In this document: positions 1-60,230 of the stretch, in pieces
How positions within the stretch are numbered: position 1 is the first letter of the stretch
Layout of the letters: every line of letters begins with the position of its first letter
Source: Bathymodiolus japonicus methanotrophic gill symbiont
GTDB taxonomy: Bacteria > Pseudomonadota > Gammaproteobacteria > Methylococcales > Methylomonadaceae
NCBI RefSeq assembly: GCF_019721995.1
Contig: NZ_BLYC01000021.1
Span: 1 to 60,230 of the forward strand
Length of the DNA stretch: 60,230 nt
Direction of reading: 5' to 3'
Notes under the pieces: model-generated
The model's input: the letters and a program-made list of their open reading frames with translations, nothing else
Database searches by the model: none
What the model was told of the DNA's origin: nothing
Position numbers and translations under genes: made by a program

Positions 1-682
1 CTGTTTATCCTGCTCCAGGCGCGCGTTATTCCCTCAAATGATGTGCATTACAAAGCGATGATTACAATCATATTGATAGTAGGGCTTCCAATGATCATGA
101 CATAAATATCCCTTATGGAAATGGGGTAAAATAGCGCATGTCATTCATTGCCTCTGTGCGCACGTTTGGCATGAAAGAAGTGTGTCCACTTGAACATTGG
201 TGAGGGACCCCATGTAGCCATGGCGCTACCATATAATATTATGCCTGTTTCATCTCCGTCATGAGATGCAGCTGGCTGATTCCGCTAAGTGTTCTTACTG
301 ATAGTTTCAAACCCCAAAGCAACTTCTCATCAGGCCGGTCATTGAATTATAGATAGCAGCCTCACTAATCGCCATACCTAATGATCAGCGAACTACTCCT
401 GTATTCGTTGTAGGGCAATAACTGATTATTGCGAAAGATAAACACATGGGCTTTTATCCCATTACCATATTGCCAGCCTTAGTAACCTCATCTGGAAAAA
501 AGGAGCGATCAGACCGGACCTTTTTCCTTTATCAACCGTTTGCGCCTGGTATTCTGTCACTACCCTTGGAGATTTGAATATCGAATACCTGGCCGTGTTT
601 TCAAGCCATCTGCCGTGTATCGCCCTTTTTGGCAAGGTACGGCGATCAATGGTAATGATTCTCGATTTCAATCCGGGTCATC

Positions 683-961
683 CGCTGAAAATCATGGAAA
701 CGGAGCTTAGCGAAGTGGTGATTTTTAGTCCCTGATAGGCGACAGGGCAATTCGCTGATTCGACGTGTGCTAGCAGCACGCGAGAGGAGCAAGAATTGCA
801 TTCCGAATAGCCGTCCCGCCAGTGAGGTATAATGACGAAGCGGCTTTTGTGCGTAGTCGTTGCGGACGCAGGGCGTTCAGGGCATCTCCCATCCGCTGCG
901 TAGGTGAACGAATTATGGCGACAGGAGTCCCGGAATTTCGTGAGGTAGCATGGCGCGCCTG
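683..961 (-). repeat. R1 element
   Basis: This is a GC-richer non-coding element. On the complement it runs from CAGGCGCGCC (961) to CAGCG (683). It sits inside the IS66-type pseudogene. Joining the two flanks restores the TLQKI-DDPD reading seen uninterrupted in the paralogous copy at about 14690-14740, where the sequence is TLQKIEDPD. The insertion therefore left no target duplication and no deletion. Confidence 0.9.
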
Positions 962-1476
962 TATTTTTTTGAAGTGTTCCCGTGCCGACCTGCGATGTTT
1001 GTCCGCCAGAAGGCTTATCTGAATTTTTTTCGATTCCCTTTTTACGGGTTGGGATCACTTGCAGCTGGTGGTTTACTGCTATTTTTGTGGCTGATCTCAG
1101 TGTCACTCGTTGAGTAAATACCGTGACTAATAATAGAAATCACTTCCGTGCTGATTTGTAGCGCAGGCGATATATCACGCTCAGTTTCAAGTAACTGTTG
1201 GCATGACGATTGCGGAATCACATCGATGAAGTCTATTTCAAAGGGTAACCTGTGATGCTTTTAGGACAGGCTATTATCTCATGGTTTTCAAATCCCGATT
1301 TTCCTTGTTTTAGCGCTTTGTAAGCGCGAGTAAAAAGTCTCCGAGTCGTAGATGTTTAAGGGGACATTTTGTGATGACTATAGCGAAGAAGCAATAAAGC
1401 TGGATTATCGACCTTTGGGCAGTTTACTAAAATCACAAAACCAGACTAAAACCCTGTCAAGAACTTTTTAATTATT

Positions 1477-1767
1477 CAGGCGCGCCATGCTACCTCACAA
1501 CATTCTGGGACTCCTGTCACCACATTCATTCGCCTACGCAGCGAATGGGAGATGCCCTGGTCGCCCTGACGTCCGTCTCAACTACGTCAACTACGCACAA
1601 AACCCTGCTCAGTTAAGTCTACCTCAAATGGCTGGACGGCTATTCGGAATGCAATTCTTGCCTCCCTCGCGCGCTACTAGCGCACTTCGGATCAGCGAAT
1701 TGCCCTGTCGCCTACAGAGACTAAAAATCATCACTCCGCTTAGGCTCCGTTTCCCTGATTTTAAGCG
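1477..1767 (+). repeat. R1 element, diverged copy
   Basis: It runs from CAGGCGCGCC to a variant AAGCG end. The flanks are aattatt and tacgctgag. Joined, they equal the uninterrupted sequence at 16364-16379 of the second ISBst12-type copy. This gives a direct empty-site comparison with zero target duplication. Confidence 0.9.
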
Positions 1768-1783
1768 TACGCTGAGTAGTTAC

Positions 1784-1953
1784 AATACTTTTGTAGAACT
1801 TAGATCGTGCTCGGTCTGATTCATCAAAGGCCAACACACCTCAGTAATGCCATAACGTTTTAAAACTAAGACACACTCACCCGTAGCAAACAGTCCCAGG
1901 GTATACTTGCTTTACGAAATACCCAGGATAATGCGGCTACTTTGCCAATCTCC
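1784..1953. other. Unassigned remnant between IS end and R2
   Basis: The complement reads openly for about 43 codons (SKYTLGLFATGECVLVLKRY and onward) from about 1915 to 1784 and runs into the IS terminus. It is probably the tail of a gene cut by the IS. The family is not recognised. Confidence 0.3.
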
Positions 1954-2246
1954 CGCTGAAAATCAGGGAAACGGAGCCTAAGCGAAGTGATGATTTTTAG
2001 TCCGCGATAGCCGTAGGGCCGTTATTTTGTCGGAGTCTGAGCGTTAGCGAAGGTGGAGACAAAATAAAAGGCCATCCGACACGGCGTCAAGTCATTTGGA
2101 GCCTATGTTCCGACCCCTTGTTGGGTCGGGACGAGGTGACGAGGACGAATCGGGGCCGCCGGAGGCATAAGTGGTCGCGTTAAGTTTTTGCTGCTTGCTT
2201 GGGCTGGGATGCCCAAAACAAGCTTTCGCAAAAATAGCGACTCCCC
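1954..2246 (-). repeat. R2 element
   Basis: This is a 293-bp element. On the complement it starts GGGGAGTCGC (2246) and ends CAGCG (1954). It shares its terminal 50 bp with R1 but has an unrelated body with several strong hairpins, including CCGACCC/GGGTCGG and TTTTGTC/GACAAAA. Confidence 0.9.
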
Positions 2247-2436
2247 AAAAGACGTTGCTCGCTCAAACTTAGCCCAGCAAACAGAGTTCATTCAGGCAAT
2301 AAAAATGTCGTCGTATGGAATCCCTGGATCAAAGGCGCTGCTGCAATTAAGGACCTGGATAATGATGATTACAAACGGTTTATATGTCTGGAATTGCAAA
2401 TGCAGCGAGCATAGTGTGGAAGTTCAGCCCAATAGT
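2247..2436 (+). pseudogene. D-hexose-6-phosphate mutarotase (YeaD-like) 3' fragment
   Basis: The reading frame contains SGNKNVVVWNPW followed by IKGAAAIKDLDNDDYKRFICLE. This is the conserved C-terminal VVWNPW...DD.Y..(V/I)C(V/L)E block of the COG0676 aldose-1-epimerase-like family, which interconverts anomers of hexose 6-phosphates. A one-base shift then moves the ANAASIVWKFSP continuation into another frame. The 5' part is missing at the R2 element. It is a dead chromosomal-type gene remnant, which suggests past exchange with a chromosome. Confidence 0.6.
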
Positions 2437-2521
2437 GAATCCAGAATGACGGCTAATTATAGTCTAGGGTGATATGCGTAACCGGTAGGTAAGCGGTTAA
2501 ACTTCAAATCTATCCATGTTC

Positions 2522-2611
2522 CTAAAAACCAATGAGGGGCGAAACGCCAAATATGTTCTGGAAGCAGTGGTTAAAATGTGCTGAATCAGTAAAACCAGCT
2601 TCCATTGCTGC
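2522..2611 (-). pseudogene. AraC-family regulator, C-terminal fragment
   Basis: The complement encodes AMEAGFTDSAHFNHCFQNIF then GVSPLIGF and a stop. This is the second helix-turn-helix of AraC/XylS regulators, with the usual A..AGF.D.aHF...F....GvsP pattern. Everything upstream is replaced by an R3 element at 2612, so the gene is not functional. Confidence 0.75.
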
Positions 2612-2872
2612 CGCTGTCAGCCCCGGACGGGATGATAGTCTCCAGAAGGCGCAGGGAAATTTGCCAATCCGAAGTGCGCGATAGTGCGCGAGGGAGGCTA
2701 AAATTTTATCCCGAATAGCCGTAGAGCCATTTGTGGTAGCCATGACTGAGCTGCTTTGTGCTCAAGTCTGTGGCGGACGCAGGGCGTTCAGGGGATCTCC
2801 CATCCGCTGCGTAGGTGAACGAATTATGGCGACAGGAGTCCCGGAATTTCGTGAGGTAGCATGGCGAGCCTG
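2612..2872 (-). repeat. R3 element
   Basis: This is a 261-bp element. Its left end is R1-like, reading CAGGCTCGCC here on the complement from 2872. Its right end is different and forms the hairpin CTATCATCCC/GGGGCTGACAG before the final CAGCG (2612). Confidence 0.85.
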
Positions 2873-2881
2873 GCCTGTCCG

Positions 2882-2989
2882 TTATTTTGGTTCGTGCTCT
2901 TTAAATTCTTTGTATGAATCCCAGGCTAAATACCCCATAACAGAGGCAAGAATAAGAACGCCTAAAATCATAATAATTTCATTCAACAT
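2882..2989 (-). CDS. Small single-pass membrane protein (35 aa), unknown
   Basis: The ATG at 2989 is preceded by a strong AAGGAG ribosome-binding site six bases upstream. The product starts MLNEIIMILGVLILASVMGY, one hydrophobic segment of about 18 residues, then a charged tail ending KEFKEHEPK. Length and layout fit a small membrane protein such as a toxin-like or accessory peptide. No family is recognised. It diverges from the HsdM fragment at 3003. Confidence comes from the ribosome-binding site and the clean frame. Confidence 0.5.
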   Translation of the reverse strand: MLNEIIMILGVLILASVMGYLAWDSYKEFKEHEPK

Positions 2990-3002
2990 CTTTCAACTCC
3001 TT

Positions 3003-3224
3003 ACTGAAGAAGTGAGATATTCTCGCCGTGTAAACATGCGTGAAATTGAAAAAAACGATTTTAACCTGAATATTTCACGTTATGTTAGTACGGCAAAGCC
3101 AGAGCCTATCATCGACCTAAAAGAAGTTCACAATGATTTAACATCCTTAGAAGAGAAGGTTTTGACAGCAACCAAAACGCATAATACATTTCTCGAGGAA
3201 CTAGGATTGCCATCTTTACCATAG
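3003..3224 (+). pseudogene. hsdM: Type I restriction-modification methylase HsdM, 3' fragment
   Basis: About 73 codons remain: VRYSRRVNMREIEKNDFNLN, then ISRYVSTAKPEPIIDL, ending EELGLPSLP. The EI..ND.NLNI.RYV block is the typical C-terminal part of the HsdM N6-adenine methyltransferase. No catalytic NPPF region, no hsdS and no hsdR are present. It is a relic of another restriction locus on this replicon. Confidence 0.75.
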
Positions 3225-3263
3225 ATAAATACATAGTCTACAAGGTGCTAGATGGCCTTTTCT

Positions 3264-3325
3264 GGTTCTGTCGCAAAAGATACGTATTTGTGTAAACCTG
3301 GTTATGAACCTGTTTTTATTCTTCG
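3264..3325 (+). repeat. Partial IS6-type MITE
   Basis: It starts with the GGTTCTGTCGCA terminus. It then carries shortened sequence like the inner end of the 275-bp MITE family (tacgtatttgtgtaaacctg). The other end is missing. Confidence 0.6.
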
Positions 3326-3490
3326 CCCAGGGGGTAAGTAACTTTTTTTATCGTATCTGTAATCTTCTATCTTGGGCGCGCCTGATGTTTTTACAATTGA
3401 ATCCGAGTACTCTAAAAAGGATAACTCAGAGTACACATGGCGAGCCAGCTCTTCGCTAAGGCTGTTTATATCGCTTTTAAGGCGTTTTAA
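3302..3490 (-). pseudogene. Possible truncated gene, unknown
   Basis: The complement is open for about 60 codons (LKSDINSLSEELARHVYSEL, then SFLEYSDSIVKTSGAPKIED) with protein-like composition. There is no ATG, GTG or TTG at the upstream limit. The last codons fall in the partial MITE, so the 3' end is probably not original. No family is recognised. Confidence 0.3.
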
Positions 3491-3658
3491 CAGCTAACCC
3501 CTGCTTATGCACACCAATTAAGGGTTTTGTGGGTCTTTAAGGGGCTTACATGCCCACCAATAAGCGATTGACTAATTGTGGGTATGTGGTTTGTTATAGC
3601 TGTTACAGAAAGCAAAGATTAAACGGTAAACCATTTCAAAATAAAGGGTTGGCTTATT

Positions 3659-3693
3659 GCAACAAGCAACAAGCAACAAGCAACAAGCAACAG
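3659..3693 (+). repeat. Heptanucleotide tandem repeat (GCAACAA)5
   Basis: Five consecutive 7-bp units, the last ending in G, lie about 1 kb before the first iteron block. It may be a recombination-prone or phase-variable tract. No gene reading through it is recognised. Confidence 0.8.
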
Positions 3694-3713
3694 TATTATG
3701 GGGACTCTTTGCC

Positions 3714-4537
3714 CTAGGGAGGGAGTAACTTTTTAAACTTCATTGGCAAGTTATCTACAAGTTCATGGACTGGGTTATTTGTCTTGGTGCGTGTAATGCC
3801 TGTAAGCCAATCTCTAACGGGATTAATAACATTACTTTCAATGATAGATTCTAACTGTTCATCAACAATCGTCCTGCTAAGCTTGTAGTTCCTGCAAATA
3901 ACTCAGGCGCGGCATGCTACCTCACGAAATTCCGGGACTCCTGTCGCCATAATTCGTTCACCTACGCAGCGGATGGGAGATGCCCTGAACGCCCTGCGTC
4001 CGCAACGACTACGCACAAAAGCCGCTTCGTCATTACTACCTCACTGGCTGGACGGCTATTCGGAATGCAATTCTTGCTCCTCTCGCGTGCTGCTAGCACA
4101 CGTCCGCTGCCAGCCATGGAGAGCGAAAGCGAGGGCTGGTAGTCCCCAGAAGGCGTAGGGCCGTTGTTTTGTCGGAATCGTAGCGCTAGCGTAGGTGTAG
4201 ACAAAATAAAAGGCATTCCGAAACGCCGTCGCTGAAAATCAGGGAAACGTAGCCTAAGCGAAGTGATGATTTTTAGTCCCTGATAGGCGACAGGGCAATT
4301 CGCTGATTCGACGTGTGCTAGCAGCACGCGAGAAGAGCAAGAATTGCATTCCGAATAGCCGTCCAAGCCAGTGAGGTAGTAATGACGAAGCGGTTTTTGT
4401 GCGTAGTCGTTGCGGACGCAGGGCGTTCAGGGCATCTCCCATCCGCTGCGTAGGTGAACGAATTATGGCGACAGGAGTCCCGGAATTTCGTGAGGTAGCA
4501 TGCCGCGCCTGTTCGTTCTGAATATTTTAACAATCAT
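3714..4537 (-). pseudogene. 71-aa plasmid protein interrupted by a composite R element
   Basis: The ATG at 4537 opens MIVKIFRTKV, and the frame is cut at 4512 by a 608-bp composite repeat. It resumes at 3903 as ICRNYKLSRTIVDEQLESII, then NPVRDWLTGITRTKTNN, and stops at 3714. Without the insert the gene is exactly 72 codons including the stop. The protein is unrecognised, basic and probably DNA-associated. It is divergent from the replication origin, so a role in replication or maintenance is possible. As DNA it is disrupted. Confidence 0.6.
3904..4511. repeat. Composite R element with inverted R1 ends
   Basis: R1 left ends lie at both outer borders (CAGGCGCGGC at 3904 and its inverse at 4511). 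Inside are a third hairpin variant (CTGCCAGCC...GGCTGGTAG, 4107-4143), R2-like body sequence and an R1 arm. The flanks join in frame in the 71-aa gene, so even the composite sits without a target duplication. Confidence 0.85.
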
Positions 4538-4656
4538 TTTTCTTAAAAAATAAAAACAACAACAAAGAAAATCTTAAATGTTGTTATTTGTTTATAGATG
4601 TTTATAGATGTTTAAGATACTGAAAGCCTTAAAAATAAGGAGGTGTAGACTAATAT

Positions 4657-4783
4657 GGTGGAAGTTTACGGGGGGAAAGGTGGAAGTTTACGGGGGGAAA
4701 GGTGGAAGTTTACGGGGGGAAAGGTGGAAGTTTACGGGGGGAAAGGTGGAAGTTTACGGGGAAGGTGGAAGTTTACGGGGAAG
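4657..4783 (+). other. Replication origin 1: six iterons
   Basis: Six copies of GGTGGAAGTTTACGGGG start at 4657, 4679, 4701, 4723, 4745 and 4764, so the spacing is 22, 22, 22, 22 and 19 bp. Regular spacing of about two helical turns, just upstream of a Rep_3 initiator, is the classic layout of an iteron origin. The adjoining 4870-4970 stretch is strongly AT-rich, as expected for strand opening. Confidence 0.9.
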
Positions 4784-4850
4784 TTTTGATTTTCTAGGAA
4801 TTAAAAACTACCCTTACCTGGATGTTTCCAAATGAAATTTAGTTTAGTTG

Positions 4851-4866
4851 CCCGTAAACTTCCACC
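4851..4866 (-). promoter_or_regulatory. Inverted iteron, probable rep operator
   Basis: CCCGTAAACTTCCACC is an inverted copy of the iteron core, 109 bp before the rep start. A second half-match (CTTCCACCTT) is at 4914-4923. Inverted iterons in rep promoters usually serve initiator autorepression. That role is inferred here. Confidence 0.7.
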
Positions 4867-4974
4867 TTTATGATAATGATAATAAAAATAAAGTGGAAAA
4901 ATATTTTTACAGCTTCCACCTTATAAATTTATAATACTTATAATTGTTCTTTTATATTGTGAGTCTGTGAATTA

Positions 4975-6186
4975 ATGAAAAAGGAATTAAAAAAACAAGT
5001 TGGCGTAATCCGTGTATCTAACCCTGTTGGCTTACTTCCACGTAAAACTTGGAATGTTCTTCTAGTTAATGCATATGATGAACTTTTAAGCAAAGAAGAG
5101 CATACGATTTCTATTCAAACATTATCAGAGACAGTTGGTTTCAATAGTAAAGATGTTGCAACGTTAAAAAAATCCCTGCAAAAATTACAGACAACTATTG
5201 TTGAGTGGGATGTTGGAGGGCAATCTGAATCTAAAGGAGTATCTTTTAAAGAGTTTTCTAGTGTCCAAATGCTAGGCGGGTTTAAGGTTAAAAGTGGCAC
5301 AATTACTTATAGGTATGATAAATGCTTAAAGGAAGTTTTATACAATCCAATAATGTATCAGAAAATTGGAATTGCACAGCAGAAAGTATTTAACACTTCG
5401 TACGGTCTTTACCTTTGGGAAAATTGTTTGAGGTATATTAATGTTGGGTCAACAGGGTTTTCAACGACAGAAGAGTGGAGAAAACTATTAGGTGCAACTG
5501 TAAAATCATACGCTGTTTATAAGGATTTTAAAAAGCATGTTCTCACCCCTGCCATTAATGAAATAAATAAATTAACTAATATTTTTATTACTTTAAAGAC
5601 ACGTAGAACAGGAAGAAAAATAACACATATTGGATTTGATGTTGAAGAAAACAAACAAGAGTTGTTACCTATTTCTGATGGTTTACTTGATATAAAAAAT
5701 AGTGCTGAATATAAAAAACTTAAAAGTTATAAAATTGCAGATGTGAAAGCAATAACATTAATACAGGGGCATGGTTATAAATATATATCAGAAAAAATAG
5801 GCATTTTACTGGAACAAAAAAACATTAAAAATCCATCAGGGTTTTTAATAGAAGCAATTGAAAAAGATTGGAAAAGTTCTAGTTTAGAACAAAAAAGATT
5901 AGAAAAAAAGAAAAATGAGAATAATAGAAAGGAAGAAGCCAAGAAATTATTAATCGAAAAAGAAAAAAAAATAAAAGCTAAGGAAAAGAAAAAAGAAATT
6001 GAAAATTACATAGCTAGTTTATCAAAAGAAAAACTAGAAGAAGTTGATTTTGATTTCATAAAAAAATATAAATCAAACCCTATGATTAAAAGGTTTTTAT
6101 CTGACGGTAAAATAGATTTTAGTAGTTGTAGTTATGTATTAAGGGCAACCTACAACACTTTTGTGTATGATAATTATATGAAATAA
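4975..6186 (+). CDS. Rep_3-family plasmid replication initiator
   Basis: The 403-aa protein fits the Rep_3/RepB initiator superfamily. Two winged-helix domains span roughly residues 10-230, with the family-like beginning VSNPVGLLPRKTWNVLLVNA and the later segment GLYLWENCLRYINVGSTGFS. Such proteins bind iterons as monomers to open the origin and repress their own promoter as dimers. The tail (about 290-403) is Lys/Glu-rich and probably coiled coil, longer than in many relatives. It starts at ATG 4975, downstream of the iterons and the inverted iteron. The reading frame is intact, so this origin may be active. Confidence 0.88.
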   Translation: MKKELKKQVGVIRVSNPVGLLPRKTWNVLLVNAYDELLSKEEHTISIQTLSETVGFNSKDVATLKKSLQKLQTTIVEWDVGGQSESKGVSFKEFSSVQMLGGFKVKSGTITYRYDKCLKEVLYNPIMYQKIGIAQQKVFNTSYGLYLWENCLRYINVGSTGFSTTEEWRKLLGATVKSYAVYKDFKKHVLTPAINEINKLTNIFITLKTRRTGRKITHIGFDVEENKQELLPISDGLLDIKNSAEYKKLKSYKIADVKAITLIQGHGYKYISEKIGILLEQKNIKNPSGFLIEAIEKDWKSSSLEQKRLEKKKNENNRKEEAKKLLIEKEKKIKAKEKKKEIENYIASLSKEKLEEVDFDFIKKYKSNPMIKRFLSDGKIDFSSCSYVLRATYNTFVYDNYMK

Positions 6187-6189
6187 TTT

Positions 6190-6226
6190 ATAAAAATAGC
6201 GACTCCCCGATCCCTGATTTTCAGCG
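6190..6226. repeat. Collapsed R2 remnant
   Basis: The two outer ends of an R2 element (aaaaatagcgactcccc and ccctgattttcagcg) lie almost back to back, so the body is deleted. It separates the rep gene from the IS4 fragment. Confidence 0.7.
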
Positions 6227-6829
6227 GTCGGTGACGGCTTTATCGTAGACATAGAGATGTTTCTGAGAGCTGTTATTTCCCTTGTTTTGCTTTTCAATAT
6301 GATCTCGTAACACAGGTATTTCATGATGCCTCTGAGTTCCGTTTGTCACCAGACAAAGAAATCTGAGCAACCCACTTCTGAGATTCAACGCGTAAATCCC
6401 CCCGGCCGCATAAACTTTCCCCTTGCTGTTTTTTTCAGTATGGCAGGCATGATCAATAAAATGTCCATCCGCTGCTTCTATGGTGTATTCGTCAAGTTCC
6501 GGGAATGCTTTAAGATAATCAATGCCTTGTGATAGCAGTGTTTCAGAGTGAAGATGATAGCTCTGCTGTTCAAATGCCTCAAGCATACTTGTTCGTCTAT
6601 GCGACTTCAGTGATTTAAAATACGTTGAGTGGGGAAGCAGCTGGCCATAAATCTGTTCATTGGTTTGGAGGAAATCGCGACCACTATCGACTACACTGAT
6701 ACAGCGTAATAACCCAAGGCGAATAAAGTCGATATCCTTCAACTCTGGGCATGAACGAGCCCACAAAGGATGACGCTCTGCTAACAGGGCACGTTCCATA
6801 CTTTCATTGCAGTGTTGGTGAATATGTTC
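6227..6829 (-). pseudogene. IS4-family transposase, N-terminal part
   Basis: The complement encodes EHIHQHCNESMERALLAERH and onward to YDKAVTD. It includes the first catalytic Asp region EAADGHFIDHACH of a DDE transposase. It is 5'-truncated by the IS66 element starting at 6830 and 3'-truncated by the R2 remnant. The same protein continues past that break point in the second copy at 33143-34536 (DKAVTDFVWWDRQ), which confirms the truncation. Confidence 0.8.
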
Positions 6830-6910
6830 GTAAGCGTCAATTAAACCACACATTCTAAACCCCTTTAAAAAAGGGCAAGATAATACCTCCAATTAACTCC
6901 AGAGGTATTT

Positions 6911-7252
6911 ATGAGTCCATCTCAAAATATGGCAGCTATGCAAGAGCACATACCGCAATGGCGAGCCAGCCGTTTAACGCAGTCCGAGTATTGCAAAGCG
7001 CATGATATCAAGCCGCATATCTTTAGTTATTACAAAAAGAAATTCAGTTCGTCCCGTTCATCAGATCAACAAACCAGCCAATTGGTTCCGGTAAAATTTG
7101 TTGCCGATGATATGTTAGGTGGCTCAAGGCTATCTTCTGGTCCATCGCTTATCAAAGTCATTCATACCAATGGCTTTAGCCTGGAAATACAGGCTGATAC
7201 GGAACTCGGCACTTTAAAGCCCTTACTGGAATTAGTGCGGTCTATCTCATGA
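6911..7252 (+). CDS. tnpA: IS66 TnpA, accessory protein
   Basis: The 113-aa protein has the N-terminal helix-turn-helix pattern HIPQWRASRLTQSEYCKAHD typical of the IS66 OrfA/TnpA accessory protein. It is preceded by AGAGGT eight bases before the ATG. Its stop overlaps the tnpB start (ATGATAA), which implies translational coupling. Confidence 0.9.
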   Translation: MSPSQNMAAMQEHIPQWRASRLTQSEYCKAHDIKPHIFSYYKKKFSSSRSSDQQTSQLVPVKFVADDMLGGSRLSSGPSLIKVIHTNGFSLEIQADTELGTLKPLLELVRSIS

Positions 7253-7605
7253 TAAATGAGCTTGTGGTTAATCAGGTATATCTGGCGACAGGTGTTACAG
7301 ATATGCGTAAGTCCATTAACGGTTTGTCTCTGATTGTCTCAGAGCAGTTGGGTCATAATCCCTTAGCCGGGAGTGCTTTTGTCTTTTGTAATCGCTCTCG
7401 CGATAAACTGAAAATACTCTATTGGGAATGTAACGGATTCTGGCTCTATTATCGCCGCCTAGATAAGGGAAAGTTTCAGTGGCCAAACGAGTCGAACGAA
7501 CAGACTCTAACATTAAACTTACGGGAATTACACTGGTTACTGGATGGTTTGTCATACCAGCAAGTGCAGGCACACATCGCGGTTTCCGGTTTAAAAAATA
7601 ATTGA
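7249..7605 (+). CDS. tnpB: IS66 TnpB, accessory protein
   Basis: The 118-aa protein carries the family signature GVTDMRKSINGLS and the FVFCNRSRDKLKILYWE...GFWLYYRRLDKG block. The IS66 TnpB (PF05717) protein is required for transposition of three-gene IS66 elements. Its exact biochemical role is unknown. Confidence 0.92.
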   Translation: MINELVVNQVYLATGVTDMRKSINGLSLIVSEQLGHNPLAGSAFVFCNRSRDKLKILYWECNGFWLYYRRLDKGKFQWPNESNEQTLTLNLRELHWLLDGLSYQQVQAHIAVSGLKNN

Positions 7606-7693
7606 TAATCTAACTCGCATTATTGTGAAAAAAACTTACTAAAACAGTAAGATATACAATCTTGTTTAGTTCTTACATGGTATAATATATACC

Positions 7694-9247
7694 ATGAAAT
7701 TACTTCCTGAGACTCTGCCGGATGAGACGAATGCACTGCAAAAAATGGTGCTGGATTATCAGTCGACAGTGGATCAGTTACAGGAAAAACTGCAATGGTA
7801 TGAGGAACAGTTTCGTCTGCTTCAACACCAGCGCTTTGGTGCATCCAGTGAAAAGTGCCCTGATCAAATGGAGTTATTTAATGAAGCGGAATCAATTCTT
7901 GATGCCTTAGAGAAAGAAGAGTCTGATCTTGAAGAAACGGTTAGCTATCAACGTAAAAGGCCAGGTCGCAAACCACTATCCAGACATATCCCGCGAGAAG
8001 TCGTTCGCTATGAATTACCTGAAGCAGAACGTGTTTGTGACTGTGGTCATGCATTACATGAGGCTGGCGAAGACAAGTCAGAGCAGTTAGAAATCATTCC
8101 GGCTCAAATCAAAGTGATTGAACATGTCCAGGTAAAATATGCCTGTCGCGCTTGTGAAAACGGCATTATCAGTGTACCTAAACCGGCACAGCCCATTCCA
8201 CGCAGTTTTGCTTCACCCAGTTTATTAGCCTACATCATTGTGGCTAAGTTTATGGATAGCTTGCCACTCTATCGCCAGGAAACAATTTTCAAACGCTTAA
8301 GTATCGACCTTTCGCGTGCTACCTTGTCAAATTGGGTATTGAAGTCCGCTGAATTGCTTGCTCCCTTTTATGATCGACTGCATCAACTATTGATCCTGCA
8401 GAAAATTATCCAGGCCGATGAAACACCGCTGAATGTTATTCAGGATGGGCGAGAGACGAAATCAAAATCCTATATGTGGCTCTACCAGAGTGGTGGACAT
8501 GAGTCCGGGCAGCCGATTGTTTTGTATGATTATCAGGCAACTCGAGCGGGAGCGCATGCGGCTAGCTTTTTACTGGGATTTTCTGGTCACTTACAAGTGG
8601 ACGGCTATGCCGGTTATCACGCCCTTGCATCAGATAACTGTACCCTCGTCGGATGTATGGCGCATGCACGTCGCAAATTCGATGAAGCTCTCAACGCACT
8701 GCCCAAAACGAGCCGTAAAGATAAAATGGGCATGGCGCAAACTGCATTACGCAAGTTTACTCGTCTCTATGGGCTTGAAAAACAATTTAAAGACCTGACG
8801 ATAGATCAGCGTTATTTGTTGCGTCAGGAAAAAAGCAAACCTTTGCTGGAAGACTTAAAGCAGTGGTGCGATGACAATGTTACCAGAACCGCAAAAGACA
8901 GCTCAATAGGTAAAGCCATACGCTATACCATTAACCAGTGGGATAGTCTGGTTCGTTATATTGAGGATGGAAATTTACAGCTTGATAATAATGCCGCTGA
9001 ACGCCATATAAAACCGTTTGTGATTGGGCGTAAAAACTGGCTGTTTAATCAGACCCCACGTGGTGCTAATGCCAGTGCACTGCTATACAGCCTTGTGCAA
9101 ACGGCGGTGGCCAACAATCTGGAGCCGTTTGATTACCTAAAGTATTTACTCACTGAGCTACCCAGGCTTGGTAGGCATTATGAACCAGATGCACTGGATC
9201 AATTTCTACCTTGGAACTTAATCGAAAAAATTAAGCCTTTAAAGTAA
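7694..9247 (+). CDS. tnpC: IS66 TnpC, DDE transposase
   Basis: The 517-aa protein has the usual IS66 order: an N-terminal coiled coil (about 20-45), a Cys-rich zinc-binding region (CDCGHAL and CRACENG), and a DDE core. The first Asp is in QADETPLNV, the second in VDGYAGYHA, and the Glu in NNAAERHIKPF. The frame is complete, so the element may be active. Confidence 0.93.
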   Translation: MKLLPETLPDETNALQKMVLDYQSTVDQLQEKLQWYEEQFRLLQHQRFGASSEKCPDQMELFNEAESILDALEKEESDLEETVSYQRKRPGRKPLSRHIPREVVRYELPEAERVCDCGHALHEAGEDKSEQLEIIPAQIKVIEHVQVKYACRACENGIISVPKPAQPIPRSFASPSLLAYIIVAKFMDSLPLYRQETIFKRLSIDLSRATLSNWVLKSAELLAPFYDRLHQLLILQKIIQADETPLNVIQDGRETKSKSYMWLYQSGGHESGQPIVLYDYQATRAGAHAASFLLGFSGHLQVDGYAGYHALASDNCTLVGCMAHARRKFDEALNALPKTSRKDKMGMAQTALRKFTRLYGLEKQFKDLTIDQRYLLRQEKSKPLLEDLKQWCDDNVTRTAKDSSIGKAIRYTINQWDSLVRYIEDGNLQLDNNAAERHIKPFVIGRKNWLFNQTPRGANASALLYSLVQTAVANNLEPFDYLKYLLTELPRLGRHYEPDALDQFLPWNLIEKIKPLK

Positions 9248-9284
9248 ATTGTGTAGCCTGTCTAGTGGGAAGAATGACGCTTAC

Positions 9285-9905
9285 GAAACTTATCCCTTAT
9301 CCAAGCGGCGATAATAGAGCCAGAAATCCGTTCTTCCCCAATTAGAGTATTTTCAGTTTATCGCCGAGAGCGATTACAAAAGACAAAAGCACTCCCGGTA
9401 AAGGAACATGCCCAACTGCTCCTGACACAACAAGCAAGTCCGGTTAATGGCTTACGTCATGATCTGTAACCCTGTCGCCAGATAGACTCTGATTAACCGC
9501 AAGCTTCATTTATCATGGAATAGACGCAACCTACAATTCAGTAAGGACTTTTAAGTCACAGCGAGTGTCCGTTATCGCTCTGGTATTATCCAGACTAAAT
9601 GCCATTGGTAATGGATGACTTTGATAAGCGGGGCCAGAATGATAGCCTGGAGCCACCTATACATTCTCATCGGAAATAAGTTTACACCGGAACCAACTTG
9701 GCTGTTTGTTGAGCTGACGAACAGGACGAACTGACTTTCTTTTTTAATAACTAAAGATATGCGGCTTGATATCATGCGCTTTGCAATACTCGGACTGAGT
9801 TAAACGGCTGGCTCGCCATTGCGGTATGTGCTCTTGCATAGGCTGCCATATTTTGAGACGACTCATAATACCTCTGGAGTTATTGAGGTATTATCTTGGC
9901 CCCTC
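9285..9905 (-). pseudogene. Eroded IS66 tnpA/tnpB remnant
   Basis: The complement matches the tnpA and tnpB region of the intact copies with many small indels. The tnpA start segment (EHIPQWRASRLTQ, then YCKAHDIKPHIF) is recognisable at about 9760-9840. The YWGE..GFWLYYRR-like part of tnpB is at 9290-9400. It lies tail to tail with copy 1 and is much older. Confidence 0.75.
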
Positions 9906-10212
9906 CGCTTGAAAAATCAGAGGAAAAACTGCCTAAGCGAAGTGATGAATTTTTAGTCAGCGTATAGCCGTAGGCCGTTCTTTTGTCATAAGGTCCTGAG
10001 CGTTAGCAAGGTGAGACAAAATAAAAGGCATATCCGACCGGCGTCAAGTCATTTGGGAGCCTATGTTCCGACCCCTTGTTGGGTCTGAAAACAGAGGTGA
10101 CGAGGACTAATCGTGGGCCGCCGGATGCATAAGTGGTCGTGTTAAAGTTTTGCCTGCTTGCTTGGTCTGGGAGATGCCCATAACAAGCTTTCGCACAAAA
10201 TAGCGACTCCCC
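9906..10212 (-). repeat. R2 element, degenerate
   Basis: It is recognisable along its whole length, from cgcttgaaaaatcag to gcgactcccc, but carries many single-base insertions. It is the most decayed R2 here and shows that the family has been on this replicon for a long time. Confidence 0.8.
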
Positions 10213-10391
10213 GTTGTCAAGCTATTACTTTCCTGAATACCATATGGTACTTGGCTTTAACACTAGATTATCGTAATCTTAATGGTGGGCTGAGAATATT
10301 CTTCTCCTGCATGGTGTTTTACCATTTATTTCCATAAAAACAGGTTACAGTTGATTTTTACACAAATATTTATTTTTTTTGCGACAGAACC
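10213..10391 (+). repeat. IS6-type MITE, right portion
   Basis: This is the 3' two thirds of the 275-bp MITE, ending GCGACAGAACC. The left part is missing at the R2 border. Confidence 0.8.
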
Positions 10392-11194
10392 CATAAACCC
10401 CCATTCTCCGCGTTATCTGCTCTCATAACTCTCATATTTCAATAAAAGGTGGATCACATGCTCAGCTTCAAAGGTACTCACTTTCCAAAAGATGTCATTC
10501 TTTATGCTGTTTTCTTTTATGTCAGGTATGGTGTTTCGTATCGCGACCTTGAAGAAATTATGGAAGAAAGAGGTGTTGAAGTGGATCATGCTACGCTCAA
10601 CCGTTGGGTTATCCGTTATTCTCCTGCCATTGCTGTAAAAGCTAAATCTCAGAAACGAGAAACCAATAAATCGTGGCGAATGGATGAAACGTATATCAAA
10701 GTGAAGGGTCAGTGAACCTATTTATACCGTGCTGTTGATAGTCACGGTGATACGCTTGATTTCATGCTTTCTGAACGCCGTGATGAAGAGGCTGCAACCG
10801 CTTTTTTCAAACAAACGATTAATAATAATGGCTTTCCTGATAAGGTCGTTATGGATAAAAGTGGCGCTAACTATGCAGGATTAGCCAATATTAACCTCTT
10901 GTTAATCCTAGCAGGGTTTACCACCATGATCGACATATTACAGGTTAAATATTTGAATAACATCATCGAACAGGATCACCGCTTTATCAAAAAAATAACA
11001 AAACCGATGATGGGCTTTAAAGCGTTTCACTCCGCTCAAGCAACCATTGATGGAATTGAAACAGCACATATGATCCGAAAGGGACAATTGTCTGAGGAAA
11101 ATATGCCTGCTTATAAGCAGTTTATGGCTTTAGCAGGATAGTTATGCCTGAAGACCAGGAGGGCTGCGCTTTTGATAATTATTGCGACAGAACC
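10392..11194 (+). pseudogene. IS6-family element with a nonsense mutation
   Basis: The transposase frame runs from ATG 10458 to 11141. It is identical in layout to the intact copies at 22808 and 34612 but has TGA instead of TGG at about 10713, in VKGQ(W)TYLYR. The catalytic regions RMDETYI, MDKSGAN and EQDHRF are otherwise kept. The left terminal repeat is missing at the MITE junction. The right one ends at 11194. Confidence 0.88.
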
Positions 11195-11212
11195 TATTAT
11201 AGTTTAGAATCA

Positions 11213-11914
11213 CTAAAAATATCGAATAGCAAGTACATCAAGCACTATACTCTTTAAGATGTGGCTTTTACTTCCTGGAGTGTGATCATTTGTAACGCCA
11301 AAATGTACTATCCACGATTCATTTTCATCATACTCCGAAGAACTCCAGTAGGAGTCTTCGCTGAACGTGCCATGTCCTTTAGCGACTAAATTCCGAAAAA
11401 TTAAATCTAATTCTCCTAGTGATGGCACAAACCAGTCGCTGTATCCTCCTAAACTATAATTAGATGTATTTTTAGCTGCAGGGGAGCATTCCGATTTTAA
11501 CATAGCTTCGGTGTTTGATTCGCCTGTATAGATCGACTTGTTATAAACGCCATTAACATTAATGCCATTGACAGTATCTCCAGAACATCCCCATTTAGCA
11601 GCTCCCGAAGCACCGTGTGTAGCGACCTCTAATCCATGCAATCCTCCTGCACTAACGTAAAAAACAAGACCTCCAGCTGGCCCGTGGTCACCCAATTTAT
11701 AGATATCATCTGTAATTCTCGATAATTCAAGAAGAGCTTCGCTGTTAGCTTTTGTGCTAGCAGCATTTTTAGCGATGTCTAGCCTGTTTCTTTCAACTTG
11801 AACAGTTAAAGATGGCGTATCCGCTAATACACCGCAAGGTAATGATATTCCGATACCGAATAAAAACGTCCTTATAACTAATGTGTATTGTTTTATTTGT
11901 TTGAATTTATGCAT
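11213..11914 (-). CDS. Secreted DUF1566 (Lcl-type) protein, paralogue 1
   Basis: The 233-aa protein starts MHKFKQIKQYTLV. It has a hydrophobic signal segment ending near VLADT, a short helical spacer, and one C-terminal DUF1566 domain: GDHGPAGGLVFYVSAGGLHG, then WFVPSLGELDLIFRNL, YWSSSEYDENE and a C-terminal LAIRYF. The fold is C-type-lectin/FGE-like and occurs in surface and adhesin-like proteins. It is the first of three tandem paralogues, each with its own upstream region. The exact role is unknown. Confidence 0.75.
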   Translation of the reverse strand: MHKFKQIKQYTLVIRTFLFGIGISLPCGVLADTPSLTVQVERNRLDIAKNAASTKANSEALLELSRITDDIYKLGDHGPAGGLVFYVSAGGLHGLEVATHGASGAAKWGCSGDTVNGINVNGVYNKSIYTGESNTEAMLKSECSPAAKNTSNYSLGGYSDWFVPSLGELDLIFRNLVAKGHGTFSEDSYWSSSEYDENESWIVHFGVTNDHTPGSKSHILKSIVLDVLAIRYF

Positions 11915-11992
11915 AGTTATCTCCAGACTATTTACTTATTGTTTGTAATTTTTATTTTATCGCAAAAGTCCCTAGAAGAGTATGAGCGCTCC

Positions 11993-12682
11993 CTAAAAAG
12001 ATCGAACTGCACGTACGTAATTGACTCGAACTTTAGGTGACTGAATCACAATCGGTATATCCTTATCATCCTTGTCTAGATAATCGCAAAAACAATGGCT
12101 CCAAGCGGCACTATTACTGTCTCCCTCAGATGAACTCCAGTAGTAGTGGTCAAGAGAAGCAAGAAAATTACCAGTGCCTCCACGGTATAAATATGCAAAC
12201 ATTAATTCTAACTCATATTTTGATGGTAAATACCAATCTCTAAATCCATTGAGTTCATAATTAGATGCTACTTTAGCCGCAGTATTCCCACCGCATGTTT
12301 GTTTTAAAATAGTTTTGGTATTTTCTTTTCCTGTATAAAGACCTGCTTTTTTAGTGCTATCGATTCCAGCACATCCCCATTTGCTCATATTCTGATCATT
12401 TGGTGCGGCTTCTAAGCCATGAAAACCGCTATTGGTAACATAAAAAACAAAACCTCCAGCAGGACCTGTGTCTCCCGGATCATAACGCTTAATAAGTTTA
12501 ATATATTTTGCGATAAAATCTATGCCAGTGTAATTAAAAGCGATATCTGATTTATTTTTTTTAACTTGATTTTCTAAAGATGTATTGGATGCTAACACAC
12601 TAAAAGACAGTAGCATTCCAATACTGAATGCAAATATACTTGTAACTAGCGTGTATTGTTTTATTTGTTTGAATATGCTCAT
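11993..12682 (-). CDS. Secreted DUF1566 (Lcl-type) protein, paralogue 2
   Basis: The start at 12682 (MSIFKQIKQYTLVTSIFAFS) is chosen because both sister genes begin with the same (M).(F)K..KQYTL sequence. The longer open frame upstream is only R2 repeat sequence. A signal peptide ends about VLAS. DUF1566 motifs are GDTGPAGGFVFYVTNSGFHG, FRDWYLPSKYELELMF, YYWSSSEGDSNSAAW and the C-terminal VRAVRSF. The spacer between signal and domain differs between the paralogues, which suggests divergence after duplication. Confidence 0.75.
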   Translation of the reverse strand: MSIFKQIKQYTLVTSIFAFSIGMLLSFSVLASNTSLENQVKKNKSDIAFNYTGIDFIAKYIKLIKRYDPGDTGPAGGFVFYVTNSGFHGLEAAPNDQNMSKWGCAGIDSTKKAGLYTGKENTKTILKQTCGGNTAAKVASNYELNGFRDWYLPSKYELELMFAYLYRGGTGNFLASLDHYYWSSSEGDSNSAAWSHCFCDYLDKDDKDIPIVIQSPKVRVNYVRAVRSF

Positions 12683-12755
12683 AATTTTGGATATCTTCAT
12701 TTTCCAGTGTATGGTTTCGTAAAAAGGTTCTTCTGAAGAACCTGTGAAAGGAGCA

Positions 12756-12828
12756 GGGGAGTCGCTATTTTTGCGAAAGCTTGTTTTGGGCATCCCAGCC
12801 CAAGCAAGCGGCAAAAACTTAACGCGAC
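12756..12828 (+). repeat. R2 left-end fragment
   Basis: It holds the first 73 bp of R2 (GGGGAGTCGC to aacgcgac), cut at the start of the MITE at 12829. Confidence 0.85.
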
Positions 12829-13105
12829 GGTTCTGTCGCAAAAAAAATAAATATTTGTGTAAAAATCAACTGTAACCTGTTTTTATGGAAATAAATGGTA
12901 AAACACCATGCAGGAGAAGAATATTCTCAGCCCACCATTAAGATTACGATAATCTAGTGTTAAAGCCAAGTACCATATGGTATTCAGGAAAGTAATAGCT
13001 TGAAAAATAGAGCCATTTTTAGTTGAGCATGCGAACCTTTTTTTGCCGAAATTAAATCTTATGGTCGTAGGTAATAGGGTGATTTTGTTTTTCTGCGACA
13101 GAAAC
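12829..13105 (-). repeat. IS6-type MITE (277 bp)
   Basis: Termini GGTTCTGTCGCA and, at the far side, TGCGACAGAAAC enclose about 250 bp with no open frame. The inner sequence matches the copies at 14269, 44142 and 58106. It directly abuts the stop codon of DUF1566 paralogue 3. Confidence 0.88.
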
Positions 13106-13813
13106 TTAAAACGCGCGAACAGCACGTACTAAATGAGATTGATTTTTATATTGTATAAAGGGCGATGTAATAGGATGGTTATAAGAGGGAGTAGAAGCCC
13201 ACGCTCTATTATTAGTTGCCTCTGTCGAACTCCAGTAGCTGAAAGTAGGGCTACTACTAAGGCCATTAGAAAAATGAGTATCCTTTAAAGTTTTGGACAT
13301 TAACATTAACGTATCTCTTGATGGTAAGAACCAATCGCTGAAACCATTATATTCATAATTAGACGCAAGGCTAGCGGCGGTTCTTCCATGGGAGGAACGG
13401 CACTCTGGTTTATTACTTAAAATAGATTTGGTGTTTAATTCGCCTGAATAGACCGATATTCCATGAGCTCCATTAACACGTTCTGAAAAACAACCCCACT
13501 CTGCCGAACCCGCATCTGATGGAGCGGCTTCTAAGCCATGTAACCCACTTACGTTAACATAAAAGACAAAGCCTCCAGCTGGACCGGGATCACCCACCTC
13601 ATAGTAGCCATTACGTAAAGAGCGGTGTAAATTTGTAACAGTGTTTGCGTTATTTTTTTTGTTAGCGCTGTTCTTAGCAATGTTCCGTTTGTTTCGGTCG
13701 ATCCGGTCTTCTAAAGGGTAGATCGCTAATGCTTTGGAAGACAGCAATATTCCAATACCGAATATAAATATATTTGTAATTAACGTGTATTGTTTTGTTT
13801 TTTTGAATATCAT
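13106..13813 (-). CDS. Secreted DUF1566 (Lcl-type) protein, paralogue 3
   Basis: The 235-aa protein starts MIFKKTKQYTLITNIFIFGI, with a signal peptide ending about KALA. Motifs are GDPGPAGGFVFYVNVSGLHG, FSDWFLPSRDTLMLMS, YWSSTEATNNRAW and C-terminal LVRAVRAF. The last codons end exactly where the MITE begins, yet the VRAVRAF ending matches paralogue 2, so the protein is complete. The upstream region was later hit by a 176-bp MITE 16 bp before the start, probably affecting its promoter. Confidence 0.75.
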   Translation of the reverse strand: MIFKKTKQYTLITNIFIFGIGILLSSKALAIYPLEDRIDRNKRNIAKNSANKKNNANTVTNLHRSLRNGYYEVGDPGPAGGFVFYVNVSGLHGLEAAPSDAGSAEWGCFSERVNGAHGISVYSGELNTKSILSNKPECRSSHGRTAASLASNYEYNGFSDWFLPSRDTLMLMSKTLKDTHFSNGLSSSPTFSYWSSTEATNNRAWASTPSYNHPITSPFIQYKNQSHLVRAVRAF

Positions 13814-13829
13814 AATAATCTCCTATTTT

Positions 13830-14005
13830 GTAACTACTCAGCGTAATTTAGACTCATAACAGATTGATTTAAAATAATAATTAATGTATCTCTATGGATT
13901 TTAGTCCAATTTTCACCCCTTTTTAAAGGTGAAAATGACTAAAATCAGGTTAAATTAAAATATATCCATTTGATTTAAAAGTTAAAAAACACGCTGAGTA
14001 GTTAC
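13830..14005. repeat. 176-bp MITE with ISBst12-type ends, copy 1
   Basis: GTAACTACTCAGCGT and its inverse bound a 176-bp AT-rich element. It is flanked by a perfect 8-bp target duplication CCTATTTT (13822-13829 and 14006-14013). The ends match the terminus of the ISBst12-type IS66 elements here, the likely source of transposase. Confidence 0.95.
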
Positions 14006-14268
14006 CCTATTTTTTCAAATATTATCTCACATTTTCAACACCTATTTCTTCCATAATTTCTTCAAGATCGCGATACGAAACGCCATACCTGACATACAGC
14101 CCTGACGCATGAAATAAAACCCGCATAAAAAGCCATTTTATATTTGCTATATAATGCTTTCCTATCCTAAATACGGTTGCTGTCGCAAGAACTTATTATG
14201 ATGGTAAAGATTGGTCATAACCGACCTTTATGCAGCTAATGAATAAAACTGTCCTGCAGGAGACAAAC
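14006..14268. other. IS6 debris
   Basis: 14040-14105 is, on the complement, the start of the IS6 transposase gene around YGVSYRDLEEIMEE. 14186-14268 matches the 3' end of the second IS6 type (gaataaaactgtcctgcagg). No gene is intact. Confidence 0.6.
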
Positions 14269-14544
14269 GATTCTGTCGCAAAAAATAGAATCACCCTATT
14301 ACCTACAATCATAAGATTTAATTTCAGCCAAAGAAGATTCACATATTCAACTAAAAATGGTTCTATTTTTTTAAGTTATTACTTTCCTGAATACCATATG
14401 ATACTTGGCTTTAACACTAGATTGTCGTGATTTTAATAATGAGATTAGAAGGTTTTTCTCCTGCATGATGTTTTATCCAGTTATCGTATAAAAATAGGTC
14501 ACAGTTGATTTTTACACAAACATTTGTTTTTTTGCGACAGAACC
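14269..14544 (+). repeat. IS6-type MITE (276 bp)
   Basis: It starts GATTCTGTCGCA and ends GCGACAGAACC. A degraded stretch (atgatacttggctttaacac) corresponds to the transposase segment WYLAYPLSYRN of the IS6-B element at 36639. This shows derivation of the MITE from that IS by decay and deletion. Confidence 0.88.
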
Positions 14545-15056
14545 CGATAAAACAGTGTCCTTTTTTATTGATCAATCGTTGTGCCTGATACTCAGTCACA
14601 ACCCGTGAAATATCAATATCGAAGACCTGACGTGTTTCAAAGCCATCTTCCGTGTATTGCCCTTTAGGTAAGGTACGACGATCTATACTAATGACCTCGA
14701 TTTCATCAGGGTCTTCTATTTTTTGTAGCGTTGTACCTACATGCGACTTTTGTCCACCTGAGGGTTTGTCAGATTTTTTACGACTGCCCTTTTTACGGTT
14801 GGGGTCGCTTGCTGGTGGTTTGCTGCTATTTTTACTGTTTAGCGTGACTCGATTTAATAATACTGTCACTAATAATAGAATCATTTCTAGTGCTGATTTT
14901 AGAGCAGGCGATATATCACGCTCAGCTTCAAGTAACTGCCTGGCATGTTTGACTGCAGAATCAACATCAACGTTATCTATTTTCGGTAGTGGGTTAAATC
15001 TGTTATTTCACTTAAATAATTAGGAGAAGTAAAAGGTTTACATCATAATTCCTCGA

Positions 15057-16095
15057 ATGAAATGTTATCAAGAAGTAAGTTGCCACAATTGTCGCTGTAG
15101 CACTATCATGAAATCAGGAAAGAATGCTCAAAATATACAGCGGTATCGCTGCAAAAATAGTGCCTGCCCAACTCAAACATTTATGCTGGACTATCGCTAT
15201 AATGCATGTGTGCCTGGAGTCCAAGAAAAAGTCGTCGAAATGGCTATTAATAGCAGTGGTATTAGAGACACCGCACGGGTTCTGAAAATCAATAAAAATA
15301 CAGTCATCAGCATCCTGAAAAGCAAAGAAGATAGCCTTGTACAGGTAAATCCTGTTTTTCTATCTCAAAAATCAGAAACACCTTTAGACGTCCGGCTGGA
15401 GCTTGTTTGCGAAGAAGTTGAGATTGATGAACAATGGTCATTTGTAGGTAAAAAGTCGAATCAGCGATGGTTATGGCATGCTGTTGATCATGCGACTAAT
15501 ACAGTCATTGCTTATGTATTTGGCAAGCGTAAAGATGATGTTTTCAAAGAGCTAAAAGCCTTACTGACTCCTTTTGAAATAAGCAGATATTATACAGATG
15601 ACTGGGGGGCTTATGAGCGAAACTTAGACGCTGAAAATCATGGAAACGTAGCTTAGCGAAGTGGTGATTTTTAGTCCCTGATAGGCGACAGGGCAATTCG
15701 CTGATTCGACGTGTGCTAGCAGCACGCGAGAGGAGCAAGAATTGCATTCCGAATAGCCGTCCAGCCAGTGAGGTAGTAATGACGAAGCGGCTTTTGTGCG
15801 TAGTCGTTGCGGACGCAGGGCGTTCAGGGCATCTCCCATCCGCTGCGTAGGTGAACGAATTATGGCGACAGGAGTCCCGGAATTTCGTGAGGTAGCATGG
15901 CGCGCCTGTGTAAATGAACATGAAATAGGCAAACAAAACACTCAAAAAATTGAACGAAAAAACCTAAATTTTAGAACATGGATTAAACGCTTAACGCGTC
16001 GAACAATCTGTTTTTCCAAAATAGAACAAATGCATGATATTGTCATTGGACTATTAATTAATAAAGTCGAATTTGGACGAGATATTCATGCCTAA
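15057..16095 (+). pseudogene. IS1-family transposase interrupted by R1
   Basis: The N-terminal part (15057-15628) has a Cys zinc finger (CHNCRCSTIMKSG...RYRCKNSAC). It continues with a helix-turn-helix (GIRDTARVLKINKNTVIS) and the catalytic start EIDEQWSFVGKK and YTDDWGAYERNL. After R1, the frame resumes at 15909 as VNEHEIGKQNTQKIERKNLN and ends KVEFGRDIHA. Joining gives ERNLD-VNEHEIGKQNTQKIE, the normal IS1 sequence, so the coding sequence was complete before R1 arrived. Confidence 0.9.
15629..15908 (-). repeat. R1 element inside IS1
   Basis: This 280-bp copy has flanks aacttaga and tgtaaatg that join in frame (gat gta aat). It shows precise, duplication-free insertion. It makes the IS1 transposase terminate early at the DNA level. 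Confidence 0.95.
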
Positions 16096-16409
16096 TAACA
16101 GATTTAACCCACCACCCTATTTTCAACGGAAAACCTGTATCGCTATAAGAACAGGTATATTATCTCATGGGTTTTTAATCCCGAATTTTCCTCGTCGTAA
16201 GCTGTTTTGAAGCGATTAAAAAAGTTGATCGGGATCGCCAGTATTTAAAAGAAACCTAGTAGCGGACTATAAAGATAGAGGCCATAAATAGCCTATTTAA
16301 TGGCTACTCTGCAGGTGACTAAAAATCACAATTCAAGACTAAAATCCTGTCAAGAACTTTTTTAATTATTTACGCTGAGTAGTTACTTACATTGTAACTA
16401 TTTTCAACT

Positions 16410-16694
16410 AAACAACCACCCGCTAAAAGCGGGTGGGTTAGAGAGACTGGCGACTGAAAGTCGGGATACAGGGCAAATAGCCCTGTTATTTCAGCTCTCC
16501 ATACTCTGTTTTAAAATTGTCATTCGGGTTGGCGTCAAAATGGTGATCAAGATAATTCTTTATCATTTCCTCAGTCATTTGCCCTACCGTGACACAAAAG
16601 TAACCCCTAGCCCAAAAGTGCTTCCCCTAGTACCTATTGATTTCAAATGCTTCGCAAGTTTTCCTTACCAACTCTCTTACACCCAAGCTGATAT
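16410..16694 (-). pseudogene. IS200/IS605-type TnpA remnant with terminal hairpin
   Basis: The complement encodes ISLGVRELVRKTCEAFEI and, after an internal stop, GKHFWARGYFCVTVGQMTEE then MIKNYLDHHFDANPNDNF, ending at 16486. The FWARGYF..TVG..T...I..YL block is the C-terminal part of Y1 (HUH) TnpA, with the catalytic Tyr in NYL. The HUH His pair is deleted. Downstream, CCACCCGC/GCGGGTGG (16416-16436) is the typical right-end hairpin. The 5' side is cut by IS66 copy 2. Confidence 0.75.
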
Positions 16695-16733
16695 GTAAGC
16701 GTCAATTCTCTCCACCTAGACAAGCTACCCTAA

Positions 16734-18287
16734 TTACTTTAGAGGCTTAATTTTTTCAATCAAGTTCCAGGGCAAAAACTGATCCAGTGCTTCTGGTTCA
16801 TAATGCCTACCCAGCTTGGGTAGTTCAGTTAATAGGTATTTCAGGTAATCAAAAGGTTCCAGGTTATTAGCAACGGCTGTTTGCACAAGACTGTAAAGTA
16901 GTGCGCTGGCATTTGCACCGCGTGGTGTCTGGTTAAACAGCCAGTTTTTACGTCCAATCACAAACGGTTTGATATGCCGTTCAGCTGCATTATTATCAAT
17001 TTGTATATTACCGTCATCAATATAGCGGATCAAGCTACCCCACTGGTTAATAGTGTAACGAATGGCTTTACCTATTGCGCTGTCCTTTGCTGTCTTGGTA
17101 AGGTTGTTATCGCACCACTGCTTTAACTCTTCCAGTAAAGGTTTGCTTTTTTCCTGACGCTGTAAATAACGTTGCTCTATCGTCAGGTCTTTGATCTGTT
17201 TTTCAAGTGCATACAGTCGGGCAAACTTACGTAATGCGGTTTGAGCCAGCCCCATTTTATTCTTGCGACTCTCTTTAGGGAGGGCTTTTAGCGCTTCATC
17301 GAATTTACGCCGCGCATGTGCCATACACCCCACGAGGATACAATCATCTGATGCCAGTGCATGATAGCCTGCATAGCCATCTACCTGCAAGTGACCTGAA
17401 AAGGCCCGCAAGAAGCTTTCAGCATGCGCTCCTGCCCGCGTTGGCTGATAATCATACAAAACGATCGGGTGCTCGGATTCATGCTCACCACTCTGATAGA
17501 GCCACATATAGGATTTCGATTTCGTCTCTCGACCATCCCGAATCACATTTAAGGTTGTTTCATCGGCCTGGAGGATCTTCTGTAGAATCAGCAGAGCATG
17601 CAGTCGATCATAAAAGGGCTGGAGCAATTCAGCGGACTTTAATACCCAGTTAGATAGCGTGGCACGAGAAAGGTCAACACTTAAGCGCTTGAAAATGGTT
17701 TCCTGCCGGTAAAGTGGCAGGCTATCCATGAACTTGGCGACAATAATGTAAGCTAATAAACTTGCCGAGGCAAAACTACGAGGAATGGGCTGTGCGGGTT
17801 TTGGTGCACTGATAATGCCATTTTCACAGGTGCGGCAGCCATACTTGATCTGTATATGTTCAATGACTTTGATCTGGGCAGGAATGATTTCTAACTGCTC
17901 TGACTTGTCTTCGCCAGCCTCATGCAATGCATGACCGCAGGCACAAAAACGCTCTGCTTCAGGTAATTCATAACGGATAACTTCGCGCGGGATATCTCTG
18001 GATAATGGCTTGCGGCCTGGCTTTTTACGCTGATAGCTTAGGGTTTCTTCAGGGTCGGAATCATCCTGCTTTAAGCTATCAAGAATGGACTCCGCTTCAT
18101 TAAACAACTCCATTTGACCCGGGCATTTCTCACTGGAGGTGCCAAAACGCTTATGTTGCAACAGACGAAACTGCTCCTCATACCATGTCAGTTTTTCCTG
18201 TAATTGATCCACTGTCGACTGATAGTCCAGCACCATTTTGTGCAGTACATTCGTCTCGTCTGGCAGTGTTTCAGGAAGTGATTTCAT
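16734..18287 (-). CDS. tnpC: IS66 TnpC, DDE transposase
   Basis: The 517-aa protein has the catalytic Asp, Asp and Glu in LQADETTLNVI, QVDGYAGYHAL and NNAAERHIKPF. The zinc region is CACGHAL...CRTCENG. It is intact and identical to the copy at 20499. Confidence 0.95.
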   Translation of the reverse strand: MKSLPETLPDETNVLHKMVLDYQSTVDQLQEKLTWYEEQFRLLQHKRFGTSSEKCPGQMELFNEAESILDSLKQDDSDPEETLSYQRKKPGRKPLSRDIPREVIRYELPEAERFCACGHALHEAGEDKSEQLEIIPAQIKVIEHIQIKYGCRTCENGIISAPKPAQPIPRSFASASLLAYIIVAKFMDSLPLYRQETIFKRLSVDLSRATLSNWVLKSAELLQPFYDRLHALLILQKILQADETTLNVIRDGRETKSKSYMWLYQSGEHESEHPIVLYDYQPTRAGAHAESFLRAFSGHLQVDGYAGYHALASDDCILVGCMAHARRKFDEALKALPKESRKNKMGLAQTALRKFARLYALEKQIKDLTIEQRYLQRQEKSKPLLEELKQWCDNNLTKTAKDSAIGKAIRYTINQWGSLIRYIDDGNIQIDNNAAERHIKPFVIGRKNWLFNQTPRGANASALLYSLVQTAVANNLEPFDYLKYLLTELPKLGRHYEPEALDQFLPWNLIEKIKPLK

Positions 18288-18375
18288 GGTGTTTATTATA
18301 CCACCAAACAGGGTTAAATAATCATTTAACTGGCTGTTTTATTAGATATTTTCCACGTAAAATAACGGCAACAAA

Positions 18376-18732
18376 TCAATTATTTATTAAGCCAGAAATA
18401 GCGGTATGAGCTTGCGCTTGCCGATAGGATAAACCTTCCAGTAACCAGTGTAATTCACGTAAGGTTAATGATAACGGATGTTCGTTTAACTCGGTTGGCC
18501 ACTGAAACTTCCCCTTATCCAGGCGCCGATAATAAAGCCAGAACCCATTACACTCCCAATAGAGTATTTTCAGTTTATCGCGAGAGCGGTTACAAAAGAC
18601 AAAAATACTTCCGGCAAAGGGATCATGGCCAAACTGTTCCGAAACAATCAGTGACAGACCATTGATAGATTTACGCATATCAGTAACGCCGGTCGCCAAA
18701 AAAACTTGATTAACAACAAGCCCGTTTATCAT
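18376..18732 (-). CDS. tnpB: IS66 TnpB
   Basis: The 118-aa protein carries GVTDMRKSINGLS and FVFCNRSRDKLKILYWE. It is translationally coupled to tnpA by a 4-bp overlap and intact. Confidence 0.95.
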   Translation of the reverse strand: MINGLVVNQVFLATGVTDMRKSINGLSLIVSEQFGHDPFAGSIFVFCNRSRDKLKILYWECNGFWLYYRRLDKGKFQWPTELNEHPLSLTLRELHWLLEGLSYRQAQAHTAISGLINN

Positions 18733-19070
18733 GAGATAGACCTAACCAGTTTCAGTAGCGGCTTTAATGATGCAAGTTCTGTACTGGCACAAATTTCCAG
18801 ACTGAAGCCATTAGAATGAGTCACTTTGATAACTGATGAATCAGCAGGTACGCCTGATCCGTTCAACATGTCCTCTGCAACCAGTGTTACCGGAACCAAT
18901 TGCTTGGCTTGTAACACTGGTGGAGCGAGCGAACTGAATTGCTTTTTGTAATAACTGAAGATATGCAGCTTGATATCATGGGCTTTGCAATACCCGACCT
19001 GAGTTAAACGACTGGCTTGCCATTGCGGTATATGATTTTGCATAGCCGCTTTATTTTGAGATGGACTCAT
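18729..19070 (-). CDS. tnpA: IS66 TnpA
   Basis: The 113-aa protein contains the helix-turn-helix region HIPQWQASRLTQVGYCKAHD. It is intact and identical to the copy at 19716. Confidence 0.93.
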   Translation of the reverse strand: MSPSQNKAAMQNHIPQWQASRLTQVGYCKAHDIKLHIFSYYKKQFSSLAPPVLQAKQLVPVTLVAEDMLNGSGVPADSSVIKVTHSNGFSLEICASTELASLKPLLKLVRSIS

Positions 19071-19151
19071 AAATTACTCCTGAGTTAATTGGAGGTATTA
19101 GTCTGCCATTTTTTATATTGGTTTAGAATGTGTACTTTAATTGACGCTTAC

Positions 19152-19634
19152 ATTTCGGCTTCATCACAGCAGACCTGTTCTAGTCTGACTTCCAATGGTT
19201 TCCCTTGATCAAAGGTCTGAAAAATGAGTGTATCTCTTGAACAAGCTGTTTTGCTCCCTTAGCTCTTAGTTTAAAGCTAAACGATTACCACCGTGATTTC
19301 TTCATTGCAATTAGTTAAATACTAGCCTGTGATCTACCCGACGCTCGATCCACATACGTATTGTATGCCTTTTATTCTTTGGTACTACTCAGCGTGTTAC
19401 TTAAAAAAATGGTTCTTTTTTTTAATTCACATGCTTTATACATTTTCACAACATGAGGTGTTGGTGACTACAAATCTGTGAGTCATTTGCAACGTATCGT
19501 GTTCAAATCACATCTTTTATAGCTACATACCTGAGTGTTACATCTGGTTGGAATTAGTACAGTGTATGGGCAGTGATTTCTTGATCAGTTTATTAGTCAT
19601 GAGGATTTCTGAAATATATGCGGGAATAGTAAAT
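19152..19634. other. Spacer between inverted IS66 copies
   Basis: No intact gene is present. On the complement, AKGAKQLVQEIHSFFR is readable near 19200-19260, and its start resembles LRAKGAKNF at about 52345, suggesting a shared lost gene. A solitary TACTACTCAGCGTGTTAC near 19391 resembles the ISBst12-type terminus. Confidence 0.4.
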
Positions 19635-19715
19635 GTAAGCGTCAATTAAAGTACACATTCTAAACCAATATAAAAAATGGCAGACTAATACCTCCAATTA
19701 ACTCAGGAGTAATTT

Positions 19716-20057
19716 ATGAGTCCATCTCAAAATAAAGCGGCTATGCAAAATCATATACCGCAATGGCAAGCCAGTCGTTTAACTCAGGTCGGGTATTGCA
19801 AAGCCCATGATATCAAGCTGCATATCTTCAGTTATTACAAAAAGCAATTCAGTTCGCTCGCTCCACCAGTGTTACAAGCCAAGCAATTGGTTCCGGTAAC
19901 ACTGGTTGCAGAGGACATGTTGAACGGATCAGGCGTACCTGCTGATTCATCAGTTATCAAAGTGACTCATTCTAATGGCTTCAGTCTGGAAATTTGTGCC
20001 AGTACAGAACTTGCATCATTAAAGCCGCTACTGAAACTGGTTAGGTCTATCTCATGA
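19716..20057 (+). CDS. tnpA: IS66 TnpA
   Basis: The 113-aa accessory protein is identical to that of copy 2. It is preceded by an AGGAG box (cucaggaguaauuu) seven bases before the ATG. Confidence 0.93.
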   Translation: MSPSQNKAAMQNHIPQWQASRLTQVGYCKAHDIKLHIFSYYKKQFSSLAPPVLQAKQLVPVTLVAEDMLNGSGVPADSSVIKVTHSNGFSLEICASTELASLKPLLKLVRSIS

Positions 20058-20410
20058 TAAACGGGCTTGTTGTTAATCAAGTTTTTTTGGCGACCGGCGT
20101 TACTGATATGCGTAAATCTATCAATGGTCTGTCACTGATTGTTTCGGAACAGTTTGGCCATGATCCCTTTGCCGGAAGTATTTTTGTCTTTTGTAACCGC
20201 TCTCGCGATAAACTGAAAATACTCTATTGGGAGTGTAATGGGTTCTGGCTTTATTATCGGCGCCTGGATAAGGGGAAGTTTCAGTGGCCAACCGAGTTAA
20301 ACGAACATCCGTTATCATTAACCTTACGTGAATTACACTGGTTACTGGAAGGTTTATCCTATCGGCAAGCGCAAGCTCATACCGCTATTTCTGGCTTAAT
20401 AAATAATTGA
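20054..20410 (+). CDS. tnpB: IS66 TnpB
   Basis: The 118-aa protein is identical to that of copy 2. Its start overlaps the tnpA stop by 4 bp. Confidence 0.95.
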   Translation: MINGLVVNQVFLATGVTDMRKSINGLSLIVSEQFGHDPFAGSIFVFCNRSRDKLKILYWECNGFWLYYRRLDKGKFQWPTELNEHPLSLTLRELHWLLEGLSYRQAQAHTAISGLINN

Positions 20411-20498
20411 TTTGTTGCCGTTATTTTACGTGGAAAATATCTAATAAAACAGCCAGTTAAATGATTATTTAACCCTGTTTGGTGGTATAATAAACACC

Positions 20499-22052
20499 AT
20501 GAAATCACTTCCTGAAACACTGCCAGACGAGACGAATGTACTGCACAAAATGGTGCTGGACTATCAGTCGACAGTGGATCAATTACAGGAAAAACTGACA
20601 TGGTATGAGGAGCAGTTTCGTCTGTTGCAACATAAGCGTTTTGGCACCTCCAGTGAGAAATGCCCGGGTCAAATGGAGTTGTTTAATGAAGCGGAGTCCA
20701 TTCTTGATAGCTTAAAGCAGGATGATTCCGACCCTGAAGAAACCCTAAGCTATCAGCGTAAAAAGCCAGGCCGCAAGCCATTATCCAGAGATATCCCGCG
20801 CGAAGTTATCCGTTATGAATTACCTGAAGCAGAGCGTTTTTGTGCCTGCGGTCATGCATTGCATGAGGCTGGCGAAGACAAGTCAGAGCAGTTAGAAATC
20901 ATTCCTGCCCAGATCAAAGTCATTGAACATATACAGATCAAGTATGGCTGCCGCACCTGTGAAAATGGCATTATCAGTGCACCAAAACCCGCACAGCCCA
21001 TTCCTCGTAGTTTTGCCTCGGCAAGTTTATTAGCTTACATTATTGTCGCCAAGTTCATGGATAGCCTGCCACTTTACCGGCAGGAAACCATTTTCAAGCG
21101 CTTAAGTGTTGACCTTTCTCGTGCCACGCTATCTAACTGGGTATTAAAGTCCGCTGAATTGCTCCAGCCCTTTTATGATCGACTGCATGCTCTGCTGATT
21201 CTACAGAAGATCCTCCAGGCCGATGAAACAACCTTAAATGTGATTCGGGATGGTCGAGAGACGAAATCGAAATCCTATATGTGGCTCTATCAGAGTGGTG
21301 AGCATGAATCCGAGCACCCGATCGTTTTGTATGATTATCAGCCAACGCGGGCAGGAGCGCATGCTGAAAGCTTCTTGCGGGCCTTTTCAGGTCACTTGCA
21401 GGTAGATGGCTATGCAGGCTATCATGCACTGGCATCAGATGATTGTATCCTCGTGGGGTGTATGGCACATGCGCGGCGTAAATTCGATGAAGCGCTAAAA
21501 GCCCTCCCTAAAGAGAGTCGCAAGAATAAAATGGGGCTGGCTCAAACCGCATTACGTAAGTTTGCCCGACTGTATGCACTTGAAAAACAGATCAAAGACC
21601 TGACGATAGAGCAACGTTATTTACAGCGTCAGGAAAAAAGCAAACCTTTACTGGAAGAGTTAAAGCAGTGGTGCGATAACAACCTTACCAAGACAGCAAA
21701 GGACAGCGCAATAGGTAAAGCCATTCGTTACACTATTAACCAGTGGGGTAGCTTGATCCGCTATATTGATGACGGTAATATACAAATTGATAATAATGCA
21801 GCTGAACGGCATATCAAACCGTTTGTGATTGGACGTAAAAACTGGCTGTTTAACCAGACACCACGCGGTGCAAATGCCAGCGCACTACTTTACAGTCTTG
21901 TGCAAACAGCCGTTGCTAATAACCTGGAACCTTTTGATTACCTGAAATACCTATTAACTGAACTACCCAAGCTGGGTAGGCATTATGAACCAGAAGCACT
22001 GGATCAGTTTTTGCCCTGGAACTTGATTGAAAAAATTAAGCCTCTAAAGTAA
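20499..22052 (+). CDS. tnpC: IS66 TnpC, DDE transposase
   Basis: The 517-aa protein has all catalytic residues. An 88-bp gap after tnpB includes the sequence TGGTATAATAAACACCATG at the start codon. A TATAAT-like box there may give tnpC its own promoter. Confidence 0.95.
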   Translation: MKSLPETLPDETNVLHKMVLDYQSTVDQLQEKLTWYEEQFRLLQHKRFGTSSEKCPGQMELFNEAESILDSLKQDDSDPEETLSYQRKKPGRKPLSRDIPREVIRYELPEAERFCACGHALHEAGEDKSEQLEIIPAQIKVIEHIQIKYGCRTCENGIISAPKPAQPIPRSFASASLLAYIIVAKFMDSLPLYRQETIFKRLSVDLSRATLSNWVLKSAELLQPFYDRLHALLILQKILQADETTLNVIRDGRETKSKSYMWLYQSGEHESEHPIVLYDYQPTRAGAHAESFLRAFSGHLQVDGYAGYHALASDDCILVGCMAHARRKFDEALKALPKESRKNKMGLAQTALRKFARLYALEKQIKDLTIEQRYLQRQEKSKPLLEELKQWCDNNLTKTAKDSAIGKAIRYTINQWGSLIRYIDDGNIQIDNNAAERHIKPFVIGRKNWLFNQTPRGANASALLYSLVQTAVANNLEPFDYLKYLLTELPKLGRHYEPEALDQFLPWNLIEKIKPLK

Positions 22053-22091
22053 TTAGGGTAGCTTGTCTAGGTGGAGAGAATTGACGCTTAC

Positions 22092-22191
22092 TATTTATTA
22101 ATCTAAGTTATGTCGCTTTTCATACCTCCACATTTATTAGGATGGAATAGATAGGTGGTTTAACATCTACCTATTCCATTTTTAGAGTTTA
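22092..22191 (+). terminator. Hairpin with T-run
   Basis: TGGAATAG...TAGGT (from 22143) pairs with ACCTATTCCA (to about 22180) with a one-base bulge and is followed by TTTTT. It could end + strand transcription leaving IS66 copy 3 and also lies downstream of the minus-strand gene remnant. Confidence 0.5.
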
Positions 22192-22732
22192 CTACGCAGG
22201 CTGTAGTTCACCTCCTGCCCAAATCTTCTTAAAGGCATAACTCGAAAGCTGCTCTTCAGTCAAGCCAACCTCGGGTTGTGTTGTTGGCTTCTCATGTGTT
22301 GGCTCCTCTGGGTAGTGATACCCCGTGTTTGCGGGGGAAGGGGACAGATAAATAGGTTGTGTTGTATAAACAGTTTATCTGTCCCCTTTTTCAATGAATA
22401 CGGGGGCTGTATCCCCTTGCCCTGTAATAAACTCATAACTGAATAAAATATTATCATTTGGCTAGTGGCATAAGTCCGGTCTTTAGGGGCTATCCTCGTT
22501 GCGTTCTCAAATTCATCTAGTGATTGCGTATTGCCTAGACTCTCGTTTACTATCTCAAATCTCTTGAAGACAGGTCCTAGCGTTCCACCATCCCACAATT
22601 GAATATCCTTCTCTGAAACCTCTTCTCCGAGTGCTAGTTGCTCTCTACATTCAAACCTCTCTATTGCGTTGTGATCGGATTCTGTAACTTTCGATGACTT
22701 TTTTAAATTACCGTACTCAATAGCGGAAATAG
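22192..22732 (-). pseudogene. Unknown plasmid gene, frameshifted and 5'-truncated
   Basis: The upstream frame (22732 to about 22370) encodes AIERFECREQLALGEEVSEK and ATSQMIIFYSVMSLLQGKG. A second frame from about 22345 to 22192 encodes TGYHYPEEPTHEKPTTQPEV, then GLTEEQLSSYAFKKIWAGGE and a stop. The second piece looks like a natural disordered C-terminus, so the two parts were probably one protein. The break lies at the perfect 13-bp hairpin ggggacagataaa/tttatctgtcccc (22339-22391). The 5' end is cut by IS6. No family is recognised. Confidence 0.4.
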
Positions 22733-23545
22733 GGTTCTGTCGCATAAATCCCCCTTCCCGACGTTATCTGCTATCATCATTATCAATTTCAATAAAAGGT
22801 GGATCACATGCTCAGCTTCAAAGGCACTCACTTTCAAAAAGATGTCATTCTTTATGCTGTTTTCTTTTATGTCAGGTATGGCGTTTCGTATCGCGACCTT
22901 GAAGAAATTATGGAAGAAAGAGGTGTTGAAGTGGATCATGCTACGCTCAATCGTTGGGTTATCCGTTATTCTCCTGCCATTGCTGTAAACGCTAAATCTC
23001 AGAAACGAGAAACCAATAAATCGTGGCGCATGGATGAAACGTATATCAAAGTTAAGGGTCAGTGGACCTATTTATACCGAGCTGTTGATAGTCGCGGGGA
23101 TACGCTTGATTTCATGCTTTCTGAGCGCCGTGATGAAGAGGCTGCAACCGCATTTTTCAAACAAACGATTAACAATAATGGCTTTCCTGATAAGGTCGTT
23201 ATGGATAAAAGTGGCGCTAACTATGCAGGATTATCCAATATTAACCTCTTGTTAATCCTCGCTGGGTTTGCCAATATGATCGACATATTACAGGTTAAAT
23301 ATTTGAATAACATCATCGAACAGGATCACCGCTTTATCAAAAAAATAACAGAACCGATGATGGGCTTTAAAGCGTTTCACTCCTCCCAAGCAACAATTGA
23401 TGGAATTGAAACGGCACATATGATCCGAAAGGGGCAATTGTCTGAGGAAAATATTCCTGCTTATAAGCAGTTTATGGCTTTAGCAGGATAGTTATGCCTG
23501 AAGACCAGGAGGACTACGCTTTTTGATAATTATTGCGACAAAACC
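22733..23545 (+). mobile_element. IS6-family element (complete)
   Basis: GGTTCTGTCGCA and GCGACAAAACC bound 813 bp with one transposase gene. Flanking octamers ggaaatag and aacttaca differ. IS6 elements move by cointegrate formation, so loss of target duplications fits recombination between copies. Confidence 0.92.
22808..23491 (+). CDS. IS6-family transposase
   Basis: The 227-aa protein fits the IS6/IS26 family. A helix-turn-helix region (SYRDLEEIMEERGVEVDHAT) precedes a DDE core: RMDETYIKVKG, then VMDKSGAN, then IIEQDHRFIKK. ATG 22808 is preferred over the GTG nine bases upstream because the AAAGGTGG box is well spaced for the ATG. The frame is intact. Confidence 0.93.
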   Translation: MLSFKGTHFQKDVILYAVFFYVRYGVSYRDLEEIMEERGVEVDHATLNRWVIRYSPAIAVNAKSQKRETNKSWRMDETYIKVKGQWTYLYRAVDSRGDTLDFMLSERRDEEAATAFFKQTINNNGFPDKVVMDKSGANYAGLSNINLLLILAGFANMIDILQVKYLNNIIEQDHRFIKKITEPMMGFKAFHSSQATIDGIETAHMIRKGQLSEENIPAYKQFMALAG

Positions 23546-23548
23546 AAC

Positions 23549-26500
23549 TTACAGCATCACCTTATCTCTTAGATCAGTGTAGGTTTTAATAACATCATAT
23601 TTTATATCTGCATGACCCAAAGCTTCAAAATGCTTTTTAGCGTAATCAAATCTTTTCTCTTCAATTGCCCTTAATTGCATACTCTCCATGCTACCTTTTG
23701 TTTCTGCAATAAAATAAACATATTTGAATTTATCGGTATCAAAAACAATTGCCCAATCAGGGTTATAGTTACCAACAGGGGTAGAGATTTTAAAGTCATT
23801 GGGAAGTTTGGCATAAACTAAAACCTCACCGCTCTCTAGCTCTTTTGCAAACTCTTGTTCTATTTTAGAATCTGTTTTTAAGTAATCATAAATATGCTTT
23901 TTAACCTCTAAAATATTACTGTTTAAAGAGCCTTTAAACTTATTAACTGTAAATATTTTATCTTCGTAAGTGTTGTCGGTTTTAGAGTAGACAATATTAT
24001 TGATTAAGGTGGCTGCTTTTTCATCGTTGATGATTTTAGATATTTCTTTGATGAAACTTTCAGGGTTCACCTGAAAATTATAAAAGGTATTTGCCTTTAT
24101 TTCTTGCAAAATGGAAACAACAGTTTTTCTATTTAGTCGGGTTTCTTTAGCAATTTCCCCAATTAAATCATATTTAACCGCCCCTAATAATGAATCATAT
24201 TTCTCAGTAATATCTTTGGTTTTAACCATACTATCGCCAGACTTTAAGCTGCTTTCATTAATCGTATTGGCCTGTTCACCAACAGTGATATGCACAATGA
24301 CTTTTTTAACAGACAATTTGTTATCTATCGTGGAAACGCTGTTTTTTATCAGTTCTTCATCCGAAAAATCAACTTCATAAACCGTTTTTATTTTGATTTT
24401 ATTCCATAGGTCTTGAAATTCTTTTTTAGAAAAATTAGCATTTGGCTTAAAATCAGAAATATCAATGTTATCTGCTTTACCGTCTTCACTGGCTTTAAAA
24501 TTAGCCGTAGTGTGTATTTTCTGCATTAACTCACAGACATTGGTTTTAAAGGGAATAAGCTCAGCTGGTAACTCAACTTGATCTTCTTCTATCGCTTTAA
24601 CCAGCTTATCTGTAATTTTTAGATTCTCGTCAATATACGCTTTTGCACTAAATTTCATAATGAGTTTTGTGGCAGATGCGTTATTAAACGTAAACTGATC
24701 GCCTTCGTCATTGGTCAGTACACGGCCTACTAAAACGTCTGATGATAAAATAATAGGTCTATCAGATAGTGACGCAACAGTTTCTTTTTGTAGTTTTTTA
24801 GAAAAACTATCGTATGACTCACTGGCAATAACCGTTAAGGTATTTATATCGAAGAATTCATCCTCTAGTGCGTCAGCATCCATGCGAGTACCTTTATTTT
24901 CACCACGGCATTTCACACTAATTCTTAGCCCCCGCCCAATTTCTTGACGTTTGTTATCTTCGGCTTGGCTATGTTTTAAGGTACAAATCTGAAAGACATT
25001 TGGATTATCCCAGCCTTCACGCAAAGCAGAATGCGAAAAAATAAAGCGTGTTGGCTCATCAAAACTAAGCAAACGCTCCTTATTTTTCATGATTAGATCA
25101 TATGCACTAATATCGGTACTATCCTGCTTTTCTGATTTGGTTTTACTGATGGAATCCACCAGCTTGCCTTTCTTATCTACCGAGAAATAGCCTTTATGGA
25201 TTTCTTCCGTTTTATGTTCTTCTAAATACTGATTGTATTTATCATCAAAAAAATCACGCTCGGCAATGGCAAGCTTATATTCTTCTTCAAAAACACGCGC
25301 ATATTCGCCTTTTTCATCGGCTTGTTCATAGTCTCGATATTTCACCACTTCATCAATAAAAAATAGGGACAACACTTTGATACCTTCATCAAATAAAGCC
25401 CGTTCTTTTTCAATATGAGATTTTATTGTTTCTCGAATTTGAATACGTCTTATATGTTTCTCGTCTACCTCCCCCATACTTTGACCCACGCCTATTGTGA
25501 TGCCATTGGCAAAGGAAACTGTATTATGCAGACCGTTAATTTCTTTAACGATAAAATCTTGATACTGCTTCAACTCATTGGATAAGTTAAACAAGTTATC
25601 TTTTTCTGTTATTTTTCTCAGTACCTTTTTTATGCCTGTTTTTTGCTTTATTTCAAATTCAAGGCTGGCAGTAGGGTAGAGTTTAGGGTGGATATTAATC
25701 GCATCTAAAAAAATATAACTGTTCGTGCCGCTGTTTCCCAGTACTTCAATGCCTTTTACCTTGATTTTTTTAACTAGCTTTTGGTTATAAGCATCTATCG
25801 CATCTAGTCTGTAAACTTCATTATATTTTTTGTCTTTTTTATGGGTTGCTGAATAGCGCAACACACACAAGGGGTTAAATTCTTTAAATAAACTTTCGGA
25901 CTTACCAAAGCGTTGCGGCTCATCAATAATTAGAATAGGTCTGGCTCTGCTGATAATATCAATCGGGCGTTCTGATTGAAGAGCATCAAGTTTTTGATAA
26001 ATTTTTCTTGCGGATTCCCCTCTAATTTCTTTATCTTTTTTCTTTGCATTAAAAGCCTGATAATTCATAATCAACACTTCAATATTTGCAGTATTGGCAA
26101 AACTTTTAATATTAACAATATTGGATTTATTTTGTGTATTGTAGATAGAAAAGCGGATTTTTTTGCCATACAAATCCTGAAAATGATCTGCTGTTATTTC
26201 TAGGGAAATATGCACACCTTCACGGATTGCAATCGATGGCACCATAATAATAAACTTGCTCCAGCCATATTTTTTATTCAGCTCGAACATGGTTTTAGTG
26301 TAAACATAGGTTTTACCCGTCCCTGTTTCCATTTCAATACTGAAATTCGGTGCGCCATCTAAGCATGCTAATTGCTTGCTAGTATTAAGACCTTGTTCTT
26401 TCTGTAGTGCTTGAACATTTTTCGTCAGTTCGGTTTCACTCAAATCAAACTTTTTATTGGCAAATATTTCATGGACTAAAATATCTGTTCGCTCTGTTAT

Positions 26501-26608
26501 TTCTTTTCTATGCCCTTTTGTTTGTCCTGCAAAACAATCTACCACGGCTTGCGTGGCATCACTTTGGTAGCCTTGCTGCTTAAACTGTAATTTAATCCCG
26601 TTAGCCAT
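23549..26608 (-). CDS. res: Type III restriction enzyme Res subunit (DEAD/DEAH helicase-nuclease)
   Basis: The 1019-aa protein has Walker A in METGTGKT (about 93-100) and a DEPQ Walker B (229-232). Later helicase motifs include FIFSHSALREGWDNPNVFQI and QEIGRGLRI. A C-terminal nuclease domain has PDWAIV...YFIAETKG, the PD-(D/E)XK pattern of type III Res proteins. Res uses ATP to travel between two head-to-head unmethylated sites and cuts about 25-27 bp away. The gene follows mod after one base, so it is co-transcribed. The length is typical and the frame is intact. Confidence 0.9.
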   Translation of the reverse strand: MANGIKLQFKQQGYQSDATQAVVDCFAGQTKGHRKEITERTDILVHEIFANKKFDLSETELTKNVQALQKEQGLNTSKQLACLDGAPNFSIEMETGTGKTYVYTKTMFELNKKYGWSKFIIMVPSIAIREGVHISLEITADHFQDLYGKKIRFSIYNTQNKSNIVNIKSFANTANIEVLIMNYQAFNAKKKDKEIRGESARKIYQKLDALQSERPIDIISRARPILIIDEPQRFGKSESLFKEFNPLCVLRYSATHKKDKKYNEVYRLDAIDAYNQKLVKKIKVKGIEVLGNSGTNSYIFLDAINIHPKLYPTASLEFEIKQKTGIKKVLRKITEKDNLFNLSNELKQYQDFIVKEINGLHNTVSFANGITIGVGQSMGEVDEKHIRRIQIRETIKSHIEKERALFDEGIKVLSLFFIDEVVKYRDYEQADEKGEYARVFEEEYKLAIAERDFFDDKYNQYLEEHKTEEIHKGYFSVDKKGKLVDSISKTKSEKQDSTDISAYDLIMKNKERLLSFDEPTRFIFSHSALREGWDNPNVFQICTLKHSQAEDNKRQEIGRGLRISVKCRGENKGTRMDADALEDEFFDINTLTVIASESYDSFSKKLQKETVASLSDRPIILSSDVLVGRVLTNDEGDQFTFNNASATKLIMKFSAKAYIDENLKITDKLVKAIEEDQVELPAELIPFKTNVCELMQKIHTTANFKASEDGKADNIDISDFKPNANFSKKEFQDLWNKIKIKTVYEVDFSDEELIKNSVSTIDNKLSVKKVIVHITVGEQANTINESSLKSGDSMVKTKDITEKYDSLLGAVKYDLIGEIAKETRLNRKTVVSILQEIKANTFYNFQVNPESFIKEISKIINDEKAATLINNIVYSKTDNTYEDKIFTVNKFKGSLNSNILEVKKHIYDYLKTDSKIEQEFAKELESGEVLVYAKLPNDFKISTPVGNYNPDWAIVFDTDKFKYVYFIAETKGSMESMQLRAIEEKRFDYAKKHFEALGHADIKYDVIKTYTDLRDKVML

Positions 26609-26609
26609 G

Positions 26610-28565
26610 TTATATCACCGTAATTAGGGTTTCAGGTGAAAGACGTTTAAAGCGTTCTTCCAGATTAATACGGTCTTTACTGGCGGCAAAACTGGCATCT
26701 TTAAACACGACTTTAAACGGCTGTAACTGGGCTATTTCATCAATGATTTTTGTATTGATATTGTCATCAAAACAGGCAACTAAAGCGTTAGTTTGCACAA
26801 TAAATACGTTGTTACCGTGCATTTCTTTTTGCTCAATTGGTAGATTAAGCTCTAGCCCTAAATCTAAAATAACTTGGGTGAGTAAATCATCAGGCTTTCT
26901 GCTTTTCTTGATATTGCTTTCTAAAGAAAAAATGTCATCTTGGGTTAGCTGTTCAGGGTGATAATAGACTTCTTTCATATTGCTTGAGTCAGTTTTATAG
27001 ACGCGAAATCCAATATCCAGTTTATCAATTCCTGTTTTATCTTGATTGTCTTCCACTATTTTAGTACCTGCTCGTCGGATACGCTCTTTACCTATTTCTG
27101 CAATGTTTTTGTAGCCCGCTTTATAGGCTTCAGATTTTTCATCAGTTGCTTCAGGGAGCTGTACCATAATGAATTTTCGGTTTCCGTTGTCTTCCGCATT
27201 GAGTTGCATGACTGCGTGAGCTGTGGTGGCGGATCCTGAGAAGAAGTCTAGGATTATGTCATCACTTCTATAAATCATTTTGCATAAGTACTGAACCAGT
27301 TCAACTGGCTTTGGATAATCATCAAAAACAACTTCAAGAGATTTTATTTCAGCCCCTGCTTTTTGCGGACCTCCTAAATTTTCCAACGATGAAATTACGT
27401 GACTTTGTATAGTTGATCGTTCTTTTATCACCTCTATTGCACCAGTCGGAGAAATAACAAACCTTGATGATTGTCCCTTAATATCTGTGACTGCTTTGTA
27501 CTTATTTTTAATAAAATCTATCAATAAACTTTTTGAACTCCATCCACTTTTTATTTCAACTTCTTCAAATAATTTTCCATTTTTTATAACGGCATCTTGT
27601 GAATAGTGAGGCCATTGTGTGACCCTTTTTTCTATAATTGTTTCATCTATATTCGCAGGAAAACCTTTAGGTAAGACAACTGAACTAACAGGATTTTTGG
27701 GTCCATTTTTAACAATCGTATTTATTATTTCATTTTTATACAATTTACTGTCATTTGGTACACTTGGATCAATAACAGGGGGGGCTAAAAAATACTGCTC
27801 ATCTTTTGCATAACTAAGAATGTATTCGTGACATTTTTTGAACTTTGCTTGATTATCAAAATTACCATCTGTCCGCCAAGAAAAATGAATTAGGAAATTT
27901 TCTTCTCCAAACACTTCATCACAAACGCCCCTTAAATTATGAACTTCATTATCATCAATACTAATAAAGATAACGCCATCTTCTGTCAATAAATCTCTAG
28001 CTACCACTAAGCGTTCATACATCATACTTAACCAATCAGAATGAAAACGGCCATTGGTATCGGTATTTCTAAATAGCTTGTTCTCTTCCTCATCCGTTGT
28101 GCCTAGCTCTTCTTCATAATCTGCTTTTTTAGCTGCGAAATTATCTTTATAAATAAAATCCTTGCCTGTGTTGTAAGGCGGGTCAATATAAATCATTTTG
28201 ATTTTACCTAGATATGACTCTTGTAAAATCTTCAATACCTCAAAGTTATCGCCTTCGATATACACGTTTTCTGTGCTATCAAAGTTCACGCTGTCATCTC
28301 GGCACGGACGTAGAGTTTTAGTAACCGGGGTATTGGCTTTTAATAATGCGGCTTTCTTTCCAGGCCAATCTAAACGATAACGCTCATCGGCATCATCAAC
28401 TAAGACACTGGATAAACTTTGTTTCAATAGGTCAAAATCAAGGGCTTTTTTAACATTGCCATTTTTATCTTGGGTCTCTGTCATTACATTAGGAAATAGC
28501 TTGGCAATCTGTTCCATGTTCTGCTCAGTAATATTCGGGGTTTGCATTTTTAATTTTTCGATCAC
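26610..28565 (-). CDS. mod: Type III DNA methyltransferase Mod subunit
   Basis: The 651-aa protein has the beta-class amino-methyltransferase order: catalytic DPPYNTG (128-134) first, a variable recognition region in the middle, then the S-adenosylmethionine site ILDFFSGSATTAHAVMQLNA near residue 450. It methylates an adenine and supplies target specificity to Res. The GTG start at 28565 overlaps the previous stop (GTGA). ATG at 28547 is the alternative start. Confidence 0.92.
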   Translation of the reverse strand: MIEKLKMQTPNITEQNMEQIAKLFPNVMTETQDKNGNVKKALDFDLLKQSLSSVLVDDADERYRLDWPGKKAALLKANTPVTKTLRPCRDDSVNFDSTENVYIEGDNFEVLKILQESYLGKIKMIYIDPPYNTGKDFIYKDNFAAKKADYEEELGTTDEEENKLFRNTDTNGRFHSDWLSMMYERLVVARDLLTEDGVIFISIDDNEVHNLRGVCDEVFGEENFLIHFSWRTDGNFDNQAKFKKCHEYILSYAKDEQYFLAPPVIDPSVPNDSKLYKNEIINTIVKNGPKNPVSSVVLPKGFPANIDETIIEKRVTQWPHYSQDAVIKNGKLFEEVEIKSGWSSKSLLIDFIKNKYKAVTDIKGQSSRFVISPTGAIEVIKERSTIQSHVISSLENLGGPQKAGAEIKSLEVVFDDYPKPVELVQYLCKMIYRSDDIILDFFSGSATTAHAVMQLNAEDNGNRKFIMVQLPEATDEKSEAYKAGYKNIAEIGKERIRRAGTKIVEDNQDKTGIDKLDIGFRVYKTDSSNMKEVYYHPEQLTQDDIFSLESNIKKSRKPDDLLTQVILDLGLELNLPIEQKEMHGNNVFIVQTNALVACFDDNINTKIIDEIAQLQPFKVVFKDASFAASKDRINLEERFKRLSPETLITVI

Positions 28566-29209
28566 GATACGTCCTTTATAAGCTGTAATTGCTGCTGTTT
28601 ATCTAATAATGTCTTGTTCAACTCGACTTTTCTATTCATTTGCTTTTCTTTACTGATTTTCTTAGTCAGTAAGGCAATGTCTTTTTCTAGCTGTTTGGTT
28701 TTATGGTCAGTTTCGATAACCACCTTAAAATCCTTTTGTTTTGTTGTTTGATTTTTAATAAAAGCTTTAATCAGCTTTTGGTAGACTTGCTCTAAGTCTG
28801 TGCCTGTAAAATCAAACTGAACAGGCTCATTCCATTCTGAAAAGTAATAATCTGTTGGCATTGGTTTTTCAATATCACTTAAACCTTTTAAAGTAATAGC
28901 ATAAGCAATATGTTCATTAAATCTGAATTGATAAAGAATTTGATAAGGAATGACTTTATCAATCAGCGCAAGAATGTTTTTAGGAATAAGCTGCTCTTTT
29001 AATTCAATCTCAAAGACTTGTATTTCTGTCACGGCGGCTGTTTTATTGATACCTAACGTATTTTCTGAGAGCTTATATTGCCAAGTGATTTTTTGTATTT
29101 TATTAACAAAATCATCTTTTAATTTAGAGCTTATAGCTGCTTTCTCATAGAACTTGGTTTTGGCTATAAATCGATTAACTAATGCGCTATCAGGTAGGTG
29201 TAAGCTCAT
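28562..29209 (-). CDS. DUF4391-type protein of the type III cassette
   Basis: The 215-aa protein resembles DUF4391 proteins, with the central segment IPKNILALIDKVIPYQILYQ. The C-terminal third (about 150-215) is a Lys/Glu/Gln-rich coiled coil. It has no catalytic motif that I can see. It is joined to the helicase by a TAATG overlap and to mod by GTGA, so the stoichiometry is probably tightly coupled. A bridging or scaffold role between the helicase and the methylase is an inference. Confidence 0.65.
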   Translation of the reverse strand: MSLHLPDSALVNRFIAKTKFYEKAAISSKLKDDFVNKIQKITWQYKLSENTLGINKTAAVTEIQVFEIELKEQLIPKNILALIDKVIPYQILYQFRFNEHIAYAITLKGLSDIEKPMPTDYYFSEWNEPVQFDFTGTDLEQVYQKLIKAFIKNQTTKQKDFKVVIETDHKTKQLEKDIALLTKKISKEKQMNRKVELNKTLLDKQQQLQLIKDVS

Positions 29210-32200
29210 TATTTTATGACCGTAAAGGTGAGTAATTCAAAGTCTTCTAGCCCTTTAATACTATTGACTAATGCGCTAGTTCCACCTTCTGAAAAAAGGC
29301 TGTCTACATCACTCTCTTCTTTGGTATTTAATATAGAGTTTATGGAATCACCGAGCATGTCTGAGTAAGCATCCATATTATTACCATCGTCTGTTTCTAA
29401 GTTAAAGTATTCGTAAGCGTCTCTAATTGGCTCATCTTTGCCTTTTGAGAGCAGTCTTAATATATCAAGGGTATGCTTTACATTGAGGTGATTAGAAAGT
29501 ATTTCCCCATTTTCTTTAATATAGACAAGATAGAACGGGTGTAGCTGGTTGATACTATCAATATTAACGTCACTATTAATATTTTTTAGAACAAAAATAA
29601 CCCCTTCATGGATGCCTTTTTCAATGACTTTATTACACACAGTATGTATGCCACTTGGGACGCTCTCTAAACTGCCATTTTCATTAATGTAATTCACTAA
29701 GTCCATGCGGAAATCATTAAGCCCTAAGTCCGTAATAGACACGCCTGTATCTACATCTTCTATATCAACAACTTCATCTTGTAGCTGTTGCAGTTGTTTT
29801 TTCCTGAATAATAAATCAGAAGATTGATTAGTTAATACGTTGTCTTCACCTGTGGCAGTCATATCCACCATGAACATTTTACTTTCAACTCTATTTTTTA
29901 AATTAATGTAATCATCTAAGGAAAGTTGCGGCCAGAAGTTAATAAGCTGGATAACTTCGTTTTGTGACCCGATCCTATCCACTCGCCCAAAGCGTTGAAT
30001 TATTCTTACAGGATTCCAGTGAATATCGTAGTTGATTAAGGTGTCACAATCTTGCAGGTTTTGCCCTTCTGAAATACAGTCGGTGGCAATTAATATATCT
30101 ATTTCTGGGGCGGTTGTGTTGCCCCTATTTTTAGAACGTGGTGAGAAGTTGATAAGGATATTATTAAATTCATTGGCAATGTCTAATGTGGTTTTATTTT
30201 TATCTGATCCCGTTATTTTCGCACTCTCAAGGTTATGCTGTTCTTTGCTATAGAGTGCTGTGTTTTTATATAGGTAATCTACGGTGTCCGAAAAGGCACT
30301 AAAGATGATGATTTTTTTATTGCCGTCATTAATGGGGTTGTTGGTCTTATTGGTTATAAATTGTTTTAGGTCTTGTAGTTTTTTATCATGCTCAGGTGTG
30401 ACTTGTTTTATTTCATTGAGCAGAGCATTAGCTATTTCATAATCTTCTTGTAAGTCTATCTTCCAGCCTGATGTATTCATATCCGCGAGGTTGATTTTTA
30501 CTTTATCGCCAATACTAAATTCGGTGTCTAGCCAATCATCGCTTTCAACATCTAAATTAATATCATTAACCTGTGGCTCATCGGTATAGCTTTTGGTGCC
30601 ATTTTGTTCAAAGTCTTCAATGTTATTGATATTGCTTTCTATTCTATTAACCAGTTTTTCTAGGGTAATTCTAAAGGAATCTACTGAACTCTCTAGGCGT
30701 TTAAGTAGGTTGACTCGCATAAGCGTTTGTAGGCTTTTTTCCCTATGCGATTGTTTAAAACTTGAGCCTTGATTGGTTTCGGTATCATATAAGTCACTAT
30801 AAAACTGCGCCTTACTGGCTAAGATATAGTTCATAGGTGAGTAGGTACATAAATTCAGTTTTGATAGTTCTTGGTATAAGTAGGCTATGCCAATAAAGCC
30901 TTTGAGTTCTGTAATATCCGAGCGGTGTGTTATAGGTTTTAATCGCGTGGGGAATTTACCAATTTTCTCCATATCGTAATATTTTTCGATATGTTTTCGG
31001 CTTCGGGCAATGGTGACGCTATCGAGTAATTTAAAAAAGTCAAAATTTGTATTTAAACGACTTAGAAGTTGTTGGCTAGTACGTTCTTTATCCTCTAATT
31101 TAGACCAGTCATTAAATATTTTTTGTGAGTTTCTAAGAATGCTATCAACTGATTGGCTAACATCCATGTGGTTATCTATGACTTGGGTTTGTCCTTCATA
31201 AGCTAGCGCAATCTGGTTTTTAAGATCAGTAAACTTATTATTTACAGGGGTTGCTGAAAGCATCAAAACCTTTGTTTTAACGCCTGCTTGCATGACTTGG
31301 TGAAGTAATTTCTGGTAGCGGGTGATTTTATCTTTTTTCGGGTCATTGTTCCTGAAATTATGGGACTCATCAATTACCACGAGGTCATAATTTCCCCAGT
31401 TAATTCTTGATAAATCAATGCCATTTGAAAATCCTCTGTTTCTTGATAAATCGGTGTGATACAAAACATCGTAATTAAAGCGGTCTTTAATTAATGGGTT
31501 GTCATCATAATTATTTAAGAATGTTTTCCAGTTATCGCCTAGTTTTTTAGGGCAGAGTACCAATACAGTGCGGTTGCGTTCTTGATAATACTTAATAACC
31601 CCTAACGCTGAAAATGTTTTACCTAAACCAACACTATCAGCCAAAATGCAGCCATTGTGACGTTCTAATTTGTTAATAATGCCTAAAACAGCGTCACGCT
31701 GAAAATCATAGAGCTTATTCCATATAACAGATTCTTTAAAGCCTGTTTTTTCATTGGCAAGTTCATCTTCAGAGACATCTTCTAAAAATTCATTGAAAAT
31801 ATTATGTAGGGTTACATAGTAAACAAATTCGGGTGAGTTTTCTTTGTATAGCTCCGCTATGTAGTCAATGACTTCTGTTGTAACATCCTTTAATACTTTT
31901 TCATCATTCCATACATCTTCAAAATTTTGGGAATATTGCTGGGTTGTATCTAAATCATCCGTTTTGATGATTTGATTTAAAATAGTATTGTCTTTTTGAT
32001 AACCTAGTCCTGTACTGGTGAATTCATTGATCCCCATATAAACAAAGTTACTTTTATCATTTTTTAATCTTAAATGCGGTTGTATGTATTGATTTACAGC
32101 ATTTGTTTTGAAGGAAGCCTTTTGTTCAATCCATTTTTTACATTCTTGTGCAATAGCTTTCCCTGTAAGTTCATTTTTTAAATTTATCTCAAAATCAGAA

Positions 32201-32457
32201 CCACTGATTGCTTTTTTTCGATGATTAGAATTGATTTGAAACTGTCTTTGCTCTCTTTTGTTTTTATCCAGTTCTATAAAGGTAGGGTCGGTGAATATAA
32301 ACCTGAGTTGCTTAATTTTATCGAGTTCTTTTTTTAATGCTGCATACCCATAAATAGAAAATATACCTGCTGCAATATCAACTTTACTACCCGTAGTAAT
32401 GGTTTTCTTAAAATCATCGCCAACTTTATCGGTCTTGTTATTAAAACTTTCTATCAC
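29209..32457 (-). CDS. SNF2-type helicase with degenerate phospholipase-D-like N-terminus
   Basis: The 1082-aa protein has an N-terminal region (about 20-155) with PLD-family features: a sheet-helix start GIFSIYGYAALKKELD, then HLRLKND and YMGINEFTSTGLG, resembling HxK...GSxNxTxxGL but lacking a clean HxK. Superfamily 2/SNF2 motifs follow: ADSVGLGKTFSALG (273-281), VIDESHNFRN (DESH 363-366), LMLSATPVNN, ATDCISEGQNLQ, and IQRFGRVDRIGS. It is the first gene of a tight four-gene unit. Such helicases also occur in DISARM and other defence systems. Here it probably remodels or loads a restriction complex, which is an inference. Confidence 0.82.
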   Translation of the reverse strand: MIESFNNKTDKVGDDFKKTITTGSKVDIAAGIFSIYGYAALKKELDKIKQLRFIFTDPTFIELDKNKREQRQFQINSNHRKKAISGSDFEINLKNELTGKAIAQECKKWIEQKASFKTNAVNQYIQPHLRLKNDKSNFVYMGINEFTSTGLGYQKDNTILNQIIKTDDLDTTQQYSQNFEDVWNDEKVLKDVTTEVIDYIAELYKENSPEFVYYVTLHNIFNEFLEDVSEDELANEKTGFKESVIWNKLYDFQRDAVLGIINKLERHNGCILADSVGLGKTFSALGVIKYYQERNRTVLVLCPKKLGDNWKTFLNNYDDNPLIKDRFNYDVLYHTDLSRNRGFSNGIDLSRINWGNYDLVVIDESHNFRNNDPKKDKITRYQKLLHQVMQAGVKTKVLMLSATPVNNKFTDLKNQIALAYEGQTQVIDNHMDVSQSVDSILRNSQKIFNDWSKLEDKERTSQQLLSRLNTNFDFFKLLDSVTIARSRKHIEKYYDMEKIGKFPTRLKPITHRSDITELKGFIGIAYLYQELSKLNLCTYSPMNYILASKAQFYSDLYDTETNQGSSFKQSHREKSLQTLMRVNLLKRLESSVDSFRITLEKLVNRIESNINNIEDFEQNGTKSYTDEPQVNDINLDVESDDWLDTEFSIGDKVKINLADMNTSGWKIDLQEDYEIANALLNEIKQVTPEHDKKLQDLKQFITNKTNNPINDGNKKIIIFSAFSDTVDYLYKNTALYSKEQHNLESAKITGSDKNKTTLDIANEFNNILINFSPRSKNRGNTTAPEIDILIATDCISEGQNLQDCDTLINYDIHWNPVRIIQRFGRVDRIGSQNEVIQLINFWPQLSLDDYINLKNRVESKMFMVDMTATGEDNVLTNQSSDLLFRKKQLQQLQDEVVDIEDVDTGVSITDLGLNDFRMDLVNYINENGSLESVPSGIHTVCNKVIEKGIHEGVIFVLKNINSDVNIDSINQLHPFYLVYIKENGEILSNHLNVKHTLDILRLLSKGKDEPIRDAYEYFNLETDDGNNMDAYSDMLGDSINSILNTKEESDVDSLFSEGGTSALVNSIKGLEDFELLTFTVIK

Positions 32458-32471
32458 AATGATAATGCCCT

Positions 32472-32599
32472 ATTTTCTTTTTAATTCCCGATCAATAGTA
32501 TTAGCTGAAACACCTAACAACTCTCCTACTTCGGCTTGTGTTTTTCCACTGTTCAATAATTGGCAATGGGATGGAAAAACTTGAACATCGAGTATAAGA
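32472..32599 (-). pseudogene. Left end and HTH fragment of an unidentified IS
   Basis: The complement starts TACTCGATGTTCAAGTTTTT, which matches the inverted ends of the 150-bp MITE at 38526. It then encodes HCQLLNSGKTQAEVGELLG and VSANTIDRELKRK before a stop. The helix-turn-helix resembles those of IS30/IS630-like transposases. It sits just upstream of the restriction cassette and could supply or disturb its promoter. Confidence 0.55.
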
Positions 32600-32652
32600 C
32601 TATCTATCCATATCCTTACTTACTTCATTAGCGATAACCTTGGACTCCTTCC

Positions 32653-33144
32653 GGTTCTGTCGCAATAATTATCAAAAGCACAGACCTCCTGGTCTTCAGG
32701 CATACGCTGAAAATCATGGAAACGGAGCTTAGCGAAGTGGTGATTTTTAGTCCCTGATAGGCGATAGGGCAATTCGCTGATTCGACGTGTGCTAGCAGCA
32801 CGCGAGAGGAGCAAGAATTGCATTCCGAATAGCCGTCCAGCCAGTGAGGTAGTAATGACGAAGCGGCTTTTGTGCGTAGTCGTTGCGGACGCAGGGCGTT
32901 CAGGGCATCTCCCATCCGCTGCGTAGGTGAACGAATTATGGCGACAGGAGTCCCGGAATTTCGTGAGGTAGCATGGCGCGCCTGACTATCCTGCTAAAGC
33001 GATGATCCTGTTTGATGAGGTTATTCAAATATTTAACTTGTAATATGTCAATCATAGTGGCAAACCCAGCGAGGATTAACAAGAGGTTAATATTGGCTAA
33101 TCCTGCATAGTTAGCGCCACTTTTATCCATAACGACCTTATCAG
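32653..33144 (-). pseudogene. IS6 remnant interrupted by R1
   Basis: The right IS6 terminus is at 32653 and the middle of the transposase gene (MDKSGANYAGLANINLLLIL) at about 33130. An internal deletion lies near 33000. R1 occupies 32705-32984. Confidence 0.85.
32705..32984 (-). repeat. R1 element inside IS6
   Basis: The flanks tcaggcata and actatcctgc join to the exact sequence found without R1 in the intact IS6 copies (for example the complement of 35279-35301). This is the cleanest empty-site comparison in the window. Confidence 0.95.
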
Positions 33145-34536
33145 CTGAAGTTTCCCAATTATTGAGTAGCTGAAATACACAATGCTGGTGTATCGAGGTT
33201 TATTTTAGGTGGTTTTGCCATGTTTATCATCAGTGTTCCCCTATCAATTGAGGCCGTGAAACTAACCTCGCCACAAGAGAGCTCATAAAGCACTGTAAAG
33301 ACATTCCTGTTATTATTGCGTTTTGAACTGCCCGAATGGTATACGAGCTGATACGAGATATTCTTGCCTGGAAAAATAATGGATTCACAAAACGATCTCG
33401 TTTTTGAGCCTGTTGCTGCCTTATCTCCAGAGCCTCGCTATATTTTTTATCCGATGGATGAATCAATTCTGGCTGTTGTGTTTTTGAAATCTCTTCAAAC
33501 ACGCGCATTAAATTATAGCTCATTGCAGTCAGGCGCATTTGATTTTCAAGTGAGCGGGTATTGGAAGACCAAGCTTCGGGGAGTCGCTATTTTTGCGAAA
33601 GCTTGTTTTGGGCATCCCAGCCCAAGCAAGCAGCAAAAACTTAACGCGACCACTTATGCCTCCGGCGGCCCCGATTCGTCCTCGTCACCTCGTCCCGACC
33701 CAACAAGGGGTCGGAACATAGGCTCCAAATGACTTGACGCCGTGTCGGATGGCCTTTTATTTTGTCTCCACCTTCGCTAACGCTCAGACTCCGACAAAAC
33801 AACGGCCCTACGGCTATCGCGGACTAAAAATAATCACTTCGCTTAGGCTACGTTTCCCTGATTTTCAGCGAGTGTTATTGAATGTCTTTTCAATCGTCCA
33901 TCGCTTGAAATACAGCATGGCAATGGTTCCAGGGTTAATAGTCATTGGCAAGGTTGTCACAAACCGGTGAAGTTTTCCGGTTTCTGGATCACGGTAATCC
34001 ACCACGTTAAATTTGATGCCCTTGTTTTCGTACACACTGCATGCTTCAACTCCTGTATTGATCTCATGGCGGGAGTCAAAAGGGATAGACTCAACCAGAG
34101 TCGCAATTGAATTTTCTTTTAGCATTGAAATCATGTAATTAGCATGTCGTTTCTGCCGATCCCACCAGACAAAGTCGGTGACGGCTTTATCGTAGACATA
34201 GAGATGTTTCTGAGAGCTGTTATTTCCCTTGTTTTGCTTTTCAATATGATCTCGTAACACAGGTATTTCTTGATGTCTCTGAGTTCCGTTTGTCACCAGA
34301 CAAAGAAATCTGAGCAACCCACTTCTGAGATTCAACGCGTAAATCCCCCCGGCCGCATAAACTTTCCCCTTGCTGTTTTTTTCAGTATGGCAGGCATGAT
34401 CAATAAAATGTCCATCCGCTGCTTCTATGGTGTATTCGTCAAGTTCCGGGAATGCTTTAAGATAATCAATGCCTTGCGATAGCAGTGTTTCAGAGTGAAG
34501 ATGATAGCTCTGCTGTTCAAATGCCTCAAGCATACT
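33143..34536 (-). pseudogene. IS4-family transposase, N-terminally cut and split by R2
   Basis: From 34536 the complement encodes SMLEAFEQQSYHLHSETLLS, the first Asp region EAADGHFIDHACH, and the Glu region MLYFKRWTIEKTFNNT. R2 (33578-33870) follows, then EAWSSNTRSLENQMRLTAMS to the stop near 33230. Joining gives FNNT-EAWSSNTRS in frame. The IS end (agctgaagtttcccaattat) is at 33143. The N-terminus is replaced by the IS6 at 34537, and another copy of the N-terminal half is at 6227. Confidence 0.85.
33578..33870 (+). repeat. R2 element inside IS4 transposase
   Basis: This 293-bp copy runs from GGGGAGTCGC to CAGCG. The flanks rejoin in frame without duplication. Confidence 0.95.
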
Positions 34537-35348
34537 GGTTCTGTCGCATAAATCCCCCTTCCCGACGTTATCTGCTATCATAATTCTCAATTTCAATAAA
34601 AGGTAGATCATATGCTCAGCTTCAAAGGCACTCACTTCCCAAAAGATGTCATTCTTTATGCTGTTTTCTTTTATGTCAGGTATGGCGTTTCGTATCGCGA
34701 CCTTGAAGAAACTATGGAAGAAAGAGGTGTTGAAGTGGATCATGCTACGCTCAATCGTTGGGTTATCCGTTATTCTCCTGCCATTGCTGTAACAGCTAAA
34801 TCTGAGAAACGAGAAACCAACAAATCGTGGCGCATGGATGAAACGTATATCCAAGTGAAGGGTCAGTGGACCTATTTATACCGAGCTGTTGATAGTCACG
34901 GGGATACGCTTGATTTCATGCTTTCTGAGCGCCGTGATGAAGAGGCTGCAACCGCATTTTTTAAACAAACGATTAACAATAATGGCTTTCCTGATAAGGT
35001 CGTTATGGATAAAAGTGGCGCTAACTATGCAGGATTAGCCAATATTAACCTCTTGTTAATCCTCGCTGGGTGTGCCACTATGATCGACATATTACAGGTT
35101 AAATATTTGAATAACATCATCGAACAGGATCACCGCTTTATCAAAAAAATAACAAAACCGATGATGGGCTTTAAAGCGTTTCACTCCGCTCAAGCAACCA
35201 TTGATGGAATTGAAACGGCACATATGATCCGAAAGGGACAGTTGTCGGAGGAAAAAATTCCTGCTTATAAGCAGTTTATGGCTTTAGCAGGATAGTTATG
35301 CCTGAAGACCAGGAGGTCTGCGCTTTTGATAATTATTGCGACAGAACC
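34537..35348 (+). mobile_element. IS6-family element (complete)
   Basis: GGTTCTGTCGCA at 34537 and GCGACAGAACC ending at 35348 bound 812 bp. The flanks belong to different elements (IS4 on the left, IS66 on the right), so it marks a recombination junction. Confidence 0.92.
34612..35295 (+). CDS. IS6-family transposase
   Basis: The 227-aa protein has the DDE regions RMDETYIQVKG, VMDKSGAN and IIEQDHRFIKK, all kept. The AAAGGTAG box precedes ATG 34612. It is nearly identical to the copy at 22808. Confidence 0.93.
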   Translation: MLSFKGTHFPKDVILYAVFFYVRYGVSYRDLEETMEERGVEVDHATLNRWVIRYSPAIAVTAKSEKRETNKSWRMDETYIQVKGQWTYLYRAVDSHGDTLDFMLSERRDEEAATAFFKQTINNNGFPDKVVMDKSGANYAGLANINLLLILAGCATMIDILQVKYLNNIIEQDHRFIKKITKPMMGFKAFHSAQATIDGIETAHMIRKGQLSEEKIPAYKQFMALAG

Positions 35349-35635
35349 CTTCTGGTTCATAATGCCTACCCAGCTTGGGTAGTTCAGTTAATAGGTATTT
35401 CAGGTAATCAAAAGGTTCCAGGTTATTAGCAACGGCTGTTTGCACAAGACTGTAAAGTAGTGCGCTGGCATTTGCACCGCGTGGTGTCTGGTTAAACAGC
35501 CAGTTTTTACGTCCAATCACAAACGGTTTGATATGCCGTTCAGCTGCATTATTATCAATTTGTATATTACCGTCATCAATATAGCGGATCAAGCTACCCC
35601 ACTGGTTAATAGTGTAACGAATGGCTTTACCTAAC
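35349..35635 (-). pseudogene. IS66 TnpC internal fragment
   Basis: The complement encodes GKAIRYTINQWGSLIRYIDD to LPKLGRHYEPE, including the catalytic NNAAERHIKPF. Both ends are truncated. It matches copies 2 and 3. Confidence 0.9.
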
Positions 35636-36480
35636 AACGCAAATGATAAGTAATTTATATTCATTGATTTATTAAGAAAAAAAACCAAAAAAAATCAAAA
35701 CCCAAAACCTCTAAAACTTTATTAAAAACAATATCTTAAGTGGAATATTCTCAACTATAAATGCATTATATATAAATATAAAAAAAACAAAAAGCAAAAC
35801 AACGTAAATGATAATTGGTTTATATCTAATATATATATATCTATTGATTTCTTAAGAAAAAAACAAAAAAAATCAAAATCCTAAACCCTTAAAACCTTAT
35901 TGAAAACAATATCTTAAGTGGAATATTCTCAACTATAAATGCATTATATATAAACATAAAAACAAAAACCAAGAAAAAGCAAAACAACGTAAATGACAAA
36001 GGGTTTATATCTCATTGTATATATATATTTATTGATTTCTTAAAAGAAAAAACCAAGAAAAAGCAAAACAAATTAATAAGGAGAAGGCTTTAGAAGAAAG
36101 CTTAATCTATACCCTTTATAGCTGTATAAAATACATTTATAGTTAAAGACGCCCCCCCCCTTAAGGGGGGGCGTCTTTAACAGGTTTTTAAGGGTTTAGG
36201 GTTTTTGTTTTTAAGAAATCAATAAATATATATATACAATGAGATATAAACCCTTTGTCATTTACGTTGTTTTTATTTTTCTTGGTTTTTATGTTTATAT
36301 ATAATGCATTTATAGTTAAATACAATCCCTTTAATGGGTTGTTTTTAATAATGTTTTAGGGTTTATGGTTTTGATTTTTTTTTGGTTTTTTTTCTTAAGA
36401 AATCAATAAATATATATACAATGAGATATAAACGAATTATCACTTAGGTTGTTTTGGTTTTTTTTGCGTAGTTGAGGCGT
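35636..36480. repeat. AT-rich repeat array with central inverted repeat
   Basis: This is a gene-free, extremely AT-rich block. Units beginning aacaacgtaaatgayaa...tttatatct recur in direct orientation at about 35634, 35799 and 35984 and in inverted orientation from about 36272 and 36465. Between the two sets is a perfect 17-bp-stem palindrome (36142-36181), GTTAAAGACGCCCCCCC with its inverse. The function is unknown. Confidence 0.8.
36142..36181. terminator. GC-rich palindrome, possible bidirectional terminator
   Basis: GTTAAAGACG plus C9, TTAA, G7 and CGTCTTTAAC forms a 17-bp stem with a six-base loop. The TTTAA and TTAAA edges resemble a two-way intrinsic terminator, but there are no adjacent genes to terminate. 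A structural role as the centre of the surrounding inverted repeat is equally likely. Confidence 0.5.
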
Positions 36481-36563
36481 CTACTCTTTAAAAGAAACTT
36501 ACCCATCATTGCTTATATCAAAAATGTAGTTTAGCTTCCTATGATGAAGCTAGTACTTGAACA

Positions 36564-37377
36564 GGTTCTGTCGCATAAAGTTCACTTCTCCGTGTTACCT
36601 GCTATCATGAGTCTCAATTCGAATAAAATAAGGTTCATATGCTTAGTTTTAAATGGCGTCATTTTGAAAAAGAAATCATTCTCCTAAATGTCAGATGGTA
36701 CTTGGCTTATCCACTCAGTTATCGCAATCTTGAGGAAATAGCTGAAGAACGAGGCTATCATGTTGACCACAGCACCCTTAATCGGTGGTTGATAAATTAT
36801 GCACCTGAATTAGAGAAAGAATTTCATAAAAAGAAGCGTCCTGTTAATGGACGGTGGCGGATGGATGAAACCTATATTAAAGTCAAAGTAGAGTGGAAAT
36901 ATTTTTATCGTGCCGTTGATAAAGAAGGCAATACCATTGACTTCTTACTCACCGCAAAGCGTGATATGAAAGCAGCCAAGCGCTTTTTTAAGAAAGCCAT
37001 TAAGAGAAATGGCCGCCCTGAATTAGTCAATATTGATAAGAGTGGTTCCAATAAAGCAGCGCTTAATAGCATCAATAAGGAAGACTCAGATACCCCTAAA
37101 GTGGAACCCATTGTAATCCGTCAATGTAAATATTTGAATAATATTATCGAACAAGATCATAGGAACATTAAACGAATAACTCGCCCTATGTTGGGTTTTA
37201 AAAACTTCCATAGGGCCCAAAAAACATTAGCAGGTATTGAGATAATGAAAATGATCAAAAAAGGACAAATGTTCGGAGGGGATGGTTTGTCTCCTGCAGG
37301 ACAGTTTTATTCATTAGCTGCATAAAGGTCAGTTATAACCAAGTTTTGCCGTCACGATAAGTTCTTGCCACAGAACC
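36564..37377 (+). mobile_element. IS6-family element, second type (IS6-B)
   Basis: GGTTCTGTCGCA at 36564 and TGCCACAGAACC ending at 37377 bound 814 bp. The termini match the first IS6 type but the transposase is clearly different. There is no target duplication (cttgaaca and ccaggtta). Confidence 0.9.
36639..37325 (+). CDS. IS6-family transposase (IS6-B)
   Basis: The 228-aa protein has the family start MLSFKWRHFEKEIILLNVRW and the DDE regions RMDETYIKVKV, NIDKSGSNKAAL and IIEQDHRNIKR. The extra segment KEDSDTPKVEP before the third region is absent from the first IS6 type. The start ATG 36639 follows AAATAAGG. This gene is the probable ancestor of the 275-bp MITEs. Confidence 0.92.
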   Translation: MLSFKWRHFEKEIILLNVRWYLAYPLSYRNLEEIAEERGYHVDHSTLNRWLINYAPELEKEFHKKKRPVNGRWRMDETYIKVKVEWKYFYRAVDKEGNTIDFLLTAKRDMKAAKRFFKKAIKRNGRPELVNIDKSGSNKAALNSINKEDSDTPKVEPIVIRQCKYLNNIIEQDHRNIKRITRPMLGFKNFHRAQKTLAGIEIMKMIKKGQMFGGDGLSPAGQFYSLAA

Positions 37378-37515
37378 CCAGGTTAGAAAGTAGCCCTGTT
37401 TATGAAGGGATTAAGACTGACCTTTTCAGGATTTCGTATTTATAATCCCCCAGCAAATCCAGACAAGAAATCAAAGCAATCTTATTCCAAATTAGTTACT
37501 ATTTGTAAAAAATTG
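37378..37515. other. Short gene-free gap
   Basis: The 138 bp between IS6-B and the 176-bp MITE contain no recognisable gene. It may contain the left end of the IS3 element, whose boundary I could not fix. Confidence 0.4.
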
Positions 37516-37691
37516 GTAACTACTCAGCGTAATTTAAACTCATAACAGATTGATTTAAAATAATAATTAATGTATCTCTCTGAATTTTAGTCCAATTTTC
37601 ACCCCTTTTTAAAGGTGAAAATGACTAAAGTAAGGTTAAATTAAAATATATCCATTTGATTTTAAAGTTAAAAAACACGCTGAGTAGTTAC
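37516..37691. repeat. 176-bp MITE, copy 2
   Basis: It has GTAACTACTCAGCGT ends and a perfect 8-bp target duplication AAAAATTG (37508-37515 and 37692-37699). It lies 18 bp before the IS3 orfA start and so splits the IS3 leader. Confidence 0.95.
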
Positions 37692-37709
37692 AAAAATTGG
37701 AGTATTAAA

Positions 37710-39034
37710 ATGAGCAGAAAAAGAACGGTCTACAGTGCTGAATTTAAAAGCAAGTTGGTATTAGAAGTTTTAAAGAATGAAAAAACACTGCAAGAAATTG
37801 CCAGTGCAAATAACATCACACCTAAGAACCTACAAAACTGGAAAAAAATATTCTTAGACAATGCAGAAATAGCAATGGAGCCCTCCAAAGCCGTTAAAGA
37901 TTACAAAGAGGATCTATTAGCAGCTCAAGAACAAAATGAGATGCTCACAAAAATCGTAGGAAAAATGACGGTTGAAAAGGAGTGGCTCGAAAAAAAGCTA
38001 AAAAGCTTGGACTCATCTGATAGAAAACAGTTGATTGAGCCCAAGCTTAACACTCTACCTCTAACACAGCAGTGTGCATTATTAGGATTAAATAGAAGCA
38101 ATCTCTATTACAAAAAAAGAGAGAATAAAAAGAAAGAAGAGATCAAAACTCAGATTAATCACATTTTTAAAGACATCCCTATTTATGGTGCGGCTAAAGT
38201 ACACCAGCAGTTGCTTGAGGATGGTTTTAAAGTCAGTTTAAACACGGTGGCGAGTTATCCGGTAGCAGATGGGCTTGAAAGCCGTATTAGCGGTTAAACA
38301 AGTCAATACAACGATCCCCATAAAAGAACATAAAAAATATACTTATAAGCTTAGAGATCTTGATATATCACACGCTAACCAAGTTTGGAGCACAGATATA
38401 ACCTATATTAAAACCAAAGAAGGGATGGTTTATTTAGCGGCGATTATTGATTGGCACTCAAAAGCAGTGCTCGCCCATAAAATATCAAACACAATGGATT
38501 CTTTTTTAGTTATGGATGTATTACTCGATGTTCAAGTTTTCAGCTATAACTGGGCTAAGAAAAGTAAATTTTTCCGGCTTTGTTTTATAAGTGATTGATT
38601 TACAATGATGTTGATGCTTTCTTTGTCAGTAAAATTATCAATAAAATCAATCAGTTAAAAAACTTTAACATCGAGTATTAGATGAAGCGCTTTCTCTCTA
38701 CGGAACACCTGAAATTTTTAATACGGATCAAGGCAGTCAATACACCAGTGAAATTCATACCCAACGACTAAAAAACAAAGGCATTACTATTTCTATGGAT
38801 GGAAAAGGACGAGCAACGGATAATATTTGTATTGAACGGTTTTGGCGAAGTGCAAAATGTGAGCGTATTTATTTAAATGAATATGGTTCAATTAGAGCGT
38901 TAATAGAAGATGTTGATGACTATATTGAGTTTTATAATCATCAACGGTTTCATGAAACCCTGGACTATAAAAAACCAATGAATGTATATAGAGAAAGTAT
39001 TTTAGCTAATGAACAGCAGAATGAAGCGGCTTAG
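37710..39034 (+). pseudogene. IS3-family transposase, frameshifted and interrupted
   Basis: OrfA starts at ATG 37710 (MSRKRTVYSAEFKSKLVLEV, helix-turn-helix and leucine-zipper part). It runs directly into the OrfB start (LLGLNRSNLYYKKR...PIYGAAKVHQQLL). A frameshift near 38262 breaks VASY/MGLKAVLAVKQVNTT. The catalytic regions STDITYIK, FNTDQGSQYTS and GRATDNICIERFW follow, the latter two after a 150-bp MITE at 38526. It is inactive. Confidence 0.88.
38526..38675. repeat. 150-bp MITE with TA-flanked inverted ends
   Basis: Ends CTCGATGTTCAAGTTTT and the inverse CTCGATGTTAAAGTTTT enclose an AT-rich body. The flanks are TATTA on both sides, so the duplication is TATTA or, in the Tc1/IS630 manner, TA. 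Either reading restores the IS3 frame (MDVL(L)DEALSLYG). The ends match the IS left end at 32599. Confidence 0.85.
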
Positions 39035-39207
39035 GAATATGGAATAAGGATTGTTGAAAAATCTGTCTTGACTCTTTGGGGTGCTATAATTCTCCGTAAT
39101 GCTGGTTGGTCAATAATTTGTGATATTTCGAAATCAGAAGCAACCGCCATCCCCCGCTCTATTTTTTCAATAATAGGCTGTTGGTTACTATTTATTTCTA
39201 AAGCTTC

Positions 39208-39500
39208 GGGGAGTCGCTATTTTTGCGAAAGCTTGTTTTGGGCATCCCAGCCCAAGCAAGCAGAAAAAACTTAACGCGACCACTTATGCCTCCGGCGGCC
39301 CCGATTCGTCCTCGTCACCTCGTCCCGACCCAACAAGGGGTCGGAACATAGGCTCCAAATGACTTGACGCCGTGTCGGATGGCCTTTTATTTTGTCTCCA
39401 CCTTCGCTAACGCTCAGACTCCGACAAAACAACGGCCCTACGGCTATCGCGGACTAAAAATCTTCACTTCGCTAAAGCTCCGTTTCCAGGATTTTCAGCG
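39208..39500 (+). repeat. R2 element inside the ChaN-like gene
   Basis: This 293-bp copy has flanks that rejoin as KKDS-EALEINSNQQ, with no duplication or loss. Confidence 0.95.
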
Positions 39501-39654
39501 AGAGTCTTTTTTTAGGTAACCTTTTATTAAAGATTGAAAGAACTCAATTGATTCAGGGTGACGGTGTTGTTCGCCAATAATTGTAATGGAGTGAGGTTTT
39601 ATAGAATTAAAAATAGGTTCGCTATTCCCAGCAGTAACGAGGTTAGGGAATAGC

Positions 39655-39685
39655 AATAATATGATATAGTATGATATGAGACTAT
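39655..39685. promoter_or_regulatory. ATATGATAT repeats downstream of par genes
   Basis: ATATGATAT-AGT-ATGATATGAG overlaps the end of parB and the start of the ChaN-like gene. It uses the same heptamer as the cluster upstream of parA, in inverted sense. It may be a second partner-binding site. Confidence 0.5.
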
Positions 39686-39696
39686 ATCGAATCATA

Positions 39697-40008
39697 CTAC
39701 TTTGTTAGCTCTTTGATTTTATTATCAATTTCTTTCTCTATTAAATCAATACAAAACTTCTGCATGCTATCTGGTGTGTTTTCAGCAATAAATTTAAGCT
39801 TCAATAAATAAGGCTCTGATAGCCTTAAATTATAAGTTTTCTTAACATCATCACGAACACCTTTATCTTCCCAAGAGTAAGAGTATTTTCTCTTCACGGC
39901 TTCTTTTTTAGGTGCTGTTTTTTCCTCTGCACCTGATAAAAAGTCATCTAAATCAGCTGCAGATTTAGATTTACCAGGTAATTTACTTTTTAACTCACTC
40001 ATCGCCAA
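39697..40008 (-). CDS. Small ParB-like partition partner
   Basis: The 103-aa protein overlaps the parA stop by 14 bp. The N-terminal half is charged and disordered (LPGKSKSAADLDDFLSGAEE). The C-terminal part TYNLRLSEPYLLKLKFIAEN then TPDSMQKFCIDLIEKEIDNK looks like a short DNA-binding fold of ribbon-helix-helix type. Small proteins of this type pair with ParA in type Ib systems, where they bind the centromere and repress the operon. The role is inferred from context. Confidence 0.65.
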   Translation of the reverse strand: MAMSELKSKLPGKSKSAADLDDFLSGAEEKTAPKKEAVKRKYSYSWEDKGVRDDVKKTYNLRLSEPYLLKLKFIAENTPDSMQKFCIDLIEKEIDNKIKELTK

Positions 40009-40642
40009 ATACCTCTTCGTACAATAATTCCATTTCGGCTGCTGCCTTTTGATCTTTAGGCTTCAACTCTGCTATTGATAAACCATCTTTCGCTGCCTTT
40101 CTGTATGCAATACGATCACGAATGATTGATTCAGATAAATCTAGGTTATCGAAGTCATTTAATAATTTAGCCGTATCATTAGATTCATGAACAGATGGGT
40201 TTGTAGATGCCCTACTGATAATTACTTTAGCAACTAAATCAGGATTAAATGCCTTTGCTGTATCAACCAGTTCTTCCATTTGGTTTAGTGTCCAAATATC
40301 AAATTGAGAAGGTTGAATAGGTACAAATAATCTTTCAGTAACAACTAATGCTGAACGTAACTCAATTGAATCACGACCACCAGCATCAATAATAATATCT
40401 TCGTAGCGGCTTGCTAAATCTTGAACTTCTTTAGGTAGGCCTTTTCCGAATTTTTGAACACAAGCAACACGAGGCGTAATGCCTTCCTCATCTCTACTTT
40501 GTGCCCAATAATTTGCACTACCTTGAGGATCAGTATCGATTAACAATACATCACGACCTGTTAAAGCTCTCATTGCAGCCATGTTGGTTGCAATGGTTGT
40601 TTTACCAGTACCACCTTTTTCTCCACCGATTAAAATAATCAT
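39995..40642 (-). CDS. parA: ParA-family partition ATPase
   Basis: The 215-aa protein has the deviant Walker A GGEKGGTGKTTIATN at the very N-terminus, Walker A' LLIDTDPQGS, and a Walker B-like DIIIDAGGRD. The short length without an N-terminal helix-turn-helix fits type Ib ParA or ParF. It moves plasmid copies over the nucleoid with its centromere-binding partner. Transcription starts from the repeat-rich region 40643-40725. The frame is intact. Confidence 0.85.
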   Translation of the reverse strand: MIILIGGEKGGTGKTTIATNMAAMRALTGRDVLLIDTDPQGSANYWAQSRDEEGITPRVACVQKFGKGLPKEVQDLASRYEDIIIDAGGRDSIELRSALVVTERLFVPIQPSQFDIWTLNQMEELVDTAKAFNPDLVAKVIISRASTNPSVHESNDTAKLLNDFDNLDLSESIIRDRIAYRKAAKDGLSIAELKPKDQKAAAEMELLYEEVFGDE

Positions 40643-40725
40643 CTCATCTCATATTGAATTATGTCATCCCATATCATTTCAAATCGTATGAAATAATATG
40701 AAGTCATATCATATCATATTGTCTA
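40643..40725. promoter_or_regulatory. Putative centromere/operator upstream of parA
   Basis: Clustered CATAT motifs in both orientations include tcatctcatattg, tcatcccatatcatttc and the run gtcatatcatatcatattg. This lies directly before parA, as expected for a parS/operator bound by the small partner. Confidence 0.65.
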
Positions 40726-40975
40726 TTTATGATGCTCAGAATGAATTTAGTTTTGTTTTCCAATTAGATACCTCTTCTCATTTAATCTATAGCCGACGAC
40801 ACCCAAACACTAAAAGCCCCTTATAGTTGAAAACCAATAATAGGGGATGCTAAATCTTGTAAGTGTTTATTGCCATCAATAAACACAATGGCGACTTTTG
40901 GTGGGAGGGGGCGGTATAAATTAATAAATGCCTTTGGCATACAACTCTTCTTAAAATACTAAAAGATAGAGAATT
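40726..40975. other. Gene-free spacer
   Basis: I see no gene. A weak stem (ccccttat...ataatagggg, about 40825-40850) may terminate one of the flanking units. Confidence 0.4.
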
Positions 40976-41476
40976 TTAGTGCAGCGTTTTATTTTTCTTT
41001 ACGTACAAACTCTCAATTAAGTTTAGCGTTGCCAGCATCATATTTTGAGTCATTTCTATATAAGGAATACGAGCAGGGTGCTCATTAGCATAATCAACAA
41101 TAGAGTCTTTTAACACATCATAAAATTTACGCTGCACAATAGTAAATTGGGGTAGGGTGATTTGATTATTTTTAATAGCCGTTAAACCAGCCTGAATCTC
41201 TCCCATTTTTTCAATGATCCATTCTTCTGTTTGTGAATTAGCTTTACCAAAAGCATAGCTATAAACACACAAATAATCGAAACATAAATCCATAAAGTAA
41301 GCACCCATATCTCGATTATTATTATCAATAACTCCAGAAAAAATATTAAATATTGTTCCTGATAGGGCAGGTTGTTCAATATGGAAGTCAGTAAGGATTT
41401 GCTGGCCTTCAATTTCATTAAGGTTTCGGGCGTAAGTGATGGCTGAATAGAGGTCTTTGTCTGATAAGGGAGTCAT
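40976..41476 (-). CDS. Unknown plasmid protein (166 aa)
   Basis: It is predicted all-helical, with no signal peptide or clear membrane segment. Distinct stretches are YSAITYARNLNEIEGQQIL and YFMDLCFDYLCVYSYAFGKA. It lies between the repA/zinc-ribbon unit and the par operon on the same strand, so a backbone function (maintenance or copy control) is plausible. The family is not recognised. Confidence 0.6.
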   Translation of the reverse strand: MTPLSDKDLYSAITYARNLNEIEGQQILTDFHIEQPALSGTIFNIFSGVIDNNNRDMGAYFMDLCFDYLCVYSYAFGKANSQTEEWIIEKMGEIQAGLTAIKNNQITLPQFTIVQRKFYDVLKDSIVDYANEHPARIPYIEMTQNMMLATLNLIESLYVKKNKTLH

Positions 41477-41505
41477 GGCTTGTTAAGTAGTAATTAATTT
41501 TATAT

Positions 41506-41655
41506 TTAGGATAACAGCTGAACTGTACGACATTTCAGATACTCACTACAACCCCAAAATTTCTTTCCTTGATTATCTCCACGATTAGCAGTTCCTAGTA
41601 TCATTTCTTTGCCACATTTAGGGCAAGAATTAATTAAGTGGACTTCCCCAACGCA
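41506..41655 (-). CDS. Topoisomerase-type zinc ribbon peptide
   Basis: The complement encodes INSCPKCGKEMILGTANRGD, then NQGKKFWGCSEYLKCRTVQL and a stop at 41506. Two CxxC-like pairs with GKKFWGCSEYLKC match the small zinc ribbons (zf-C4_Topoisom) found at topoisomerase I C-termini and as stand-alone proteins. It overlaps the repA 3' end in another frame. No ATG, GTG or TTG occurs between the upstream stop and the first Cys, so either the start is unconventional or the gene is a remnant. Confidence 0.45.
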   Translation of the reverse strand, partial: CVGEVHLINSCPKCGKEMILGTANRGDNQGKKFWGCSEYLKCRTVQLLS

Positions 41656-42575
41656 TCCCTCAACCCCTTAATCCTACTCTCAGCCTGATCATAATTTTCC
41701 CCAGGCTTAGCCAGCTTCTCAACCTCTTTTTTACTAACATGCTTGGGTAGTTGATTAGGTGCTTTGTTTTCTTTAGGAGGTTCTTTTCTTGTAAACATAA
41801 CCACATCATTTTTCATTGATATGTTGTATTCAGGCAGGTTATTTTTTTCAACTAATTTAGTTATATTAAACCGTAATTTATTTAGTGGCGAATTCGAGCC
41901 TATCTTTTCTTTAAGTTTATTTAATCCAATCTTCCAAGCTACTTGATTACCGCAATGCTTTCGAGCTAACTCATACAACCTACGATCTGTTGGCTTCCTA
42001 ATGCTGAAATACTTCCGATCTATACTAAGTACCGCATTACCTAAAACAGAACTATAAAACCACTCAGACAAAACTACCTCTACGGCAACCATCCTTCCAT
42101 CTTTTCCTTCTTTGACGATACTCCAGCTATCAATCAATCCAAATTCAGAAAGAACTTCTTTTCCATTTGTTTGTATATCAGTTTCAATCCGGGTTCCACT
42201 TAATCTCTCTAACCCATCTTTTAACTGAATATAAGATTTACCGTTAATCTTTTTATCTGTAGAAAGTAAATAATCGTACGCTGTAAACCTCACTCTATTA
42301 GATATACGCTCACCATTATTTTTTGCATTCATCAAACAAGATGTAAGATAAAGCAATATATCCTTATCATGGATCGTAGCTAATCCTGTATAGCTGGGTT
42401 TAATTTTGATCGTATTCCCGTTGTGCTCATACACCAACATTCGATGGTCAGGCTTAGTTGAGAGACTAAATACAGGATGTTCCATAGAAGCGGTGTCATC
42501 CTTATAAGTATCAAAGACATCACAGATAAAGAAATCCGTTTGTTTATGCTTATCAGGAGAAAGAAAGTCAGCCAT
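41634..42575 (-). CDS. repA: RepA/RPA-family plasmid replication initiator
   Basis: The 313-aa protein is of the replication initiator protein A family. The diagnostic N-terminal blocks are QTDFFICDVFDTYKDDTASM, then MEHPVFSLSTKPDHRM, and IKPSYTGLATIHDKDILLYL. Winged-helix segments follow (RLYELARKHCGNQVAWKIGL), with a charged tail. It binds the iterons at 42694-42750 to start replication. The start follows two 20-bp direct repeats that are probable operators. The frame is intact, so this second origin may work. Confidence 0.87.
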   Translation of the reverse strand: MADFLSPDKHKQTDFFICDVFDTYKDDTASMEHPVFSLSTKPDHRMLVYEHNGNTIKIKPSYTGLATIHDKDILLYLTSCLMNAKNNGERISNRVRFTAYDYLLSTDKKINGKSYIQLKDGLERLSGTRIETDIQTNGKEVLSEFGLIDSWSIVKEGKDGRMVAVEVVLSEWFYSSVLGNAVLSIDRKYFSIRKPTDRRLYELARKHCGNQVAWKIGLNKLKEKIGSNSPLNKLRFNITKLVEKNNLPEYNISMKNDVVMFTRKEPPKENKAPNQLPKHVSKKEVEKLAKPGENYDQAESRIKGLRDALGKST

Positions 42576-42576
42576 A

Positions 42577-42641
42577 ACTATTGAGGTATCAGGAATAAAA
42601 CATTATGATGCACTATACAATACTATTGAGGTATCAGGAAT
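42577..42641. promoter_or_regulatory. Two direct repeats upstream of repA
   Basis: ACTATTGAGGTATCAGGAAT occurs at 42577-42596 and again at 42622-42641 (45-bp period, four turns). The first copy abuts the repA start codon. It is a likely operator pair for autoregulation. Confidence 0.7.
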
Positions 42642-42693
42642 TATTTATTTATTTTTCTATGTTTAATGCAAAAATAGAACTTAAAAATCAGAC

Positions 42694-42750
42694 TGTGACT
42701 TTGGGAACAGCATTGTGACTTTGGGAACGGTTTACTGTGACTTTAGGAAC
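42694..42750 (+). other. Replication origin 2: three iterons
   Basis: TGTGACTTTGGGAAC starts at 42694 and 42714, and TGTGACTTTAGGAAC at 42736 (spacing 20 and 22 bp). The block lies upstream of repA beside AT-rich DNA (42755-42880). Confidence 0.85.
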
Positions 42751-42887
42751 AGGTATGTTTCTATATCCTTTCTATAATCAAGCCTACAGATCTTTTTTTT
42801 ACCCTGTAACATATATTAACTATCTTTTAACTTATCTAACTTAGTTTTTATTTTAAATAATTATTAAAAACCAAAAAGAAAATGCCT

Positions 42888-43198
42888 TCATTTTCTTTCT
42901 TCTGCTAACTTCTTATGCTGCAAACAAACCCGAATCATTAGCCCATTTTGAATAGAATCTACCTTAGCTGGTTTACTGCACCGCTCACCAGTACCTGTAA
43001 TCGCCATGCAATCATATTCTCGGTGTAATAATTCATCATAAGTGTGCTTTAAATACCGGCAACTCGACTTTAAGCTTTCTACTTTACTGTCCGCATGCAC
43101 AGCCTTTAAATGCTCTTTATCGCGCTCCTGAACAAGCTTTAAGCCAATATTTTCTCTTTCTATTAACTTAGCTTCAATAATCAGCTTCTCAGCTTCTA
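42888..43198 (-). CDS. Unknown plasmid protein, start uncertain
   Basis: The GTG at 43100 gives a 70-aa protein (HADSKVESLKSSCRYLKHTY, with two Cys in CMAITGTGERCSKPAK and a third in RVCLQHKK). The frame is open upstream to about 43198 with coiled-coil-like sequence (EAEKLIIEAKLIERENIGLK) but no start codon, so the 5' end was probably lost at the junction near 43199. The spaced Cys/His suggest metal binding. The family is not recognised. Confidence 0.45.
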
Positions 43199-43320
43199 AA
43201 AAGGGATATTGACTATATCAATGCTCAAGCCGTGATAATGGCGCAAGAGGTTGGGAAAGTTGTTAGCGCAAGCGAAGCCCTAAGATATATCATTCAAAGA
43301 GACAGGAGCGCGAAAGTATG
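43199..43320 (+). pseudogene. 3' fragment of a gene preceding parA2
   Basis: The frame DIDYINAQAVIMAQEVGKVV, then SASEALRYIIQRDRSAKV, ends in TGA overlapping the next ATG (ATGA). Such coupling indicates that this was an upstream operon partner, for example a DNA-binding or mobilisation protein. The 5' part is lost at about 43199. Confidence 0.5.
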
Positions 43321-43953
43321 AAAGGTATAGTAATAGTTGGAACTAAGGGCGGAGTAGGGAAAACTTCTATAGCCCATCTTTTAGCGTTAGGCGCAGCATG
43401 GAAGAATACCCCTGCTTATTTAATGCACACAGACGACAGAGAGCCTATAGAGGTTAATGGGCGGCCTTATATGTATTATGATGCAAGAGAACCAGAAACC
43501 CTATCTACTCTAATGGGTGCAGCCATTAATAGTGATGGTTTTTGCATTGTTGATAGCGGTGGTAATCGCCCCAAGTTTGATAAATGGATAGCGGAAAGCG
43601 TTGATCTTGTTTTAATGCCTGTTATCCCAGACCCCGAAGGCGTGGACATGGCAATAAAACATATGCAACAACTAGAAGAGTACGGGGCTAAAAATGTAAG
43701 GTTCATTATGAATATGGTATCAAGTAATGAAAATGAACATTTACGCGACTTTAGGGAATATTTTTCTAAGCTTCCAGAGGGGAAGATTATCGGAAAAATT
43801 AAGAAAGTGGCAGCCGTTAAACGATTACGAGAAAGTGATATAGAGCCTTTTAAAACGCCGCCTAGTAATGTTAATAACCTATCAAGAGCATTATATTTTA
43901 CCGTTAAAGCAGCCCTTGAGAAAATCGAAGAAAAAGAAATAGAAGCGGAATAG
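43318..43953 (+). CDS. ParA/MinD-like P-loop ATPase
   Basis: The 211-aa protein has the deviant Walker A GTKGGVGKTSIAHL at the N-terminus and FCIVDSGGNRP as Walker B-like region, with a MPVIPDPEGVDMAIKHM switch region. Unusually, the A'-like region reads MHTDDREPI rather than DxDPQ. Its association with an upstream coupled partner suggests a partition or mobilisation role. It is distinct from parA at 39995. A 38-codon frame follows at 43955 but has no visible family. Confidence 0.7.
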   Translation: MKGIVIVGTKGGVGKTSIAHLLALGAAWKNTPAYLMHTDDREPIEVNGRPYMYYDAREPETLSTLMGAAINSDGFCIVDSGGNRPKFDKWIAESVDLVLMPVIPDPEGVDMAIKHMQQLEEYGAKNVRFIMNMVSSNENEHLRDFREYFSKLPEGKIIGKIKKVAAVKRLRESDIEPFKTPPSNVNNLSRALYFTVKAALEKIEEKEIEAE

Positions 43954-44141
43954 TATGATTGAATTATCAAAGGCATGTGTTATCAACTGTAACCTGCAAA
44001 CTCTTTGCCATTCGTTGCGATCTAGCCACATAAAGAGCCATGTGGGGCGACACACACCTCAAGGGTTATAAGGGTGTATTTTTGTGATAAAACGCCTGTA
44101 TACGCCACTAGGTTTGCTTTTCCTAACCACGCCCTTTTTAT
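43954..44141. other. Short spacer after the ParA-like gene
   Basis: An ATG at 43955 opens MIELSKACVINCNLQTLCHS for 38 codons. It could be a small gene coupled to the ATPase but has no independent support. Confidence 0.25.
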
Positions 44142-44404
44142 GGTTCTGTCGCAAAAACCAAAAATAGCCTATTACCTACGATCATAAGATTTAAGTTCAC
44201 CCAAAGTAGGTTTGCATGCTCAACTAAAAATGGCGCCATTTTTTAAGTAATTATTTTCCTGAACACCAGATCATACCTGGATTATCCATTCAATTATCCC
44301 GATAAGTTGATAATATTGTCTCCTGCATGATACTTTGTCATGAGAGGCATAAAAACAGGTTTATAGCCGAGTTTACACAAATACTTATCTTTTGCGACAG
44401 AACC
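44142..44404 (+). repeat. IS6-type MITE (263 bp)
   Basis: GGTTCTGTCGCA and GCGACAGAACC ends; same family as 14269 and 58106. It lies 19 bp before the ATPase gene and may carry or block its promoter. No target duplication is visible. Confidence 0.88.
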
Positions 44405-44423
44405 GAAAAAAGAGGGGGGGGCA

Positions 44424-47372
44424 ATGGAAACAAATGTTTACACGGAAAGACAAGCTTTAAGTGATTTAGTTAAGTGGTCGTTAGATAGACCATCATGGCA
44501 ACGCGATGCTTTGAAAAGAATTGTGCTGCAAGAGGGTGATTTGTCCTCAATAGATATTGAGGAACTTACAAAAATTTGTCTTGATTCATCCTCTTCATTC
44601 GATCCTCTTACAAGTGATGATGTTAAGGCAGGGATAGTTACAGGTGAGCCAGTATCAATAGTGAGCGTTGAAAATCCAATTGGCATTAATGCCCTTGCAG
44701 AGAAACAACGTCTTGAGTTTTCAAAAACGGGATTAAGTATAGTCTATGGAGATAATGGATCGGGCAAATCAGGCTATGCTAGGATTCTTAAACATGCTTG
44801 CCATACGCGTGATGGTAAGCTTGATATTCGTGGTGATATTCAAGATATTGAACCAAAGGCGCAATCTGCGAATATTATTTTTTCAACAGGTGATAAGGAG
44901 ACAACGCTTAATTGGAATCCTAAAAAATCAAGCCTTCCGAACTTATCATCTGTGAGTGTCTTTGACTCTAAGAGTGCGAATATTCATGTAGATGAAACAA
45001 ATCCTATTGCTTATACCCCGGAACCGATGCGGATTTTAGGTAAACTTTCAGATATATGCGACACGATAAAAAATAATTTAGATAATCAAATTGCCCTGCT
45101 TATCAAGCAAACACCAGAAGCGATCAAAACTCCATCTTTAAATGAGAAAACCAAAGCGGGTATATTCCTTTATGGGCTGTCTGACAAATCAAGCCTAGAG
45201 ACGCTCAAAGAGTTATCTACATTAAGCGAAGAAGAAAAAACACGCCTATATCAGTTAGAAATTGATTTTGCACAAAACCCTAAAATATCGGCAGAAAAAA
45301 TTGAGCGACAAAATAAATCTCTCGTTTTATATAAACAGCAGTTTCAAAAGCTACATAATGCGATTACAGAAGAATCCTTTAATCGCCGTGATAGTTTGAG
45401 ACAAGAACGAGATAATAAAATGAAGCTCGCTAAATTAGCGTCTGAAAAGATTTTTGCAGCTTCTCCATTGCCTGATGTTGGTAAGGAAGTCTGGCAGCAG
45501 CTTTGGGAGGCTGCTAGGCAGTATTCAGATCAAGTAGCGTACCCAAATAAGAAGTTCCCAGAAGCCAATGCAGACGGAGATTTCTGTGTGTTGTGCCAAC
45601 AAGAGCTTGATGAAGAGGCTGTTTTAAGGCGTTTAACTTTTGAGGAATTTATTCAAGGCACGACTAAATCTGATGAAACAACGGCCATAACTGCATATAA
45701 AGAAAATATTATTCAATCTAAAACGGCAGATATTTCTCTTTCTACTATTAGGGATGCAATTGCTTTTCTTGAAAAAGATTTAGGCGAAAGCAAACTGGCT
45801 AAAAATGTCCGTGTTGCATTGATTACAGCCAAATGGCATTTACGGATATATATGCGTGGGTTATCACCTCAAGCAAAGGCTATTGAAATCCCTGAAAGTC
45901 GGCTAAATGAAATAAACCAATCCCTGTCTAAGCGCGCTTCTCAACTCTTAGCAGATGATAAAACACCAGAGCGCATAGCGTTAATAAGGGAATTAAATGA
46001 GCTTAAAGATCGTAAACATTTAAGCTCAATATTTGAAGATGTAAAAAAAGAAATATCTCGTCAACAAGAAATTGCAAAGATCAAAAAAAAATAGGACAAC
46101 GGCAAAGAGAGGAGTAACGAATAAAAATAAGGAGTTATCAGATAAGTTGGTTACAGATGCTTTAAAAGAGCGTTTTTATCGTGAGGTAGAAAAAATTAAT
46201 CTTTTGGGTAGCCTGCCTGTAGAGCTACGCAAAGTTAAAGACCGAAATGCGGTTTCTTTTTTTCAGGTTTGTTTTGCTGAAAAACCCAATGAGCCTGTTG
46301 GTGACGTTTTTAGTGAGGGAGAATATCGCTGTATTGCCCTGGCTACTTTTCTAGCAGAGCTTGTAACCTCAAGTTTGCATTCAGGTATTATATTTGATGA
46401 TCCTATGTCCTCGCTTGACCATATTAATAGAAAATATGTTGCTGCTAGGTTAGTCGAAGAATCTCAACACCGTCAGGTAATTGTATTTACGCATGATCTT
46501 ACGTTTCTTTATGAGCTGAAATGCGCAGCAGCAGCAGAAGAAAATAGCTCTGCCAATGTGCATTATCAAACCATCAAACGCAAGGAAAATCGCCCCGGAT
46601 ATGTTGGGGGTGATCTTCCTGTAAAAGCAACATCAGCTATAGGTGTTGCCCATACTCTTCGTTCAGAGATAAAGACTGCGCGGCCTAATTTTAATAATTG
46701 GTCTGATATGCAGCGCACTATATTTTCAAAAGGTATTATTGAGCAATTGCGTGAGGCCTGGGATCAAGGAATTGCTGACTTTATTTCCCCTGTTCTTGGG
46801 AGGTTCGATAATCGTATTAAGGGCAATAGCCTATTTAAGCTGGAAATTCTAAATAAAAATGATATTGATACTATCAAAATAGCCCGCTCACACCTATCAG
46901 AATGGTTGCATTCTGCATCCGAAGCTATCAATCAAACAGAAATTACCTGTGATACTCTGATTACTCAAATTAGTACTCTTGAAAAATGGCTACACGATAT
47001 AAAGAAACGTCAGAAGGCGGGGAGTCGCTATTTTTGCGAAAGCTTGTTTTGGGCATCCCAGCCCAAGCAAGCGGCAAAAACTTAACGCGACCACTAATGC
47101 CTCCGGCGGCCCCGATTCGTCCTCGTCACCTCGTTCCGACCCAACAAGGGGTCGGAACATAGGCTCCAAATGACTTGACGCCGTGTCGGATGGCCTTTTA
47201 TTTTGTCTCCACCTTCGCTAACGCTCAGACTCCGACAAAACAACGGCCCTACGGCTATCGCGGACTAAAAATCATCACTTCGCTTAGGCTCCGTTTCCCT
47301 GATTTTCAGCGGAAGCTATACGACCAAAGTAAATATCCACTTATACTCAATGTTCCAGTTTTTTTATCTTGA
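44424..47372 (+). pseudogene. RloC/AAA_13-type ABC ATPase, frameshifted at A9 and cut by R2
   Basis: Part 1 (44424-46094) has an N-terminal helical block (WSLDRPSWQRDALKRIVLQE), Walker A VYGDNGSGKSGYAR (about 109-116), a long coiled coil, and a CVLCQQ zinc-hook-like motif near residue 388. After A9 (46083-46091) the frame shifts by one. Part 2 carries the ABC signature FSEGEYRCIALATFL, Walker B IIFDDPMSSLD and H-loop VIVFTHDLTFL. Its tail contains LREAWDQG and ARSHLSEWLHS. After R2 (47019-47311) the frame resumes as KLYDQSKYPLILNVPVFLS. Relatives include anticodon-nuclease-type phage defence proteins. The nuclease function is an inference. Confidence 0.75.
47019..47311 (+). repeat. R2 element near the 3' end of the ATPase gene
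   Basis: This 293-bp copy has flanks cagaaggc and gaagctatac that rejoin in frame (RQKA-KLYDQ). As DNA it replaces the last 20 residues of the ATPase with a short unrelated tail. Confidence 0.95.
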
Positions 47373-47518
47373 TTTAACCTGAGTTCGGGATAAGGAATTA
47401 TAGCAAAGGCAATAAATATTCTCTTCTTAGGTTCAATACCTTCGCCAAAATAAAGCCTTGGTGTGCCAACACCAAGGCCTAGAAAACCACTATAACCACT
47501 TAAAAGGATGGAAAAAGG

Positions 47519-47731
47519 TTAATTAAACACCTTTTTCCATCCTTCCTTTGTTTTTACGGGCCTATCAACCAGTTGTACAAATAACTTAAGCTCATCCAAT
47601 ACTTCAATAACCTGGTCTCCTGAAAGCAACAGTGACAAAGAACAAATAAAATGAACAGGTTGGTCTAACATATTTAAAACATGCAAAGACTGAATGCAGT
47701 CATCCAACCTTTTAGCATCGACTTTTTTAAC
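47519..47731 (-). pseudogene. Unknown gene, 3' portion
   Basis: The complement encodes VKKVDAKRLDDCIQSLHVLN, then LSLLLSGDQVIEVLDELKLF and KTKEGWKKVFN. The apparent start upstream is only IS66 end sequence, since IS66 copy 4 begins at 47732. The family is not recognised. The stop is followed by a short stem-like aaacctttttccatcc region. Confidence 0.4.
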
Positions 47732-47812
47732 GTAAGCGTCAATTAAAGTACACATTCTAAACCAATATAAAAAATGGCAGACTAATACCTCCAATTAACT
47801 CAGGAGTAATTT

Positions 47813-48154
47813 ATGAGTCCATCTCAAAATAAAGCGGCTATGCAAAATCATATACCGCAATGGCAAGCCAGTCGTTTAACTCAGGTCGGGTATTGCAAAG
47901 CCCATGATATCAAGCCGCATATCTTCAGTTATTACAAAAAGCAATTCAGTTCGCTCGCTCCACCAGTGTTACAAGTCAAGCAATTGGTTCCGGTAACACT
48001 GGTTGCAGAGGACATGTTGAACGGATCAGGTGTACCTGCTGATTCATCAGTTATCAAAGTGACTCATTCTAATGGCTTCAGTCTGGAAATTTGTGCCAGT
48101 ACAGAACTTGCATCATTAAAGCCGCTACTGAAACTGGTTAGGTCTATCTCATGA
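47813..48154 (+). CDS. tnpA: IS66 TnpA
   Basis: The 113-aa protein is nearly identical to the copies at 18729 and 19716 (for example KPHIF in place of KLHIF). Confidence 0.92.
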   Translation: MSPSQNKAAMQNHIPQWQASRLTQVGYCKAHDIKPHIFSYYKKQFSSLAPPVLQVKQLVPVTLVAEDMLNGSGVPADSSVIKVTHSNGFSLEICASTELASLKPLLKLVRSIS

Positions 48155-48507
48155 TAAACGGGCTTGTTGTTAATCAAGTTTTTTTGGCGACCGGCGTTAC
48201 TGATATGCGTAAATCTATCAATGGTCTGTCACTGATTGTTTCGGAACAGTTTGGCCATGATCCCTTTGCCGGAAGTATTTTTGTCTTTTGTAACCGCTCT
48301 CGCGATAAACTGAAAATACTCTATTGGGAGTGTAATGGGTTCTGGCTTTATTATCGGCGCCTGGATAAGAGGAAGTTTCAGTGGCCAACCGAGTTAAACG
48401 AACATCCGTTATCATTAACCTTACGTGAATTACACTGGTTACTGGAAGGTTTATCCTATCGGCAAGCGCAAGCTCATACCGCTATTTCTGGCTTAATAAA
48501 TAATTGA
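48151..48507 (+). CDS. tnpB: IS66 TnpB
   Basis: The 118-aa protein has the GVTDMRKSINGLS signature and one Gly-to-Arg change (RRLDKR). It is coupled to tnpA by a 4-bp overlap. Confidence 0.93.
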   Translation: MINGLVVNQVFLATGVTDMRKSINGLSLIVSEQFGHDPFAGSIFVFCNRSRDKLKILYWECNGFWLYYRRLDKRKFQWPTELNEHPLSLTLRELHWLLEGLSYRQAQAHTAISGLINN

Positions 48508-48595
48508 TTTGTTGCCGTTATTTTACGTGGAAAATATCTAATAAAACAGCCAGTTAAATGATTATTTAACCCTGTTTGGTGGTATAATAAACACC

Positions 48596-50010
48596 ATGAA
48601 ATCACTTCCTGAAACACTGCCAGACGAGACGAATGTACTGCACAAAATGGTGCTGGACTATCAGTCGACAGTGGATCAATTACAGGAAAAACTGACATGG
48701 TATGAGGAGCAGTTTCGTCTGTTGCAACATAAGCGTTTTGGCACCTCCAGTGAGAAATGTACGGGTCAAATGGAGTTGTTTAATGAAGCGGAGTCCATTC
48801 TTGATAGCTTAAAGCAGGATGATTCCGACCCTGAAGAAACCCTAAGCTATCAGCGTAAAAAGCCAGGCCGCAAGCCATTATCCAGAGATATCCCGCGCGA
48901 AGTTATCCGTTATGAATTACCTGAAGCAGAGCGTTTTTGTGCCTGCGGTCATGCATTGCATGAGGCTGGCGAAGACAAGTCAGAGCAGCTAGAAATCATT
49001 CCTGCCCAGATCAAAGTCATTGAACATATACAGATCAAGTATGGCTGCCGCACCTGTGAAAATGGCATTATCAGTGCACCAAAACCCGCACAGCCCATTC
49101 CTCGTAGTTTTGCCTCGGCACGTTTATTAGCTTACATTATTGTCGCCAAGTTCATGGATAGCCTGCCACTTTACCGGCAGGAAACCATTTTCAAGCGCTT
49201 AAGTGTTGACCTTTCTCGTGCCACGCTATCTAACTGGGTATTAAAGTCCGCTGAATTGCTCCTGCCCTTTTATGATCGACTGCATGCTCTGCTGATTCTA
49301 CAGAAGATCCTCCAGGCCGATGAAACAACCTTAAATGTGATTCGGGATGGTCGAGAGACGAAATCCTATATGTGGCTCTATCAGAGTGGTGGGCATGAAT
49401 CCGAGCACCCGATCGTTTTGTATGATTATCAGCCAACGCGGGCAGGAGCGCATGCTGAAAGCTTCTTGCGGGCCTTTTCAGGTCACTTGCAGGTAGATGG
49501 CTATGCAGGCTATCATGCACTGGCATCAGATGATTGTATCCTCGTGGGGTGTATGGCACATGCGCGGCGTAAATTCGATGAAGCGCTAAAAGCCCTCCCT
49601 AAAGAGAGTCGCAAGAATAAAATGGGGCTGGCTCAAACCGCATTACGTAAGTTTGCCCGACTGTATGCACTTGAAAAACAGATCAAAGACCTGACGATAG
49701 AGCAACGTTATTTACAGCGTCAGGAAAAAAGCAAACCTTTACTGGAAGAGTTAAAGCAGTGGTGCGATAACAACCTTACCAAGACAGCAAAGGACAGCGC
49801 AATAGGTAAAGCCATTCGTTACACTATTAACCAGTGGGGTAGCTTGATCCGCTATATTGATGACGGTAATATACAAATTGATAATAATGCAGCTGAACGG
49901 CATATCAAACCGTTTCTGATTGGACGTAAAAACTGGCTGTTTAACCAGACACCACGCGGTGCAAATGCCAGCGCACTACTTTACAGTCTTGTGCAAACAG
50001 CCGTTGCTAA
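48596..50010 (+). pseudogene. tnpC: IS66 TnpC, 3'-truncated by R2
   Basis: It is identical in layout to the intact copies, with a two-codon deletion (RETKSYMW instead of RETKSKSYMW). The catalytic NNAAERHIKPF is present, but the last 45 or so residues after LVQTAVAN are replaced by R2 sequence. Confidence 0.92.
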
Positions 50011-50303
50011 CGCTGAAAATCAGGGAAACGGAGCCTAAGCGAAGTGATGATTTTTAGTCCGCGATAGCCGTAGGGCCGTTATTTTGTCGGAGTCTGAGCG
50101 TTAGCGAAGGTGGAGACAAAATAAAAGGCCATCCGACACGGCGTCAAGTCATTTGGAGCCTATGTTCCGACCCCTTGTTGGGTCGGGACGAGGTGACGAG
50201 GACGAATCGGGGCCGCCGGAGGCATAAGTGGTCGCGTTAAGTTTTTGCTGCTTGCTTGGGCTGGGATGCCCAAAACAAGCTTTCGCAAAAATAGCGACTC
50301 CCC
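50011..50303 (-). repeat. R2 element at IS66/IS6 junction
   Basis: This is a complete 293-bp copy whose two flanks belong to different elements (IS66 tnpC and IS6). It therefore marks homologous recombination between R2 copies rather than a simple insertion. Confidence 0.92.
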
Positions 50304-50464
50304 GATCAAGCAACAATTGATGGAATTGAAACGGCACATATGATCCGAAAGGGACAGTTGTCTGAGGAAAGTATTCCTGCTTATAAGCAGTTTATGGCTT
50401 TAGCAGGATAGTTATGCCTGAAGACCAGGAGGTCTGCGCTTTTGATAGTTATTGCGACAGAACC
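50304..50464 (+). pseudogene. IS6 3' end fragment
   Basis: It encodes TIDGIETAHMIRKGQLSEES to FMALAG and the terminus GCGACAGAACC. Confidence 0.88.
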
Positions 50465-50481
50465 GACGGGAAGACGACATT

Positions 50482-50761
50482 CGCTGAAAATCATGGAAAC
50501 GTAGCTTAGCGAAGTGGTGATTTTTAGTCCCTGATAGGCGACAGGGCAATTCGCTGATTCGACGTGTGCTAGCAGCACGCGAGAGGAGCAAGAATTGCAT
50601 TCCGAATAGCCGTCCAGCCAGTGAGGTAGTAATGACGAAGCGGCTTTTGTGCGTAGTCGTTGCGGACGCAGGGCGTTCAGGGCATCTCCCATCCGCTGCG
50701 TAGGTGAACGAATTATGGCGACAGGAGTCCCGGAATTTCGTGAGGTAGCATGGCGCGCCTG
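50482..50761 (-). repeat. R1 element upstream of AAA ATPase
   Basis: This complete 280-bp copy ends 17 bp before the ATG at 50779, so it separates that gene from its original promoter. Confidence 0.92.
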
Positions 50762-50778
50762 TTCAGGGAGATTGGTAA

Positions 50779-51562
50779 ATGGGTAAACATATTGAACAAT
50801 TAGAATCATGGTTTAAGAGTCGCTCCAACTGGCTTCAAGATGCAACACGTAGATTATTAGAAAAAGGTGACTTAGATCAGTTTGATTTAGATGAACTGTA
50901 TAAAATATGTGGTATTGAAGCAGGGATTAATTTTGAAGATGACATTATTCCAGAGTTTGTTCCCATGCAAACAGGTTCTTTTACAATGGATGAGGAAGGT
51001 TCAAAGGTTGAGCTAAGGTCTATAGGAAATATTAAGGGAATAAATGCTCTTCATCCAAACGAGCCAGTATTGTTTAATGAAGGTTTAACCGTGATTTATG
51101 GTCAAAATGGGTCGGGTAAATCTGGGTATACGAGATTATTAAAAAAAATCTGTGGTGCGAAGAAAATTGGTTCTATATATCCAGATGTCTTTAGTACTAA
51201 ACCTGATTGCCAAGTTTGTGATATTGGATATACGATTGAGGATGAGTCATATAATGTGAGTTATGATATTTCTTTAGGTATTAATGACCAACTTTCTTCA
51301 ATAGAAATATACGATAGTGATTGTGGTTCTGTATATGTTAATGAAGAAAATGAATTAGCTTATGAACCAGAGTTATTAAGGGTTTTTAGCCGCCTTATTG
51401 AAATAAGTGATGAACTATCTGAAAAATTTAATTTTGCTTCAGAGAGGCTTGTTTCAACAATGCCCACTATACCTCAAAGCTATTTGGAAACACCATCAGG
51501 CAAATGGCTAGGAACAATTAAGCATGATACAGCCTCTACAATCACCGATAAAGCATGCCATC
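50779..51562 (+). pseudogene. Second RloC/AAA_13-type ATPase, 5' part only
   Basis: ATG 50779 follows a CAGGGAG box. The 261-codon remnant is homologous in layout to the gene at 44424. It has an N-terminal block LESWFKSRSNWLQDATRRLL, a GDLDQFDLDELYKIC element, and Walker A VIYGQNGSGKSGYTRLLKK. It also has the conserved SSIEIYDSDCGSVYVNEENE block (compare SSVSVFDSKSANIHVDETN). It stops at R2. The downstream flank does not look like the rest of the gene, so the 3' part was lost through recombination. Confidence 0.8.
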
Positions 51563-51850
51563 GGGGAGTCGCTATTTTTGCGAAAGCTTGTTTTGGGCAT
51601 CCCAGCCCAAGCAAGCAGCAAAAACTTAACGCGACCACTTATGCCTCCGGCGGCCCCGATTCGTCCTCGTCACCTCGTCCCGACAAGGGGTCGGAACATA
51701 GGCTCCAAATGACTTGACGCCGTGTCGGATGGCCTTTTATTTTGTCTCCACCTTCGCTAACGCTCAGACTCCGACAAAACAACGGCCCTACGGCTATCGC
51801 GGACTAAAAATCATCACTTCGCTTAGGCTACGTTTCCCTGATTTTCAGCG
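51563..51850 (+). repeat. R2 element (288 bp)
   Basis: It carries a 5-bp deletion in the CCGACCC hairpin but is otherwise complete. It truncates the ATPase gene. Confidence 0.93.
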
Positions 51851-52258
51851 ATGGCAAAAGACTAGTTCCGGGCAAAGATCAACAGCAAAACCGACAGTTA
51901 TTGATTTCAATGCTAACAGCATTACATACAGTTACACCAGCGCATATAGGTCTTCAGAAGTCTCTCATCGTGACGTAAAAGACCTTTTTGAATACAAAAT
52001 TGAAAAACTTGAAATATCACTAGATAATTCAACAAAGAATGTAACTACTCAGCGTAATTTAAACTCATAAAAGATTGATTTAAAATAATAATTAATGTAT
52101 CTCTCTGAATTTTAGTCCAATTTTCACCCATTTTTAAAGGTGAAAATGACTAAAGTCAGGTTAAATTAAAATATATCCATTTTATTTTAAAGTTAAAAAA
52201 CACGCTGAGTAGTTACCAAAGAATAAACAATACAAACGTATTGCTGATTACGAGGGTC
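51851..52258 (+). pseudogene. Unknown gene 3' fragment, split by 176-bp MITE
   Basis: The frame reads KPTVIDFNANSITYSYTSAY, then HRDVKDLFEYKIEKLEISLD and NSTKN. Precise MITE removal continues it as KQYKRIADYEGR and a stop at 52258. The protein is not recognised. The intact frame through the MITE excision point supports that it was a real gene. Confidence 0.5.
52041..52216. repeat. 176-bp MITE, copy 3
   Basis: It has GTAACTACTCAGCGT ends and a perfect 8-bp target duplication CAAAGAAT (52033-52040 and 52217-52224). Confidence 0.95.
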
Positions 52259-53080
52259 GGTAAAAAACATTAAGATCACAAGAAAAAGAATTTAATCTAA
52301 TTGAAGAAGAAATCATTGGTTGAGTAAAATCTGGTTTTGCTTTAAACCTAAGAGCTAAGGGAGCGAAAAACTTCAGAATCAAAAACATACAATCATATTC
52401 TCAAAAAACCCATCAGAAGCCTCTATGGAGCCAGCAAACAAACACAACAGACCCAACCTTTATGGAGAGTGCTTGCTTGAAATAAAAGAGTTAAATATTG
52501 AAATATACAAAAGATAAACTATCTTACAGGGAGATGTTTTTTTGTTTTGATGATTTAAAAACTATCAATTCCCCTCCTGCCTTTTTTTACTATGGTTTTA
52601 AATAAATCAGCTGTCTTGAAGCGGAAAGCAAAAGACTCTTTACAAGTATTTCTAGATACTACAAGTTACTTGTAGGTACTAGTAGTAGAGAAAAAACAAA
52701 AAAACCTACACGCCATATATAACAGTATATACAGCGATTTTTTAAAAACATAAAGTACACGCCATTTACGTATAAGCACCAACCCAACAAAGTCATTTAA
52801 TATTTTTTGGCCTCGAAATGTGATACTTATTTTTTACATCATCATCCTTCACACAACTCCAACCACCAAGCGAACCTACTTCCTTAGCTCCGTTTCCATG
52901 ATTTTCAGCGATAGAAAATTAATTTATTCTATCTTTTTCGTGGATATTAGCAAAAAACATCATCCTGGTTAGTTTTTTACCGTTTCCAGGGGTCAACACA
53001 GAATTCGGACCATAAACCCCGTTAAGCATTTTTCTCGCAGCGATTTATCAGGATCAACATAACGATAAAAAGACATATTG
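52259..53080. other. Mostly gene-free AT-rich stretch
   Basis: No intact gene is seen. LRAKGAKNFRIKNIQS near 52340 resembles a remnant at 19200-19290. A 31-bp imperfect palindrome lies at 52652-52682. An R right-end fragment (ctccgtttccatgattttcagcg) ends at about 52911. Between 52700 and 52860 are two acacgccat words but no clear gene. Confidence 0.5.
52652..52682. promoter_or_regulatory. Operator-like palindrome
   Basis: CTAGATACTACAAG-TTA-CTTGTAGGTACTAG, with a further TACAAGTA half-site at 52641, is a dyad-symmetric cluster typical of repressor sites. No neighbouring regulator gene is visible. Confidence 0.5.
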
Positions 53081-53081
53081 A

Positions 53082-54242
53082 CTAAAACCAGCCTTTGGTT
53101 CGTTTACAAAAACCGACTAATGCCAGCATTAAGGGGACTTCAATCAATACACCAACAACCGTTGCCAAAGCAGCCCCCGACGATAAACCAAACAACATCA
53201 CCGACGTAGCAATCGCTACTTCAAAATGGTTTGATGCACCAATCAACGCTGAAGGGACAGCATTTTCATAAGAAAACCCCCACCATTTTGCAGCAATATA
53301 AGTAACTGAAAAGATCAGAAGAGTTTGTAAGGCTAGAGGAATAGCAATCCATAAAATAGTTAAAGGGTTTTCAGTAATGACATCACCTTTAAATGAGAAG
53401 AGTAAAACCAGCGTTAGCAATAAAGCGATAATGGTAATGGGCGTTAGGATATGCAGAAACTTTTTCTCGAACCAATCCAGACCTTTATGCGCTACAATCC
53501 ACTTACGCGAAAAATAACCCGCAAATAAAGGTAATGCGACATAAATACTAATTGATAATAGTAAGGCTTCCCAAGGTACAGGCAGTTGGCCAACTCCTAA
53601 TAGAAACCCACCAATCACACCAAATAAAACCAGCATCACCAATGAATTGATGGCGACCATCACCAGTGTATGTCCAGGATTACCTTTTGCTAAATACCCC
53701 CAGACCAAAACCATTGCGGTACAAGGTGCAACGCCAAGTAAAATACAGCCTGCCAGATAACTGCGCCATAAAGGTACAGTCATCATTTTAACTCCATCAT
53801 GCATCACCACCGTGCCCGAACCATAATAACTGCCCACAGGCAAATCCAGCCCAAATGGTAGCTTTACCAAATCAACAGCATCCGTGCCAATAAACTGTTG
53901 AAACAACACCCCCAAAAACAGATAGGCAATGCCATACATCGTAAATGGTTTAATTGCCCAGTTAACAATCAGTGTCAATGATACGGGCTTGATACTTTTC
54001 CCCGCTTTAACCACTTCAGTGAAATCAATTTTTACCATAATCGGATACATCATAAAAAACAGGCAGATGGCGATAGGAATGGAGGCTACGGGAGCACCAT
54101 TCACATCAATACTCATGCTATCCAGTGTTTTGGCAAATTCTGGGGCATAGACACCCAATAGAATACCAGCACCGATACAAAGTCCTACCCATAGGGTGAG
54201 ATAGCGCTCAAAGAAGCCCATATTATGTTGTTTTTCAGTCAC
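53082..54242 (-). CDS. arsB: ACR3-type arsenite efflux permease
   Basis: The 386-aa protein has about ten membrane segments. It matches ACR3/ArsB (BASS superfamily) exporters of As(III), driven by the proton gradient in the inner membrane. Landmarks are [16 protein letters not shown], the essential Cys in [20 protein letters not shown], and the TM8-9 region [18 protein letters not shown] with the functional Glu. The length is normal and the frame intact. It follows an arsC remnant, so it was part of an ars operon (acr3 is an equivalent name). Confidence 0.93.
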
Positions 54243-54254
54243 TTTATTTTCCTA

Positions 54255-54335
54255 TTAAGTCGTTAATTGACCAATTTTGTTAAGTTTGGCTGCCAATTCA
54301 TCTTTAGGCAGAGTTTCTAAAGGAGTTACAGCATT
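54255..54335 (-). pseudogene. arsC: Arsenate reductase ArsC (LMW-phosphatase type), C-terminal remnant
   Basis: The complement encodes VTPLETLPKDELAAKLNKIG then QLTT and a stop 13 bp before the acr3 start. The LP.E.L....L...L..IG ending is typical of arsenate reductases of the low-molecular-weight phosphatase family. Upstream it is replaced by IS4-end and R2 sequence. Without ArsC the pump would act on arsenite only. Confidence 0.55.
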
Positions 54336-54357
54336 TTATTGACGCGTAGCTTTTAAA

Positions 54358-54397
54358 GCTGAAGTTTCCCAATTATTGAGTAGCTGAAATACACAAT
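54358..54397. repeat. IS4 terminus fragment
   Basis: agctgaagtttcccaattat and the following 20 bp match the IS end at 33143-33182. The rest of the IS is absent. Confidence 0.8.
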
Positions 54398-54580
54398 CGC
54401 TGGAAATCCTGGAAACGGAGCTTTAGCGAAGTGAAGATTTTTAGTCCGCGATAGCCGTAGGGCCGTTGTTTTGTCGGAGTCTGAGCGTTAGCGAAGGTGG
54501 AGACAAAATAAAAGGCCCTACGGCTATCGCGGACTAAAAATCATCACTTCGCTTTGGCTCCGTTTCCCTGATTTTCAGCG
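54398..54580. repeat. Inverted dimer of the R2 right end
   Basis: CAGCG hairpin ends lie at both borders and the R2 body sequence runs inward from each, giving a near-perfect 183-bp palindrome. Such end-to-end dimers are unusual for a simple insertion. Confidence 0.88.
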
Positions 54581-54587
54581 AATGTGA

Positions 54588-54669
54588 GTCATTAGTTTAG
54601 TTTTCATCTTTTATCCTGTAGGGTTTCTAAAAGTTCTGTATTTCTTTTGTTTGTAGCCTTAATTGGCAA
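54588..54669. repeat. Direct repeat containing the start of a lost paralogue
   Basis: This stretch is almost identical to 55763-55845, which is the start region of the PPC-domain gene. It holds the upstream spacer and the first seven codons (MKTKLMT) of a second gene copy, then stops near the R2 dimer. Tandem duplication of the gene is the simplest explanation. Confidence 0.8.
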
Positions 54670-55777
54670 GAGTAATCGGATCCCAAGTACTGCGCCAAAC
54701 ATGTACCCATGCGTAACCGTCGTTGTCAAAATCCTCCATGTAGACTTGGATTGTGTAGGTCTTACCGACCTCAAACGTCTTGACTTGTAATTCCTCATTA
54801 TCGACCCCCCTATCTCCATCACTCTCTCCCGAGGCGACCATAGAGTATCCATCAGGGTGATATATCTCCATCACGGTATCTTCATCAGCACTGTAAGTTT
54901 CTATGTTATACCGACCTGTAGTCTCAGGAGTAAACGTAGTTGTAAAGTGAGTCTGGTCATAGTCGTCTGTAGATAGCCAAAATTTCTTAGCAAGTCCTAC
55001 GGTTAGATGGGACTCGTATTCTCTAAAAGGTTCTTCAGCCCTAACATTCAAGATGGCTTTACCTGACCAAGATCTACTTTGTAGATATACTTGGATTACA
55101 TATCTCTCACCCGCTTCAAGATACTTATGTTGAAGCTCGTTATTATCATGCCCATCATCCCCATCGCTCTTGCCCGTATTTACAATTGACTGTTCATTAT
55201 GATAAATCTCCATAACCGTGTCTGAAGGTCCATATGTCTGGAAGATATGCCAGCCCGATACTTCAGGATAGAAAGAAAACGTACGGTGAGAGTTCTCAGG
55301 GTCATCTCTAAGTAAATAAAGCACTTTGGCCATTGTCAAAGAAAGCTCAGGATAATCGTTAGCGCGTGCTTCTGCGGCTTTCCGTTTTTCCTCCTCTTCT
55401 GCCTGACGCTGTGCTTCTTCCTCCGCGATTCGTTTCATTTCTGCCTCTAATAGTTTCGCTGCTTCTGCGGCTTCTGCGGCTTCTGCGGCTTCTGCGGCTT
55501 TCCGTTCTTTCTCCTCTTCTGCCTGACGCTGTGCTTCTTCCTCCGCGATTCGTTTCGTTTCTTCCTCTAAGCGTTTCGCGGCTTCTTCAAACCGTTTTCT
55601 ATCTTCCTCATTCTTAGCCTTCTCCACTTCCTCTGCGGTTAAATTGGGAATTTCACCGGCTGGTTTAGGCACTGGGGTTTCCGCCTCTTCTCTGGGGCGG
55701 AATGAATTCCATTCCGCTTGAACCATGTTGTTGAATAAAATCATCAACACGACGACTGTCATTAGTTTAGTTTTCAT
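54659..55777 (-). CDS. Secreted coiled-coil protein with two PPC-like domains
   Basis: The 372-aa protein has a signal peptide (MKTKLMTVVVLMILFNNMVQ). An acidic/basic coiled coil at about 45-145 contains two copies of RIAEEEAQRQAEEE, and an EAAEAA tract looks slippage-prone. Two tandem beta-sandwich repeats follow, sharing DTVMEIYH...GKSDGD.G.DN.ELQ.K..E.G..Y.IQVY. This is the pattern of bacterial pre-peptidase C-terminal (PPC) domains, which often bind Ca or surfaces. It has no catalytic domain. It is probably periplasmic or surface-attached. The start is fixed by the signal peptide and the aggataaaag upstream. Confidence 0.75.
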   Translation of the reverse strand: MKTKLMTVVVLMILFNNMVQAEWNSFRPREEAETPVPKPAGEIPNLTAEEVEKAKNEEDRKRFEEAAKRLEEETKRIAEEEAQRQAEEEKERKAAEAAEAAEAAEAAKLLEAEMKRIAEEEAQRQAEEEEKRKAAEARANDYPELSLTMAKVLYLLRDDPENSHRTFSFYPEVSGWHIFQTYGPSDTVMEIYHNEQSIVNTGKSDGDDGHDNNELQHKYLEAGERYVIQVYLQSRSWSGKAILNVRAEEPFREYESHLTVGLAKKFWLSTDDYDQTHFTTTFTPETTGRYNIETYSADEDTVMEIYHPDGYSMVASGESDGDRGVDNEELQVKTFEVGKTYTIQVYMEDFDNDGYAWVHVWRSTWDPITLAN

Positions 55778-55900
55778 CTTTTATCCTGTAGGGTTTCTAA
55801 AAGTTCTGTATTTCTTTTTTTTGTAGCCTTAATTGGCAATGCCTTTTTCTTAAATTGGTTCTATCGCAAGAATTTATTATAACGTTAAAGCTTGCTCATA
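55778..55900. repeat. Upstream spacer and tail of a lost paralogue
   Basis: 55778-55845 repeats 54608-54669. The sequence upstream of the PPC gene reads GIAN and a stop, matching the gene's own ending (LAN stop), so another copy once preceded it. 55858-55900 is IS6-B end debris. Confidence 0.65.
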
Positions 55901-56108
55901 CGCTGAAAATCATGGAAACGGAGCTTAGCGAAGTGGTGATTTTTAGTCCCTGATAGGCGACAGGGCAATTCGCTGATTCGACGTGTGCTAGCAGCACGCG
56001 AGAGGAGCAAGAATTGCATTCCGAATAGCCGTCCAGCCAGTGAGGTAGTAATGACGAAGCGGCTTTTGTGCGTAGTCGTTGCGGACGCAGGGCGTTCAGG
56101 GCATCTCC
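55901..56108 (-). repeat. R1 element, truncated by R2
   Basis: It holds the right-end 208 bp of R1. The left end is missing where R2 begins. Confidence 0.92.
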
Positions 56109-56401
56109 CGCTGAAAATCAGGGAAACGTAGCCTAAGCGAAGTGATGATTTTTAGTCCGCGATAGCCGTAGGGCCGTTGTTTTGTCGGAGTCTGAGCGTT
56201 AGCGAAGGTGGAGACAAAATAAAAGGCCATCCGACACGGCGTCAAGTCATTTGGAGCCTATGTTCCGACCCCTTGTTGGGTCGGGACGAGGTGACGAGGA
56301 CGAATCGGGGCCGCCGGAGGCATAAGTGGTCGCGTTAAGTTTTTGCTGCTTGCTTGGGCTGGGATGCCCAAAACAAGCTTTCGCAAAAATAGCGACTCCC
56401 C
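56109..56401 (-). repeat. R2 element inside R1
   Basis: This complete 293-bp copy is joined directly to R1 on one side and to an IS6 fragment on the other. Confidence 0.93.
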
Positions 56402-56593
56402 GACTCTTTCTTCCATAATTTCTTCAAGGTCGCGATACGAAACGTCATACCTGACATAAAAGAAAACAGCATAAAGAATGACATCTTTTTGAAAGTGAGT
56501 GCCTTTGAAGCTGAGCATGTGATCCACCTTTTATTGAAATTGAGAATTATGATAGCAGATAACGTCGGGAAGGGGGATTTATGCGACAGAACC
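56402..56593 (-). pseudogene. IS6 5' end fragment
   Basis: The complement from the terminus at 56593 encodes MLSFKGTHFQKDVILYAVFF to YRDLEEIMEE, then is lost at R2. Confidence 0.88.
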
Positions 56594-56909
56594 TTTACCC
56601 TTCATGTAAAAGTTATCCCCCTATTTTACCTACCCTAATGAATACTTGATTTCCGTTCAACCCGCATTTAACTATTACTATTAGTGAGGCTTTATTGTCT
56701 TGATAACTCACATTAAGACGTATGTATCACGCCATGCAGAGATAAATAACCCTGTGACATTACTATGTGTAAATTGTGAGCAACAATTCTTATATCGTAG
56801 TTACCCACAAGAACTGTTGATAAAAGTGTGTATTACTTTTGAGTAACTGGATTAAAGCCACGGTACATATAGGATAGGGTTATATTGTGTATTTTTTGTA
56901 CAGGACATT
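56594..56909. other. Gene-free stretch
   Basis: I see no gene, repeat or RNA in these 316 bp. Confidence 0.5.
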
Positions 56910-56973
56910 CGCTGTCAGCCCCGGACGGGCTGATAGTCTCCAGAAGGCGCAGGGAAATTTGCCAATCCGAAGT
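56910..56973 (-). repeat. R3 right-end fragment
   Basis: Only the CTATCAGCCC/GGGGCTGACAG hairpin end and about 40 bp of body remain, joined to IS6 sequence. Confidence 0.85.
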
Positions 56974-57134
56974 GGATGAAACGTATATCAAAGTGAAGGG
57001 GCAGTGGACCTATTTATACCGAGCTGTTGATAGTCAAGGTGATACGCTTGATTTCATGCTTTCTGAGCGCCGTGATGAAGAGGCTGCAACCGCATTTTTC
57101 AAACAAACGATTAACAATAATGGCTTTCCTGATG
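56974..57134 (+). pseudogene. IS6 internal fragment
   Basis: It encodes DETYIKVKGQWTYLYRAVDS to FKQTINNNGFPD. Both ends are missing. Confidence 0.88.
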
Positions 57135-57156
57135 GGTGTGGCTTTAATATAATGTT

Positions 57157-57494
57157 TTATGCAGTTTGGTGCTCCACACCAAATTGAATAATCTTATCCC
57201 AAAACTGTTGCCATCTATTTGTAGTCTGAACTAAAGCTCTTAAGCTCAGCACTACTTTTGCTCCTTTGTTTTTCCAGCGCATACCCGAACCATAAAGTCG
57301 TTGCTTAACCAATGTTTTGCAAGCGGCTTCAGTGACACCAGAGCCAATCGGTAATTTTTTTTCAACATGGTGAGCATAGTTCATTCTGTCTTTGGTGATA
57401 TTATTGCTAAAGTAGGTAATGGTCGAATCCAGATCATCTTTTATAGATTTTGTAAGTCTAGTGTTTGTGAGGGCTTGTAATTCGTCTAAAATAG
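57157..57494 (-). pseudogene. ISKra4-family transposase, C-terminal fragment
   Basis: The complement encodes AILDELQALTNTRLTKSIKD, then KKLPIGSGVTEAACKTLVKQ, RLYGSGMRWKNKGAKVVLSL and RWQQFWDKI. The IGSGVTEAACK.LVKQR...SGMRW block is characteristic of ISKra4 transposases. It is 5'-truncated. Confidence 0.75.
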
Positions 57495-57535
57495 CTTATG
57501 CTGCATTTTTTTCGTGTTTAAGCTGTGAACACCGC

Positions 57536-57796
57536 CGCTGTCAGCCCCGGACGGTCTGATAGTCTCCAGAAGGCGCAGGGAAATTTGCCAATCCGAAGTG
57601 CGCGATAGCGCGCGAGGGAGGCTAAAATTTTATCCCAGAATAGCCGTAGAGCCATTTGTGGTAGCCATGACTGAGCTGCTTTGTGCTCAGTCTGTGGCGG
57701 ACGCAGGGCGGCTGGAGCATCTCCTATTCGCTGCGTAGGTGAACGAATTACGGCGACAGGAGTCCCGGAATTTCGTGAGGTAGCATGGCGCTCCTG
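57536..57796 (-). repeat. R3 element
   Basis: This is a complete 261-bp copy with an R1-type left end (CAGGAGCGCC variant at 57796) and the GC-rich right hairpin at 57536. Confidence 0.92.
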
Positions 57797-58105
57797 TAAT
57801 GAATAAAACTGTCCTGCAGGAGATAAACCATCCCCTCCGAACATTTGTCCTTTTTTGATCATTTTCATTATCTCAATACCTGCTAATGTTTTTTGGGCGC
57901 TATGGAAGTTTTTAAAACCCAACATAGAGCGAGTTATTCGTTTAATGTTCCTATGATCTTGTTCGATAATATTATTCAAATATTTACATTGACGGATTAC
58001 AATGGGGTCCACTTTAGGGGCATCTGAGTCTTCCTTATTGATGCTATTAAGCGCTGCTTTATTGGAACCACTCTTATCAATATTGACTAATTCAGGACGG
58101 CCATT
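57797..58105 (-). pseudogene. IS6-B transposase, C-terminal fragment
   Basis: The complement encodes NGRPELVNIDKSGSNKAALN, then IIEQDHRNIKRITRSMLGFK and MFGGDGLSPAGQF. It ends at the R3 border. The N-terminal part is replaced by the MITE at 58106. Confidence 0.9.
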
Positions 58106-58380
58106 GGTTCTGTCGCAAAAAACAAATCACCATATTACCTACGATCATAAGATTAAATTTAAGCCAAATAAGGTTCGCATGTTCATCTAAAAATGGTTCT
58201 ATTTTTCAAGCCATTGCTTTTCTAAATACCACATGGTACTTGGCTTTAACACTAGGTTATCGTAATTTTAACAATGTGGTGAGAATGTTTTTCTCCTGCG
58301 ATGGTGTTTTGTCCATTTATCGCATAAAAACAGGTTACAGTTGATTTTACACAAATATTTGTTTTTTTTGCGACAGAACC
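58106..58380 (+). repeat. IS6-type MITE (275 bp)
   Basis: GGTTCTGTCGCA and GCGACAGAACC ends. It contains the decayed transposase stretch catggtacttggctttaaca. Confidence 0.9.
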
Positions 58381-58419
58381 CAGATAACGTCGGGAAGGTG
58401 GATTTATGCGACAGAACCT
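58381..58419. repeat. IS6 end remnant
   Basis: These 39 bp match the left end of the first IS6 type (cagataacgtcgggaaggtg to atgcgacagaacc). Confidence 0.8.
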
Positions 58420-58807
58420 TTAGTCCTGTATTGCGCTTAATTTCTCGTGAAATATTGCTTTGGCTACGGCCCAAGGATTTTGCTATTTTATTATGAGAAG
58501 TTCCCTCGCTGTCAGCCCCGGACGGGCTGATAGTCTCCAGAAGGCGCAGGGAAATTTTGCCAATCCGAAGTGCGCGATAGCGCGCGAGGGAGGCTAAAAT
58601 TTTATCCCGAATAGCCGTAGAGCCATTTGTGGTAGCCATGACTGAGCTGCTTTGTGCTCAGTCTGTGGCGGACGCAGGGCGGCTGGAGCATCTCCTATTC
58701 GCTGCGTAGGTGAACGAATTACGGCGACAGGAGTCCCGGAATTTCGTGAGGTAGCATGGCGCGCCTGTTTTTAGTTCGATTTCTATATAATGTCTTTCTT
58801 CAGGACA
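58420..58807 (-). pseudogene. IS30-family transposase, N-terminal fragment interrupted by R3
   Basis: The complement encodes EERHYIEIELKK, is cut by R3 (58507-58767), and resumes as GTSHNKIAKSLGRSQSNISR and EIKRNTGLK. The joined helix-turn-helix is the IS30 signature. Both outer ends are truncated. Confidence 0.82.
58507..58767 (-). repeat. R3 element inside IS30
   Basis: This complete 261-bp copy has flanks that rejoin in frame (IEIELKK-GTSHNKIAK) without duplication. It shows that R3 uses the same insertion mode as R1 and R2. Confidence 0.95.
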
Positions 58808-58955
58808 CAGGCGCGCCATGCTACCTCACGAAATTACGGGACTCCTGTCGCCATAATTCGTTCACCTACGCAGCGGATGGGAGATGCCCTGAACGCCCTG
58901 CGTCCGCAACGACTACGCACAAAAGCCGCTTCGTCATTACTACCTCACTGGCTGT
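58808..58955 (+). repeat. R1 left-half fragment
   Basis: It starts CAGGCGCGCC and is lost after cctcactggctg. Confidence 0.9.
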
Positions 58956-59056
58956 TTACTTTACACCTATGTCTTGTCTTAATTCAACTGGTATATTGCT
59001 AGCTACTACTTCCAGAGGGTTATGCACTTATTATACGAATTCAGGGGTATTGATAA

Positions 59057-60230
59057 TTGAAAAATTTTAAAATAACGACTTTAAAAATTCTTCAACGTCA
59101 GGCTGACCTATGGGTCCTTTTGCTTTTTATAGCTAGTATTGCCTCATCTTCAATTCCTGTTGCAATGGGTTTTAGTTTTTCCAGGTTGGTTACTGAAGAA
59201 ACTTTTAACACGCAGGATATATATTTTGTAGCATTTCTTACATTTTTAGAAGTTCCGATTACCCTAGCTAGACTTTTCGCATCAAGAAAAATACTAAATC
59301 GATCTGGAGAAATTTTCAAAAAACGATTTACATACAGGAATATATCAACCCCTGGGTCAGGAAAAATTATATATCGAAATTACAATCTTTACACCGACCA
59401 CCTTATTGAAAGTTACCAGTTTATTTTTGATTGTTTTTTTATTGTTGTCCTAAGCATTTTATCCACTATTGAATTCGGCTTCTTACCAACTTTGGTAATA
59501 CTGGGGTTAGTTCCTTTTGTTCCATTTATAAACCAATTGGTGAAAAAATCTAATTTCTACTACCGCCACGTTCAAAAACTGACAGACCTAAGAACAGGAA
59601 AACTTAATTCGTTTACGAAATTTCGCACCAGCTATCAAGGCGTCAATAAACGTTCGGGCGCACAGTTTCGCCAACTATCAAAAATATTTAAATTTGAAAT
59701 GTTTTGTCGTAATGCCGATTCTTTTCTCAAGTCACTTGAAATATACGTTAACGCATTTTCTAGATTTGCTCCATTTATAGTGGTTTCGATCATCCACTCT
59801 TATGTAGCCCCGGACGAGCTTCTCAATTCCAAGCAACTCTTCTGGGTCGGTCTTCCCATAGTATCGAGTTTTTTTCGGCTTCCAAGGGGAATTGTGGCTC
59901 TAAAGATGCTAAAAAGAATCAAATTGGAGATGGATAACCGGTTGGGTTCTTTAATCAACTCGAAACTTGACCAACCTGTGATAATAGGTGATAGTCAGGA
60001 GCTTTGGGAAGGAACTCTTACTGATAATGTGATTTTCCCAAATGCCGATGCAAGAAATGTAATTAATCACATGGGGCTTTGCGTTGAACTTGAGTTGGAC
60101 GACCCTTTTTCAAATGATTACATAATACACAAAAAGGGAGGCAATATATCTGCTGGTCAAAGAACGCGGTTAATATTTGCTAGGGCAGTAGCAATTGCTG
60201 GTGAATCAAATATTCGGGTTGAATTAGATA
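59057..60230 (+). CDS. ABC-exporter-like protein lacking Walker A (runs off the window)
   Basis: TTG 59057 is the first possible start after an in-frame stop and follows AGGGGT at nine bases. At least 391 codons are present. Residues 1-310 look like an ABC-exporter membrane domain with hydrophobic segments (VLLLFIASIASSSIPVAMGF, CFFIVVLSILSTIEFGFLPT, FAPFIVVSIIHSYV). The nucleotide-binding part then begins almost directly at the Q-loop-like region GDSQELWEGTLTDNVIFP and the signature-like ISAGQRTRLIFARAVA. The usual Walker A segment is missing. It may partner an intact ABC half beyond the window. Confidence 0.65.
   Translation, partial: MKNFKITTLKILQRQADLWVLLLFIASIASSSIPVAMGFSFSRLVTEETFNTQDIYFVAFLTFLEVPITLARLFASRKILNRSGEIFKKRFTYRNISTPGSGKIIYRNYNLYTDHLIESYQFIFDCFFIVVLSILSTIEFGFLPTLVILGLVPFVPFINQLVKKSNFYYRHVQKLTDLRTGKLNSFTKFRTSYQGVNKRSGAQFRQLSKIFKFEMFCRNADSFLKSLEIYVNAFSRFAPFIVVSIIHSYVAPDELLNSKQLFWVGLPIVSSFFRLPRGIVALKMLKRIKLEMDNRLGSLINSKLDQPVIIGDSQELWEGTLTDNVIFPNADARNVINHMGLCVELELDDPFSNDYIIHKKGGNISAGQRTRLIFARAVAIAGESNIRVELD

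Follow-up and report, generated by a model that had tools for sequence, protein, structure and literature searches.

The 60,230-nt stretch of DNA analysed here (the window) contains three families of dispersed, non-coding elements with exact ends, R1, R2 and R3, which are probably non-autonomous elements that move as single-stranded DNA and are moved in trans by a Y1 (HUH) transposase from the IS200/IS605-RAYT superfamily. The first-pass annotation could not assign them to a known kind, but their fixed-C tetranucleotides, terminal hairpin and strand bias are hallmarks of HUH/Y1 movement, as in IS200/IS605, PATE and REP elements. We infer that the intermediate is single-stranded, that the chemistry is that of Y1 enzymes, that the lagging strand is targeted, and that the enzyme is of the RAYT type rather than the IS200 type.

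Results

Fifteen full copies lie in the window. Genome-wide, 294 were found (97 R1, 117 R2 and 80 R3) in the 1,260,230 bases searched, that is, in 1.26 Mb of an assembly of 109 contigs, a full copy being a match of more than 85% identity that starts at base 1. From these 294 copies the element load is calculated as 6.6% of the sequence examined, and extrapolation to the whole genome gives about 1,160 copies. Element length ranges from 261 to 295 bp, with R1 at about 280 bp, R2 at 295 bp and R3 at 261 bp. Copies are near-identical, one R1 copy in the window having the same sequence as the reference copy. The families mix modules: the left ~60 nt are common to R1 and R2, and the right ~237 nt to R1 and R3. 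With these shared modules and no encoded protein in 261–295 bp, the earlier description of modular non-coding elements holds, as does the estimate of about twenty full or partial copies (15 full copies, one R1-like variant and several fragments in the window). The length of 293 bp given for R2 needs correction: R2 ends 2 nt later, and its terminal GA, AA, GC or GT is missing from empty sites. These last two bases vary, partly in linkage with an internal column, and are not clearly a signal of mechanism. Short forms also stand alone, namely two 48–49 bp palindromes of the same left end, and 100-bp forms. The features of the window are listed below; the host-gene names IS1, IS6, IS4, IS30, ChaN-like and ATPase-like are those of the first-pass annotation, given from sequence alone.

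683–961, plus strand: R1 copy, 98.9% identical to the R1 reference; −1 nt relative to paralogous sites in seven pairings
1477–1767, minus strand: R1-like variant, about 83% identical to R1 copies, left end closer to R2
1954–2248, plus strand: R2 copy, 295 bp, from a similarity match with the end moved 2 nt
2612–2872, plus strand: R3 copy, diverged (94.7%)
3904–4104, minus strand: R1 fragment (R1 positions 80–280)
4230–4511, plus strand: R1 copy (97.2%)
12756–12828, minus strand: R2 right-end fragment (R2 positions 221–293)
15629–15908, plus strand: R1 reference copy, within an IS1-type transposase gene; frame of 198+61 codons when the flanks are joined
32705–32984, plus strand: R1 copy in IS6-type sequence; ungapped empty site over 71 aligned bases, frame of 71+27 codons
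33576–33870, minus strand: R2 reference copy, 295 bp, in an IS4-type transposase; 23 target bases missing (50 paralogue pairings)
39206–39500, minus strand: R2 copy in a ChaN-like gene; frame open only on removal of 293 bp, no paralogue
47017–47311, minus strand: R2 copy in an ATPase-like gene; frame longer on removal of 293 bp, no paralogue
50011–50305, plus strand: R2 copy
50482–50761, plus strand: R1 copy, same sequence as the reference
51561–51850, minus strand: R2 copy, five bases shorter
52878–52910, minus strand: left-end fragment
54398–54580, unstranded: a head-to-head pair of R2-type left ends
55901–56109, plus strand: truncated R1 (1–209), stopping at the start of an R2
56109–56403, plus strand: R2 copy
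56910–56974, plus strand: R3 left-end fragment (1–66)
57536–57796, plus strand: R3 copy (98.5%)
58507–58767, plus strand: R3 reference copy in IS30-type sequence; net 0 in all 14 paralogue pairings
58507–58533, plus strand: R3 left-end hairpin (CG, 10-bp stem with one G.T, TC), from the DNA fold and stem changes
58808–58954, minus strand: R1 right-end fragment (134–280)

The main test of how the elements insert was the net change in length relative to paralogous empty sites, available for 132 of the 294 copies, the other 162 being without a comparable site; automatic clean or gapped junction labels include a few poor or R-to-R comparisons. Net change was 0, with neither duplication nor deletion, at 116 of the 132 (R1 24/27, R2 52/61, R3 40/44), which bears out the earlier claim of insertion without target-site duplication. 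Duplicated or deleted target bases, named in the first-pass annotation as the contrary finding, thus occur at the remaining 16 sites, three of which show −1, −3 and −6.

It had also been proposed that precise removal of a copy restores the interrupted frame or the empty paralogue. This was found in IS1 (15629), where 198+61 codons are open over the joined flanks, and in IS6 (32705), where 71+27 codons are open and the empty site aligns without a gap; at the 71-aa gene (3904–4511), the joined flanks give 20+62 codons. For three R2 copies the frame is open if 293 bp are removed, but not with 295 bp: in IS4 (33578; 200+115 codons), the ChaN-like gene (39208; 68+58 codons) and the ABC ATPase gene (47019; 199+19 codons). 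At the IS4 site this is explained by the empty paralogue, which has 23 extra bases: part of the target has been lost, and the remainder is in frame. A similar target loss, or else a 293-bp end, is possible at the ChaN-like and ATPase copies, for which there is no paralogue to compare. At IS30 (58507) every pairing is net 0, but no long frame crosses the joint. At 683–961 the paralogous sites differ by −1 in seven pairings and there is no long frame; at 1477–1767 no open frame was found.

The insertion target follows a simple rule, C-N-N-N^: of 290 distinct sites in the source genome, 283 have a C four bases before the element, at −4 (95/97 R1, 110/113 R2 and 78/80 R3). The same base is found at 113 of 117 left ends of fetched loci outside the source-genome stretches, a set that is not fully independent because loci overlap and a few are source-genome loci fetched otherwise, and at 23 of 24 distinct intact left ends of Methylotuvimicrobium buryatense, assessed by eye. 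At the right end, the last four bases are CCTG in 97/97 R1 and 79/80 R3 copies of the source genome, while R2 (n=113) ends in CCGA (67), CCAA (21), CCGC (14), CCGT (7) or other tetranucleotides (4); the elements of M. buryatense, which belongs to another genus, end in CTTG. These right-end tetranucleotides have C at the same place as the left target, the other three bases being loose. In IS200/IS605, according to PMC6006769, the left end is flanked by a target tetranucleotide, and the right end closes with a tetranucleotide of its own. The presence of the CNNN rule at both target and right end thus points to single-strand movement of the HUH/Y1 type.

The two ends are unlike each other, CGCTG... 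on the left versus ...CCTG or ...CCGA on the right, confirming that there is no terminal inverted repeat. The foot of the left hairpin (CGCTG...TAGTC) and the same G.T pair occur in both LE-A and LE-B, whose stems differ, and LE-B of one relative has compensatory stem changes; the 3' arm was picked for best pairing, a choice that favours pairing. This hairpin shape, kept while the stem varies, is a second pointer to HUH/Y1 movement. The right hairpins of R2 and of the M. buryatense element likewise have the same shape with different stem sequences. By DNA folding, 1 of 200 shuffles was as good as the R3 left-end hairpin; for LE-A (z −0.7) and the right hairpin of R1/R3 (z −1.5), many shuffles do at least as well, which counts against the proposed mechanism. 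Two further points against it are that the cut lies only 2 nt from the left hairpin, too close for the customary 5' guide, and that GT[AG]G is absent from the foot of that hairpin, the 5' sequence being CNNN-CG.

Orientation of the elements follows the leading-strand direction, judged by local GC skew, in 220 of 294 copies of the source genome (P 5.5e-18), and this replication-strand bias is a third pointer to single-strand movement. In M. buryatense, where the orientations of 33 of 36 matches were assigned by eye, the bias is not significant (20/33 copies, P 0.30; 21/36 with three short matches included, P 0.41).

A Y1 enzyme would recognise the hairpins near the element ends and cut after C-N-N-N, which on the left belongs to the target and on the right is the element's own final tetranucleotide. 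The ends would then be joined and the element inserted with nothing duplicated. Use of the lagging-strand template as target would give a preferred orientation relative to the replication fork.

Y1 matches were found in 15/15 R-bearing genomes. IS200-type TnpA exceeded the cut-off in three of the eight R-bearing genomes tested, and in none of the other five (G016, G027, G028, G054 and G059, the complete M. buryatense genome among them). For four Y1 proteins, three from G027 and one from G059, the best model is the RAYT model NF047646 (64, 83, 196 and 67 bits), two of the four exceeding its 80-bit cut-off. No R-flanked transposase was found in the parts examined. Among the 50 best-scoring Y1 loci, a subset of all Y1 genes (49 from relatives, one from the source genome), none has a cognate R pair on both sides, and five contain an R match at E 0.05 or better (L087, L094, L095, L104 and L144). 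One candidate carrier, the IS200 TnpA of G006 at L087/L118, which lies between R-like pieces, was rejected: it belongs to an IS200 that has TATGCAC-type hairpins of its own and has inserted into an R2-like element.

A single intact RAYT was found in the source genome, a 222-aa protein on contig C5 (locus L036); a AAAGGGGACG-type repeat of its own flanks it, and no R element lies within 1.2 kb on either side. Its best matches among the fetched loci of relatives have 30–41% identity, and two weak ones 22–26%; with these flanking repeats and low identities, we rejected it as the mobiliser. A class of ~180-aa RAYTs (alignment A1) was rejected as the current mobiliser on the basis of a single 50-residue match in the source genome; the class is strong in G018, G007, G014 and G023, in which R2 and R3 searches found nothing.

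A larger, gene-carrying relative with the same ends, suggested in the first-pass annotation as worth seeking, was not found in 1.26 Mb among left-right pairs of up to 5 kb. Pairs were counted as free when the right end was not part of a full copy, right ends of full neighbouring copies being left out. Most free pairs longer than 450 bp are R nested in R, or deletions. All 14 of them were inspected: ten were mostly R sequence or had no ORF above 110 aa, and the four longest contain ORFs of 173–278 aa that appear by eye to be other IS or ordinary genes.

Relatives of the R elements are present in many Methylococcales. In the complete genome of M. buryatense, a cultivated relative carrying such elements, 26 copies match 286 or more of the 303 query bases at 96–100%. 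R2 searches found R2-like DNA in four Methylococcales plasmid records and no match in phages; five stretches on two viral contigs matched one R2-type pattern. Literature searches, judged from titles and abstract openings, listed nothing that deals with such elements in Methylococcales.

Discussion

The R elements resemble MITEs in being small, non-coding and present in many copies, but they have neither a terminal inverted repeat nor a target duplication, which rules out a MITE or DDE origin, in agreement with the first-pass annotation. An intron or known RNA was likewise rejected, the recommended Rfam check finding no family at the gathering threshold; the five matches in the window up to E 10 include no intron, and one, over the R fragment at 54449–54531, is a microRNA model with 24 bits versus the 90 needed. 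It is improbable that the elements move as RNA, as ribozyme or intron-like molecules that reverse-splice or use target-primed reverse transcription. Such movement also predicts zero duplication, elements without terminal repeats and a single orientation with respect to the replication fork, and is consistent with the precise ends, the orientation bias, and the fact that R2 (z −3.9) and R3 (z −5.8) fold strongly as RNA. However, R1 RNA does not outdo its shuffles in folding (z −0.6), no Rfam family reached threshold, ends of the group II type are absent, the 48–49 bp palindromes and 100-bp forms stand alone, and the C rule of the target holds for the right end too.

Recombinases of the IS110/IS1111 type, and tyrosine or serine recombinases, can insert DNA without duplication. 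That such a non-HUH enzyme acts here in trans agrees with the failure to find a cognate Y1 gene, and yet seems quite doubtful to us, as strand bias, shape-conserved hairpins and a tetranucleotide rule at two ends would not be expected of it. Somewhat less remote, though still unlikely, is that a resident IS200/IS605 TnpA rather than a RAYT mobilises the elements, which would then be true PATEs of a known IS. Remnants of IS200 TnpA are common in the source genome (22 PF01797 and 24 NF033573 matches), and the PATEs of Haloquadratum, according to PMC3119063, relate to IS605-type ends and moved although nearly all IS200-type genes were broken. Against this, no uninterrupted full-length gene was listed among the 109 contigs of the source genome, from which one could be missing, the best match carrying one TAG; five of the eight R-bearing genomes have no TnpA over the cut-off; and eight IS200-type copies of relatives (G004, G006, G008 and G009) have ends that are, by eye, unlike R ends.

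We prefer mobilisation by a RAYT-type Y1 enzyme. R1–R3 lie close to several known systems: they have most of the defining features of PATEs and do not fit the definitions of REPs, MITEs or introns. Like the PATEs of Haloquadratum walsbyi (PMC3119063), they have no terminal inverted repeat or target duplication, are too short for a transposase, have palindromes near their termini (here left hairpins and R2-type right hairpins, LE-A and the R1/R3 right hairpin being weak by energy) and occur in short end-only versions (here the 100-bp forms). They differ in being bacterial, in their extrapolated copy number, in the one-base target rule, and in that an IS605-type element whose ends match theirs was not found among the eight IS200-type copies inspected; the relation of end palindromes to IS605 is a finding of that paper, outside its table definition. 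With REP/BIME/REPIN elements and their RAYT (TnpAREP), as described in PMC6006769, PMC8266576 and PMC3116915, R1–R3 share high-copy hairpin units, an irregular pair and inferred mobilisation in trans, and the two free-standing left-end palindromes (48–49 nt) are REP-like. A REP, however, is a palindrome of 21–65 nt whose 5' foot carries GT[AG]G, and the characterised TnpAREP cuts C|T (or CA), in contrast to 261–295 bp, no GT[AG]G and CNNN^ here. REPs also flank their own RAYT gene, whereas no RAYT flanked by R was found at the RAYT of the source genome or the 50 Y1 loci. IS200/IS605 elements (IS608, ISDra2) are alike in the left target tetranucleotide and related right-end tetranucleotide, the end hairpins and the absence of duplication. 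Their preference for the lagging-strand template has a counterpart in one of the two genomes here (220/294 in the source genome, against a non-significant 20/33 in M. buryatense, P 0.30). They encode TnpA (Y1, HUH), which R1–R3 lack and are too short for, and their left hairpin is preceded by a 4-nt guide, for which R1–R3, with 2 nt between cut and hairpin, have no space; only the first tetranucleotide base is fixed in R1–R3.

To our knowledge, a one-base target rule would be unusually loose for single-strand transposition. As a tentative proposal, which we consider possible rather than probable, R1–R3 may represent a Methylococcales-wide, gene-free class served by a single-strand transposase whose sole target requirement is one fixed base, C at −4. 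The class would have no autonomous partner, and a domesticated host RAYT would maintain parasitic single-strand DNA amounting to ~7% of a 5-Mb genome. Movement of REPs by RAYTs has long been inferred, but the tiny size and great age of REPs mean that it has seldom been observed. R1–R3 are large, near-identical and recently spread, with hundreds of exact insertion sites and an explicit cut rule. Such elements, together with a cultivated M. buryatense that has no IS200 transposase over the cut-off, would make the trans-mobilisation of hairpin elements by RAYTs directly testable, and the 6.6% load shows how large a share of a genome they can come to occupy.

Modular elements in high copy number

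The 4.97-Mb genome (109 contigs, of which the window is contig C21) contains three dispersed, gene-free elements, R1 (280 bp), R2 (295 bp) and R3 (261 bp). Their modular nature, proposed in the first-pass annotation, is borne out by shared sequence: the left ~60 nt are common to R1 and R2 (~86% identity), and the right ~237 nt to R1 and R3 (~80% identity). Single-query genome searches score 40 candidates and are therefore unsuitable for copy totals; copies were counted in 1,260,230 bases, namely contigs C1 to 480 kb, C2 to 320 kb and C3 to 280 kb, six C4 stretches, and the window. These bases hold 294 full copies (97 R1, 117 R2, 80 R3), i.e., by arithmetic from the counts, ~82.6 kb or 6.6%. 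If the remainder resembles this part, the genome would hold ~1,160 copies. The R2 copies are near-identical, the minor fraction per column averaging about 1%, which means that they spread recently. Units made of ends alone can also occur: palindromes of 48-49 bp stand free at C1:71277 and C1:303494, and left-plus-right forms of 100 bp at C1:167260 and C3:231466.

The neighbors of the elements in the window include the following.

16695-19155 and 19631-22091: matching 2,461-bp stretches, inverted, 475 bp apart (genes of 113, 118 and 517 aa)
23549-32457, minus strand: Type III restriction-modification pair (REase_III 938 bits, MTase_III 718 bits)
23549-32457, minus strand: DUF4391 and a helicase beside this pair (helicase: HKD+Snf2 defence model, 435 bits)
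41634-42575, minus strand: Replication initiator protein A (Pfam RPA, 282 bits)
44424-46094, plus strand: 556-aa protein, defence candidate PDC-S06 (349 bits)

Given its gene for Replication initiator protein A, the contig may represent a plasmid, free or integrated. A relative of the 2,461-bp stretches lies at ~6830-9270 (81-84%), and the PDC-S06-like protein is encoded directly upstream of an R2-disrupted gene.

Distribution in relatives

Counting the symbiont's own genome, R2 was matched in 27 of 61 genomes (14 of 30 genera) and R3 in 16 of 61 (3 of 30 genera). A genome scan with one R2-type pattern returned at least 34 stretches, whose named hosts are mainly methane-oxidising Methylococcales; those among the matches listed are the Bathymodiolus platifrons methanotrophic gill symbiont, Methylotuvimicrobium buryatense 5G, Methylomonas, Methylomicrobium and Methylicorpusculum, as well as a single contig recorded under the name of a thiotrophic mussel symbiont, and several MAGs. 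In three M. buryatense copies (loci L175, L176 and L177), the usual first 17 nt are replaced by a different 20-nt left end, GTGCCTGCGGTCTACTCAAC, which is another left-end module.

Insertion without target duplication

Of 141 distinct copies searched with joined 60+60 flanks, 51 had a matching empty site. Junctions were labelled clean for R3 (20/20) and mostly for R1 (5/7), and when read by eye 22 of 24 R2 rows carried a two-base surplus; that is, R2 measures 295 bp, and not the 293 bp first annotated. Taking R2 as 295 bp, we measured the inter-flank distance in paralogous sites. The net change was 0 for R1 in 24/27, R2 in 52/61 and R3 in 40/44 copies. The 16 exceptions were +1 (three), +3, +4, +20 (two), +23, five in the range +131 to +183, -1, -3 and -6. 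Thus, as the first-pass annotation had stated, target duplication is absent as a rule; deletions are found at a minority of sites.

The further claim that removal of a copy restores the reading frame holds for IS1, and for IS4, the ChaN-like gene and the ATPase only if 293 bp are removed. The net change of +23 belongs to the IS4 copy of R2; 23 target bases are missing there, an in-frame loss when two terminal bases are kept, so the frame is open with 293 bp removed. At the ChaN-like gene and the ATPase, a comparable target loss or a 293-bp R2 end may be the reason. The R2 copies at 33576-33870 and 39206-39500, both on the minus strand, share an identical right flank, AGCTT, and at both an open frame requires that R2's last two bases stay in place.

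Target, termini and predicted hairpins

In the own genome, C occupies position -4 from the element at 95/97 (R1), 110/113 (R2) and 78/80 (R3) distinct sites; at -1, T is preferred and G rare (8/290 distinct sites). Outside the own-genome stretches examined, in loci that overlap, C is at -4 in 113/117 left ends. The last four bases are CCTG in R1 (97/97) and R3 (79/80), and CCGA, CCAA, CCGC or CCGT in 109/113 distinct R2. CTTG follows the M. buryatense elements, by the same C rule. The R2 terminal dinucleotide varies (GA 69, AA 21, GC 16, GT 7, other 4; n=117), linked in part to an internal position; the termini of R1 and R3 hardly vary. According to PMC6006769, two tetranucleotides define IS200/IS605 cleavage: one in the target, next to the left end, and its equivalent, with which the right end terminates. 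The R layout, left flank plus right terminus, agrees with this, but the loose NNN after C is unusual.

The left end is predicted to fold as a hairpin starting 2 nt inside the element. The R3 left end (LE-B) pairs CTGTCAGCCC with GGGCTGATAG in its stem. The corresponding arms in a relative, CTGTTAATCC and GGATTAATAG, differ by compensatory changes, and the third pair is again G.T. The left end of R1 and R2 (LE-A) has the same foot and a different stem, with the G.T pair mostly retained. With own and other genomes pooled and the 3' arm chosen for best pairing, 7-9 of 10 Watson-Crick pairs are kept in 13 distinct LE-B ends, and at least 8 of 10 pairs in 75/88 distinct LE-A ends. In fold energy, LE-B stands out at z -3.6 and -6.0, as do right ends of the R2 type at z -2.9 and -4.5; z is unexceptional at -0.7 for LE-A and -1.5 for the right end of R1 and R3.

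Strand bias

When full copies are masked, the local GC skew is positive in the direction of the element for 220 of the 294 own-genome copies (P 5.5e-18; R1 74/97, R2 86/117, R3 60/80). This is the orientation predicted if lagging-strand targeting acts on the top strand of the element, although gene orientation may be a confounder. The window, with 8/15 copies along the skew, does not clearly adhere to this bias. In the complete M. buryatense genome, 20/33 copies agree with the skew (P 0.30, skew sampled at 20 places), or 18/28 without copies near skew switches (P 0.18). As these show no significant bias, the effect is shown for one genome only.

Candidate enzyme and placement

A larger, gene-carrying relative, which the first-pass annotation suggested looking for, was not found between matching R ends in the part of the own genome examined. 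Matches to Y1 transposases (the HUH superfamily of IS200/IS605 TnpA and RAYT) number 22 in this genome and are mainly fragments; the best IS200 TnpA match is interrupted by a stop, and the single uninterrupted RAYT-type gene found (contig C5, 222 aa) scores 65 bits against NF047646, below the 80-bit cut-off. An IS200-type match above cut-off was present in no more than three of eight R-bearing genomes (G000, G022 and G035). M. buryatense, whose element occurs in 22 copies within 2 nt of full query length at 98-100%, plus others, has none; three of its Y1 proteins score 64, 83 and 196 bits against the RAYT model, and the one Y1 protein found in another genome, G059, scores 67. Since IS200 matches above cut-off are few and these four Y1 proteins match the RAYT model, we lean towards a RAYT-type enzyme as the candidate for mobilisation. 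None of 50 Y1 loci scanned pairs a cognate gene with R, and no one RAYT class was found accompanying R in every genome. At locus L144 (1917-2063), a left-end palindrome adjoins a relative's RAYT gene and is flanked by a direct duplication of ~50 bp, which differs from the other R insertions seen.

Unlike PATEs, the R elements have no link to an IS605-type element. Because they nonetheless agree with the PATE definition in the table of PMC3119063, and do not conform to the REP, MITE or intron definitions, we conclude that the R elements are PATE-like and probably work like single-strand transposons.
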